Source of the DNA: Karstenula rhodostoma CBS 690.94
Taxonomy: Eukaryota > Ascomycota > Dothideomycetes > Pleosporales > Didymosphaeriaceae
NCBI GenBank assembly: GCA_010093485.1
Contig: MU001516.1
Coordinates: forward strand, 1 to 64,000
Reading direction: 5' to 3'
Length of the DNA: 64,000 nt
Below the pieces are notes generated by a model, which saw only the letters and a list, made by a program, of their open reading frames with translations, made no database searches and had not been told where the DNA came from. Of this stretch, positions 1-64,000 are shown piece by piece. Numbering within the stretch: position 1 is the stretch's first letter; each line of letters opens with the position of its first letter. Both the position numbers and the translations under genes were made by a program.

Positions 1-1464
1 TTTTTAATATAAAGCTACTATTATTGAACTCCCTAGGAAAAGTAACTTCGTGTTTCGCGGACACTGGACCTAACCTAAGTACTAAAATGGCGGTTTAGTA
101 GTAGGGTAGGGGACAAGATCGCCCTAATAAGGAGGTATTAAATCCTATTAAAGTTAGTCTATTAAATATAACTTTAAAAGTTTAAAAAAGTAAGGTATTA
201 CTTTAATTTATACTAGTCTTTATTAGGGGACGAAAAATTCCTAATTAAGTTCGAGATAACTTATAAATAAAAATATCTAAAAGGGAAAATAGGGAAAGTT
301 AACCTAAAATAGGCTAGAAACTACCTAATTAGGAATAGTTTAATTCCTAAATAGGCTAGCGTGCCGAACTAGCCCTAAATAGGAATAAAACTAGGCCTAA
401 ATAGAAAGGAACTAGGCCTAAATAGGTAACTTATTAAAAGGAATAATTATAGAGCTAGCGATAGAATTATATAGGATATCTAGATATTTCCTTAATACTA
501 GGTAGCTCCTCCTAGGGGTTTATTTTTAAAAAAAAAAAAAAAAAAAAAAAAAGCTACTATTATAACTACCTAATAATAAAAATATATTTAAATATTATTA
601 GAATTCTAGTATTAGTAATATAGCTTTAACTTTAGAGGTAAGTAAAGGGTATAATATTAAATAGATAAATTACTACTATATTCCCCTATTAGTATTTATA
701 ACTATATACTCCTTACTATTATATAACCTCTTTAGCTAAGTATAAAATATCTCTAGTTATAATATTATCTTTCCTTAAGGGGGATTTTTATTCTAAAGGT
801 ATTAAGTTTTACTAATAGTATACTTTATAAGTCTATTAGAATCTAGTAAAGTTAGATAAGACTATTTAGATATAAATAAGTATTAATAGACTTAAACTTA
901 ACTTTTTAATTATATAATATTAATAAGTAGTAATATATTTATTCTATATTTAAGTTACTAAAGTTATAACTAGCTTTTATTTATACCTTTTACTTAATAT
1001 ATATATAGGCCTATACTAGTAGACTATATAATATAATAAATTATAGATCTTAGTATAACTATCTTACTAGAAATATTATATACTAGTAAAATAAATCTAA
1101 TTAAATAGTCTATACTTTTTAATTAAATAAGTTTTATTAACTTTACTATTTTACTACTACCTAGTTAAGCTAATACTTATAAAGTTCTTTACTTAACTAC
1201 TTATAAGGCTATAATATCTATAAGTTTTTATTTACTATAAGTATTTTCTAATTAATTAGGCTTTAAATAATACTATTTAGTACTAATTAGTATAAGTAGA
1301 ACTATTCTAACCCTTATTAGTTCCTATTAGTAATAATCTTTAATATTTAACTTTTTCTAATAGTATTTAATTTTATTTAGTATTATTTATACCTATCTAG
1401 TACTATTAGACTTTATTAAAATATATTTAATTATATCTTCCCTTACTATATATACTATAGCTTA

Positions 1465-3410
1465 TTATTTATAATAAATATAGTAAGGAAGTAAACTATT
1501 ATAGTAGAGCTTCTATATAGCTAGCTAAACCTTAGGTCTATATATTACCTAATTAGGACACTTTTTTTAAGCCTTCTTATTAGCTAAAAAAAAGCTATTT
1601 AAGCGTTTTAATTAGCTCTTAAAATACGATATAATAATATTAATCTAGGCCAGGAATATCTAAACTAGGCCTAATTAGGAAATCTAAAATATTAAAATTA
1701 CTAAGTAAATATTTCTCTTTAAATAGAACTAAAAATTATATAACTAGCTTTAATAATAATTAAGTTATAGCTATTTCTAGTTTTAAAGAAATAAACACTA
1801 AGATTTAATTACCTAAATAGGAAGTTTAAATATTTAAGTACTTTAAAATCTAAATATATCTACTCTTTAAGCCCTACTTAATAGTATAAAAATTACAGTT
1901 CTAGCTTATATATTTATAGAGATATTTAAGATTTAAACTTTCTAAGTTTTTTTAAAATCTTTAAGTATATTAAAAAACGTTAACTACTTAGAAAAAAAAA
2001 TTTATAAATTACTATTAAATTATACTACTAACTATAAGTAGTTTAGTCTAAAAACTATTATAATTAGATAATTAAGTAAAAAATTATAAAGTATTAAAAT
2101 ATAGAGTTCTACTAAGAATTATCTTTATAGAAAATAATAAATTTAATATTAGATTTTTATTAAAATACTATATTAGTACTAACCTAATAACTATATTAGA
2201 AAGAAAAATTATAGTACTTTTTATTACTTACTTATTTAATAGTTTAATTCTCTTAACTATCCTTAATTATTTTTAACCTATACTTACTTAAAACTATATA
2301 TATTTATAGTATATTCTATTATATTTAATACTTTTATAGTATAATATACCTAGGAGTTTATTTATATTTAAAAATTACTTTAAAAACTATATTATTTAGC
2401 TTAATATAAACATTTTATTTATAAATATCTATATTTCTATAACTTATAAAAAATAGATATTTTATAATATATTATTTATTTAAAATATATATTTAAGGTA
2501 TATAATATATTTAAAGTAGATAATTTAAATATACTATATTTCTAAACTTAAAAACTTTTAAGAATTAATTAATATACTATCTTTATTAATATATCTTTTT
2601 TTTCTTTAAATATATACTATAATTTCTATAATAAGCTATTTAATAATACTTTATTAGTATATTTAGAGTTTAATACTTAGAGTAATAACTAGACTAATAT
2701 CTAAACTAATACCTAGACTAATATATATACTAATATCTAGACTAATACCTATTTTAATCTTTATTTATTTAAAACTATTTCTATTTATAGTATATTCTAC
2801 TATATTTAATTTTTTTATAGTATATTATATCTAGTACTCTATTTATATTTAAAGATTACTTTAAAAGCTTTATTATTTAGCTAAATATAAATATTTTATT
2901 TATAAATATCTAGATTTCTATAACTTAAAGAAAAATAGATATTTCCTAATATACTATTTATTTAAAATATATATTTAAGGTATATAATATAATTAGAGTA
3001 TAGAGTTACTTTATTTATATTATTAAAGTAGTTAATTTAAATATACTATATTTCTAAATTTAAATAAGTCTTTATTACTTATTTATATATAAAATAAGCT
3101 AGTTTATATATATACTACTCTATAGAATACTAATATATATACCTAATTTACCTATTTTTAAATTTAATAATAAGCTTATAAATACTAATTTAAAACCCTT
3201 TTTATAAATATTATTAATTAGTAATATTTAATAAATATAAAGGTTAATAAGGTATTTATACTATATTAAATTTAATATTTCTTTTTTAATTAATATAAAA
3301 ACCTTTCTTAAAATTAAATAAATAAGAAGTAATTTAGTTATTAAAAATACGAAGTTTATTATAAATATACTAATAGAGTTTTACGTAAATTAGTAAGGTA
3401 TTTTTAAATT
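1465..3410 (+). repeat. Long inverted repeat, left arm
   Basis: This arm is the reverse complement, with RIP-type differences, of about 6,390-8,865. Matching landmarks include the segment starting at 1,480 (TAGTAAGGAAGTAAACTATT) against 8,830-8,850, the segment at 2,200-2,350 against 7,980-8,110, and the segment at 3,060-3,400 against 6,390-6,720. A third fragment carrying only the first 200 bases lies at about 24,288-24,480. The arms probably represent two copies of one unidentified transposable element in opposite orientation. No coding domain was recognised in them. Confidence 0.7.
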
Positions 3411-3870
3411 AATCTACTATAGTTTAGTAAAGTTTATATAGTATTCTATCTATTCTTATTAGAGTTATATAAACTCTATATAGATAATCTATACCTATAT
3501 AGTTTAATAAAAAACACTTTATATTATTTTAGGAATAATATCTATAATATTAACTAAATAGTTAATAGGTAATAAAGAGTAGATAGATAATAGAAATATT
3601 TAATTAAATAGTTAAAATATAATAATAAAGAGAACTTTTAGAAACTAAGTACTTTAATAAGTAGTAATATATTAAAAAAGTATTAGAAGAAATTAAAAGT
3701 CTTTTTAAAAAAATATATATTAATAATTAAACTATAAACTAAGTAAGGTTAAGGATAATTTCTAAAAAAAAAGGGAAGTAAATAAAAATAAAGTTCTATT
3801 TAGCCCTATTTAAACCTAATTAGTTTAAAATTAATTCTTTTTAATTATTTCTAGTCCTAATAAAGTATAG

Positions 3871-5143
3871 GCCTAGATTCTAATCTAGGCCTATAGGACT
3901 ATATAGTATACTTATAATAGAAGAGAGCTTTTTATCCTTCTTTAATACTTATTTTATATATTTTTATACTTTTTTAATTATTAGTATAATACTAACTAAT
4001 AGTTATTTAAATACTAACTCTTCTACTTACTTATACTTACTAATATCTTTAACTTTTATTTATAGCTTATAGCTTATAGCTTATAGCTTGCCCTATTACT
4101 ATTAATATTAATATTACCTACCTATTATTACCTACCTATTATTACCTACCTATTATTACCTACCTATTATTACCTACCTATTATTACCTACCTATTATTA
4201 CCTACCTATTATTACCTACCTATTATTACTATTAATATTACCTACTACTTTTTACTTTACCTACTATAAGGTAGCTATTACTACTTTTATATTTATTAAC
4301 TATATAGACTTCTTTAACTTCTTAATTATAATTACCTTTACTATAAAGTCTAGCTTCTTTTAGCCCTTAAAAACTATTATAATTATCTCTTACTATTTAT
4401 ATATAAAGTTTTTATTCTTAACTAACTATTATAGTATTATTTCTATATAGCCTAGATTAGTAATATTATATTAGTAATACTATATATATATATAAGAAAC
4501 TTACTAATAGACTTTATAATTATATAGTCTATAGTTATAACTTATAGTATTTATATACTAGATTAATTATTATATTAATAAAAGTTAATTTATTAGATAA
4601 TATATTAAATTTTATAATATATATAGTTAGATATATTTAGGTTACTAATAGACTTACTACTAGTATATACTATATTATATTTATTACTAAAGATTAGTTA
4701 CTTATTATTATTAGCTATTTTAATAAAGTAGAATATAGTATAAATCTCTTCCTATAAAAGCTAGCCTTTATATATAATACTATAAATTACTTATTACTAG
4801 TAAGTAACCTCTTTTTTATATTCTTTTTTAAATTATAATATTATTAATATTTTATAATATTTCTAATATTTTATAACTTCTTTATAATTATATATTAGAT
4901 ATTAGTAAATAAGGAGTATACTACCTTACTAGTATTATATAGTATTATAATATTATAGTATTATAGTATTACTATATTATATAATATATATAGATAGGTT
5001 AATACTTAGTTAATTAAGCTTAATACTATAGTTACTCTTCTTTCTCTCTTATTATAAATAGTACTATCCTTTAGAGCTATTTAATAGAACTATATAGTAT
5101 CTTTAGATATTTCCTTATTACTAGGTAGTTATAATAGTAACTT

Positions 5144-5176
<33 letters not shown>
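3871..5176 (+). mobile_element. RP1 poly(A) retroposon, copy A (near full length)
   Basis: RP1 is a repeated unit of about 1.25-1.3 kb. Full copies begin with a CTAGATTCTAATCCAGGCCT-like segment and end in CTTTATATT plus a poly(A) tract. This copy ends in about 27 A residues and is flanked by a possible 8-bp target duplication AAAGTATA (3,862-3,869 and 5,174-5,181). It contains an expanded 14-bp minisatellite. A poly(A) tail, variable 5' truncation in other copies and target duplications indicate spread by target-primed reverse transcription. RP1 could be a large SINE or the 3' part of a LINE, because RIP has erased any coding signal. Confidence 0.75.
4114..4228 (+). repeat. 14-bp minisatellite inside RP1 copy A
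   Basis: About eight near-perfect tandem copies of the 14-bp unit ATTACCTACCTATT are present. Other RP1 copies have only one or two such units at the same place, for example near 18,060 and 39,170, so this array is an expansion specific to this copy. Confidence 0.85.
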
Positions 5177-6184
5177 GTATATTATTTAGGAAATAAATAT
5201 ATATAATCTATAATAAAGTTATTTATACTTTTATTCTTTTAAAATCTATATATATCTCCTACTAGAAGTTTAGTAGTAGATAATACCTTACTAAGTAAAG
5301 ATATTTTAGTAAAAGATAAGTTATAAAAAATCCCTAAGTATAAAATTTTCCTACCTATTAAAAATAAGTTATAAGAGAATAAAAAAATTTAGAATAACTA
5401 GTTTTATTTATATAGTCTACTTCTAGAGGGAGAATAACTAGACTAATTTATACTACTTTATACTAAATAACTCCTACTAGTATTAAATATATAAGAGTAA
5501 GTATTATCTCTATAAATATTAAGATAAAAAACTAAGAAAAACTAATATAAAAGCTATAAAAATACTTTTTATAAAGGAATTAACTAGAAGAACTATTATA
5601 TACTAACTATATCTTTATTATATTAAGTCTACTTTTAGGCTATTAGGTCTAAATAGAGTTTAATAATAATAAATAAAACTAATTAGGCCTTTATATACTA
5701 ATTCTTACTAGTAAGAATCTTTTTAGCCTTAGTAATATTAGTATATATCTAATACTAGTTAGGCTCTATCTAAGTAATATTATATTTAATTTTAAACTAG
5801 TAATAAGTATAATAGTATATATTTAATTTTTTAAATAACTTCTTAGTAATTAGTTTATAAGTATTAGAGTAATACTTATTCTTTTTAGTAATATAAATAT
5901 AAGGATTATCTTTATAAAGTAGGGAATATATATTTATAATCTTTTTTAATTTAGTTTCTAACTTAGCCTTATAGATATCTTCTATAGAATATAGTAGAGT
6001 AACTAGAGTATAAACTAATAGATCTTAAATAAAATAAATAGTACTAGTTAGAGTCTAGTAAAGCTTTTTAAAGTTAATTAATATATTCTAGTAGATTTTT
6101 TTAAAAACTTATACTAATTAGCGCCTAATAGGTCTAATTTAAAACTTTTAAATTTTAAGGAGATATATTATTTTCTTTAGGGAG

Positions 6185-6185
<1 letters not shown>

Positions 6186-6216
<31 letters not shown>

Positions 6217-6400
6217 AAGCTACTATTATAACTACCTAGTAATAAGGAAATATCTAGAGGTACTATATAGTTCTATTAAATAGCTCTAAAGGATAGTACT
6301 ATTTATAATAAAAAAGAAAGAAGTGTACCTATAATACTAGGCTTAATTAACTAAGTATTAACCTATATAAGTATTATATAATATTAAAATACCTTACTAA
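6186..6400 (-). mobile_element. RP1 retroposon, 5'-truncated copy (minus)
   Basis: A poly(T) tract at about 6,186-6,210 is followed by the reverse complement of the RP1 3' end (AATATAAAGCTACTATTATA...). The match runs for about 200 bases and then stops where the right inverted arm begins. It is a typical 5'-truncated insertion in minus orientation. Confidence 0.7.
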
Positions 6401-8865
6401 TTTATATAAAACTCTATTAGTATATTTATAATAAACTTTATATTTTTAATAACTAAATTACTTCTTATTTATTTAATTTTAAGAAAGGTTTTTATTTTAA
6501 TTAAAAAATAAATATTAAATTTAATATAGTATAAATACCTTATTAACCTTTATATTTATTAAATATTACTAATTAATAATATTTATAAAAAGGTTTTTAA
6601 ATTAGTATTTATAAGTTTATTATTAAATTTAAAAGTGGGTAAATTAGGTATATATATTAGTATTCTATAGAGTAGTATATATATAAATAAGTAATAAAGA
6701 CTTATTTAAATACTAAATTATATAATAGTGTAGATACTAGATACTCTCTAGTATTTTAGTCTAGATATAAGTCTAGATATTAGGCTAGGTATTAGTCTAA
6801 ATATTAGTTTAGATATTAGTCTAAATATTAGACTATAACTATACTAAAAGCGATATAGGCGGTGGCACTTACCTATATATATTTTTCTCCTAGTTTTAAT
6901 AAGAACTATCCTTTTTAACGCCTTATTAACTCTCTATAGTTAGATTTCTTATATATTAGTAGGTACGCGCTAAGTCTATTTTAGATAGCTTAGCGCTATA
7001 CCCTTTTTAGTTAGCCTATATATAGATACTAGGTAAGCCTTAGCTACTTTTTTAGTCCCCCTTTATTTATATATTAGTAAAGTATAATATACCTTTTTAT
7101 CCCCCCTACTTTATTAAGTTACCCTACCTTATAGTAAATCTCTATAATATAACTATACTAATAAAATATAATTAAGTAATATAATATAGAAATTATATTA
7201 TATATTTAAGTAAAAAAGGGATATAGTAATAAAGATAGTATATAAATATATTTAAAAAACCTTTTAAATTTAGAAATATAGTATATTTAAATTAACTACT
7301 TTAATAATATAAATAAAGTAACTCTATACTCTAATTATATTATATACCTTAAATATATATTTTAGATAAATAGTATATTTAGAAATATCTATTTTTTTTT
7401 AAATTATAGAAATCTAGATATTTATAAATAAAATATTTATAGTTAGCTAAATAATAAAGCTTTTAAAATAATCTTTAAATATAAATAGAGTACTAGATAT
7501 AATATACTATAAAAAAATTAAATATAGTAGAATATACTATAAATAGAAATAGTTTTAAATAAATAAAGATTAAAATAGGTATTAGTCTAGATATTAGTAT
7601 ATATATTAGTCTAGGTATTAGTTTAGATATTAGTCTAGTTATTACTCTAAGTATTAAACTCTAAATATACTAATAAAGTATTATTAAATAGCTTATTATA
7701 GAAATTATAGTATATATTTAAAGAAAAAAAAGATATATTAATAAAGATAGTATATTAATTAATTCGTAAAAGTTTTTAAGTTTAGAAATATAGTATATTT
7801 AAATTATCTACTTTAAATATATTATATACCTTAAATATATATTTTAAATAAATAATATATTATAAAATATCTATTTTTTATAAATTATAGAAATATAGAT
7901 ATTTATAAATAAAATATTTATATTAAGCTAAATAATATAGTTTTTAAAGTAATTTTTAAATATAAATAAACTCCTAGGTATATTATACTATAAAAGTATT
8001 AAATATAATAGAATATACTATAAATATATATAGTTTTAAGTAAGTATAGGTTAAAAACAATTAAGGATAGTTAAGAGAATTAAACTATTAAATAAGTAAG
8101 TAATAAAAAGTACTATAATTTTTCTTTCTAATATAATTATTAGGTTAGTACTAATATAGTATTTTAATAAAAATCTAATATTAAATTTATTATTTTCTAT
8201 AAAGATAATTCTTAGTAGAACTCTATATTTTAATACTTTATAATTTTTTACTTAATTATCTAATTATAATAGTTTTTAGACTAAACTACTTATAGTTAGT
8301 AGTATAATTTAATAGTAATTTATAAATTTTTTTTTCTAAGTAGTTAACGTTTTTTAATATACTTAAAGATTTTAAAAAAACTTAGAAAGTTTAAATCTTA
8401 AATATCTCTATAAATATATAAGCTAGAACTATAATTTTTATACTATTAAGTAGGGCTTAAAGAGTAGATATATTTAGATTTTAAAGTACTTAAATATTTA
8501 AACTTCCTATTTAGGTAATTAAATCTTAGTGTTTATTTCTTTAAAACTAGAAATAGCTATAACTTAATTATTATTAAAGCTAGTTATATAATTTTTAGTT
8601 CTATTTAAAGAGAAACATTTACTTAGTAATTTTAATATTTTAGATTTCCTAATTAGGCCTAGTTTAGATATTCCTGGCCTAGATTAATATTATTATATCG
8701 TATTTTAAGAGCTAATTAAAACGCTTAAATAGCTTTTTTTTAGCTAATAAGAAGGCTTAAAAAAAGTATCCTAATTAGGTAATATATAGACCTAAGGTTT
8801 AGCTAGCTATATAGAAACTCTACTATAATAGTTTACTTCCTTACTATATTTATTATAAATAATAA
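6390..8865 (-). repeat. Long inverted repeat, right arm
   Basis: This is the inverted partner of 1,465-3,410. It is longer, partly because a 300-bp SR1 element is inserted at 6,848-7,147 and because a sub-segment (about 7,200-7,800) resembles a second, overlapping version of the adjacent 7,800-8,100 sequence. Both arms carry independent RIP mutations. Confidence 0.7.
6848..7147 (+). mobile_element. SR1 SINE-like element, 300-bp copy
   Basis: SR1 copies share a fixed 3' end (...TATAGTGAATCTCTATAA) and differ in where the 5' end is cut. This copy of about 300 bp is flanked by a perfect 14-bp target duplication TATAACTATACTAA (6,834-6,847 and 7,148-7,161). It still keeps unmutated GC-rich patches such as GCGATATAGGCGGTGGCAC near its 5' end. 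There are no terminal inverted repeats and no coding capacity. The long, variable target duplications and 5' truncation fit LINE-mobilised short retroposons. Strand is given with the constant end as the 3' end. Confidence 0.8.
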
Positions 8866-9684
8866 GTAGTTAGTAGTAAACTAATATATTCCTTAACTAC
8901 TCTAGATTTTAGAAATTTTTAATCTAATTTCTTATTTAGCTTTATTAACTTTATATACTAATTTAATATCTATACCTTATTACTTACTTTTAATTTTAGC
9001 TTAAGCCTCTTTTTATCCTAAAAAGCTTTCTAGTACTTTTAAATAGTTTCTAGCTTTTATTATATATTTATATAAATTTAGAAAAGTATTAAAGTAATTA
9101 TAAACCCTTTAGAACTTTTACTATTACTTAGTAGCTATTTAAGCTAATTAGGGTTAGATAGGTTATACCTAAAATAAACTTAATAAGAAGTATATCTAAT
9201 AGATATATATTTACTATTATTATATATAAACTTTACTAAAAAGATCTATATAGTCTAATTATTTTATTCTAAAGAATAAAAGATTTAAAAATATTATTTT
9301 AGTATTTAGTTCTATTATTTAGTCTACCTATCTATTTATAGATAGAAAGCTAATATTAAAATATATTAAAAGTTTAAATAGTAGTAAAAAGTATTTTAAT
9401 ACTTTAATTTTATAATTATATCTCTATTTAATAGTATAGTCTCTAGATTCCTATAAAGTCTAATAATTTTATAAATCTAAGCCTAAGCTAGATTAGTACT
9501 ATTCTAGTCTATTCTTATAGGTATATAATAAACTATCTTTAAAAAATAGTTAATAATAACTAAAATTATATTATATATAAGTCTAGTAAAGTAACTTAGA
9601 GGTAGATTAGTAATAAAATCTATTATAATATATTACTATAGTTAATTTAGAATATATAAAGGCTTAAAAGGGCTATATAGCTTA

Positions 9685-9818
9685 GCCTATATATAGACAC
9701 TAGGCGCGCCTTAGCTACTTTTTTAGTCTATCTTTATTTGTATATTAGTAAAGTATAATATACCTTTTTATCCCCTTTACTTTATTAAGTTACCCTACCT
9801 TATAGTGAATCTCTATAA
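9685..9818 (+). mobile_element. SR1 SINE-like element inside the gypsy integrase region
   Basis: This is a 134-bp 5'-truncated SR1 copy flanked by the 11-bp target duplication TATATAGCTTA (9,674-9,684 and 9,819-9,829). It interrupts the degraded gypsy integrase region, so it inserted after that element. The GGCGCGCC patch is still intact, meaning this copy is less mutated than its host. Confidence 0.83.
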
Positions 9819-11070
9819 TATATAGCTTATATTTTTTTAAATTTACCTACTAGTAATACTTATAGTTATAGATATAGTTAAATATATTTTTAGTTATTTT
9901 AGTCTAGTAATACTTTTACTATATATACTCTAAAGTATAAAATATACTAAAGTATTTAAAAAGTAGGCTATTATAGTAGCTTTTAATTATATCTATTTAC
10001 TTTAAGAATATCTTAAGTTATATAGGGCTAGATTACTCTAAATAGGGCTAATATAGACTATTTTATACCTACTTATTCTTATTATTATCTAATAAGTCTA
10101 AACTTTTTACTTAAGCTCTTCTTAATTCTTAAATAGTAGAAACTTACTTAGAGTTTCCTTATTTATTTTATAAAAGTATTAAATTTAAACTTTTAGCTCT
10201 TAATTCTACTTTTACTTACTATATATATAAATAGTAATTACTAAGATAAATATTCTATTAATATCTTACTTAAATAATACTTTAGTAAATAGTTTAATAA
10301 AGGTTTTATTATTCTTATACTTTAATTTTTAAGTTATAAGTATATAATCTAGGTAATAAAATAGCCTATCTACTAGATTAATTAATTTAATTTAATATAT
10401 TATTATAAAATTATACTTAGAAAGGGTTAAATATAACTAAATATAATATACTATAAATATTTTAGTCTTTATAAACTATTATAGGTTATAGTAGTCTATT
10501 AGAACTTTAAAATATTAACTCTAGAAATACTAGTATTAGTATTTAACTACTTTTATAATTATAAGTAGTTTCTTATTATATATATTATAATAATACTATA
10601 CTATATTTAATTTTTATAAAAAAAAATTAATAGGCTACTATAAGCTCTTTCTATCCCTATTTAAAACTAGTTAGCTATAAATAGTATTAATTACCCCTTC
10701 TAAAGTATTAGTTTTAAAATATATCTATTTTTTATCCTTATAGTATATAAAAATAGGTACTATAAGAAATATATCCTTAAGCTTCTAAAATACTTTATAA
10801 TCCTTTAGTTTTAAGTCTAGTATTATACTCTTCTTCTTTTTTATTATTATACCTTATTTAGCGCTATTTAGACCCTTTTTAGTTAAAGTAGTTAAAAGTA
10901 GAGCTAAATAGAAGAAATTAGTAATAAACCTTCTATAGTAGTTTATAAAACTAATAAAGATATAGATATTATATATATAAATTAGTATTAGCTAAGACTA
11001 GATTACTTTAAAATAATTAGAATTAATTAATAAGCCTTTAGTAGTAATAATAAAGCCTAGATACTTAGTA

Positions 11071-11214
11071 GCCTATATATAGACGCTGGGTAAGCCTTAG
11101 CCGCTTTTTTAGTACCCCTTTATTTATATATTAGTAAAGTATAACGCACCTTTTTATCCCCCCTACTTTATTAAGTTACCCTACCTTATAGTGAATCTCT
11201 ATAATATATAATAT
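11071..11214 (+). mobile_element. SR1 SINE-like element between gypsy RT and RNase H
   Basis: This is a copy of about 144 bp, including a short AT-rich 3' tail, with the 10-bp target duplication ATACTTAGTA (11,061-11,070 and 11,215-11,224). It splits the gypsy reading frame exactly at the segment KYLGF. Removing the insert and one duplication restores continuity of the degraded frame, which confirms both boundaries. Confidence 0.85.
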
Positions 11215-13464
11215 ATACTTAGTAGTACTAGTATATTATTTATAGTTCTTTAGATTAATAAATAGTTTTACTTTATATAAGTATTTAAAAACCTCTTTAA
11301 TATAATACTTATAGTCTTCTTTATTATCTAAAAAGATTAAAATATTATCTAAATATATAATATAGCTAATATTAACTAGACCTATTAGTATTTAGATAAT
11401 AAGTCCCTAGAACTATACTAGTATATTAGTAAGCCTAAAAGATATTATTAAATACTTAAAATAGCTATAATATATATAAAAAGTAGTCTTTTACTTATCT
11501 CCTTCTTTAATATAAACTTAATAATAGACTTTCTTTAAATTAAGCTTTATAAAAATCTTTACTTACTTAAGCTAATTAAGTAACTCTATAATTAAAGGTA
11601 GTAATTTATAGTTTTTAATTATAACCTTATTAAGCCCTCTATAATTAATATAGAAATAAAGACTACTATTTTTCTTTTTTATAAAGAGAATTAGTACCTT
11701 AGTAGATAACTTAAAGTAGTATATTAATCTTTTTATAAAATACTTCTTTATATACTTCTAAAATATCTTAAGTTCTAATACTAAAAAGTTATATATAGGG
11801 AAATAGAAAAGTTACTTTCCTTCTTTAAAATCTATATATAAATTATACTTATTATAGTCTATAAGTACCTTATAGTCCTTACCTATAGTAATATTAGTAA
11901 ACTTAAAATAATACTATAGTATTATAGTTAAATTAGACCTAGTAGGTCTAGATAGTAATAGTTAGTTAATAACTAATATAATATAAATATATACTACTAT
12001 ATATAAATTTTAAAAAGTATAATTAAACTATTCTAGTTTTTTTTATACTAATTCTTTTAAAAGGTTACTCTACTTTAGTATAGTATCTTTAAAAGAGGAT
12101 ATACCTACTAGTAATATTAATTTTTAAAATAGATTTATTAAACTAAGATAACTTTAAGAAGATATTATATTTAGTAATATTAGCTATTATAAAATATATT
12201 ATCTATATTTACTTATAGCCTTATAAATTTATAAGGACTATTTTAATATTATTATACTATATACCTTTATTCTAGAGCTATTTACTATCTTTAATAGTAA
12301 CTCTATTAAAAGTATAATATTAGTTTTAAGCCTTATTACTACCTATAATAATACTAGATTAAGTACTAATACTAAGTTTATAAAAGTATTAAATAGTTCT
12401 TTATTAACCCTAGCTTTAATAGTTAATATCCCCTTAGGCTAGTTATATAACTAGTTAAATAGAGAGCTAATATTCTTAACCTCTAGAAGTTAGTTAATAT
12501 AATTTATAATTATATTAATATAGGTAGAAAAAGTAACTATAATTCTATTTACCTCTTACCTTTTTCTAAATTATATAACTTATTTTTAGTAAACTATATA
12601 TTATTTAAACTAGTAGTAGTAGGCTTATCTAAAAAAGAATAATTATATTTAATATATTTTTACTTATTATAATACTAGTATATTATATACTAATTAGTAT
12701 TAGTAACTCTACTTAATATTATTTTAGACTAATTAGGGCTATTTTTTTACTTTCTATTCTATTTATTCTTTTTTTAGAGTTTATTATCTCCTTTAAAATC
12801 TATTTTATATTATAAGCCTTTATTTACTTAATTTAGCTAATAACTACTTTTAGTAGTTATATAGTTTAGTTATTTAATATAATAAATAATAGAGGCCTAC
12901 TATTTAATATTAGTAACTATTATTTTAAATTTAGATTATATAGCTTATAGTCTTTATTAAATATAGGGTAAAAAGTACCTTATATACTAAAGTTTCTACT
13001 ATTTATTATAGACTAGTAAAAGTTTTCGTCCGTGCTTTTTTATTTCTAGAACTAGAATATAAAAGAAAAAAGTAAAATACTAGAACTAGAGAACCTTAAT
13101 AACTAATTCTAATTATTAAAAAAAATTTAAGATATATTCTATTTTTATAGAGATATTAGCTAACCTATACCTAACTCTACCTAACTTTTATTTTTAATTC
13201 TAATATTACTAATAGATAATATATTATACTTATAACTTAAATATAGTATAATATATATATAGTTCTAGATATTAAATATTTAAACTTAATTTATTATAGA
13301 GTATTAGCTTAAATAAATAAGAAAAAGGGCTAACCTATAGGCTAACCCAGACTAACCTATAGGTAACCCCAACCCTATCTATTTAACTAGCCTAATTTAT
13401 TATTAGTTATTTTAAGTTCTTCCTAGTATCCTTATATATAATCTAAAAGGTTAAGAGGTAATTA

Positions 13465-13604
13465 TATTATAAATAGTATTATTCTTTAGGGCTATTTAAT
13501 AGAACTATATAGTTCCTCTAGATATTTCCTTATTACTAGGTAGTTACCTTATTACTAGGTAGTTATAATAGTAACTTTATATTAAAAAAAAAAAAAGAAA
13601 AAAA
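13465..13604 (+). mobile_element. RP1 retroposon, strongly 5'-truncated copy
   Basis: Only the last 140 bases of RP1 are present, including an A-rich tail interrupted by G. The copy is flanked by a perfect 12-bp target duplication AAGAGGTAATTA (13,453-13,464 and 13,605-13,616). This is the clearest proof in the window that RP1 inserts by target-primed reverse transcription with 5' truncation. A short internal duplication of TTACTAGGTAGTT is visible near its end. Confidence 0.88.
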
Positions 13605-14748
13605 AAGAGGTAATTAACTTAACTATTATTAATACTTTTTATACTAATTATATACTAATTAGTATTATTCTTTAGGAGATTCTAAAGCTTATAATATTTT
13701 TATTTATATAGTTATTTTTAAGTTAGTAGTTATAAAAATAGGACTCTTAATACTATAGCTTATAATACTATACCTTTTATAGGCTTAAAGATAGTTACTA
13801 AGTTCCCTACTTTAATATATTACTATATTATATTAATATATTAAAGTTTATTAGTATTTTTTTAGTTTTTAAGCTAGCTCTAGACTTTTTCTAAGTTATT
13901 AAAATAGCTACTAGCTATTTAGCTTATTCTAGATATATTTATTTCTAGTAGACTTAAATAGTTATAAAGTAGTACTATCTAATATTAACTAGTAAAAAGT
14001 ATTAGTAGTTATACTAATAAACTTATAATAGAAGAAGAAGAGGTAAGGTTTTCTCTTTTTTTTTTTAAATATATTTCTATTATTTAGCTCTTCTATATAA
14101 GTATTAGATAGTAAGAGATTATTAGTTATTATATCTAAATATATACTATTTAGAGTAAATAAAGCTAGACTACTTATAAATAAAAAAGAATAATTTAAAT
14201 ATTAGAATTCTAGTATTAGTAATATAGCTTTAACTTTAGAGATAGGTAAAAGGTATAGTATTAGATAGATAAATTACTACTAAATTCCTCTATTAGTATT
14301 TATAACTATATACCCTTTACTATTATATAACCTCTCTAGCTAGATATAAGGTACCTCTAGTTATAATAGATAATACTTATACTAATATACTTAGTTAATA
14401 AAAATAAAATATAGAAAATCTTAAAAATATATAATAAGATAACTAGTTTTAAGTCCTATTTAGTCGCTATTATTTTATACTATATATTAATACTAAATTA
14501 GTTTAAAAGTATATTAAGTACTAGATAAATACTATTATTATAATTTAGATAGTAAATATCTTAGTAATAGACCTAGATTTATTTATACTAATTAACTAGC
14601 TACTTAAGAAAAATAAAAGTTAATTTAACTCTAAATAATAAATACTACTAAATAGTTACTAAGTTAAGGATAACCTAGTTACTTACTACTAGTAGATAAC
14701 CTCTCTTTTATATTTTTTTTAAATTATAATATTATTAATATATAATAT

Positions 14749-14924
14749 ATTGTAGAGATTTACTATAAGGTAGGGTAACTTAATAAAGTAGGGGGAATAA
14801 AAAGGCATGTTATACTTTACTAATATATAAATAAAGGAAGACTAAAAAAGTAACTAAGGCGCGCCTAGTATCTATATATAGGCTAACTAAAAAGGGTATA
14901 GTACTAAGCTAGCTAAAATAGGCT
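14749..14924 (-). mobile_element. SR1 SINE-like element (first insert in RP1)
   Basis: This SR1 copy of about 176 bp lies in minus orientation with the 13-bp target duplication TAATATATAATAT (14,736-14,748 and 14,925-14,937). It is moderately RIP-mutated but retains AAGGCGCGCCTAG. Confidence 0.83.
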
Positions 14925-15017
14925 TAATATATAATATTCTTAATATTTCGCAACTTCTCTATAATTATATATTAAGTATTAGTAAATAAGGAGTATACTA
15001 CTCTACTAGTATTATAT

Positions 15018-15176
15018 TATAGAGATTCACTATAAGGTAGGGTAACTTAATAAAGTAGGGGGGATAAAAAGGCGCGTTGTGCTTTACTAATACACGAACA
15101 AAGGGGGACCAAAAAAGTGGCTAAGGCGCGCCCAGCGTCTGTGCGCAGGCTAACTAGAAAGGGCGTAGCGCCGTCT
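15018..15176 (-). mobile_element. SR1 SINE-like element, least mutated copy in the isochore
   Basis: This is a 159-bp SR1 copy with the 12-bp target duplication CTAGTATTATAT (15,006-15,017 and 15,177-15,188). It keeps long GC-rich stretches around 15,080-15,174, including GGCGCGCCCAGCGTCTGTGC, while its surroundings are saturated with C-to-T change. It is therefore a recent insertion that has hardly been mutated. Its sequence matches the copy in the SEC9 intron closely. Confidence 0.88.
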
Positions 15177-15409
15177 CTAGTATTATATAGTATTATAGTA
15201 TTATAGTATTACTATATTATATATTATATATAGGTAGGTTAATACTTAGTTAATTAAGTCTAATACTATAAGTATCCTTCTTTCTCTCTTATTATAAATA
15301 GTACTATTTTTTAGAGCTATTTAATAGAACTATATAGTATTTCTAGATATTTCCTTTTTACTAGGTAGTTATAATAGTAACTTTATATTAAAAAAAAAAA
15401 AAAAAAAAA

Positions 15410-15752
15410 NNNNNNNNNNNNNNNNNNNNNNNNNNNNNNNNNNNNNNNNNNNNNNNNNNNNNNNNNNNNNNNNNNNNNNNNNNNNNNNNNNNNNNNNNNN
15501 NNNNNNNNNNNNNNNNNNNNNNNNNNNNNNNNNNNNNNNNNNNNNNNNNNNNNNNNNNNNNNNNNNNNNNNNNNNNNNNNNNNNNNNNNNNNNNNNNNNN
15601 NNNNNNNNNNNNNNNNNNNNNNNNNNNNNNNNNNNNNNNNNNNNNNNNNNNNNNNNNNNNNNNNNNNNNNNNNNNNNNNNNNNNNNNNNNNNNNNNNNNN
15701 NNNNNNNNNNNNNNNNNNNNNNNNNNNNNNNNNNNNNNNNNNNNNNNNNNNN
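15410..15752. other. Assembly gap (343 N)
   Basis: A run of N is bounded on both sides by A tracts. The left side is the poly(A) tail of an RP1 copy. The right side is another A tract that may belong to a second element or to the same tail. Sequence content is unknown. Confidence 0.98.
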
Positions 15753-17184
15753 AAAAAAAAAAAAGTAGATAGTTTCTATTCCCTATTATAAAATAATTAA
15801 TACTAGAAGTATAACTATCTTATTTATTTAGTAGATCTACTAATTTAGATATATACTAGAAACTATTATATTTAATTAAGGCCTCTAGTTTATTTCTACC
15901 TTCTAGTTTAAATTCTATTAAATTATAAGTATAAAAATTAAACTATCTACTATTTATTATAAAATAAAAATTAACTAAACTAAAATTATAAATAAGTATA
16001 TTAATTAATAGCTCTAACCCTTTATTAACTTCTATTAGAATAACTAAAGTACTCTATTACTTTTAATAAACTATATTTAGATAATATTATTTTATTCTAG
16101 TATTAAAATATCTTTTTACTAGATTCTATATAGATTTAAACACTAATAAAGTTAGGACTAGAAGTAAATACGCTAAATTAAAGTCTAAAATTTTAATATT
16201 ATAGAAGTCTATAAATTAGCTATTTAAATATATATAGTCTAGAAACTAGCTAAAGTATATATAGAAAAAGTTTAAAACTAGATATAAACTACTATTAATA
16301 AATACTATAAACTAAATAATTAGATAGTAAGAGATATAGTCTAATTTAATACCTAAAATTTTAAATAGCTTTACCTAAATTAAAAGCTATTTAATAAATA
16401 AAAAGGACTATTTAAAGTTCTAGAATAAGTAAGTTACTTATATTAACTATAACTACTTTTTAGATTAATAATTTAGAATATCTTTACCTTAGAATTACTA
16501 TTTAAGAATTTAAAAAAAAAAGTTTTAGAATAAAATTCTTCTAAACTATCTATAATTCCTATTAATAGAGTTAAAAAGTAGGAGGTAAAGGAAATTCTAG
16601 CTAGTAAATTTTATTTATAACTTTTAAAATACTAAGTAAAGTAAGTTAGTTATAATTTAGATTTAACTTAGTATTTTACTATAAATTCTTAGAACTTACT
16701 CTATAAGTTTTTAAAATTTTATAAATAGTATTTAAACTAACTTAGATTTCTAGAAGTACTAGCTAAATAGCTGAAAAAACTAGTAAAATAATTATATAGA
16801 AGATTTTAAGTTACTATAAGTTAATAAAATTAGAGAAGAAAATTAGAAATCTATAAATATAAAATAAAAGAAAAAAAAATCTATTTAAATTATATTTTAC
16901 TTCTCTTTATTAGACCTCTATAATATATTATTATTATTATCCACTAGTTTCTTATTTTTATTTTTTTTATAATTAGTTACTTTTTATACTTAACTCTTTT
17001 ATTTTTTAGCTTAAAACTACTAAATCCTTCTTTACCCCCTCCCCTATAGCTATTCTAATACTTAGCTAAGGTAGTAATATAAACTAAATTTATTTTTAGT
17101 ATTATTAAATTTTCTTTTACTTATTTATATAACTTTTACTATTTTAGCTAAGCCTAAAGTATATTACTTTATAGTTACTTATAT

Positions 17185-17318
17185 TATAGAGATTTACTAT
17201 AAGGTAGGGTAACTTAATAAAGTAGAGGTAATAAAAAGGTGTATTATACTTTACTAATATATAAATAAAGGGGGACTAGAAAAGTAGCTAAGGCGCGCCT
17301 AGTGTCTATATATATAAC
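17185..17318 (-). mobile_element. SR1 SINE-like element
   Basis: This SR1 copy of about 134 bp lies in minus orientation, with a 9-bp target duplication TACTTATAT (17,176-17,184 and 17,319-17,327). AAGGCGCGCCTAGTG is intact in an otherwise AT-only neighbourhood. Confidence 0.78.
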
Positions 17319-17779
17319 TACTTATATATTATTTTTTAATAGACCTAGATCTATATTTACTTATACTAATAGTATTTAATAAAAGATTTTAAACTCCTCC
17401 TCTATATATTCTAGTACCTATTTAAGTTAGATAATAAACTAAAACTATACTAAATAATATTTATAAATTTATAAGTCTTTTTTAATTTAATATAGTATTT
17501 ATACTTCTTAGAGTTTAGTATAAAGTTACTATCTATATTAAAACTATATATATAGTAGTATATATTAAATATATAGTAGAGTTAAAAAGTAGTTAGTAGA
17601 GTACTAAAAGAAGTATAGATAAGTATATTTAAAATTAAAACTATAATAACTATTACTAATAATAATACCTCTAATTCTAATTAGTACTTAACTTATAGAA
17701 AAGTTAAGAAAAGCTAAAAAAATAAAAAAGAGTAATAATAATTAGTTTAAATACTTATTAATATAACTTTATACTTCTA

Positions 17780-19005
17780 GTCTAGATTCTAATCCAGGCC
17801 TATAGGACTATATAGTATACTTATAATAAGAGAGAGACCTTTTTATCCTTTTTTAATACTTATTTATTTACTTTTAGACCTTTATTTATATAATTTAGAC
17901 CTTTTTTTTATATATTTTTATACTTTTTTAATTATTAGTATAATACTAACTATTATTTAAATACTAACTCTTCTACTTACTTATACTTACTAATATCCTT
18001 AATTTTTACCTATAGTATATAGCTTACCCTATTACTATTACTACTACTATTAATACTATTTACCTATTATTACTTACCTATTATTACTATTAATATTACC
18101 TATTACTTTTTACTTTATTTATTATTATAAGATAGCTATTACCTACTCTATATTTATTAACTATATAGGTTACTCTAACTTAATTATAATTACTTTTACT
18201 ATAAAGTCTAGCTCTTCTTAATTCTTAAAAATTATTATAATTATTTCTTACTACTTATATATAAAGTCCTTATTCTTAGTTAACTACTATAGTATTATTT
18301 TTATATAGTCTAGATTAGTAATATTATATTAGTAACACTATATATATATATATATAAGAAACTTACTAATAGACTCTATAATTATATAGTCTATAATTAT
18401 AACTTATAATATTTATATACTAGATTAATTATTATACTAATAGAGGTTAACTTACTAGATAATATATTAAATCTTATAATATATATAATTAGATATATCT
18501 AGGTTACTAATAGACTTACTACTAGTATATACTAGATTATATTTATTACTAAGAATTAGTTACTTACTATTATTAGCTATTTTAATAGAGTAAGATATAG
18601 TATAGATCTCTTCCTATAAGAGCTAGCCTTTATATATAATATTATAAATTACTTATTACTAGTAGGTAACCTCTTTTTTATATTCTTTTTTAAATTATAA
18701 TATTATTAATATTTTATAATATCCTTAATATTTTGTAACTTCTTTATAATTATATATTAGGTATTAGTAAATAAGGAGTATACTACCTTATTAGTATTAT
18801 ATAGTATTATAATATTATAGTATTATAGTATCGCTATATTATATAATATATATAGGTAAGTTAATATTTAGTTAATTAAGCCTAGTACTATAAGTGCCCT
18901 TCTTTCTCTCTTATTATAAATAGTACTATCTTTTAGAGCTATTTAATAGAACTATATAGTACCTCTAGATCTTTCCTTATTACTAGGTAGTTATAATAGC
19001 AGCTT

Positions 19006-19043
<38 letters not shown>
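17780..19043 (+). mobile_element. RP1 poly(A) retroposon, copy B (full length)
   Basis: A complete RP1 unit from the CTAGATTCTAATCCAGGCCT-like start to a poly(A) tail of about 30 residues. About 285 bases (18,050-18,336) are identical to copy E at about 39,163-39,447, although other copies differ there at many RIP sites. Confidence 0.8.
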
Positions 19044-19045
<2 letters not shown>

Positions 19046-19589
19046 ATAAGAAAAGAATATAAAGAAATATACTATTTTATATATACTATTTTTTATATTT
19101 TAATATATAAATTTTAGAATATTACTATATTCTAATAATAATAACCTATTATTAATATTTATTAAACTATAATATAAAATATCACTTTCTTTAGTAGATA
19201 GTTTAGGTAATAAGTATATTTAAGAAACTAACTAAAAAACTAGATAGAAATAAGTAAATAAAATAAAAGTAAACTCTATAAGAAACTAGTTATAAGTAAA
19301 TAAAAGAAATAAATAAAAACTCTATAAAAAACTAGTTAGAAAAAAAGAAATTCTATAAAAATTCTAAATTGTAGTAATATTATATACTAATTTTATTAAT
19401 ATTATTATTAAAAATAACCTTTTATTACTTATAGAGGTCTTAATCCCTTTATTAATGCCCTTAAGGTATAAAAGTAATAATAAGGAATATTAAAAAATAA
19501 ATATCTTTAGTAATATATTTATAATAGTAATAATATAGTTTTATATAAGTACTATAACCTAATAATACTAAGTTTAAGATATTAAAAAA

Positions 19590-20110
19590 TAGCTATTACC
19601 TATACTAGATTTAATTATATAATCTTTTTAGATTTCTTACTAAAAGTCTTTAGAACGTAAACGCCCCTAAAGAATTATAAAGTTTTTATAATAGAATTAT
19701 TTATATATATATAAATAATTATTATAATATTATTAGTATTTTTATTAGTATAATTATATATTTTACTATAGTTCTATATTTTAAAAATCAGTTAGTATAT
19801 AAACTATATTTAATTATATAGTCTTTTTAAACTTTTTACTAAAACTATTAAAGTCTCTACTACTCTACAGTAATTATAAAGTATTTTTTAATAAATTTCT
19901 TTTTATAACTATAAGTATTTTATAAATAATAATAATTATTATAAGTATTAGTATCTATTATAGCTTATTATAATATTTTAAAAGCTAGTTAGTATTTAGG
20001 GTATTTAATTTATATAATCTTTTTAAGTTTTTTACTATAAGCTTAAGCGTCTTTAAATAGCTTAAAGAATAATAATATTTTAAAAAATACTATATATTAA
20101 AGCCTTTAAA
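19590..20110 (+). repeat. Three degenerate tandem units of about 197 bp
   Basis: A landmark close to TTTAATTATATARTCTTTTT followed by TTTACTAAAA recurs at about 19,610, 19,805 and 20,002, and each is preceded by a TATTTTAAAAxCxAGTTAGTAT-like segment. The spacing of about 195-197 bases suggests an old tandem array decayed by RIP. No function is apparent. Confidence 0.55.
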
Positions 20111-20215
20111 GTATATATAATACTAATTAAAGTTTTATCTTTATTTATAATAACTTTAAATTTAGTTATATATTTAAAAATAATTACTAAATATAGTAAT
20201 TAAGTAATTACTTAG

Positions 20216-21442
20216 TTTTTTTTTTTTTTTTTTTTTAATATAAAGCTACTATTATAACTACCTAGTAATAAGGAAATATCTAGAGGTACTATATAGATCT
20301 ATTAAATAGCTCTAAGGGATAGTACTATTTATAATAAGAGAGAAAGAAGAAAGGGCGCCTATAGTACTAGACTTAATTAACTAAGTATTAACCTACCTAT
20401 ACACGTTATATAATATAGTAATACTATAATACTATAATACTATAATACTATATAATACTAGTAAGGTAGTATACTCCTTATTTACTAATACCTAACACGC
20501 GATTATAGAGAAGTCGCGAAATATTAAAGATATTATATATTAATAATATTATAATTTAAAAAAAAATATAAAATAGAGGTTATCTACTAGTAATAAGTAA
20601 CTTATAATACTATATATAAAGGCTAGCTTTTATAAAAAGAGACCTATACTAGAATATCTCTATTAAAATAGCTAATAATAAGTAACTAATTATTAGTAAT
20701 AAATATAATCTTATATATACTATAGATTTAATATATAGTATAAAGCTAAATAATATAGACCTCTATAAGGTTAAATATATCCTTTATTAAATTAACTTCT
20801 ATTAGTATAATAATTAATCTAGTATATAGATACTATAAGTTATAGCTATAGACTATATAATTATAGAGTCTATTAGTAAGTTTCTTATATATATATATAT
20901 ATATATAGTATTACTAATATAATATTACTAACCTAGAGCAGGATTACCTCTATAATAGTTAACTAATAATAGGAACTTTACTAGTAAGTAGTAAGAGTAG
21001 ATTATAGAAATTCTTAAGGGTTAGAAGAAGCTAGACTTTATAATAAAGGTAATTATAATTAAAGAGTTAATAGAGGAGCTTATATAGTTAATAAATATAG
21101 TATAGGTAATAGCTACCCTATAGTAGTAAGTAAAGTAAAAAGTAGTAAATAATATTAATAGTAATAATAGGTAGGTAATAATAGGTAGGTAGTATTAATA
21201 GTAATAATAGGCAGGTAATAGTAATAGGGCAAGCTATAAACTATAAGCTATAGGTAAAAATTAAGGATATTAGTAAGTATAGATAAAAAGAGTTAGTATT
21301 TAAATAACTATTAGTTAGTATTACACTAATAATTAAAAAAATATAAAAATATATAAAATAAGTATTAAAGAAGGATAAAAAGCTCTTTTCTATTATAAGT
21401 ATACTATATAGTCCTATAGGCCTAGATTAGGATCTAGGCTAG
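20216..21442 (-). mobile_element. RP1 poly(A) retroposon, copy F (full length, minus)
   Basis: A poly(T) tract starts at 20,216 and the RP1 5' end lies at about 21,442. It is flanked by the 10-bp target duplication AATTACTTAG (20,206-20,215 and 21,443-21,452). The length of about 1,227 bp with clean duplications at both ends defines the full-length unit. The copy is RIP-mutated throughout. Confidence 0.85.
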
Positions 21443-21838
21443 AATTACTTAGTTACTATTTTATTTTTTTAAGTAATTAGTAATAGTAATTAGTAACTGA
21501 GTAATAGTAACTAAGTAATAGTAATTAAGTAATTACTTAGTAATACTATATAGTAATTACTTAGTTACTTAGTAATACTTAATTACTATTTTTTATAATA
21601 CTACTCTACTTTATTATAAGTATTAGTTATTAGTATCCCTAAATAGATAGTAATAAATAAGTATATTACTACTTATCTTAATTTATTATTAGTTAGGTTA
21701 ATTCAAAGGTATAAGTAATATATTAGTAAGCCTAAAACTATAAATATTATACTATTAAATAGAATTTATAGTATACTAGGGATAAGTATTTTAATTATAT
21801 TCTTTTTTTATATACTATTAATAACTAATAGAGTATAG

Positions 21839-22180
21839 GGTAGGAGAAAGTAATATAAGTAGTAGTACCTATCTATATATATAATCTTTTTAATTTTAAT
21901 AAAAATTTTTTTTTTTAATATTTTATTAACTCTCTATAGTTAAATTTCTTATATATTAGTAGGTATATACTAAATTTATTTTAGCTAGCCTTATACTAGT
22001 CCTATTTTAGATAGCTTAGTATTATACTATTTTTAGTTAGCCTATATATAGACGCTAAGTAAGTCTTAGCTATTTTTTTAGTTCCCCTTTATTTATATAT
22101 TAGTAAAGTATAATATACCTTTTTATCCCCTCTATTTTATTAAGTTACTCTACCTTATAGTAAATCTCTATAATATATAT
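21839..22180 (+). mobile_element. SR1 SINE-like element, longest copy (342 bp)
   Basis: This is the longest SR1 copy, flanked by the 11-bp target duplication ATAGAGTATAG (21,828-21,838 and 22,181-22,191). It extends the 5' side beyond the 300-bp copy and may be nearly full length. It is strongly RIP-mutated, so internal RNA polymerase III boxes cannot be judged from this copy. Confidence 0.8.
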
Positions 22181-22539
22181 ATAGAGTATAGTAATAGATA
22201 TAATTTAGAATTAGCTTAAATATTTAGAATATTCTAATATCTTTTTAAATATTTTAGAATTTAACTAGTCTTTTATATAACTATAATTTATAAATAATAG
22301 AATTCTATAAGTAATAGTCTAATCTATTACTAAAGATATCTAGGTATAAAATAAATATAATATACTAGAACTTATATTTTAAAGTTATTTTTTTATAGTT
22401 ATATAAATATTAACTTATTCTTTTTTATAATTTTATAATTTTCTACTATCCTTTTATATAAGACCTATAAGTAGTAATTTATTTTAGAATCTCCTTAAAC
22501 TAATATATACTTCTATATACCTTTAACTATTTTTAGACT

Positions 22540-23154
22540 CTTATTAGATAATTATTTTACCTACACTAATATAGTATAGGTCTCTTTTTATAAATACTAG
22601 TCTTTATATATAGTACTATAAGTTACTTATTACTAGTAGATAACTTTTTTTTAATATTTTTTTTTAAATTATAATATTATTAATATATAATATTATTAAT
22701 ATATAATATTATTAATATATAATATTATTAATAAATAATATTATTAAAATTTTATAACTTCTCTATAATTATATATTAGGTATTAGTAAATAAGGAGTTT
22801 ACTACCCTATTAGTATTATATAATATTATAGTATTATAGTATTATAGTATTATAGTATTATAGTATTATAGTATTATAGTATTATAATATTATAGTATTA
22901 TAGTATTATAGTATTATAATATTATAGTATTATAGTATAGTATTATATATTATAATATTATATAATACTTATATATATTAATACTTAGTTAATTAAGTTT
23001 TATACTATAGGTACCCTTTCTTCTTTCTTTTTTATTATAAATAGTACTATCTCTTAAAGCTATTTAATAGATATATATAATATCTCTAGATATTTCCTTA
23101 TTACTAGATAGTTATAATAGTAGCCTTATAAAAAAAAAAAAAAAAAAAAAAAAA
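22540..23154 (+). mobile_element. RP1 retroposon, 5'-truncated copy with expanded TATTATAGT repeats
   Basis: The 3' half of RP1 ends in a poly(A) tail at 23,154. Around 22,810-22,940 the 9-bp unit TATTATAGT is expanded to more than ten copies, where other RP1 copies have two or three. A short array of TATAATATTATTAA repeats precedes it at 22,670-22,745. Confidence 0.75.
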
Positions 23155-23172
23155 AGGTTAACTAGTATTTTC

Positions 23173-24287
23173 TAGCCTAAATCCTAATCTAGGCCTATAG
23201 GACTATATAGTATACTTATATAAAAGAGAGACCTTTTTATCCTTCTTTAATATTTATTTACTTACTTTTAGACCTTTATTTATATAATTTAGACCTTTTT
23301 TTTATATATTTTTATACTTTTTTAATTATTAGCGTAATACTAACTAATAGTTATTTAAATACTAACTCTCTTTATCTATACTTACTAATATTCTTAACTT
23401 TTATCTATAGCTTATAACTTATAGCTTATAGCTTATTCTATTTCTATTACTATTACTATTACCTACTTATTATTACTATTAATATTACCCGCCACTTCTT
23501 ACTTTACCTACTATAAGATAGCTACTACTATTTCTATATTTATTAACTATATAGGCTTCTTTAACTCCTTAATTATAATTACCTTTATTATAAAATCTAG
23601 CTTCTTTTAGCCTTTAAAAACTATTATAATTATCTCTTACTACTTATATATAAAGTCCTTATTCTTAGCTAACTTATATTTTAGTACCCTACCAAGTTTA
23701 TTTATCGAGTTTTACCGTGGCTTACCTAAGCTCGCGAAGTATTATATTTAATTCTTAGCTAACTACTATAGTATTATCTCTATATAGCCTAAGTTAGTAA
23801 TATTATATTAGTAATACTATATATATATATAAGAAACTTACTAATAGACTCTATAATTATATAGTCTATAACTATAACTTATAGTATTTATATACTAAGT
23901 TAATTATTATACTAATAAAAGTTAACTTACTAGATAATATATTAAATTTTATAATATATATAGTTAGATATATCTAGGTTACTAATAGACTTACTACTAG
24001 TATATACTAAGTTATATTTATTATTAAGAATTAGTTACTTACTATTATTAGCTATTTTAATAGAGTAGAATATAGTATAGATCTTTTTCTATAAAAGTTA
24101 ACCTTTATATATAATACTATAAATTACTTACTACTAGTAGGTAACTTCTTTTTTATATTCTTTTTTAAATTATAATATTATTAATATATAATATTCTTAA
24201 TATTTTATAATATTCTTAATATTTTATAACTTCTCTATAATTATATATTAGGTATTAGTAAATAAGGAGTATACTACCCTACTAGTT
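23173..24287 (+). mobile_element. RP1 retroposon, 3'-truncated copy C
   Basis: The RP1 5' end is present and the match runs to the CTACTAG segment near 24,287. There the sequence switches to a copy of the inverted-arm repeat, so the 3' end and tail are missing. It carries a 76-bp foreign insert at 23,675-23,750. Confidence 0.7.
23675..23750. mobile_element. 76-bp insert with 14-bp target duplication
   Basis: RP1 copy C is interrupted by 76 bases that are absent from all other RP1 copies. The insert is flanked by a perfect 14-bp direct repeat ATTCTTAGCTAACT (23,661-23,674 and 23,751-23,764). It contains unmutated patches such as CGAGTTTTACCGTGGCTTAC, so it is younger than its host. It does not match SR1 or RP1. 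It is probably a severely truncated copy of another retroposon. Confidence 0.75.
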
Positions 24288-25264
24288 TTATTATTTATAA
24301 TAAACAAAGTAAGGAAGTAAACTATTATAGTAAAGCTTCTATATAGCTAGCTAAACCTTAGGGCTATATATTACCTAATTAGAATAAAGGATTTTAGGCT
24401 TTCTATTAGCTAAAAAAAGGTGTTTTATATATTCTAATTAGTCCTTAAAATATAAAATAATAATATTTCCTTAAATACTAATATAACTAATATATTATCT
24501 ATAATTACTCTAGTTATAAAATATTAAACTTAGCTATATATTTCTAAATATTTATTTAGTATATAATTCTTCTTTAGGTATTAGTCTAGCCTAATACTAA
24601 CTAATACTTTAAAAACTTAAAACTTTTTTTTTAATTTAATTTAACTTTATCCCTTATTTATCCTTTTATTATAATATTATTATAATATTTAACTTTAACT
24701 ATACTTTTAGTAATTTTATACTATCTCTTTTATCTACTTTAACTTCCTCTAAAATATTTTATACCTATAGAATACTATCTATATTCTTTATTTCTATAGT
24801 ACTTCTTAATACTTTTTAATAGAGTAGAAGTCTTTCTAGTACTAAAGTACCTATTATATATAATATAGATATACTTATTTAGAATAATATTATAACTATA
24901 ATATATAAAATAAAATATAGATATCCTTTTTTATTATTATTTTAACTAATATTAATAGGGATTTATAGGCACTATTACCCCTTAAATTTACCTACTCTAA
25001 AGTTATAATACTATACCTTTTTATATTAAAAAGTATACTATTATCCTATATATCTTTACTAGTAAATCTACTATATACTACTATAGATACTATATAATAC
25101 TCTCTTTATAATATCTTACTTCTTTATTAGTATACCTTTTTTAAGTACTATATAATTATTATAGGATAGTATTAGTAGTATAAGAAATATTCTAATAATT
25201 TTAACTAAAAGTATATTTTTTTTTATAAAGTTCTAGAACTCTAGAAATAGACTAAGTAGTACTT

Positions 25265-26515
25265 CTAGCCTAGATCCTAATCCAGGCCTATAGGACTATA
25301 TAGTATACTTATAATAAGAGAGAGACCTTTTTATTCTTCTTTAATACTTATTTACTTACTTTTAGACTTTTATTTATATAATTTAGACTTTTTTTTTATA
25401 TATTTTTATACTTTTTTAATTATTAGTATAATACTAATTAATAGTTATTTAAATACTAACTCTTTTACTTATTTATACTTACTAATATTCTTAACTTTTA
25501 CCTATAGCTTATAGCTTACCCTATTACTATTACTATTACTATTAATACTACCTATTTATTATTATCTACCTATTATTACTATTAATATTACCTACTACTT
25601 TTTATTTTACTTACTACTATAGAGTAGCTATTACCTACTCTATATTTATTAATTATATAAGTTATTCTAACTTAATTATAATTATCTTTACTATAAAGTC
25701 TAGCTCCTTTTAGCCCTTAAGAACTATTATAATTATCTCTTACTATTTATATATAAAGTCCTTATTCTTAGCTAACTACTATAGTATTATCCCTATATAG
25801 TTTAGATTAGTAATATTATATTAGTAATACTATATATATATATATATAAGAAACTTACTAATAGACTCTATAATTATATAGTCTATAGCTATAACTTATA
25901 GTATTTATATACTAGATTAATTATTATACTAATAGAGGTTAACTTACTAGATAATATATTAGATCTTATAATATATATAATTAAATATATTTAGGTTACT
26001 AATAGACTTACTACTAGTATATACTAGATTATATTTATTATTAAGAATTAGTTACTTACTATTATTAGTTATTTTAATAGAGATATAGTATAGATCTCTT
26101 TCTATAAAAGCTAGCCTTTATATATAGTATTATAAGTTACTTATTACTAGTAGGTAACCTCTCTTTTATATTCTTTTTTAAATTATAATATTATTAATAT
26201 TTTATAATATCCTTAATATTTTATAACTTCTCTATAATTATATATTAGGTATTAGTAAATAAGGAGTATACTACTTTACTAGTATTATATAATATTATAG
26301 TATTATAGTATTACTATATTATATAATATATATAGGTAGATTAATACTTAGTTAATTAAGTCTAGTATTATAGGTACCCTTCTTTCTCTCTTATTATAAA
26401 TAGTATTATCCTTTAGAGCTATTTAATAGAACTATATAGTACCTCTAGATATTTCCTTATTACTAGATAGTTATAATAGTAGCTTTATATTAAAAAAAAA
26501 AAAAAAAAAAAAAAA
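25265..26515 (+). mobile_element. RP1 poly(A) retroposon, copy D (full length)
   Basis: This is a full RP1 unit of about 1.25 kb, including the tail. Possible target duplications are AGTACTTCT on the left and AGTATTTTT on the right, differing only by C-to-T. It appears to interrupt sequence upstream of the Helitron coding region. Confidence 0.78.
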
Positions 26516-29500
26516 TAGTATTTTTATAAGGCTAAGTAATTTAACTTTATTATAGAAGATATTATTCTCCCCTTTTTTTAAAATTATATAGATAATAGTA
26601 AATAAAAATATTTCCTCCTATAATAGATTATATTTCTAAATTAGTATAAAATAAACTTTTAAAGTAGATTAGTTATATATAGCCTTTTTTTTTTATATAT
26701 ATCCTTATCTAATACTTAGACTAATACCTACTTTATAGATATATTTTTATATTATACTATTTATTCTAGCTATATACTATCTCTCTATTAATTAGTAATA
26801 ATAGGCTAAGAATCTATACTACTCTACTATAAATATAGTTATCTACTTAATCTAGTTTTTAATATCTTTATAAATAGAAAACTAAAGAAATACTATATAT
26901 ATTATAAATAAAAATATTCTTTACTAATTTTTATTATATTTCTTTTTAAATACTATATTATTAGTAGGCTTATTAATACTATAACTTAACTATATTCTAT
27001 ACCTTATATTTTATTATCTTTATTAAGTCTTTTATAGCTCTTTACCCTAATAAGACTAACCTTATAAAGGTTATCTTAGAATAGCTATTATTTATTATAT
27101 AAGGCCTATTAAATCCCTCTTCTAATATTCTTTCCTAGGCTAAATATAATATAATTAATACTATATACTCTTTTATTATTATATATAGAGGATTTAGATA
27201 TAAGATCTATTTAATTTATAATAATATAAATACCTATCTAGCCTACTCCTATATCTCTAGGTCTATAAGTATAAAGTAAAATATTAGACTTTACCTCCTC
27301 TAATAGTCTTATACCTAATTATAGTAATAAAAGTAATAGAGATAAATTTAATAATAGAAACCTCTTTATAAAGGACTTTATAACTACTAAAGACTAAATA
27401 TATTAGTAAAATCCTTCTATTTAGTAATCTTTAGATCCTATAAACTTAGATTATTTATAGGAACCTATACTTCTACCTAAAGAATTAAACTATATATTAG
27501 TATTCTATTAGAAGTTTAAAAATATTTAAATAAATACTTATTTTATTTATAATTACTAGTAGTTTAATCTCTATATTATTTAGGGAGAGTATAATAAGTA
27601 CTACTAGAATTAAATAAAAAATAATAAACTAGATTTTATTCTATTATATAAAAATAGAAATAATATAAATCTAAAGCCTTTATCTTTATTATTACTACTT
27701 CTTACTAATATAGAAGAATACCTACTTACTTAGATCTAAGTTACTATAGAGATATATATCTATAAGGGGGCCTAATACTATTATTATAACTATATTTATA
27801 ACTTTACTATTAATATAGTAATACCTTTTTTTTAACTTTTATAGTTTCCTTAAGAGGTTAAGATTATTATTCTAAAGCCTACTTAAATTAAGAAGAATAA
27901 TCTAAATTAGATTAATTACTAATTTTAAAAGAACTATTATATATATTATTTTATTATATAGTAGTAGCTTTTATTCTTAATTACCTATTATTCTAGTTAC
28001 TAAAATATTATTATTAACTATAAAGCTTTTATATCCTTTCCTATTAATAGTTTTATTAAGTAGTAATTAGAGGTCCTTTATTTTAGTTCTAAAGACTCTA
28101 GTTTTAGTTAAATAACTAATATTATATTTAATACTTCTTTTAGCTAGTAATTTTAGTTTTTAAATATAGGTAATATATTACCTAGTACTACTTCTATATA
28201 AAGAGAAGATAAGAGTATATATAATAGTAATAAAGAAACTAGTACTAAAAATAATATATATAAAAATAAAAATAAGCCTCTAAAGGTTTTAGCTATACTT
28301 AATTTAAATATAGCTACTTTTAAGTTTAAATTTTTTTAAAACTAAATTTATTCTTATATTAGCTATATTTACCTCTCTATAAAAGCTATTTATTTAATAC
28401 TAATTACTAAGTTTACTAAAAGTATTTACTATTTAAGTTTTATATTTCTTTTACTATACTTTACTAGTATAGGTAATTATAATAAGCTTTATCTATAAGA
28501 AGTTAATTTTATTACCTATATATATTACCTTTTTTATTATAAAAATAGATATTTTACTTACTATCCTTAATTTTAATTTATTCTATTTAATATAATAATA
28601 TAGAAGGTATTTATAATATAGGCTAGTTTTATAGCTAGATAAAGTATTAATAGTCTTCTATTATAGGCTAAGGATATTTAGACTACCTTTTTAGAGTCTA
28701 TTTAAAAAGTATTACTAATTAACTCTATTATTTATATAGGTGTCTAGCTCTAAGGAATATAGCTATACTAGTAATAAAAAGATAGGAAGCTTAATACTAT
28801 AATAAGTTATTATAATTTTAACTATCTAATACCTACCTAATACTTTCTAGATTAAGTAATTAAAAATTTTTATTTTATTTATTACTTTCTCTACTACTAA
28901 TAATTTTTAGTATAATCTCCTTTAATTTATACTATAATTTAAAGAGTAGTAGGTAGTAACTTTAAATATATAAAGAAAATTTATTTAAAACTTTTTAAAA
29001 GAATATTCTTATATTATAGCTTACTATTTCTATATTTAATTTACTATATTTAAAAAGTATATTCTTATCCCTCTTTTTAATATTTAGAACTTTTAGGATT
29101 ACTATAAATAGTAACGGTATAGGAGTACCTATAACTATAGACTCTACTATATTAGTAATACTCTAAATTTAAACTTAGAATTAGGTCCTTTAGTTATAGA
29201 GACTAATATTAAATACTTAGCCTAATACTAGTTTAATACTATTTTAGTAACCTATTCTAATCTAATATAATCTAATAATACTATTATTTTAATTAATACT
29301 ATAATACTATTATTACTTCTTTTTATAGAAATAAAATTTAATAACTAAGAACTATTATTAATTTTTACTTAGTATTATATATACTAATATATTTCTAATT
29401 ACTATCTTTAGAAGAATACTATTATAAGAGAGAATATCTATAGGTTTAGGGCTTTTTAGCTTATTTATTTATACTCTACTTTTATTATTCCCCCTAGAAA

Positions 29501-31960
29501 GTAATATAGATACTTTAAACCTATCTATAATTATATATAACTTAATCCTTTCTATTTTATATTAGTATTAGGCTAGAGGGCTAATACTAATATTTAAGTC
29601 TATACTAGTATAACTAGTATAACTTAGTATATAAATATATATATCTTAAAGACTAAAAAATATATTATTTTTTATATAAACCTTATAGTATTTATTCTTC
29701 CTTATTTAAGTAAAAATTATACTTTTACTTTATTTATATTTAAGCTTATAAATAAAATAATTAGAAAAAGAGACTATTTAGTCTAAAAATTTATATATAT
29801 ATTATTTAGCCTTTTACTTATATAGTCTATATAGGTTATAATAAGTATTAATTACTAGCCTAAAAAAGTATAATTTATTATATTCTTTTTTTACTAAGTC
29901 TAATAGATAAATAAGGAAAAGCTTAATTCTAATAATACTTTATTCTAAAGTAGAAAATTAATACTTTAGAAATATAAGGAATACCTATCTATATTTAATA
30001 GTCTCTATTATATTAATTTTCTTTTATATTTTAATTATAAGAGTAAGATCCCCTCTAGATAACTTAGAACTAAACTATATATTCTATTTTATTATTTATA
30101 GTACTTTTTTATATTAGATTTAGCCTATTTTTATTATATTAAGCTTATACTTTATTATCCCTTCTAGTATATAGATAATATTTATAACTTTTAAGGGTAG
30201 TTATTTAAAACTAATATTAAGGCCTATTACTATTATTATATATATTATACTTATAAGTATATTAATTATTATAGAGATAATCTTAATTATATAAAGATAG
30301 AGAACTTAGAACTTAAAGAAATACCTATTTAAAACTAATTTAAGTTAAATAAGCTAGTAGTTTAAGGACCTACTATTAATAGTAAACTAGTTAACTAAGA
30401 TATATTAAGGTCTAGACCTATTAATTATACTAAGGACTAAGATACTAAGGAATATAATAACTACTAGGATTTAAGTAGTTTAACTTACTAGAAGTAATTA
30501 ATCTAAAAGTATTCTATTACTAGAGTAGAATAGTCTAATACTAACCCTAATATTCTAGTTATTTAATAAAGAATTATCTTTAATATAGTAATAAACTATT
30601 TTAAGGTAATTTTTAGTAAAAGGGTACTACTATAGCTTTTTATTAATCTTAATAAGAAAGCTAGTACTAGTAAAACCTATATTATTAAAATAATTTTAAC
30701 TTACCTTAATTAATTAGCTAAGAAAGTAGGTATATTATCTTTTATTATCTAATCTATACCTATTAGAGTTACTATATTCCTAATTAATAGCTAAATAATT
30801 AATAGGTTTTTCTAGATTCTAATTATATATATAGGAGGGATTATACTACTACTATCTACTACTATTCTATAGTAATTATAAATTACTTTCTTATTTATAT
30901 ACTATTTTATTATTAATAAGAAGTCTATAGTTAGTTTTAATATACTAGCTTAGATTAGTATTTAATTTAGTAAGATCTATCCTTAATTTATATACTTTCT
31001 TTTTACTAGCCTAAATATTATTATATCTAAAGACTTTTACTAGCTATTACCTATTATCTAGTAATCTTTATATAATTTATTACTAAGTAAAAGACCTATT
31101 AATACCTATATAAAGTAACTCTACTAGTAATTCTTAAAGACTATTATTTTTAATACTATTTAATACTAATAAGAAAATAGTAAAACTAATTTTTAGAATA
31201 CCCTTTTATAATTTTAAGTTAATAAAAGTACTTAGTAAAACTAGTTACTATTCTAAACTTATTATAGGGCTATTCTTTTAAATTTAGAAATAAATATTTT
31301 CTATAATTCTATATATCTTTATACTAAGCGCTATAAGGTTAATATAATTAATTATAATTATCTTTAGAACTAATACTACTTAGTATTAGCCTACTATACT
31401 AAATATAATAACCCTATATATATAATAATACTATTAATAGAAGCTAGTAATCTAAAAAGTAAACTTCTCCTTTCTATTAGTATTAAAATTATATTTTTAG
31501 CTAATACTTAAACTAAGTATAGTTTTATTAATAGAGCTATTAGTAAGGTTAATAATATTATATAGTATCTAGCTATTATAAATTATATAAAGGAACCCCC
31601 TTTAGTTATTCTTACTACTTTTAATTAGTATATAGGGCCTAGTCTATATACTATAAAAGTAGATAAGATAGCTATACTTATTTTCTCTATATTTTATAAG
31701 TTCCTTTATAACTAGATAGTTATTATATAGGTCTAGTTTTCTCTCTACTTAGTATAGGCTATTATAGTATATAAGTTCTAAGGTCTTAGTTTTACTTTAG
31801 CTAAAATATTTATATCTAGGGAGAAAAATTTTATTACTAATTTATTATATATTACTTTATTATATATAAAAAGTATTAAAGGCTTTATATTTAAGATTTT
31901 TTTTTTCTAGTATTTAAGATCTAAAGATAGGAAATATATAAAAGTAAAAAAGAAGAATAA
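26516..31960 (+). mobile_element. RIP-degraded Helitron (Rep / Pif1-like helicase)
   Basis: Translating the plus strand across in-frame TAG/TAA shows Helitron proteins. A Helitron-like N region lies at about 28,560-28,870, with F-I-L-F-N-I-I-I followed by a LLINSIIYIGV segment. The Rep HUH site at about 29,115-29,150 now reads RSTYNYRLYYISN, where RSTHNHGLYY is expected, so both His became Tyr by C-to-T. The helicase at about 30,640-31,950 starts near the Walker A remnant (SKTYIIK), continues through KSIVSFNILA and LNIIISKDF, and ends with LVNGAIG- and SREKNF..LLYITL..IKSIKGF-like motifs of the Pif1 superfamily. The 5' limit and the TC and CTRR termini were not found. Whether 24,480-25,264 or the degraded frames after 31,960 belong to it is unclear. 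Confidence 0.8.
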
Positions 31961-34900
31961 ATAATAAAAATTAAATTAATTACTTTTATACTTAGAGACT
32001 ATCTTTTAGTTATTATAAAGTTTAATACCTTTTAATATATTTAATACTATACCTCTTACTAATTTATTACCTAGTTCTTATTTTTAATACTATAAAGTAT
32101 ATTTATAATCTAATCTATATTATTAGATAGATCTTTCTTATTACTAAATACTATATTTAGAATATAAGTAGCTTCTTTACTAGTAAATTTATTTACTCTA
32201 AATATATAGTTTCTAACTTATTAATAATACTTAATATTATAGCTAATACTTTATTTATAAAATAAAGTATAGTATATACTTTTTATATAAACTAGAAAGT
32301 AGTAAAGTAATACCCTCTTTATATATATTCTAGTATACTATATAGACTATAGATTAGTAGAAGAAACTAGTAAATTAGACTATATAGAATAGACTAATAA
32401 GTACCCTTTTCTACTTAGACTATAAAATTATAAATAGTAGATAGGTAATTCTTAAAATTTTATATATAGAAAGATATTATATAGCTAATAAGATTACCTT
32501 ATATAGTATATAGTACTATATTAAATTAATTAAAAATATTATAATTTAAATAAAAACTTACTTTTATACTTTTTTAAGCTAATATTCTCTTTACTAGAAT
32601 TAGATTCTAAACTTATATATCTAATCTAGCTAATATTTACTTAATTTATACTTAATAGATATTAGTAAGGTATTAGTTTTAGAATATTTATATACTTATA
32701 AATAGAAGATTTTTATTTTATAAATTATTAAAAAAGGTCTTAAAACTCTAGTAAAGATAGTTCTACTTCTAGTATAGAGTTTTAAAGTATTTAATAGTCT
32801 TATCCCTTATAATAATCTAGATATTAAGTATAGCTATATTTTTAATACTAATTTTAGTATTAAAAACTTTTTATTTAAAGGCTTTTTAGTCTATTTTAAC
32901 TTTTTTTTTTTATTTCTCTTAAAAATAGTAGATAGGTTAAGTAATTACTAGTCTAAAATCTTTAATAATAAGACTCTAGTATTAGTTAAGGTATTAGATA
33001 ATTAGATAGATATTAGTATTATTAGAGTTAGAGTAAAAAAACTAAAAATATTAAAATACTAAGCTTACTTCTTTATAAACTACTTAGCCTTAATTTTATT
33101 AATATTTTAGTTAGTATAGACTACTACCTTATAGTACTAAGTAGTTTTAATATTAAAGCTATTAAATATATTAGTACCTAATACTATTTAATATTTCTTT
33201 AACTTATTATATTATATTATATATATTATTTAACTAGATATATAATTACTTTAATATATTAGACTAGTCTCTTATTAGTAACTAATTAATAATTAGCTAT
33301 ATAGCTAATAGAAAGGTATTTTTTTAGAACTTAAAATAATATATATTATCTACTATTTTATTATACTCTATAATAAGCTCTTTATTAGTTTTTTTTATTT
33401 AAATAGTTATATTTTTTTTTATATTTTTATTTAAAGAGTACTCTCTAGTACCTTTATATTACTTAATATTAAGTAGGTCTACTATAGTAAAAGTATTAGG
33501 TAAGTATTAAATATAAAGTAATAGGTAAATATTAGATATAGAATAAGTAATTATATAGTTCTATAATATAGAGTATAGAAGAAAAATAGTAAAAATAAAT
33601 AGAAAAAGTTATTAATTAATATTATAAATAAACTTTATATAATTAAACCCTATTATTATATATCTATTTATTAAGTATTTATACTATAAATACTAAGGTA
33701 CTTTTACTTACTTAAGTAAAGGTAAATATACCTTACTTAAAAATAGGAATATTTTATTACTTTTTTTACTATATAGACTAATATTATCTAATACTTTATA
33801 TATACTTAAAATAGCTTAAATATATTAAATTTTTATAAAATTAGAATATATTTACTTTTTATTTTTACTATAAATACTAAAGTACCTCTATAATTTACTT
33901 ACTAAAATAAAAGTAAATATACTTTATCTAAAAGTAGGAATATTTTATTACTTTTTTTACTATATAAACTAATACTATCTAATATCCTATATATACTTAA
34001 GATAGCTTAAATAGATTAGGTTTTTATAAATATAGAGTTTTTTTTCTAATTTATTATCTTTTACTTTTACTTTTTTTTAGTTTACTTTTACTTATATTAT
34101 ATATATATACTAAATAAGCCTATTATATAATTTATATAAGTACTATAGTTTTTACTTTTTTACCCTCTCTTTTCTTTACTTTAATACTATAAACTATTAA
34201 CCTTTTTTAATTAATCCTATCTATAAATAATTTTTATAAGTTTACTAATATAATACTATATAAAAAGATTAAGCTTTTATACCCTATTAGTAGTAAAGGT
34301 AAAGGTAAGGCTAAGGCTTAAAGTAAATTAAGTATTAATTCTAAGTATTAGCCTTATACTTATATATTATAACTAGTTTATCTAATTATTTAATAGCTAC
34401 TAAAACCCCTTATAAGACTACTATTTCTAGTTTATCTACTAAGGTTTAGTAATTTACTCTAACTATTAGTAGTATTAAAAAGCCTTATTACTATAAATTT
34501 AGTAGTAAGTATAGTACTAGTATTAGACTAGTATTAGGCTAATATTCTCTAGTTATAGCTCTTTATAAAATTTACTAGTTTTAGAAAAGTATTAATTTAC
34601 TTATCTCTAAGCTACTATTCTAGTACCTAATAAAAAAAGTAATTATTAATTATAATATTTTTTACTTTACCTACTATACTCTCTTTAAAACTATTAATAA
34701 AAATTTAGTCTATAGCCTTTATTTTTAGTTTAGTACTATTATAGCTTTTTAAGAAATCTCTAAGGTCTTTCTAGTTTATTTCTTTAAATATAAGTACTAG
34801 TCCTAGTATTAGGCTTTATTATATTTATTAACTAAATTTAGGTATATTACTAGCTTATATCTATACTAAGTATATTATTATTATAAAGTATAATATCTAA

Positions 34901-35329
34901 TATATTTACTAACTTACTAGGGTAATTAGTTTTTACTAGAATATATTATTTTAGTTTACCTATTACTAGACTTATATATAAGTATTAGGCTAGGTATTAG
35001 AATTAATACCTTTATTTATTAATTATACTTTAGAATACTTATATATAAAGAATAAAGTTTATAGTAGTAATAAGTTTTTATTAATTAGATTTTTAAAGAA
35101 AATACTACTCTCTAGGGTTTAGTAGGTAATTTAATACTACCTTAATAGTAGTATAATACTAGGTAAAATACCTCTTTAGTATAATTAGGTAGTTCTAGCT
35201 TATTTAGTCCTACTAACTATACTCTCTTAAATTCTTTTTTTTTATACTATAATTCTTATATAGTTACTATATACTTCCTCTTTTATCTTTATAGATAATA
35301 AGGGTTTATTATAAATATACTAATTTAGT

Positions 35330-35563
35330 TTATATAAATTAGTAATATATTTTATAGTATTATAGTATTATAGTATTACTATATTATATAATATATATAG
35401 ATAGGTTAATACTTAGTTAATTAAATCTAGTATTATAGGCGCCCTTCTTTCTCTTTTATTATAAATAGTACTATTCTTTAAAGCTATTTAATAGAACTAT
35501 ATAGTAATTCTAGATATTTCCTTATTACTAGGTAGTTATAATAGTAACTTTATATTAAAAAAA
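35330..35563 (+). mobile_element. RP1 retroposon, 5'-truncated copy ending at gap
   Basis: The last 230 bases of RP1 are present in plus orientation. The poly(A) tail runs straight into the assembly gap at 35,564. Confidence 0.78.
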
Positions 35564-36503
35564 NNNNNNNNNNNNNNNNNNNNNNNNNNNNNNNNNNNNN
35601 NNNNNNNNNNNNNNNNNNNNNNNNNNNNNNNNNNNNNNNNNNNNNNNNNNNNNNNNNNNNNNNNNNNNNNNNNNNNNNNNNNNNNNNNNNNNNNNNNNNN
35701 NNNNNNNNNNNNNNNNNNNNNNNNNNNNNNNNNNNNNNNNNNNNNNNNNNNNNNNNNNNNNNNNNNNNNNNNNNNNNNNNNNNNNNNNNNNNNNNNNNNN
35801 NNNNNNNNNNNNNNNNNNNNNNNNNNNNNNNNNNNNNNNNNNNNNNNNNNNNNNNNNNNNNNNNNNNNNNNNNNNNNNNNNNNNNNNNNNNNNNNNNNNN
35901 NNNNNNNNNNNNNNNNNNNNNNNNNNNNNNNNNNNNNNNNNNNNNNNNNNNNNNNNNNNNNNNNNNNNNNNNNNNNNNNNNNNNNNNNNNNNNNNNNNNN
36001 NNNNNNNNNNNNNNNNNNNNNNNNNNNNNNNNNNNNNNNNNNNNNNNNNNNNNNNNNNNNNNNNNNNNNNNNNNNNNNNNNNNNNNNNNNNNNNNNNNNN
36101 NNNNNNNNNNNNNNNNNNNNNNNNNNNNNNNNNNNNNNNNNNNNNNNNNNNNNNNNNNNNNNNNNNNNNNNNNNNNNNNNNNNNNNNNNNNNNNNNNNNN
36201 NNNNNNNNNNNNNNNNNNNNNNNNNNNNNNNNNNNNNNNNNNNNNNNNNNNNNNNNNNNNNNNNNNNNNNNNNNNNNNNNNNNNNNNNNNNNNNNNNNNN
36301 NNNNNNNNNNNNNNNNNNNNNNNNNNNNNNNNNNNNNNNNNNNNNNNNNNNNNNNNNNNNNNNNNNNNNNNNNNNNNNNNNNNNNNNNNNNNNNNNNNNN
36401 NNNNNNNNNNNNNNNNNNNNNNNNNNNNNNNNNNNNNNNNNNNNNNNNNNNNNNNNNNNNNNNNNNNNNNNNNNNNNNNNNNNNNNNNNNNNNNNNNNNN
36501 NNN
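35564..36503. other. Assembly gap (940 N)
   Basis: The gap is bounded by the poly(A) tail of a plus-strand RP1 copy on the left and the poly(T) of a minus-strand RP1 copy on the right. The two RP1 copies therefore face each other tail to tail across it. Confidence 0.98.
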
Positions 36504-37709
36504 TTTTTTTTTTTTAATATAAAGTTACTATTATAACTATCTAGTAATAAGGAAATATCTAGAGGTACTATATAGTTCTATTAAATAGCTTTAAAGGATA
36601 ATACTATTTATAATAAAAGAGAAAGAAGGGCACCTATAATACTAGACTTAATTAACTAAATATTAACCTATTTATATATATTATATAATATAGTAATATT
36701 ATAATACTATAATATTATATAATACTAGTAGGATAGTATACTCCTTATTTACTAATACCTAATATATAATTATAGAGAAGTTACAAAATATTAAAAATAT
36801 TATAATTTAAAAAAAAATATAAAAGAGAAATTATTTACTAGTAATAAGTAATTTATAGTATTATATATAAAAGCTAGCTTTTATAGAAAAAAACTTATAC
36901 TATATCTTTATTAAAATAGCTAATAATAATAAGTAACTAATTCTTAGTAATAAATATAATATAGTATATACTAGTAGTAAATTTATTAGTAACCTAGATA
37001 TATCTAACTATATATATTATAAGATCTAATATATTATCTAGTAAATTAACTTTTATTAATATAATAATTAATTTAATATATAAATACTATAAGTTATAGC
37101 TATAGACTATATAATTATAAAGTCTATTAGTAAGTTTTTTATATATATATATATATATAGTATTACTAATCTAGGGCTTATTAGGATTACCTTTATAATA
37201 GTTAACTAGAAATAGGGACTTTACTAGTAAGTAGTAAAAGCTAATTATAATAGTTTTTAAAAGTTAAAAAGAGTTAGACTTTATAGTAAAAGTAATTATA
37301 ATTAAGTTAGAGTAATTTATATAGTTAATAAATATAAAGTAGGTAGTAGTAGTTTTATAGAATATATAAAAAAGTAGTAGATAATATTAATAGTAATAAT
37401 AAGTAAGTAATATTAATAGTAATAATAGATAAATAATATTAATAGTAATAATAGGTAAGTAGTATTAATAGTAATAGTAATAGTAATAGGGTAATATACT
37501 AAGCTATAAACTATAAGCTATAGATAAAAGTTAAAAATATTAGTAAGTATAGATAAGGAGAGTTAGTATTAAATAATAATTAGTATTATACTAATAATAA
37601 AAAAAGTATAAAAATATATAAAATAAGTATTAAAGAAGAATAAAAAGCTCTCTTCTATTATAAATATACTATATAGTCCTATAGGCCTGGATTAGGATCT
37701 AGACTAGAA
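36504..37709 (-). mobile_element. RP1 poly(A) retroposon, copy G (minus)
   Basis: Poly(T) follows directly after the gap and the RP1 5' end (GGCCTGGATTAGGATCTAGA) lies at about 37,690-37,709. It abuts a second RP1 fragment in plus orientation, head to head. A possible third element may hide in the gap. Confidence 0.78.
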
Positions 37710-38519
37710 TAAGAAACTTATTAATAAACTTTATAATTATATAGTTTATAGTATACTAGATAAGCCTTAGCCGCTTTTTTAGTCCCCCTTTATTTATATA
37801 TTAGTAAAGTATAATATACCTTTTTATCCCCCTTACTTTATTAATTTACCCACCCTTATAGTAATTATATATAATATATATATATAGTTTATAGCTATAA
37901 TTTATAGTATCTATCTATTAGATTAATTATACTAATAGAGGTTAACTTACTAAAGGATATATTTAACCTTATAGAGGTTTATATTATTTAGATTTATACT
38001 ATATATAGAATTAGTACTATTAGTATATATAAGGTTATATTTATTACTAATAATTAGTTACTTATTATTATTAGCTATTTTAATAGAGATATTTTAATAT
38101 TAGTTTTTTTTTATAATAGCTAGCTTTTATATATAATACTATAAGTTACTTACTATTAGTAGGTAATCTTTCTTTTATTTTATTTTTTAAATTATAATAT
38201 TATTAATATATAATATCTTTAATATTTTATAATATCTTTAATATTTTATAACTTTTTTATAATTATATATTAGGTATTAGTAAATAAGAAGTATACTACT
38301 CTACTAGTATTATATAGTATTATAATATTATAATATTATTATATTATATAATATATATAGATAGGTTAATACTTAGTTAATTAAGTTTAATACTATAGGT
38401 ATCCTTTTTTCTCTTTTATTATAAATAGTACTATTCTTTAGAGCTATTTAATAGAACTATATAGTATTTTAAAATATTTCTTTATTACTAGATAGCTATA
38501 ATAGTAACTTTATATTAAA
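37710..38519 (+). mobile_element. RP1 retroposon, truncated copy H without poly(A), carrying SR1
   Basis: This RP1 segment starts at the AAGAAACTTA landmark and ends with CTTTATATTAAAG, lacking the long A tail seen elsewhere. It is interrupted by SR1 at 37,752-37,880. Confidence 0.72.
37752..37880 (+). mobile_element. SR1 SINE-like element inside RP1 copy H
   Basis: This SR1 copy of about 129 bp is flanked by the 14-bp target duplication TATATAGTTTATAG (37,738-37,751 and 37,881-37,894). Its 3' end is slightly rearranged with an AT-rich tail. Confidence 0.8.
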
Positions 38520-38878
38520 GTTTTATTCTATTTTAAATTCTAATTATAGAGCTTATAGGGTAATATATAAAAAATAAAAAATAAAAAAAAAATAAAAAAT
38601 AAAAATAGTAGTAACTATATAAAATTAGTATTTAAAAATAGAGTATTAAAGATATATAGTATATTTAATTATAAAATACTAAGTATAGGAGCTTAGTATT
38701 ATATTAATAGTAGAATAAGATAATAAGAATTATAATATAAAATTAACTAGTATTTAGCTATAATTAGTAGCTTTTAATAGATCTTAATAACTAGTTCTAG
38801 AGAAAGATAGTAATTAAATAAACTTAATTTAGTAAAGTAAGAATTCTAAATAAATAAATAAAGAGGTAACTAACTACT

Positions 38879-40112
38879 CTAGTCTAGATTCTAATCTAGG
38901 CCTATAGAACTATATAGTATACTTATAATAAGAGAAAGACCTTTTTATCCTTCTTTAATACTTATTTACTTACTTTTAGACCTTTATTTATATAATTTAG
39001 ACCTTTTTTTTTATATATTTTTATATTTTTTTAATTATTAGTATAATACTAACTAATAGTTATTTAAATACTAATTCTTCTATTTATTTATACTTATTAA
39101 TATCCTTAACTTTTATTTATAGCTTATAGCTTACCCTATTACTATTACTATTACTATTAATACTATTTACCTATTATTACTTACCTATTATTACTATTAA
39201 TATTACCTATTACTTTTTACTTTATTTATTATTATAAGATAGCTATTACCTACTCTATATTTATTAACTATATAGGTTACTCTAACTTAATTATAATTAC
39301 TTTTACTATAAAGTCTAGCTCTTCTTAATTCTTAAAAATTATTATAATTATTTCTTACTACTTATATATAAAGTCCTTATTCTTAGTTAACTACTATAGT
39401 ATTATTTTTATATAGTCTAGATTAGTAATATTATATTAGTAATACTATATATATATATATATAAGAAACTTACTAATAGACTCTATAATTATATAATCTA
39501 TAGCTATAACTTATAGTATTTATATACTAGATTAATTATTATACTAATAAAAGTTAACTTATTAGATAATATATTAGATTTTATAATATATATAATTAGA
39601 TATATTTAGGTTACTAATAGATTTATTACTAGTATATACTAAATTATATTTATTACTAAGAATTAGTTACTTATTATTATTAGTTATTTTAATAGAGTAA
39701 AATATAGTATAAGTCTTTTTCTATAAAAGCTAGCCTTTATATATAGTATTATAAGTTACTTACTACTAGTAAGTAACCTCTTTTTTATATTCTTTTTTAA
39801 ATTATAATATTATTAATATTTTATAATATCTTTAATATTTTATAACTTCTCTATAATTATATATTAAATATTAGTAAATAAGGAGTATACTACCCTACTA
39901 GTATTATATAGTATTATAGTATTATAGTATTATAGTATTACTATATTATATAATATATATAAATAAGTTAATACTTAGTTAATTAAGTCTAGTACTATAG
40001 ATACCCTTCTTTCTTTCTTATTATAAATAGTACTATTCTTTAAAGCTATTTAATAGAATTATATAGTACCTCTAGATTTTTTCTTATTACTAGATAGTTA
40101 TAATAGAAGTTT

Positions 40113-40149
<37 letters not shown>
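38879..40149 (+). mobile_element. RP1 poly(A) retroposon, copy E (full length)
   Basis: A complete RP1 unit with a poly(A) tail of about 30 residues, close to the isochore edge. It shares about 285 identical bases with copy B (18,050-18,336). Confidence 0.8.
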
Positions 40150-40151
<2 letters not shown>

Positions 40152-40443
40152 AACTACTACTACCCCTTATATATATATATCTATAAAAATATAGGGCTAG
40201 CTAGTATATACTAGATATCTAGGGTATATAATTATATATAAGTATATATAGGACTATACTAGCCACCTATATATACTAGTAAGATAAAAACTATTTATAA
40301 TATATATTAAAAAAAACTATTTATAAATATAATAAATTATATTAGAAAAATTAATACTAGAACTTATAGTTTCTTACCCACTACACCACCCCTCTATAAG
40401 GCTTATTATAAATATACTACTTAAGTCTATATATATTCTCCAT

Positions 40444-42141
40444 CTAGATAGGAGCGTGGCCTTTAAATGAGTCACGGTAATCTAAGCTATTATTCTGAGT
40501 TTCTAGATTATTCCAGTGCTCCCTCAGCCCATCTATATATTCTCTTTGTCCAATTTTCTGGAATAGGAGGCGTAGCTTAGGCTGCGGTTGCCAATTACCC
40601 ACCTTCCACCATATATTACGAACCGATTTGTCATGCTGTCTGGACCACGTAACACGATGTTCAGCTTCTGGAGCTGTATATGCTACTCCCCATGCTAGCT
40701 CTAGGCTCGCATGTTCTGTTGCGTCTTTCGAAACCGTCTTTGGATCCAGATCCGGATATTCGTCCTTGAATTCATCAACGTCGAGATTGATAGGTGTCCA
40801 GACCACAAAGTGACTTAAGAGAGGCATACGTGCTGCCGCCTTAGCGAACGCCTCCAGGAATTTCACTAAGCTGTAATCATGGGGAAAGACCCGCGTGTAA
40901 CGCATCGAAAACGCGTCGCCCGAGCCCCAGCTCACATACTCAGTCTCCTCGTCCTTATCGTTCGCGCGGTCTCGGTGTGTTTGTTTCAGAGGTGGGTAAT
41001 GCTCAGGTGTAATCTCGTAGCCTGTGGTGCCACTGGAATGGCCACCGAAGTACCATGATCCAGAGGGGTGGGAGTTGTTGAACATAATGTTCATTTTGCG
41101 CATATTCGGCCATACACACTCATCTTCACTGCCACCAGTAGGCCAGAATAGCGTCTCGTCAGCAACAACACGTAGATCCATCGTGCGAAGTTGATATGAT
41201 AAGCTCCTAAGGGCAGAGCTGAAAGGATCAAATAGGCCTGGCTTAACCAGATCAGGGAGAGCGAGGTGGTGATCAAATTCTTCCACCCATCTAAGTGGGT
41301 ATAGGAAGTTCAGCTGTATATAGCGAAGATGAGGAAGTGCCTCGTTGATGTTATGAAGTGCTTTCGCAAAGTCATGGCGAGAGTCCCTGCGGGGTCCTGC
41401 CCAATCTGAACAGCTTTCTCTCATGGCGTGCGAGTGGAAACTGCCGAGCCACTCTCTACCGCCGAGTCTGCAAACGAGTGTGTCGAGATTAAGACATTTG
41501 CGAGCGATGTCTAGGAGGATACGGTAATCGACATGACAGGAGAATGTCCCGCCCTCGTTGGGATACGAGATGTCATCAGCTGGTACTTCAAGCGTGAAAG
41601 CGCGCACACTCAATAGACGTGGAATTGTAGACGGTGACAGCAGGTGCACGCGCCAGCTCATGAACTTGCGGTGGTAGCATTCCCCAGCGCACAAATATCG
41701 TGTCGGTGTGTAAATCGTAAGATGTATATTTCCAGGACCATATTCTGCGCACACCTGACTCTCGAGCGTGCTAAGTATGCTGAAAAGTATATTTATCTGT
41801 TTCGTAAACTCCTCGTCCATGTTCTGTAGTACTTTTTCGGAATCCCGGCAGGGCTGATATAGGGCTTCGTCGGTCTCGTCGGTCTCGTCCTCGCTTTGAA
41901 TACCCGGAACCCACGTGTCGAAGAATATACTGCGTAGATACAGGAAGCGGTGACTGTTGTACGTCGCGAAGAACTTTTGTGTCGTAGCAAGGTCAGACGT
42001 AAGCCTTGCATTGCAGAATGCGCCAGAGTAACGTTCGGCAGCGTGCTGGAATTTGCGAGAGAGTAAAAGTGTAGCCTTGAGGTCCGTTAGGCTGAGAGAG
42101 CTACTGATTCTTTCAATCAGTTCTAGTGGTAAAGTGTCCAT
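40444..42141 (-). CDS. F-box domain protein
   Basis: A single uninterrupted frame encodes about 565 residues. The N-terminus carries a clear F-box (residues 1-37, MDTLPLELIERISSSLSLTD followed by L-K-A-T-L-L-L-S-R-K-F), the segment that binds Skp1 in SCF ubiquitin ligases. The rest is a large, leucine-containing region without a recognised substrate-binding repeat, as in many fungal F-box orphans. An acidic DETDETDE stretch lies at about residue 90. The frame stays open upstream to 42,216, but the F-box begins directly at ATG 42,139-42,141, which I take as the start. The first 75 bases of the longer frame would reach into the MITE. The stop codon coincides with the edge of the RIP isochore. 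The substrate is unknown. Confidence 0.8.
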   Translation of the reverse strand: MDTLPLELIERISSSLSLTDLKATLLLSRKFQHAAERYSGAFCNARLTSDLATTQKFFATYNSHRFLYLRSIFFDTWVPGIQSEDETDETDEALYQPCRDSEKVLQNMDEEFTKQINILFSILSTLESQVCAEYGPGNIHLTIYTPTRYLCAGECYHRKFMSWRVHLLSPSTIPRLLSVRAFTLEVPADDISYPNEGGTFSCHVDYRILLDIARKCLNLDTLVCRLGGREWLGSFHSHAMRESCSDWAGPRRDSRHDFAKALHNINEALPHLRYIQLNFLYPLRWVEEFDHHLALPDLVKPGLFDPFSSALRSLSYQLRTMDLRVVADETLFWPTGGSEDECVWPNMRKMNIMFNNSHPSGSWYFGGHSSGTTGYEITPEHYPPLKQTHRDRANDKDEETEYVSWGSGDAFSMRYTRVFPHDYSLVKFLEAFAKAAARMPLLSHFVVWTPINLDVDEFKDEYPDLDPKTVSKDATEHASLELAWGVAYTAPEAEHRVTWSRQHDKSVRNIWWKVGNWQPQPKLRLLFQKIGQREYIDGLREHWNNLETQNNSLDYRDSFKGHAPI

Positions 42142-42209
42142 GGTCGCTAGATTTTTTTGTTCCCTAACGGGCTTCCAAGCTCGGCACTTGAGGTAGCAGA
42201 GAGTTCTGG

Positions 42210-42666
42210 GATCCACGTCGCGGGCAGGCCTCTAAGTAATCGCGGGCAGGCCTATAACTAAATTAGGCTAAGTTTTATACAGGCTAAGGAGCTATTTTAG
42301 AATACTACTCTATAGGGTAAATTACTATAAGGTAAAGGTTTTTTTTAATAACTAAGCTATAGGTAATATATATTAATTAATATATAGATCCTTAGTATTA
42401 GTATTATTTTAGCTATATACATCACAGAGCTTTCTTATATAGCTATATTTTACCCTATTAAGTTAATTTTTACCTTATTAAGTTTTACCCTATTAAGTCC
42501 CTAGTAATAATATAGTAGCTCTACTATTAAGAAATACTATATATCTATAGTAATTTATACTATTATATAGTTTTTCTATATAGCTCCTTAGCCTATATAA
42601 AACTTAGCCTAATTTAGTTGCAGGCCTGCCCGCGATTACTTAGAGGCCTGCCCGCGACGTCGATCT
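42210..42666. mobile_element. Mutator-like MITE, 457 bp, with 10-bp target duplication
   Basis: Terminal inverted repeats of about 80-90 bp (42,210-42,293 and about 42,577-42,666) begin GATCCACGTCGCGGGCAGG on the left, with one mismatch to the right end. Each contains a tandem GCGGGCAGGCCT motif. The element is flanked by a perfect 10-bp direct repeat AGAGTTCTGG (42,200-42,209 and 42,667-42,676). Long terminal repeats with 9-11 bp duplications are characteristic of Mutator-like elements. The interior is AT-rich with no coding capacity, so it is non-autonomous. It lies about 70 bp upstream of the F-box start codon, within its probable promoter. Confidence 0.85.
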
Positions 42667-42676
42667 AGAGTTCTGG

Positions 42677-43610
42677 AGGGCAAGGAGACATTTAGTTTAG
42701 TGCAGGTGCACAGGCCCACGTAAAGTCGGTGCCAGGAATGGACTAGTACGGATGGGATCTTTGTGTTCCCTAGCGCCCTTTCTACGCCGCAACGTAAGCA
42801 TACATCGCCGTTCTAATACATGCAGTACTGTGCCACGCAATACTCACTGTGCAGCAGTCTGTCTCTTGATCGGAAACCGACAGTCCGACGCGCGGCTACC
42901 ACAAAGACGTTCCTGCTTGGCAAAGCGGCGATGTCGGCCACCAAAATCTATGGATGCCTAATCTGGAATACCGATAGAGTCGCAAATGAGCTTTTAGGGA
43001 ACACGGAGACCTAGATCGCTTATAATCATCAGACTATCGGGAATGGATACTCCCGAGGTCGGGCCTCGGATATCGATATGTATGTTTTCGTTAATCACGC
43101 CCACACACCTCCGTAATTACATGGTCATGCTGTGTAGTATGTGAGAATCCATACAGCTCCCCGAAGTTCAACATAGAACCCTGAGAATGGAGACAGTCCG
43201 ATCAGCTTTAAAGACATCTTCAAATCAGGATCCAAACACTCCTGAAGGTGAATTGAGGTGCGCACGCGCGACATAAGTCGTTGGTTTTAAACGTGAATAC
43301 GTAGACAAGTACCGTAATATGGAGGAAACTAGGGACATGGAAGTCTTGAGTTTACAGAGAATGGAGAAGATCATGATGTCGCAGGACAGTACACAGAATT
43401 CCCAAGAACGATGATTCTCTCCCGCAGCTATACGCGCCTCACAACGGTTCCCACTTGGCAGATTAAGCTGATGCGGAACTTTGCCGCAATTCCGCTTAAG
43501 ACGGTACTCCACCACAAGCTTACATCGCTCGGATTTTATACATGTATTGGCAACACCGGGAATACCTCCTATTACACGGGGTTAGTATAAGAACAACATC
43601 AAACTGACGA
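42677..43610. other. Intergenic stretch, no gene recognised
   Basis: GC-balanced sequence with only short, non-overlapping reading frames. No domain, tRNA or repeat was recognised. It may include decayed 5' parts of the pseudogene that follows. Confidence 0.5.
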
Positions 43611-45800
43611 GTGTACCGATGCAAACATCTTACAACGAACCGTTGCAATCTTCATCTTATTGCTCTCCTACACGGCCGCTCAAGCGTCCCCGTGGATTAT
43701 TCCGTCTTGTTTACTCAAATAATAACCGTCTCCATGCGAGCAGCTAGCTTTTTTATCCTTGCACAGCCGCAAGGGCTTTTGGTCCTAACTGGAGCAATGA
43801 ACCTCACCTGCTACTGTGAGAGTTCTTTGACAGTGTGGTCTGTCCACCAACGAGTTGAACTCCAAGCTACAGTTGGAGATTCCATCCCCGAAATATGTGG
43901 AAAAGCGCTCGATACCCCAAACAATCGCTCTTTTGGTCTCAAAGATGTTCCTGTTGTAATCAACATCCTGGGCTATGTGGTTGAACATAGTCAGACCTCG
44001 TGCGAAACGGCATTGCACGAGATTGTCTCCGATTGCTTCGGTAGACAAGGATGCATCGGAGGGAGTGTGAAAGGCCAAGGTCAACCTACGTATGAGGCTT
44101 ATTATCGCCCCGGGGCTTCAAACCCGTTTCAAGACGATCATTCCAACCTGGTGTCTCGAGGTAGAGGGACGGAAAAAACTAGGCGTCCGAGCCCACACAC
44201 TACCAGGCCCAAGAAGTCAAAGACTAAACCAAAAGACAAATCGAAGACCACCCCAAAGACCAAATCACACAATGGGAAGCCAAAACAGAGACAGAGGCGT
44301 CCCAAATCGAAGGTGGACGTTGAAACCCCCACAAAATCCGATAAAACAGTTGGGAAGCATACGAAAGCCCGAGCTTCCGCAAAGATTGTGCCCACCAAAA
44401 CATGTAAGCAGCTCTACCACCAGCAGCTCAGGGAAGCCAGTGTTATCAGACAGATTCCTAGAAGAGAATAACGAGACCTATCTCCTCTCGAGAAGCGAGC
44501 TAGTCATAAGAGCGCCGTCGCTTGTTCGGATGCAACTAAAGCTATGAGGAACGCAAAAGGTTTTGCTGCTGGGTCCAGCGTCAAACTGAGTGCTTTGGCT
44601 TATCCGGACAGAAAGGATATGGCTAGACTGGTAAGTGGACTCTATTGATTACCATGAAGACATTTGGTCGCAAACATTACGTTGTTCTATCAACACTGAC
44701 TCCGTGGAAATAGCGTCCATCAGCAAGGTACTTTGGATATACTAAGCCTGACGCCTGCACGAGTTTCGCATTCCGACAGCAGGGAATGTTACAAAATGAA
44801 CCAAACGTAAACCCGAAAGACTATCAGGTTGAGCACGTACTCGAGTGGCAGACAGTGACGGACTTTTTTACATGGGTAAGAGATAAAAAGAATCACCGGT
44901 TCCCTGACCCTACAGATCCGCAGAAGGATGTGGACTTTTGCAAATTCTGGAAGACAACTTGGACTGGAGCACACCCGCAGTCTTTCTCGCTGGTTCCTGG
45001 TGGTCCTGAAAGGACGGCTGTCGATCATTTGAAGTGGGGGTTCCCAGGCCTGGAGAACCGTGCGCACGAATTTGCATTTCTACACAAAACGCTCAGCAAG
45101 TGGAAGGCACAGGCACGTACTCTGTACACCAATGGACATAGTGTCAACCTAACGCTTTGCAGATGTGGGCTTACAAGTACGGTAACATGAAAGCTGGGAT
45201 ATTCGGTGATGACAATCTGCGCACCAAGATCGCAGGCAAAAGTACGACGCGACCAAAAAAACCCAGGCTTTGGATGATGCCAGATTAGCTTATCTGGATT
45301 TGAGGGCCCTTATGGGAGCACGAAAATACATGAGGAGCTCAAAGGTTGCCAAGGCACTTGCTAAAGAAGTGAAAGAAATGGAGAAAGTCATCAGAAGGAT
45401 CGATGAAGTTCTACCCGATCATGCTAGACCAGGCAGTGTTGCTTAAGTAAAACAAGATTTGGGCAAACGGTGGATGGAATATATGGACGAGCGATTCAGG
45501 ATCGCGCATGACAGAACAGCAACAGACATGGACCAGTACATCAAGCTAATGCACGCGACTTGGAAAAAAGTCAACAATGGCCAGAACAAGAGCCCAAGTC
45601 CTGGTGGTCGAGGGCGCAGCAACAGCAAAGGCAAAAGCAAGGCTCCCGTCAGACGTTCCGGGGGCCCCAGTAAAGGCGCCAGCAGGAGCTCCAGCACCAA
45701 TTCAGAAGATGCACAGATCGAGGCCTTCGTCCGACTGGTCAAACAGCTTGAAGCAGAGTGGAAAAGGGAAAAGAACATGAAATGGAGAAGACCTCGGTGA
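43611..45800 (+). pseudogene. Decayed gene resembling the C-terminal part of fungal GH18 chitinase / killer-toxin-like proteins
   Basis: One frame runs from 43,611 to 44,630, broken once by TAA at 44,469-44,471. A standard intron follows at 44,631-44,713 (GTAAGT...TAG), then a segment to about 45,116, a questionable intron to 45,162 (no GT donor in the right phase), a one-base deletion near 45,240, a second TAA at 45,444-45,446, and the end at 45,800. Both TAAs fit CAA-to-TAA changes. The product has a Cys-containing region, a Lys/Pro/Thr-rich linker (about 44,170-44,400), then a domain with YPDRKDMARL, ACTSF and YQVEHVLEWQTVTDFF, which resembles the C-terminal extension of fungal GH18 killer-toxin-type chitinases. 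No GH18 catalytic motif is present. A signal-peptide-like segment (43,630-43,710) lies in another frame without an ATG. The family assignment is from memory and moderate. Confidence 0.6.
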
Positions 45801-46033
45801 AGATACATCCGCGGCTCGTAAGGGACAGCTAATCAAGAGCTAGTCTCCAAGACTCTCATACCTAGACAATGCTATAACTTCTTTGCAAAGAGTCACGTCC
45901 GCCGACACCTGTGCCACAGGAGCTGCAGGGTCCAGTTAAGGACGAGCCACAACTGACTCCCTAATGCACATGAAACATAAAGTCATGAAATATGCTCAGC
46001 AACTAACGACTAATGCAAACAACCCATATCTTT

Positions 46034-49000
46034 TTACAAAACGAGCTTGAACGTAGCAACCTCAAACGCTCTGATACCAATCTTCGCGCCCTTCTTTCCA
46101 GCCACCTCCGTCATGACAATCTCCTTCTCGCCCTCTATATCGTCCTCGAGCGCATTGACCTTGACCACTTTTTTGACGTGCAAATTTCCCCAAGTGAGCA
46201 CGGCTTTGCTCTTTCCGCCCAGCGCATCGTAGATGCGAACGACGACGGACTGTCCTTTCTTGACAGGCAGCTCGCCGCGCGAGACGTCCTCGTCGTCTTC
46301 GCCACGTTTGATGGTGTCGAGGACGAGATTCGGCGCACCGTGGATCTGGAAGGAGTGCAACAGAGAGGGATTGGAGCTGGCCTTACGGCCCACGATGCGA
46401 AGTGGGTTGTTGAACTCGAAGGCCTTGCGGACGGTAGCTTCGTTCAGGGGCCCGGTGTGAGGGAAAATAGCGTAGCGGGTGCGATGGCGGCCCATGTCGG
46501 CGTGTGCATCTGGAGCCTTGGGTGCGCGGAGAAGCGACAGCCTCATGACGTTTCCTGCGGTTGCGAAACCGAATTTCGAGTCGTTGAGGATGGAGACACC
46601 GTATGTAGCTTCCGAGAGATCGGCCCATTTGTGGACACAGACCTCGAACTTTGCCATGTCCCAGGTTGTGTTATAGTGGGTTGGGCGGCGGACGATACCG
46701 AATTGTGTCTCGTAGCTGGCTTCCGTGTTGACAATATCGACTGGGAACTCCACCTTGAGGAACTTCATCGTTTCCTGCCATTCGATTTCTGCGTCGATCT
46801 CCACACTTGTTGGGGTGTCGCCGATCGCTGCAGGCAAAGATATGGTGGTCTTTATCCACGACTTATCCGATATCTTAGTTTCTACGTCGAGCGACACACG
46901 ATGGGGACCATCCTCTGAGATGACCACCTTAGATGGGGGCAACTCCTGGCGCGAGTCAAGATGGTAGACCTCCACGTCCCAAGCTTGCCAATACAACGGC
47001 TTATCGTCGAACAACACAAGTTGCGCCGCTTTTGCGCCCTTTGGAATGATTTCGCGATCGGCTTTGATATCGTACAGCGATGTGATGGCGCCGTTGGACA
47101 CCTCAACCACGAACTGGGAGTTGCGAAGCTCAAACACGTTTGGTCGGATCTCCTTGACCGATGAAGTGGCAGCGGAGTATGACGAGGCGAGAGGGCGAAC
47201 TTCCAAGGCGCTCAAACTACTTCCATGAGCGAGACCATACGTTGGAAGACCAGCAACCGGCGGAAGCGTCACAAGTTCTGTTCTTGTCCAAGGAAGAGTG
47301 TTCAAAGCAAAAAGTTCGCTGTCATGTTTGACGTCCTGATCGAAGCCAAGTTCCGACAGTGCATCCGAAAGTAACTTCTCACCAGTGGCAAACACTTTAG
47401 CATAGATCTGAGTCGGGTCAGCATGACTTGATACGACGCAAAGAGCGCGGCACTTACTTCATCCGAATCACGGTAGCACATCTCGATCGAGCTACCAGGC
47501 AGGCAATCATGGAACTGGCATAACAGGACGCCTTCCCACATGTCATCCAAGTCCTTCTTTGGGTACCTGTACGAGCTCTTCTTAACGAACGCATTTTGTA
47601 CTGTGGCAAGCGTTGCCAGATACTCAATATCTCTTAGCATGATCTCAGACTTTCGGTTATTGCGCTTGTTGTTCGCTTGCGTAGTGTATGTTCCACGATG
47701 TAGCTCAAAGTAGAGCTCGCCGTACCAGGTTACGAGTTGGTGACCCTTCTCGACCCTTTTCTCGAGCTTGTCGAACCAATCATCAGCGGAGTCGCCAAGT
47801 TTGACGCGTGGCAAGCGACCACCCTTGTTATCACTCATTCCGCGGCATCGTCGAAGTCTTTCGAGCATTTCCCAGGTGGGGCCACCTCCTCCATCCCCCT
47901 TGCCAAAAACGAGGAGCGAAGTGTTGTCTCGGTCAAGAGACTTGTGCTGTGTGACACTCCTCTTAACATCGCCAAAGTGTGCTTCAGCAGTGTAAGTCTC
48001 GCAGGGCGGCATGTGACAAAGGACCTGGCTGTTATCGAGAGCTACCCAGTTGAATGTGGTATGCGGGAAGTTGTTGATGTTGTTCCAGCTGAGCTTCTGT
48101 GTCAAGAATCGCGTCATACCAGAAATGCGACAGATCTGAGGAAGCTGCGTAGAGTAACCGAACGTATCCGGGAGCCAGAAGGTCTTGCATCGCTGTCCGA
48201 AACGACTCTCGAAGTACCGTTGGCCGTAGAGGAACTGCCTGATCAAAGACTCTCCACCCGGGAGGTTGGTATCATGCTCTACCCAGCTCCCTCCAATGGG
48301 CTGGAAAGAGCCCTCCTTGACCTTCTTCTTAACGCGGTCGAAGGTCGACGGGTATAGTTGCTCCAGCCACTTGTACTGCTGAGCCTGTGAACAGACGAAA
48401 CGTAGCTCGGGATATCGATCAATGAGGTCGCATTGGTTCGACCAGGAGCGGGCGACCTTGCGCTTGGTCTCGGCGAAGGGCCACAGCCAGCATGTATCAA
48501 TGTGGCAATAGCCGATGCCGGTAACAAGAGCTTCATTGTCGGTCTCGTAGACTTTGTGCGAGTCGACATCGCCGAGATACTCGCGCGCGATCTTGCGGCC
48601 TTCGAGTATGCTCTCCTGGCTTCCACCACCGGCAATGAAAGCATTTATGATGCGATTGCAGACCTGCTGCGCCTCGTGCTTTTCGACCGAGTCATCTGGG
48701 AACTCCCTCGCTGCATCGCCCAGCTCCCAGAAGTCGTAGCGCAGAGCTCGTGCTTCCAGGTTGATGGCTTGAATCTCGACTACGTTCAGACGGAAGGACC
48801 TGTTTGGGTCTGGCGGCTGGATGGAGCCGCCGTTGCCATTGCCGAACATGCCGTTGCAGGCAACCTCGACGTAGAAGGTATGCTCCTTGCCGTCCCTAAA
48901 TGCGTCGGGAAGGATCCATTCGGTGCGCTCGCCGCCGCCGGTGAGGCCGTGAACGACGTCACCGTGTTCGGTCCATATCATGCCCTCGCAGTCGGCGTCC

Positions 49001-49427
49001 CATTTGAACTCGAGGTGCTCGTACTCCAAGAATTCTTTGGGGACGGTGAGCTGGATCTTGACCCAGTGCGTCGACCAGCCGGGGCCGAACCAATGGCCGG
49101 GGACGATTGGTTTGAAGTCGTGCGAGACGGCGTCGCTGAAGGCCGGGCGCGCGAGGTTGGGCGGAGAGTAGACGGACAGCTTGAACGGGCCCGGGTTCGC
49201 GCCGACTTTAGCATACACGATCTTGCTGCATCGCGTCAGTGCGAAGGGACGTGGAATTGGGAAGCAGAAGCACCGTACGGCAAGAGGCCCTGACCGTAGT
49301 ACTGCCCGCCGTCGGTGAACTGGCCCAGGCGGTCGCGGTAGATGCGGTCGATGTGCTTGCCCACGGGACCAGCCGCGAGCGTGGGGTAGTCGGAAGACAC
49401 GGGGACGACGCGCTGTTGGCCGCCCAT
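46034..49427 (-). CDS. AMS1: Vacuolar alpha-mannosidase (GH38)
   Basis: Three exons (49,279-49,427; 47,458-49,225; 46,034-47,407) encode about 1,096 residues, matching the 1,083 of yeast Ams1. Introns are 53 and 50 bp; the first uses GTACGG and the second GTAAGT. The enzyme removes alpha-mannose from free oligosaccharides in the vacuole. The N-terminal GPVGKHIDRIYRDRL is typical of Ams1. The GH38 zinc/active-site motif is HIDTCWLWPF (about residues 291-300), with Cys where I expect Ala. The nucleophile Asp is in FWLPDTFGYS (about D403), and a further zinc-site His is in CQFHDCLPGSS. The beta-sandwich C-terminal half is complete. There is no signal peptide, consistent with delivery by the Cvt/autophagy route. 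The start ATG follows a (GTGCAG)n leader repeat. Confidence 0.93.
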
Positions 49428-49460
49428 GATGAAGTGTTACAAGGTGGCGTGCGTGTTGAG

Positions 49461-49493
49461 GTGCAGGTGCAGGTGCAGGTGCAGGTGCAGGTG
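49461..49493 (-). repeat. Hexanucleotide repeat in the AMS1 5' leader
   Basis: Five GTGCAG units plus GTG on the plus strand (CACCTG repeats in the mRNA sense) lie 34 bases upstream of the AMS1 start codon. A related degenerate repeat precedes the SEC9 start. Confidence 0.8.
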
Positions 49494-49920
49494 GAGCTGG
49501 AGCGGGAGCAAGCTGGAGCTCCGGGCCCTTGCATGAGCTGCCTATCTATTATACACCAAGTAAGCTGGGGCCCCGCATAGGCTGCCGGCCCTAGTAGCTA
49601 GTAGCCCACCTGACCTGGCCACCCGCCCACCATTGTGATTGCAATTCATTCGTCCACGCGCAATTGCCCTCGACCGACTGACAGATGCGCATCGTCTCGG
49701 TCACGGTGATTTGTTTTGCATTCTCCACAGAACATGGCGCTTCTGTCTGCTCTGTACCAGGGCAATCCATTCTCTATACAAGGTACTCCAATCCACGAGC
49801 ATGTGGAGACCATCCAACGCCGGACCGAATTTATCAACACTGCAAGGAAATTGATCAACACTGTAAAACATCCCAATCCAACCCTCTAGGCGTCCAAGAT
49901 ACCGAGTGCCGTGCTCGATT
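49494..49920. other. Intergenic region between AMS1 start and SEC9 stop
   Basis: About 430 bp hold the AMS1 promoter side and the SEC9 3' side. No further gene or repeat was seen. Confidence 0.6.
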
Positions 49921-51490
49921 TTAGCGGATGCGGTCCAGACGCGCCCTATTCATGGCGACCTGGTCATCCACCTTGTCCGTCTTTTGCGTGATACGATCGA
50001 TGTGTTTGTTTTGAGTGTCAACCTCTTGGCCCATGGCTCTGCCAAGAGCATTCAACCGCTTCGCCGCCCCGTGAAGCTGGTCCAAGTTGTTGTCAATTTC
50101 GTTTTCTGTCCAGTGTAAGCATGCCTGCCGTGTTCCGTCTCAACAGAAAGCACCACCACTCACCCATCTCGTCATCCTCACTATCAGCCTCGAACTGGTA
50201 CTTTGCGCGGTCGGCTAGCGTCGATTTGCCGCCCGTGTTTCCGGCGCCCTGCACGCCTCTCTTGTACTCGTCTTGCCTTGCCGAACTCTGCCATGCGGCC
50301 GCACGCGTGGCATCTCTCTGAGCACGCTCGTTCTACGACTGTTAGCCGAAACCTGAATGCATTCGCTCAAAGACTAGCTCACCTGGTGGTTTTCCATGAT
50401 CTTGCGGTCTCTATCCTCGCGTCGTGAATTGCTGGTGAAAGGGTTGGACACGTGCACCGCAAACATGCTGCGGTTAAGCGTTTTCAATTCACGTGCCTTC
50501 TCTTCTGCAATCCGATTTTGCGAAGATGCGACTGTCTTGTTGTTAGTAACCACCTCATATTGTAGATAATCACTATGAGGTAGGGTGGTTCGATCAAGTA
50601 GGGGGGACAAGAAGGTGTTGTGCTTTGCCAAGCAAAGGGACCAAAAAGCGGCTAAGGCGCGCCCAGCGTCTGTGCGCAGGCTATAACCCTCATTGCGCGA
50701 AAAAGTACGTACGGTCCAAGTTGCGTTCTGTATTATGGATCCTCTCTGGATTCGACTGTCAGTGGACTATCGTTACAGCTGGCAAACGGCGGAACATACC
50801 TCCTTGGGCTCCGAGGCGGGCAAGGGTATCACGACCAGTCTCCTCGGCCTGTTGCGCGAGCCTCAGCGCATTGCGCGTGCTGGAAACATCCTGCTGCTTC
50901 ATGAACTTGATTTCGTTCTTGGTGGCTGTGATGTCCTCTTCTTCTTGCTCCTCTGCAGTCAATTGGCGATCCTCATACGCCGGTCCACTACCATAGCCTC
51001 CTGGCGCTCCGTATCCACCACCAGAAACGCCCGACGGGCCGTAGGAGCCGCCTCCTGGCTGTCCATAGCCGCCATCCTGCTGAGGTGGCTGTTGCTGTTG
51101 CTGTTGCTGTGGTGCCTTCTGCTGTCTCTGGGCTGCCCCTCCAAACAGGGCAGAGCGGTCCTCGTCGAGGTTTGGGTCCGAGTTGCCCAGGCCACCGTAG
51201 CCGCCAGCGCGACGAGGAGCACCCTGATCTGCACCTCCGCCGTACTGGTTGCCGCCGTAGCCGCCGGATGCACCATAGCTGCCAGAGCCAGAGCCAGAGC
51301 TTTGATAGCCACGGCCTCCGAACTGTGCGCCCTGGCCCGTCACAGCGGGGGTTTTCTCTTGGCGGAACGAGTCGTTGCCTCTCTGGTAGGCTGGAGGCGG
51401 TGCATTCGCATACGGATCGTTCTTAGCGGGCGCAGCGTAGGGGTTGGCTCCCGCATCGGTTTCCTTGTTCTTCTTTTTAAAGAGCCCCAT
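49921..51490 (-). CDS. SEC9: t-SNARE Sec9 / SNAP-25 family, five exons
   Basis: Exons 50,800-51,490; 50,713-50,745 (33 nt); 50,383-50,531; 50,164-50,332; 49,921-50,105 encode about 408 residues. All phases agree, and intron 2 ends TACTAAC...ACAG. The protein supplies the Qb and Qc helices of the plasma-membrane SNARE complex for exocytosis. The N-terminus is Gly/Tyr/Gln-rich and probably disordered (about 50-180), including a run of seven Gln. The Qb SNARE motif follows (about 190-265, including EIKFMKQQDVSSTRNALRLA and ERIHNTERNLD). The Qc motif ends the protein (ENEIDNNLDQL...IDRITQKTDKVDDQVAMNRA). No transmembrane segment or Cys cluster is present, as in yeast Sec9. Introns 1, 3 and 4 are 50-58 bp, but intron 2 is 181 bp because an SR1 element is inserted. 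Confidence 0.93.
50563..50683 (-). mobile_element. SR1 SINE-like element inside SEC9 intron 2
   Basis: These 121 bases match the SR1 copy at 15,018-15,176 almost end to end. The GCTAAGGCGCGCCCAGCGTC and CTGTGCGCAGGCTA segments are identical. The differences are largely C or G here against T or A in the isochore, so this copy is close to the unmutated state. It lies in the sense direction of SEC9, between the GTACGT donor and the TACTAAC branch site, leaving splice signals intact. Imperfect flanking repeats (TAACCACCTCATATTG at 50,547-50,562 and TAACCCTCATTG at 50,684-50,695) probably are a decayed target duplication. Confidence 0.88.
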
Positions 51491-51529
51491 GGTGTGCAGG
51501 TGCGGGTGCGGGTGCGGTTGCAGGTGTGG
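51491..51529 (-). promoter_or_regulatory. Degenerate CACCTG/CACCCG repeat in the SEC9 leader
   Basis: Directly upstream of the SEC9 ATG the plus strand reads as consecutive GTGCAGG/GTGCGG units (CACCYG in the mRNA sense). It resembles the leader repeat of AMS1. Any role in translation or transcription is speculation. Confidence 0.5.
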
Positions 51530-52029
51530 TACGGGCGTTGGGCTGGAGCGGGCAGTCGTGTGTGCGTGCAGGGCGACACGCGCTTGTACGCTCAGGTGGT
51601 CAGTTGCGGGTATCTGGTTGCGGGTGTCTCGAGGTGTAGTAAGACACGAGGTTTCTTCGGGGGTGTCTCTGGGTATTTGAGTGTTTGGGCCAGTGTCGGA
51701 GGTCGAGCGCTGGCCGTTTCGCAGTAAGCGCGGTCCGCATGCTGGGCAGCTGGACCGCGCTTACTGCGAAACGGCCCCACGACGGCGGAGTCCCATTCAC
51801 TGCCCCAACGACGCGTGTAGGCTTGGATCAACACCCGAGTTCGCCTTCGCCAGGGCGACGACTGTTTGTTTGAATCGAAGGGAATTTCCACTGCTTGCAT
51901 CGTCCAGCGGACCGGGGTTGTAGAAAGCATTGCGGAGGGCGTTAACTGGACCCTGCATCCGCTGATGGCGCTAGCATTGCAGCACAAGGAGTTGCACTGT
52001 GAGAAGTGTACAAGAGCCTGCTCTAACGT
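51530..52029. other. Intergenic region between SEC9 and the isomerase gene
   Basis: It holds the SEC9 promoter and the palindrome at 51,712-51,776. No protein-coding gene was recognised. The frames present are low-complexity shadows. Confidence 0.6.
51712..51776. promoter_or_regulatory. Perfect palindrome, 25-bp arms and 15-base loop
   Basis: Arm 51,712-51,736 starts GGCCGTTTCGCAGTAAGCGC and is the exact reverse complement of 51,752-51,776. The loop is GCATGCTGGGCAGCT. It lies about 220 bp upstream of the SEC9 start and about 255 bp downstream of the enoyl-CoA isomerase stop. It could be a paired operator, a cruciform, a very small hairpin element or an RNA hairpin. Confidence 0.85.
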
Positions 52030-52936
52030 CTACAGCTTTGCCTTTGCCGACCACGCCTCGACCTTCTTCTCCCGTTCTGCAGCTTCCGCAGCGAGCCTGT
52101 CACTCGCCTTGCCCAACCGCCCAGCCTCGCGCTCGTCATTCTCCAGGAAGTCCACCGTCTCCCGCCACATCTCCCTTTTGAGCTCGCCGACTACTCCCTT
52201 GTCGGGCTTGCTCGTCAACTTCAGCTCTTCGATGAACTTGAGCACCTCGTCGATTCCACCCAGTCCGTCGATGATGTTGTCCTTCAGTGCATCCACCGAC
52301 TGGTGCCACCGTTAGTACAGTCTACGCAGTAGTGAGATGGAACTTACCTTGAATCGCTTGCCCTCGAGTACCAGAGTCCGATATACAGTCGGCGAGCACT
52401 TTTGACGGAAGACGGACGACATTGCTGGTCGTAATGGCACACCCAGGTCAACCTCGTTCAAACATACGAAACCTTTGGTTGCGTTCATGATGCGATAGTC
52501 GTGCATCATGGCTGTCATGAGAGCGCCAGCAAAGCCGTGACCGTTGATCAGCGCGATGGTAGGCATCGGGTAGCTGGCGTGTGTTAAAATGATTGCGCCC
52601 ATCATATCTAGGGATATCTGGTCGTGCTCACATCAAGATGCGGCGCCATAGCTTGTATAGAACATTCGCAAAAAAACCGGGCTGCATGGCGTGCTCCAGG
52701 TCCAAGCCATTGCTGTAGAACTTGTCGATCAACGACGTGGTAATGACGACTCCGTGCTGGTACTTGGTCTCGAGAATGTCCAGTGCCAGCACAATAGCCT
52801 CGCAGAAGTCCGTCACGAGGCGGTTGTCCGGCGGCGAGCCAAATGCGACAACATACACCTTGTCAACGGGCGAGGTGACCTCGACCTCGCCCTTTGTGCC
52901 AATTGGGACCGTGAAAAGTGGTTTACCGCGCGACAT
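52030..52936 (-). CDS. Enoyl-CoA hydratase/isomerase family protein (ECI-like), peroxisomal
   Basis: Exons 52,632-52,936; 52,348-52,573; 52,030-52,299 encode about 266 residues. Introns are 58 bp (GTGAGC...CCAG) and 48 bp (GTAAGT...CTAAC...CCAG). The crotonase fold is shown by the oxyanion-hole segment IALINGHGFAGALM and by FVCLNEVDLGVPL, whose Glu sits where the catalytic Glu of delta3,delta2-enoyl-CoA isomerases lies. That enzyme shifts double bonds during beta-oxidation of unsaturated fatty acids. The C-terminus is KAKL, a PTS1-type peroxisomal signal (AKL). The upstream ATG at 53,044 was rejected because conserved sequence begins near ATG 52,936 (MSRGKPLFTVPI). A hydratase role is possible, but a single Glu motif favours isomerase. 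Confidence 0.85.
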
Positions 52937-53300
52937 GATGAATGTTGAAGAGATGTGTACGGTGTTGCAGGTGGGCAATCGATGGCGTAGACGATTCACG
53001 TGCAAACCGCCCGGCCCGAGTATACCTAGGTAAACTGCGACCAACCCTTACGATCAGTAAACATAACATTCGCCCACCTCATCCTGCATAGTCTTGCGAT
53101 TTTTACTTCCTTTCGAATTTATGTTACAGCTGCAAAGGTCGCCTCGATTTTCGCTTCGTGGACACTCTTGTTGAGCAAATGCCCACTGCTCTTGATGCTG
53201 CCTATACTGAACCTTTTCACACCAGAGCATGTGTACGTGACGAGTAGACTGCTGTTTTGCGATCCCACGATTCCACGACAACCAAGGGGTTGTCTGAAGT
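52937..53300. other. Intergenic region between isomerase and dehydratase genes
   Basis: About 360 bp contain the isomerase promoter and the 3' side of the next gene. Nothing further was seen. Confidence 0.6.
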
Positions 53301-54753
53301 TCACTCTAAAGCGCCGGGAAGGGTTCTCGTTTGTATCATACCATCAGCCACATTGTCAACGTCAAGCAGAACCCCGTCCTCCGATGGCAGCGCTTCATGC
53401 TCCTCCTTGGTCCAGATTTCCGTGCCCTCCACCACCGGAAAGGATGTAAGTACGCGGCTGATGTCACCCCACCACACTTCGCCGAATTTGCGATACCACT
53501 CCACCGTCCGCCTCAGGCCATCATCAAAGCTTGTCTTTGGGTGCCAGTCTAGAGCAGCGAGCTTCGTCCCGTCGGTCGCATACCGCTGGTCGTTGAAAGG
53601 TCGATCTTCCGTATACTGTACTGACTTCTCAAGGTTTGTTGGTGTTTCGTGAGCGAGACCGAAGAGACCTAGCAACTTGTGGCAGATGTCTGTATTCGAT
53701 ATCTCATCTGTAGTCGCAATGTTATATATCTGACCGATATCGCCTTTGTGAAAAATTGTGTCCAACGCGTCGACGATATCGCCAGCGTAGAGATATCGTC
53801 GCGTGGGTGAACCGTCGCCGTGGACTAGAAGCTTCCTTCTGCGCTGTAAAAGCATGATGAATTTGGGTATGATCTCTGTGACTGGTCAGCAAGAAGCGGA
53901 GACTATGCATGATGCCAACGTACTCTCCGGAAACTGATGGGGCCCATACACGTTGTTGGACCGCACGGTGATCAAAGGCAGCTTGAAGCTCTTCCGATAT
54001 GCGCTGACCATCATTTCCGCCGCCGCCTTGCTCGCTGAATATGGGTTTGTTGGGGCAAGAATGCTCGTTTCGCTAAGGTCTGCTGCACCTATCGGTACGT
54101 CTCCATAAACCTCATCTGTTGAGATGTGTACAAAGCGCGAGATGCCATGTTCCCGCGCTCTTTCGAGCAAAACGTGCGTCCCGTATACGTTCGTGTTCGT
54201 GAACTGGTATGAGTTTCCGAAACTGAGATCAACATGCGACTGGGCTGCGAAATGGAATATTGTGTCGATGTGGTGTTTGCGCAGGACTCTTTTCACATCA
54301 GCAGGAGACGTGATATCGCCTTGCTCAAACTTGAAGTTGGCGCGGCCGTCAAGGATGCGCGTGTTGTTCAGCGTCGCGCAGTAGTCGAGCTTGTCGAACG
54401 AGACAATGTTGTAGTGGTCGGGATACGTCAGGGTCAAGTGTCGGACGAACCAACACGCGCTGTGAGGCTGTCAGTCGCGGCTTTACCTACGCGCATGCCA
54501 TGTCGCACATGAAGCCTGCTCCGCCCGTTACAAGGATGTTGCGCGCATCCTCTCGTGGTTCGAAACGAGTCGTCCCCGTCAGAATCGGAGCTTGCTTCCA
54601 GAGATCTTCTGTCAGGTAGGATCTCGGATTGAGAACGGTCGAGTTCCTCCGATCTGTGTAACGTATTAGCGACCGGGTACGGCCCGTCGGAGGCTTCGCC
54701 CGCCGAAGTGGATATGGACGATGTGTAGTCCAGAGGCGATCAAGTTCCAGCAT
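53301..54753 (-). CDS. dTDP/UDP-glucose 4,6-dehydratase (extended SDR)
   Basis: Exons 54,509-54,753; 53,924-54,459; 53,301-53,875 encode about 451 residues. Introns are 49 bp (GTGCGA...ACAG, weak donor) and 48 bp (GTACGT...ACAG). The product is an NAD-dependent extended SDR that converts nucleotide-glucose to 4-keto-6-deoxyglucose, the first step to rhamnose. Visible motifs are VTGGAGFI (cofactor), FHFAAQSHVDLS, HISTDEVYGD with the Asp-Glu pair typical of 4,6-dehydratases, NPYSASKAAAE (Tyr and Lys of the active site) and [20 protein letters not shown]. The C-terminal WWGDISRVLTSFPVVEG is characteristic of fungal members. About 60 N-terminal residues from ATG 54,753 look unlike a conserved domain, so the first exon may contain an unrecognised intron or a later start. 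Confidence 0.85.
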
Positions 54754-55074
54754 CACTTCTAGCGGAGTTCGCGCGCGGCGAAGATGCTGAGGGGGGTGTG
54801 CTACGGCTGGCGTGGGGAAGCCCCGCAGGACGACATACGTTTGAGGCCATTGGTAGCCGGTGCGCAATCCGGGCTCTCGAAGGCGGACATCTCGATAGAA
54901 GCCGCCAGCAGGAGCTATACATGTAGGGCAGTCGTACAAACAACGTCGCAAACATCTCAAGCAGACATTACGAATCCATCGATATACGAAGCCTCCCACA
55001 ACTTTTGTTCCTGAACTAGTACCACAACAGGAAGCGCTTCCGACGCGTCATGTGACGTCACTGTACGTGCAACA
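54754..55074. other. Intergenic region upstream of the dehydratase
   Basis: About 320 bp. It may include 5' coding sequence if the dehydratase starts further upstream, because the frame remains open to 54,999. No other feature was seen. Confidence 0.5.
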
Positions 55075-56420
55075 CTAAATTTTCAATCTAGATGGACTGG
55101 TTGAGGGAGTCCAGGAAGGAAGTTTGTGGGCGACGTTGCAAAGAGGGAAGGGCTGGTTACCCTCCTGTCCTTCAGGATTGTTCCCTGTCTCCTCGGGCAC
55201 ATCCTCAACATAGAACAGCATGTCAGGATGTCTCTTGTCCATCGGGCTCTTGGAATTCTCGTTTCCAAAGAATATCCGAGCTTTAGTGATCTTCTTGTTG
55301 CCCAGCTCCTTCTTGTGGCTGATCAGGAAGTACCCAAAGGATATAGCATTGGGCGATCCGAGCAATGCCAATCCCTCGTCGGTATCCATGTCAAATGTTG
55401 CGCCTGGCCAGCCGGTGAGTTCTTTCCCCCGCATCTTTAGCACAGAAGCGACGATCCTGGATGTCTGGATGTTCTGAACGTTTTGTGCCCAGAAATAGCG
55501 AATGTTCCTAATGTCCGGATTGTCGCGGTACCAGAATCCCCAGAGGAGGTCGGCAGAAGTGCGTAGTGCAGGGAGCTCGGTCCCATGCGGTTTCCAGCCC
55601 CAATTATCCTCTGCGGCGTGGGCGGGGCTCAGACGGTATTGCGCGGTGACAACTACAAGACCATGTTAGCTCGAAGGTGAACACAGACGGAGGAAACGAC
55701 TTTACGTACCACCGCCGACTTGGTTGATGGCAACTTTGTGGTAGGCGCCCGTTTTCTGTCAAGTCGAATCGTATCAGCGAGCGTTCAAAGAGTCGCAGTG
55801 GAAGTAATCTGGGCTCACCGAATACTCCTGGCCGTTCACTTTGTACTCTTGCTCCACGTAGCGTTTCTCGTGATCATCGTTCAGGCTTTTGTCGCCATGC
55901 CAGAACTCGTAACATACGTTGTCTCCGCCATCTGGGCTGGGCCGCTTGGGGAATCCCAAAAACTTGGGCTTTTTGTTCAAACCTAGCGCATTGTAGGGCG
56001 TGTTGTACTGCCAGAACGTCTCGAAGTCGCAAAAATGCTCAGCGTGTGGATTTGTCTCTTCCCATCCCCACTTGGAAAGGTCGTCTATTGCAAAGTGTTA
56101 GTACGTTAATCCAGATTCGGTACTATGTCAATTCAAGATATACCCTTGAGATCGCCCTGCCACTGATTCCGCATCGTGGGTGGACTCGCAGTGGATTTGA
56201 AGATCTTGCCGGCTTCCTCGTCACTACCCGGGAAGGCTTCCACGAACTGGCCGCCCTTGCAGACTGCGTTGGACCAGATTTCATCATTCGCAGTGGCGGA
56301 TATGTCCCAGCGGCGTGTCAGACCATCCTGCCAGGGTATAATATCAGCCGGGGAAGCGGCGATCGGCTTGCTCAATACGGCGCTGGCGAGGGCCACGACG
56401 ACCGCGAGAAGCGTGGGCAT
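55075..56420 (-). CDS. Secreted protein of unknown function
   Basis: Exons 56,144-56,420; 55,819-56,084; 55,710-55,755 (46 nt); 55,075-55,652 encode about 388 residues. The introns (59, 63 and 57 bp) have GTATAT, GTGAGC and GTACGT donors and consistent phases. The N-terminus MPTLLAVVVALASAVLSKPI is a clear signal peptide, with cleavage likely near residue 20. The mature protein is rich in Trp, Tyr and Asn, with several Cys and a segment RNIRYFWAQNVQNIQTSRIV. I do not recognise a catalytic motif. It looks like a conserved, globular extracellular fungal protein, not a small Cys-rich effector. An 11-bp-arm inverted repeat lies 66 bases upstream of the start codon. Confidence 0.8.
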
Positions 56421-56485
56421 CGACCTCGCGTTGGTGAGGGTACCGTTTCTGTCGAGTGGAAGGTCGGCTTGTAAACGCGCCCAGG

Positions 56486-56513
56486 TGAGTGACCTTTATG
56501 AGAAGGTCACTCA
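56486..56513. promoter_or_regulatory. Inverted repeat upstream of the secreted-protein gene
   Basis: TGAGTGACCTT (56,486-56,496) and its exact reverse complement AAGGTCACTCA (56,503-56,513) are separated by six bases. The position, 66 bp upstream of the ATG, fits a dimeric transcription factor site or a leader hairpin. The regulator is unknown. Confidence 0.5.
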
Positions 56514-57198
56514 ACTTGGAAGGCACGGGCGTTTGCAGTCTTGACGCTGCATTCAACGCGAAGTATAATTCGACACCCAAAGATCGCCGTCGTGCCTTTC
56601 AGACTCCACATGTCGAGAAACTAGCCGCAAGCCAATACCCCGGACAACTCTTACTTTCAACCCCAGAACAGCCCGAACGCCATACATTACGCAGTGCCTT
56701 GTCAAAAGAATGGTACCCTGTGTTACCCCGTGATGAACGATGCCGTTTTGGTCGTTTCAACCTGCTATAACTGTGTGCTTAGCTTGTCCTCGGAGCTCCG
56801 ACCGTCGAGCGGTTCAGGTTCGCCCCGGTAGTATGGACATAAATTCCAACATTTACACCGGGGCAACATAGAAAGCGCGCGGGTTGTTGTGATAATAATA
56901 TATGCATAAGTTGCTTCATACATGTCCCCGCTCTTCCTCTCTCGTCATGGATCTTTACTGGACTTGGCTACCTAGCGCGCCTTGTTTGTCCAGAGTTCGT
57001 GCACATACTCGCTCGGTGGAGGTGTTCGAAAAGTCCATGTGATTAGAACCCAATACCAAAGCAAACCCAGATATCCTAGCTCCTTGCTCGAACACAAAAC
57101 ACCCCAAACATGGTATCATTCTCTTCTCGTGTCCAACCTTACTCTTGTTTCCAACATTCTTTTCGGTTCCAAACTCTTCCCAGCTTCTCGATGCCCCT
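56514..57198. other. Intergenic region, no gene recognised
   Basis: About 690 bp between the secreted-protein promoter and the stop codon of the zinc-binding protein gene. Only short shadow frames were seen. Confidence 0.6.
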
Positions 57199-57870
57199 TC
57201 ACGTGTTCATGTGTTGGTAACAATGCAAGCACCAAGGCTCCCCATCTTGTCCTAGTTCCACGATGCACTCCTTGCAAATGGCTTTTCGACACCCCAAGCA
57301 CTCCCTCGCGCATATGTAACAGGTTCTTTCAGTGCATCGCTCGCAGTCCATGTAGCCCTCGAGGTCTCGTTTTCGTTTGGGTGCAGTGCTGCAGACATGG
57401 CAAGGACTGAGGTCTGATTTGGTATGAGAGTCCACCTTTTGTACGGGTGGTGAGCGTGGCACAAAGTCGGGTTCGGTGTCCATGAGATGCGAGGGCGTCT
57501 TGACAAGCAGACGCTTCATGTGCTTGACAGGCCGGCGTTCCGAACTTGGAAACCTTGGTGATCTTGCGGACATGCGCTGTAGGCTCGCTTCGTGAGACGC
57601 GGGGTTGTGGCCGTACAACCGGATATGGCCTTCGCTTGTAGGTGATGTCCGTGAGGTGCTGGAACCGAATCGATCGACGTCTGCAGAAGACATTGAGATG
57701 TGTTTGGGGCTCGGCATGTCCTTGTCATCCTCTGGCCGCCTCTTCCTCTTGCCGAGGCCGGCTGCAACCTGCGAATCGACCATGTGGTTTTGTATGTGGG
57801 CGTGGGTTGACGACGAGAAGATGGGATGGGTGTAGTCGTGGCCGAACAAGCCGGGCGTAATGTACACCAT
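57199..57870 (-). CDS. Cys-rich zinc-binding protein, unknown function
   Basis: This intronless frame encodes about 223 residues from ATG 57,868-57,870 (MVYITPGLFGHDYTHPIF). The frame is open further upstream, but that part is Arg/Pro-rich low complexity, so I chose the later start. Residues 30-140 are basic and Ser/Pro-rich, with a nuclear-signal-like GKRKRRPEDDK. The C-terminal 60 residues hold paired Cys motifs: SPCHVC, DCERC, TCYICARECLGC, AICKEC and EPWCLHC. This is a cross-brace pattern resembling RING/FYVE/B-box modules without matching any one exactly. It is probably nuclear and protein-binding, with an E3 ligase role possible but unproven. It is divergently oriented to the ELMO gene, 518 bp away. 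Confidence 0.72.
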   Translation of the reverse strand: MVYITPGLFGHDYTHPIFSSSTHAHIQNHMVDSQVAAGLGKRKRRPEDDKDMPSPKHISMSSADVDRFGSSTSRTSPTSEGHIRLYGHNPASHEASLQRMSARSPRFPSSERRPVKHMKRLLVKTPSHLMDTEPDFVPRSPPVQKVDSHTKSDLSPCHVCSTAPKRKRDLEGYMDCERCTERTCYICARECLGCRKAICKECIVELGQDGEPWCLHCYQHMNT

Positions 57871-58388
57871 GGCGGGTGGTCGACGGTGGAGTGTAGGCGG
57901 GCGACGAGGAGCGCAGGCGGCAAGCGCTCGGGGCTCGGGTGGGTGGTCAGACACGGAACGCTCAGATGTGCATAACGCTAGAAGCACAAACGACGCGATA
58001 TCATGTAGGAATGAGCGACGTGTGCAGCCAGGCGACGTGAGAAGCGAGGTGGAGGAGATGTTGTTGTCGTCCTGGCGGGAGACCGTGGACCTTGGTTACC
58101 CAGGCATCTAACTCGATGCATCTTAGTACGATACATGCAGGGTTCACTGAACGGGGCGCGACTATCTCACGGGTCGCCAAGTGCCCTCCGCAATCGAGGC
58201 GCAACCCACCAAGCCGTCTCGTGTATACATACACATTTCTACGTCTTTTGGGGGGGGCTTTCTGTTTGCGCTCGGGGAGGCGCATTGGCTACTTGTTTTG
58301 CGATACCCAGGGGTGCAATCGCGCGATAACTCCCTACGATCATTATTCTCCTTCACTTTAAGGGAAACAGCACCACGCCGTTGCTGCC
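57871..58388. promoter_or_regulatory. Divergent intergenic region (zinc protein and ELMO gene)
   Basis: This 518-bp region separates two divergent start codons and must contain both promoters. A CTTTTGGGGGGGGCTTTCTG stretch lies at about 58,245-58,265. No specific factor site can be assigned. Confidence 0.55.
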
Positions 58389-60636
58389 ATGGAGAACCTC
58401 AATGTCTCCGAGCTGGTCGAGCGGCTTGGAAGTGATGAAGAGTCGGTGCGAAAAATGGCAGTCTTCAAGCTGCAGAGTGCCATTGGCGACCCCTCGTTCG
58501 CTGATGTCTTCATCCAAGAAGGGGGCCTGCCCAAGCTGCGGTTCCTGGCTCTGCATGCGACCGGCAACACACTAGCATACTGCCTCACGTCTTTGTCGCG
58601 GCTGCTGGAACTCGACAAAGGATGGGACCACGTCACAGACGACCTCACCAAGAGGGTCAGTACAAGGAAAGCGCGATCGAGTATGGCGCATCCGATCTAA
58701 CAGTGGACAGATTGTCGGTCTCGTAGTCGCGCAGCCGCTCGTCAACGTAAATCGCGGTGCCATGTCTGTCCTCGCTGCCATCGTCGGCAATCCCTCGCGC
58801 CGCAACTCGCAGCCCGGCGTCACTGGCTTTCAGCGTCTGAAACCGATCATCGAGTCGCACAAGCAGTTCCTGCCTTCCCTGGTCGAAAAGATGACCTCCG
58901 CCGACCACGCTCTTTGCGCCAACTCCCTCCAGCTCATAAATGCTCTTATGCGAGACACCATCGCGAACGAAGCAGATTCAGAATGGCCACGGTTCATAAA
59001 GCAGCTGCAGGAATTAGGCGTCATCAAGAGTGTGTACGGGTTGATGCAGAGCTCGGCAGTGCAAGATCTTGCGCATCCGTTGCTGGACTTCCAGTCTCTG
59101 ACCAAGATCTTGTTGCGGAGATGGAGAGAGGAGAAGGTGGATTTGGAAAAGGCAGACCACCGCAGAGCCCTGAGAGGGCTGCATGTTGCAAGCAATCCTG
59201 ATCAGACAGGAACAGATCCTAAAGGTAGCAAACGACAGCATCCTGCTAAGTGGAGGCGGCTTGGATTCGAGAGCGAATCGCCGGCATTTGAATTCAATCC
59301 AAGTGGATTCCTAGGCTTGATGGACCTCACCGATTTTGTCTACAAGAACGAGGATGGCTTCCAAAAGTTGTTGCTTGAGCAATCAGCAGTACCGCTTGAC
59401 CAGCGTTGCCCGATCGCTCGCGCGAGTCTTGCGGTTACGTCGATTCTATACGGCCACTTTGATGTCGACAAATCAGACGAATCAGAATCCAACAGATACA
59501 CGGTACTTGACTCACGAGCAAATTTTGAAAAGGCATTCAAACCTCTGCTGTTACATTGGTCAAGACTACACACGAGCGGCTTGAATGCGTTCATTCGGCT
59601 TTGGAAGGCTGCAGGAGCACAACTGGAAGATTTCGAGAAGATCGAAGAGTTAGTGCGGATCCTGACCGAACAAGTTGTGGGGCAAGCGCCTCGCACGAAA
59701 GAAATCAAGGATGTCGAAGAGGAGTTGGCCGAGTTTGACATCCAGCGGCTACGGGAGCTTCAGATGGAGCTGCTCGAACTCACATATGAGGATGCTTGGG
59801 GCCATCACCTACGGTTTGTGCCTAGCCCTGCGTTGGGGGTCTTTAGGCTAACCCATACATAGACAAGTTCGAGACGAGCTCAGTCACGAAGCTCTTCAAT
59901 TCATCAAAGAGCAGCGTATCAGGTGCCTGCTTCAGGGCGCCTGGTTTCCTCAGACCATGAATTACAGCACAGAGGCAGGACCGGTCACGAGCAAAACCCT
60001 CAACCAAACTGTGCCCTCGTCGTGGCGATTCATCCGACTCTCGCACAACCGGCGATATTTGCACTTTTCGGACTTCGATGAGAGGCTACCAACGGAGCCT
60101 AGGCTGGATGCCCTGCAGGACAAGAGTAGGCCCCCCGCGACCTTGTGGAATAGTGTACACGGCGTAGCTGACATGCATCTGTAGTCGATCTTTCCATCGT
60201 GTCTTCGGTTGTCAGCAACGTGTCGGCGTCGGCCCCATCGACATCATCGTCTGACAGCACGCTCAAAGATGCCGGGCAGGCGAACACATCAACCAAAATC
60301 ACCATCCACGGGTACTTGCCCGGGACGAGCCATTCGCGGCAAAAGTCGGATGGTTCGAAAGGCACGCAGAAAGAGTCGGTTCTTCTTCAGCTGCATCCGC
60401 AAAGCCACACGTTGGCGTCGGAGTGGCTAGACGGATTGCTGATGCTGCTCAACCAGCAGCCAATCACGGCCGACACCAACAAGCTCGTCAACCTCATCGG
60501 CGGCTACGGACTGAAGATTCGACTGCTCAACGTGCGATTTGAAGATGTGGGCATGGAGGAGCCGATCCTTCCCAGCCGCGAGGGACTGGACGATGAGTAC
60601 TATTACGACATTGGCGGCATGGAGGCCGGGGTGTGA
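58389..60636 (+). CDS. ELMO/CED-12 family protein
   Basis: Exons 58,389-58,655; 58,711-59,813; 59,863-60,125; 60,185-60,636 encode about 694 residues with consistent phases. Introns are 55, 49 and 59 bp. The N-terminal armadillo-like repeats (about 1-260) start MENLNVSELVERLGSDEESV. An ELMO-like domain follows (about 260-400), including FLGLMDLTDFVYKNEDGFQKLLLEQ. A C-terminal pleckstrin-homology-like region starts near QGAWFPQTMN and ends with the conserved RLLNVRFEDVGMEEPILPSR. In animals ELMO pairs with DOCK to activate Rac. Fungal versions are expected to act with a DOCK-like partner in polarity and morphogenesis. The protein ends with acidic DDEYYYDIGGMEAGV. The family assignment rests on this architecture. 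Confidence 0.85.
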
Positions 60637-61783
60637 AACTACCGCGACAACGTGGCTGCATGCATGTGGTCTAGGATGGCGTCGTTGTTGAGAACAGCAA
60701 CGTAGGATCTAGCGCAGTCGTGGTTCAGGTACGGACCGCGCGAGGGTTCTACACTTGGATCTGGCGCTATTTTGGAGGACGAGGGCTTGGCAGCGGTGAC
60801 CACTAGGCCTGAAAGGGAGTCGTCTCGCTCTAGGCCACGGTGCTCTGAGCAGCAATCTGTCGATGAAGAAGCCACAAGGGCTGGCGGCGTGCGTATTCGA
60901 GTATCAGGACTCTATTTAGATACCCATGGTTTTACGGCAGCGTGGCACCACAGGCTCGCGAATGTTGAAGGCTCCAGTTTCCTATTGCGGCTAGATCCCC
61001 CGCTCAGCTCCAGCTCCAGCGGAGGCCATCTGCACGACACTTGCACGGCGTCTGCTGGCGAGGCTACACGGTGCGGGCAGCAATGGTTTGCGGGCGGGCA
61101 GCGGGAGCCTGGCTGGCGGGCGTCGCAGCACCTCGGACGGTGGCTCTGGTTGCGGGCGGGTTGCGGCGGGCTGGTGGCGGGCTGGCGCAAGACGACGGCG
61201 TCTATCACGCCTGCGTCGTGGGGAGGGCAGTGGGGAGGACAGTGGGAGGCGTAAGCACTGAGCGCTGAGCAGAGCGGGCCTCTAGGCTCTCACCGCGTTT
61301 TGTTCCTGAGCAACCCCGGCCTGAAACAGTGGGCGGCATCGTGGCGGCGGCGCACACTTGCGCAACCACGAAGCGCGCTGTCATTGGTGAGGTGCGCCTG
61401 GGCCCGCCAGCCGACAAGAGGGCCTGAGGTGAAGATATCCGCAGCATGCGCGAATGGCCTCGTGGCGATACTTGCTGGCCGCGTTCCCGTCTCCAGGGAT
61501 GCTCCAGACACGCCGACGCAGAGGGCCTCGAGGGCCTTGAGTGGGTGACCTGGAGACAGCTAGTCACGGATACTGACGAACCGCCGGTGGAGACGAGGCG
61601 CTGGAGAGCTCGCCGTGTATGGCGGCGCAGTAGTCGGTAGTCGGTAGTCAGTCGTCGGTCGCCAGTAGTCGTGGATGGCTGCATATGTGGTTCGGATGCT
61701 CTCTGCAGCCGCCAGCGCCGTGCTCCCTTGGTGAATTCATTACCCATCAACCGACCGCCGCCGCGCTCCAGGGACGCCGTTTG

Positions 61784-61814
<31 letters not shown>

Positions 61815-62047
61815 TTATACTCGGGCTGCCTGCCTTCACCAGGCACGGATCCCCTCCACCACGACGACCAGCCTGCGGTCCGGCTCCGCACCAACGTCTC
61901 GTACTGCAATACCGTATGGCCCTGCGCAGTGTGATTTGACCAGATCGACTTGCCCATCCCAACAACGCTCGACCGCTTGTACATACCACACAGGGCCCCA
62001 GGGCTAGAAGGTCAGGCGCAGGTGCAGCTTCTACCGGCTTCCTTCAA
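60637..62047. other. Long intergenic region, no gene supported
   Basis: These 1.4 kb separate the ELMO stop from the next start. They contain GC-rich, low-complexity sequence (GCGGGC-rich at 61,080-61,180), short GTAGTCGGTAGTCGG-type direct repeats at about 61,628-61,660, and a (CTT)n microsatellite at about 61,784-61,812. Long open frames occur on both strands, but they have no domain and a Ser/Arg/Gly composition typical of shadow frames. It probably holds an extended promoter and 5' leader of the downstream gene. Confidence 0.55.
61784..61812 (+). repeat. (CTT)n microsatellite
   Basis: About nine tandem CTT triplets lie in the upstream region of the last gene. Confidence 0.85.
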
Positions 62048-63819
62048 ATGTACCTGAGAGCCCGCGAGGACACGCCGCTTGCCCGCACCGTCCACCTTGC
62101 TCGCCACGCCGGCACCATGAAGAAGAAGGCAAAGGTCGTTCCTCCGTGCTCGCATGCCGAGTTTGAGTCGCTGCCTGAACCGTTGAGGTGCGTACCGCCG
62201 TGCACCATTTGGTAGTGCTGCTGCACCCGTGATTTGCTGGCCAAATGTGATTGTGATAGGGGCGCATAAACCTCTTCATCTCCAACCGCACCACGGGCCA
62301 GGTACCTGAGAACGACGAGCGCCACGATGCTGACGATTGCGCCTGCAGACGAAAGTACTTTAGCTCGCTCGAGCGGCTGCGCATCGCTGAGGAGCACGCC
62401 CTGCACGAGCAGCAAGGGGAGCACAAGCACAAGCACCAGTACCAGCACCAGCACCAGCACCACCACCCGTTTCAAGCGCCGCCGTCCCGCTCGAGATCCA
62501 CTGCCATCCATCGCTCCATACTTCCGCTAGGATCGTCACGTCGCCGACTTAAACGAGCCGAAAGCCTAAAGCACGACCATTACGTCGCGCAGGCCGACGC
62601 CTCGTTCTTCCTGTCGCTGCCGCCAAAAGTCCAGCGCAGTGCCTTTTCTCGTGAAGAGCAAACCGTTCTGGTCGGACGCTGCGAGCTCTCCACCTCCACG
62701 ACCGGGTCGCCCTTGCCTCCCGCCCGCCGCACGCACCTGCACCACGACGAGGAGCAGCGCCTGAGCGACTTCCACTTTGGCTTCAACAACGACGGCAGTG
62801 ACGACCACGACCACGCCCACGCCCACGCCCACGACAACCGCTCCGCTCTCCACCGTGGACGCTCCCTCCGGCGGCGGTCCAACGTGTCTTTGGCCGACAT
62901 CTCCCCCACCCGCAGCTCGCCCTACGGCCCTGTGCAAGAGCTGGACGCAGACACGCAAAGCAGCCTGCTGTATCTCGACACCATGAGCCCTCCCTCGCGG
63001 GCCAGCTTCAGGCGGACCTTGTCGCTCACCAACATTCCCCTCCGCAGCTCCATCTCGTCTGCGCCCCTCGCTCCAGAACCCCTCTCCGCTCGTGGAACCG
63101 CGCCCTGGCATCAGAGGGCCCACTCGCAGTCCCTGTCTGGCCGGCGCTCCTCGCACACTCCTCAGACCCCAGTCTTCGACCCCGAGGCCACCCATTACCG
63201 AGATGCCGAGACGCGCAAGAAACTGCAGTTCCTTGCTTCCCCGCAAAAGTTTGACGAGGCCGTCGAGTTTGGGTTCCCCTCCACCAGCGGTAACGACACC
63301 ACGCCGCCCCGCTACCAGCTCCCTCCCATCAGCACCGACGCCCGCAACTTCAGCCGCGATATGCAGAGCTTCCTCAAGGACGACCGCATGTCTTTCTTGG
63401 ACGACAACGAGGAGAACAAGGGTCTAGAGTCGGATGCTGAGTCTGTTGCCGACTTTGACTCACCCGTCACCCCCTCCAGTGTGGGACTTTCCTTCCGATA
63501 CCATGCTCGGAAGCAATCCTCCAACTTTTCGTCGTCTATCGACTCCAACGGCGTCCCCCTGATTCACCCGGTTACTGGCCGACTGAACCGCGAGATGACG
63601 CTGCGGATGACTCTCACTCGGCCGGACCTGCGGGCAGACGAAGAGCAGCTTTACGGTTGGCAAGGGCAGAAGAACGCCAAGGACGACCCCTTTGCCCTTG
63701 AAGACCTTCCGCTCTCGGACGACATGAACGGAACTAAGGGTCCATTTTACGTCAAGCCGAAGCCTCACGGCAACCTCGTCAGCCGCCTCTTCAAGCGCAG
63801 CAGCAAGAAGGGACGCTGA
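62048..63819 (+). CDS. Conserved fungal protein of unknown function, His-rich and disordered
   Basis: Exons 62,048-62,187 and 62,349-63,819 encode about 536 residues. The 161-bp intron (GTGCGT...CTGAC...GCAG) restores the segment EFESLPEPLRRKYFSSLERL. A second in-frame ATG at 62,117 is an alternative start. The N-terminus has a compact conserved-looking part (SLPEPLRRKYFSSLERLRIA) and a segment DASFFLSLPPKVQRSAFSRE. His/Gln runs (HQYQHQHQHHH) and a DHDHAHAHAHD run follow, then Ser/Pro-rich stretches that resemble phosphorylation-rich disorder. The C-terminus is basic (SRLFKRSSKKGR). No enzyme motif was recognised. A role in signalling or cell polarity would be only a guess. Confidence 0.75.
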
Positions 63820-64000
63820 GGTTCACGACATGTCACTCTGCACGATTTATGAGAACCCATACGATGCATGTGTTACGACACAACATCACACCTCGACCAA
63901 TATTTCTTTCTTAATTCCTTCTTCAAGAATACCTTTTACTAACGGTCTTCACACTTTTTTTTTCGATGTACTTTAGCGGGCGTTGATCAGAGACGAACTT
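63820..64000. other. 3' flank of the last gene
   Basis: About 180 bp follow the stop codon to the window end, AT-richer than the coding part and including a T8 run. It is probably the 3' UTR. No further gene was seen. Confidence 0.5.

Follow-up and report, generated by a model that had tools for sequence, protein, structure and literature searches.

Probable processed retrocopies of one spliced, apparently non-coding RNA make up the SR1 repeat family of Karstenula rhodostoma

Processed pseudogenes of the mammalian L1 type, which are made by LINEs, derive from spliced RNA, lack introns and show target duplications as well as 5' truncation. In fungi such as the one studied here, repeats are thought to be killed by RIP. 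Besides the SINEs of Aspergillus fumigatus, those of fungi include Mg-SINE, Foxy, Nrs1 and Egh24. AfuSINE2/3 of A. fumigatus are tRNA- or 5S-related elements of 140–493 bp; the tRNA-related ones show features of a Pol III promoter (PMC5063351). Like SR1, the family described here, they are non-autonomous, have short target duplications (4–14 bp in the tRNA-related elements) and insert into gene-rich DNA (PMC5063351). SR1 differs in lacking a tRNA or 5S relation and Pol III features, and in apparently coming from a spliced gene. In Blumeria hordei, spliced TE-antisense long noncoding RNAs have been described which, like the putative SR1 transcript, have splice sites on the strand opposite a coding frame; unlike it, they are not reported as retrocopy templates in the extracts available of that account, and the fungus lacks RIP (PMC10648671). 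Among the papers listed by our literature searches there was no fungal case of a LINE-made retrocopy family like SR1. Compared with mammalian L1-type retrocopies, SR1 would stand apart in three respects: one apparently non-coding source with hundreds of copies, no poly(A), and a host that has RIP.

The window is the whole 64,000-nucleotide stretch analysed (contig MU001516.1, positions 1 to 64,000, strain CBS 690.94). Among 120 protein matches listed, the nearest from a named organism was 78% identical (Plenodomus lindquistii). A sequence-only reading had recognized nine SR1 copies in it and taken them for LINE-mobilized SINEs. All nine were found and are mutually related, and one piece that had been missed was added. 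The SR1 features of the window are as follows, where "spliced" gives positions in the spliced source.

6847..7152, + strand: SR1 retrocopy, spliced 998-1303, 5'-truncated; 14-bp repeat TATAACTATACTAA
9682..9822, + strand: SR1 retrocopy, spliced 1162-1302; 11-bp target duplication TATATAGCTTA
11069..11208, + strand: SR1 retrocopy, spliced 1163-1302; 11-bp duplication ATACTTAGTAG
14746..14933, - strand: SR1 retrocopy, spliced 1115-1302; sits within an RP1-like copy
15012..15173, - strand: SR1 retrocopy, spliced 1142-1303; shares its RP1-like host copy with 14746..14933; 12-bp duplication; RIP mutation weak
17179..17314, - strand: SR1 retrocopy, spliced 1168-1303; 9-bp duplication ATATAAGTA
21604..22177, + strand: SR1 retrocopy, spliced ~754-1302; contains the start formerly placed at 21,839
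37752..37878, + strand: SR1 retrocopy with a variant 3' end; 14-bp duplication TATATAGTTTATAG; falls under the cut-off used for our copy table
38528..38883, - strand: the added piece, which matches a complete SR1 copy over its 5' 346 nt; adjoins RP1 copies
50555..50683, - strand: un-mutated 3' fragment of SR1, spliced 1163-1303; surrounded by gene-rich DNA; 6-bp direct repeat only

The end described as fixed, GTGAATCTCTATA, is exact in three of the nine copies, and others carry C>T/G>A variants of it. A mutation-tolerant pattern of this tail had 394 exact matches in the 44.3-Mb genome; when reversed as a control, it had 0. The direct repeats, measured here as the longest exact match near the copy ends, were as follows in seven copies: 14 bp (6,848), 11 (9,685), 11 (11,071), 12 (14,749; 14 bp by eye), 12 (15,018), 9 (17,185) and 14 (37,752). 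At 50,563 only 6 bp match, and at 21,839 the 11-bp ATAGAGTATAG is internal sequence that other long SR1 copies also contain. That copy starts near 21,604 and is ~570 bp long, and no clear direct repeat (7 bp) was found at its true start. The upper length of 342 bp given for the family is likewise too short, 35 complete copies measuring 1,141–1,335 bp.

Using a RIP-tolerant 5'-end pattern, we found an un-mutated SR1 source on contig C26 (C26:105,756-107,995, minus strand). It consists of 16 exons (23–161 bp) and 15 GT-AG introns (48–131 bp). The intron borders were GT-AG directly in ten cases and after a shift of 2–3 nt in four, and the remaining one, next to a variable repeat, was positioned manually; 12 of the 15 introns contain branch-point-like motifs. 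Complete SR1 copies, ~1.3 kb long with a common 5' end, are these exons joined together, and the remaining copies are 5'-truncated. In a RIP-aware alignment of the source with copy L043, 871 of 1,301 aligned positions were identical, 429 differed by RIP-type changes (C>T/G>A) and one differed otherwise; copy L042 showed two other differences over the same length. All 15 introns are missing from these two, the closest of five mapped copies, and the three more diverged ones (17, 25 and 80 non-RIP differences) have gaps at the same or shifted places. Fifteen un-mutated copies start before the exon 15/16 junction, which was precise in all four displayed across it (L081, L096, L100 and L105). The source has a CA+TG/AC+GT value of 1.08. 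Since its flanks have only 5 bp in common and no target duplication, we conclude that it is no retrocopy itself. Because the copies lack the introns of this un-mutated locus, we consider it very likely from the sequence comparisons that SR1 consists of processed retrocopies of one spliced, apparently non-coding RNA. The source is probably spared from RIP by its introns. The CCCTAACCC string, which brought telomerase RNA to mind, falls in an intron of the source and was judged a chance occurrence.

The ends of the copies fit RNA-mediated movement. When the query was extended by 496 nt upstream, most complete copies quit matching within ~20 nt of one point, and the flanks of 38 such common 5' ends were unlike one another. 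At the other end the copies stop at CTACAATATA (CAATATA), and a list of 35 un-mutated 3' ends, with that of the source among them, showed no poly(A), in agreement with the earlier reading. This absence makes SR1 a variant of the processed retrocopy, or else its RNA had no poly(A). Many copies lie between target duplications of 8–15 bp that vary in length and mostly have TA or AT as their first two bases. The proportions given here are not genome-wide, as the sampling used chosen queries in DNA searches that scored 40 of 137–608 candidates. Duplications of at least 8 bp flanked 17 of 29 un-mutated copies; for mutated copies the counts were 20 of 26 complete and 26 of 43 truncated ones. A swapped-partner control gave 4.3%, 14.6% and 10.3% for these three groups in turn. 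In the other 12 un-mutated copies the duplication was below 8 bp. Intron loss and target duplications, two marks of processed retrocopies, are thus both present, and a third, poly(A), is not. A MITE or another DNA-transposon derivative, with terminal inverted repeats and duplications of fixed length, does not agree with the varying duplication length, the variable 5' ends and the spliced source. Three stretches of the SR1 3' end folded no better than shuffles.

Target duplications, a fixed 3' end and 5' truncation support the LINE-type movement proposed earlier. The classification as a SINE finds no such support. Classical SINEs are Pol III transcripts that descend from tRNA, 5S or 7SL RNA and are moved by a LINE, and the short, truncated copies with their LINE-type target duplications would suit such an origin. 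The marks proposed for recognizing one were Pol III A and B boxes, similarity to these RNAs, and a LINE in the genome with the same 3' tail. A consensus scan found no A–B box pair in the first 300 nt of the source, in the whole source or in the spliced RNA. Rfam scans of nine loci (seven with SR1) and ARAGORN on the source gave no tRNA, 5S or 7SL match. With a complete length of 1.3 kb and 15 spliceosomal introns in the source as well, we give a classical SINE practically no chance. The term suits the way SR1 moves, not its nature, because the Pol III promoter and the tRNA/5S/7SL similarity are absent.

As for the shared tail, the last 60 and 220 nt of SR1 showed no similarity above shuffles to four LINE loci (C4, C20, C26 and C17), compared over all four 3' regions and three of the 5' regions. 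The strongest result, for the C26 5' region, was equalled by 5 of 100 shuffles and was not taken as similarity. A LINE that was lost or escaped detection may still share the tail. A search for RT domains gave 105 matches, mostly ~360–486 nt long with several stops, which are putative LTR-type RTs. These comparisons also bear on the idea that SR1 is the mere 3' end of a LINE and its short copies 5'-truncated LINEs, as a fixed 3' end, a variable 5' end and the position of both the SR1 and RP1 sources next to LINE genes might suggest. We regard this as extremely unlikely, since complete copies halt at one common 5' end ~1.3 kb upstream and the four LINE 3' regions lack similarity to SR1.

The second family of the window, RP1, shows the same arrangement: spliced retrocopies and an intron-dense, un-mutated source beside a LINE. 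That source, on C20, has 14 introns (GT-AG within 3 nt) and exons of up to ~129 bp, and it differs from all three copies tested by one or two non-RIP changes in 1,230–1,241 bp. RP1 differs from SR1 in having a poly(A) tail, and the two sources share no significant sequence similarity. It is surprising to find in one window two families that are unrelated and yet both stem from sources of ~15 tiny exons. C4 was considered as a further RP1-type source and contained only a 78-bp block.

RIP has left a clear mark on SR1. Copy L043 is changed at all 158 CpA sites, at 28 of 169 CpC and at 16 of 163 CpT sites. With a G+C over 0.45 as the mark of an un-mutated copy, the 104 copies examined included none among the 51 of at least 260 bp and 32 among the 53 below that length. 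L095, counted with the shorter copies, is the final exon of the source itself. No un-mutated copy exceeded 240 bp. The source is intact alongside hundreds of copies, and its longest exon is 161 bp, so the introns probably hold the homology between source and copies below the RIP threshold, judging by these sequences. In Neurospora, a minimum of 155 bp has been reported for RIP of closely placed repeats. The 161-bp last exon of the SR1 source just exceeds that length. Homology in exon-sized blocks with introns between them might still be sensed by RIP.

The copies could also be spliced retrocopies whose source was spared by timing, chromatin or chance, and not by its introns. SR1 is known from one source only, and GC-rich surroundings could matter. 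Some long copies were mutated only in part, among them one on C23 (L025/L049) that lies in such surroundings and kept un-mutated patches. Even so, RIP had altered the greater part of L049 (G+C 0.30). The two sources known so far are both dense in introns, their longest exons measuring 161 and ~129 bp, and no un-mutated copy above 240 bp was seen. We think this explanation unlikely, though it deserves some weight.

The following sequence of events can be proposed. The 15 spliceosomal introns point to a Pol II transcript, which would be capped, as an extra G at many SR1 5' junctions suggests, and spliced. A LINE reverse transcriptase would use this RNA in trans, cutting at TA-rich sites where the AUAUA end of the RNA could prime on the target. 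RIP would then destroy copies longer than ~250 bp, while the source, its homology with the copies split into blocks of at most 161 bp, would outlive RIP and keep emitting copies. Tentatively, and at somewhat less than even confidence for the proposal as a whole, we suggest a new class of selfish retroposon: intron-dense non-coding "master" genes beside single-copy LINE genes, with introns as armour against RIP, the masters (15 and 14 introns in ~2 kb) living while long retrocopies die. SR1 reached hundreds of copies despite RIP; an intron-dense source, if true, explains how a repeat family can outlive it and predicts that intron-cut homology protects a gene. Each dead copy would be a "fossil" of the spliced RNA of its time. 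By this example, some of the repeats now called SINEs in fungi may be spliced retrocopies with sources yet to be found.

The earlier statement that SR1 has no coding region agrees with the spliced un-mutated source, which has no sense ORF above 121 aa. Consensus sequences built from 20 mutated copies, by majority or with RIP reverted, had no frame above 50 aa; the un-mutated source has since replaced them. The complement of the spliced RNA does contain a 196-aa frame with gene-like codon usage, which the mechanism proposed above leaves unexplained. Such a frame would fit a once-functional intronless form, in which case the 1.3-kb element would be ancestral and C26 a copy that gained 15 introns in a later burst. 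The introns show no similarity to one another, and fifteen such introns would need to arise with only one or two exon changes; C26 has no target duplication, and RP1 has the same arrangement. An intronless ancestor is thus very unlikely. Splicing of the same introns in both directions had one weak candidate of 15. Searches with the antisense frame gave neither a Pfam match nor, in the protein collection at E 0.001, a homologue, and transversions showed no codon-position bias (51/46/57). The genome contains 90 matches to this frame, and C26 exons are the only ones free of stops. Between spliced positions 390 and 870, the 17 indel types common to at least three copies all have lengths divisible by 3, and several lie within repeats.

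All nine SR1 copies that the sequence-only reading had described are present: eight fall within window 1-40,000, an AT-rich isochore with 13-22% G+C in steps of 2 kb, and the ninth is in gene-rich DNA. They are fragments of a longer unit: the upper length of 342 bp proposed there does not hold, as the long copies have common sequence upstream of that limit. In the genome (44.3 Mb, 29 contigs), a mutation-tolerant pattern of the SR1 tail gave 394 exact matches, compared with none for a reversed control, and three DNA searches with SR1 queries returned 40-44 matches each (the best 40 of 228-608 candidates were scored). Complete copies (n = 35) measured 1,141-1,335 bp. With a query extended 496 nt upstream, most complete copies began to match at query 481-500, within ~20 nt of a single point, and at three loci the match ran further, to query 367-428 in AT-rich flank; the flanks of 38 common 5' ends were unlike one another. 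A 447-nt query starting at the 5' end gave 40 primary matches, all beginning at query 1-9 (best 40 of 137 candidates), a result that identifies 40 scored copies without 5' truncation and is no evidence that homology stops there. Within the isochore, CpA is nearly gone from repeats and RIP, the fungal repeat-mutating system (C>T/G>A), is unusually complete. At window 14,690-15,260, one copy resembling the neighbouring RP1 family holds two SR1 insertions, each with its own duplication; the uninterrupted form is seen in the un-mutated RP1 source (L073).

Because mutated SR1 copies are nearly free of CpA, we searched for a source with a RIP-tolerant 5'-end pattern, in which each TA could also be CA, TG or CG and one mismatch was permitted. 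It matched eight places in the genome and none in the control. At C26:107,975 lies an un-mutated 5' end, and the same strand carries an un-mutated SR1 3' end 2.2 kb further downstream. The matches on C2 and C23 had un-mutated 5' ends and mutated farther parts, with un-mutated patches on C23. The C26 locus (L126; C26:105,756-107,995, minus strand) has 54% G+C. We aligned five copies to it with a low penalty for C>T and G>A changes and with long gaps permitted on the source side. Over 1,301 source positions, copy L043 showed 871 identities, 429 RIP-type differences and a single other difference. Non-RIP differences numbered 2 in L042 and, in more diverged copies, 17 (L060), 25 (L057) and 80 (L055).

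From their sequence, the source-side gaps are predicted introns, 15 in all (48-131 bp), separating 16 exons of 23-161 bp. Ten have GT-AG borders directly and four after a shift of 2-3 nt; intron 4, which adjoins a variable 7-bp repeat, was placed by hand. A branch-point-like motif occurs in 12 of the 15. Four un-mutated fragments (L081, L096, L100, L105) cross the last exon junction exactly, without RIP ambiguity; these are the copies displayed across it, among 15 un-mutated ones whose start lies upstream of that junction. The flanks of the C26 locus have only 5 bp in common, so it is not itself a retrocopy, and an un-mutated intron-bearing query found no second un-mutated intron-bearing SR1 locus (16 rows, 9 candidates). 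An un-mutated fragment in the gene-rich region (window 50,555-50,683) belongs to a subfamily (CAACACC...GATTATC) unlike the present C26 source, so the source has altered since then or there has been more than one.

RP1 provides a second case.

RP1 copies and source
Window 17,775-19,025; 25,262-26,520; 38,876-40,135, and relatives: RP1 copies, spliced retrocopies of the C20 locus
C20:806,100-810,200 (L073/L108): RP1 source, 15 exons, un-mutated, adjoining a LINE reading frame

The RP1 source has exons of 29-126 bp (adjusted boundaries) and 14 introns (45-67 bp) whose borders are GT-AG when shifts of up to 3 nt are permitted, and all three window copies tested differ from it by only 1-2 non-RIP changes over 1,230-1,241 bp. 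The family is poly(A)-tailed, and the tract is absent at C20, as expected of a source and unlike an insertion. Spliced sequences and introns of SR1 and RP1 showed no significant similarity to each other.

Duplications of at least 8 bp flanked 17 of 29 un-mutated SR1 copies (a set that may contain L095, the source's own last exon), compared with 4.3% when 3' flanks were swapped; the figures were 20/26 against 14.6% for mutated complete copies and 26/43 against 10.3% for mutated truncated ones. The 17 un-mutated duplications start with TA (9), AT (7) or AC (1), and the RNA end ...CUACAAUAUA could base-pair with TA/AT-starting targets. Of 27 complete copies, 15 carry at least two Gs ahead of the first C copied from the template, where the source has one G; this fits cap copying, though only suggestively. 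The tail is indeed not poly(A), which was absent from the 35 un-mutated 3' ends listed (one being the source). The proposed LINE-mobilised SINE stands as to behaviour and changes as to identity: judging by the alignments, SR1 is a processed-retrocopy family from a single spliced RNA, moving like a LINE-mobilised retroposon.

RIP in L043 changed 158/158 CpA, 227/240 CpG, 28/169 CpC and 16/163 CpT sites. Of the 123 copies collected, 104 distinct ones have a 3' end; in this set, G+C exceeded 0.45 in 0/51 copies of at least 260 bp and in 32/53 shorter ones, L095 included; the longest un-mutated copy was 240 bp. This sample is biased, its short un-mutated copies coming from an un-mutated query (best 40 of 267 candidates), and a long un-mutated copy may exist elsewhere; none besides C26 occurred among the fetched places matching the 5'-end pattern. 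No exon of the source is longer than 161 bp, and an intron shifts the register after each exon. Our best reading, not a proof, is that these two features keep the source intact. A literature search, with many journals outside its scope, listed no published precedent for intron-dense sources or intron shielding from RIP.

The PF14529 profile found three LINE endonucleases in the genome, and one reverse transcriptase (RT) query from C20 gave six matches at four different, little-mutated loci.

LINE loci
C4:2,655k
C20:810k
C26:110-114k
C17:1,031k

Among the homologues of the C20 RT are a single close one (57% identity) and numerous distant proteins that carry LINE domains, which identifies the query as a LINE. 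Both sources lie beside such loci, SR1 ~1.6 kb away and head to head on C26, RP1 adjoining on C20; by a rough, uncomputed estimate, chance is unlikely to place two sources so in 44 Mb. No resemblance to the SR1 3' end beyond the level of shuffled controls was seen at the four loci compared. The LINE frames on C26 and C20 look interrupted, perhaps by introns. The six matches included no heavily mutated LINE copies, though adjacent retrocopies number hundreds.

On the strand complementary to spliced SR1 RNA there is an open frame at 352-940 (coordinates on the joined exons), 196 aa from an M. Its codon usage is gene-like (0.24 per codon; 0/500 simulated sequences as high), and 17 types of indel common to at least three copies in spliced 390-870 are all multiples of 3, several within trinucleotide repeats. 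Its length is not very rare (frames of at least 256 aa in 49/2,000 simulated sequences), and the 154 transversions in spliced 350-870 show no codon-position bias (51/46/57). Stop-free genome matches were the C26 exons only, and the protein collection searched had no relative of the 196-aa frame. The RP1 complement gives a weaker signal at about the corresponding position. Blumeria is known to produce spliced transcripts that run antisense to TE genes (PMC10648671), so, as a lead only, the SR1 and RP1 sources could be genes for antisense RNA.
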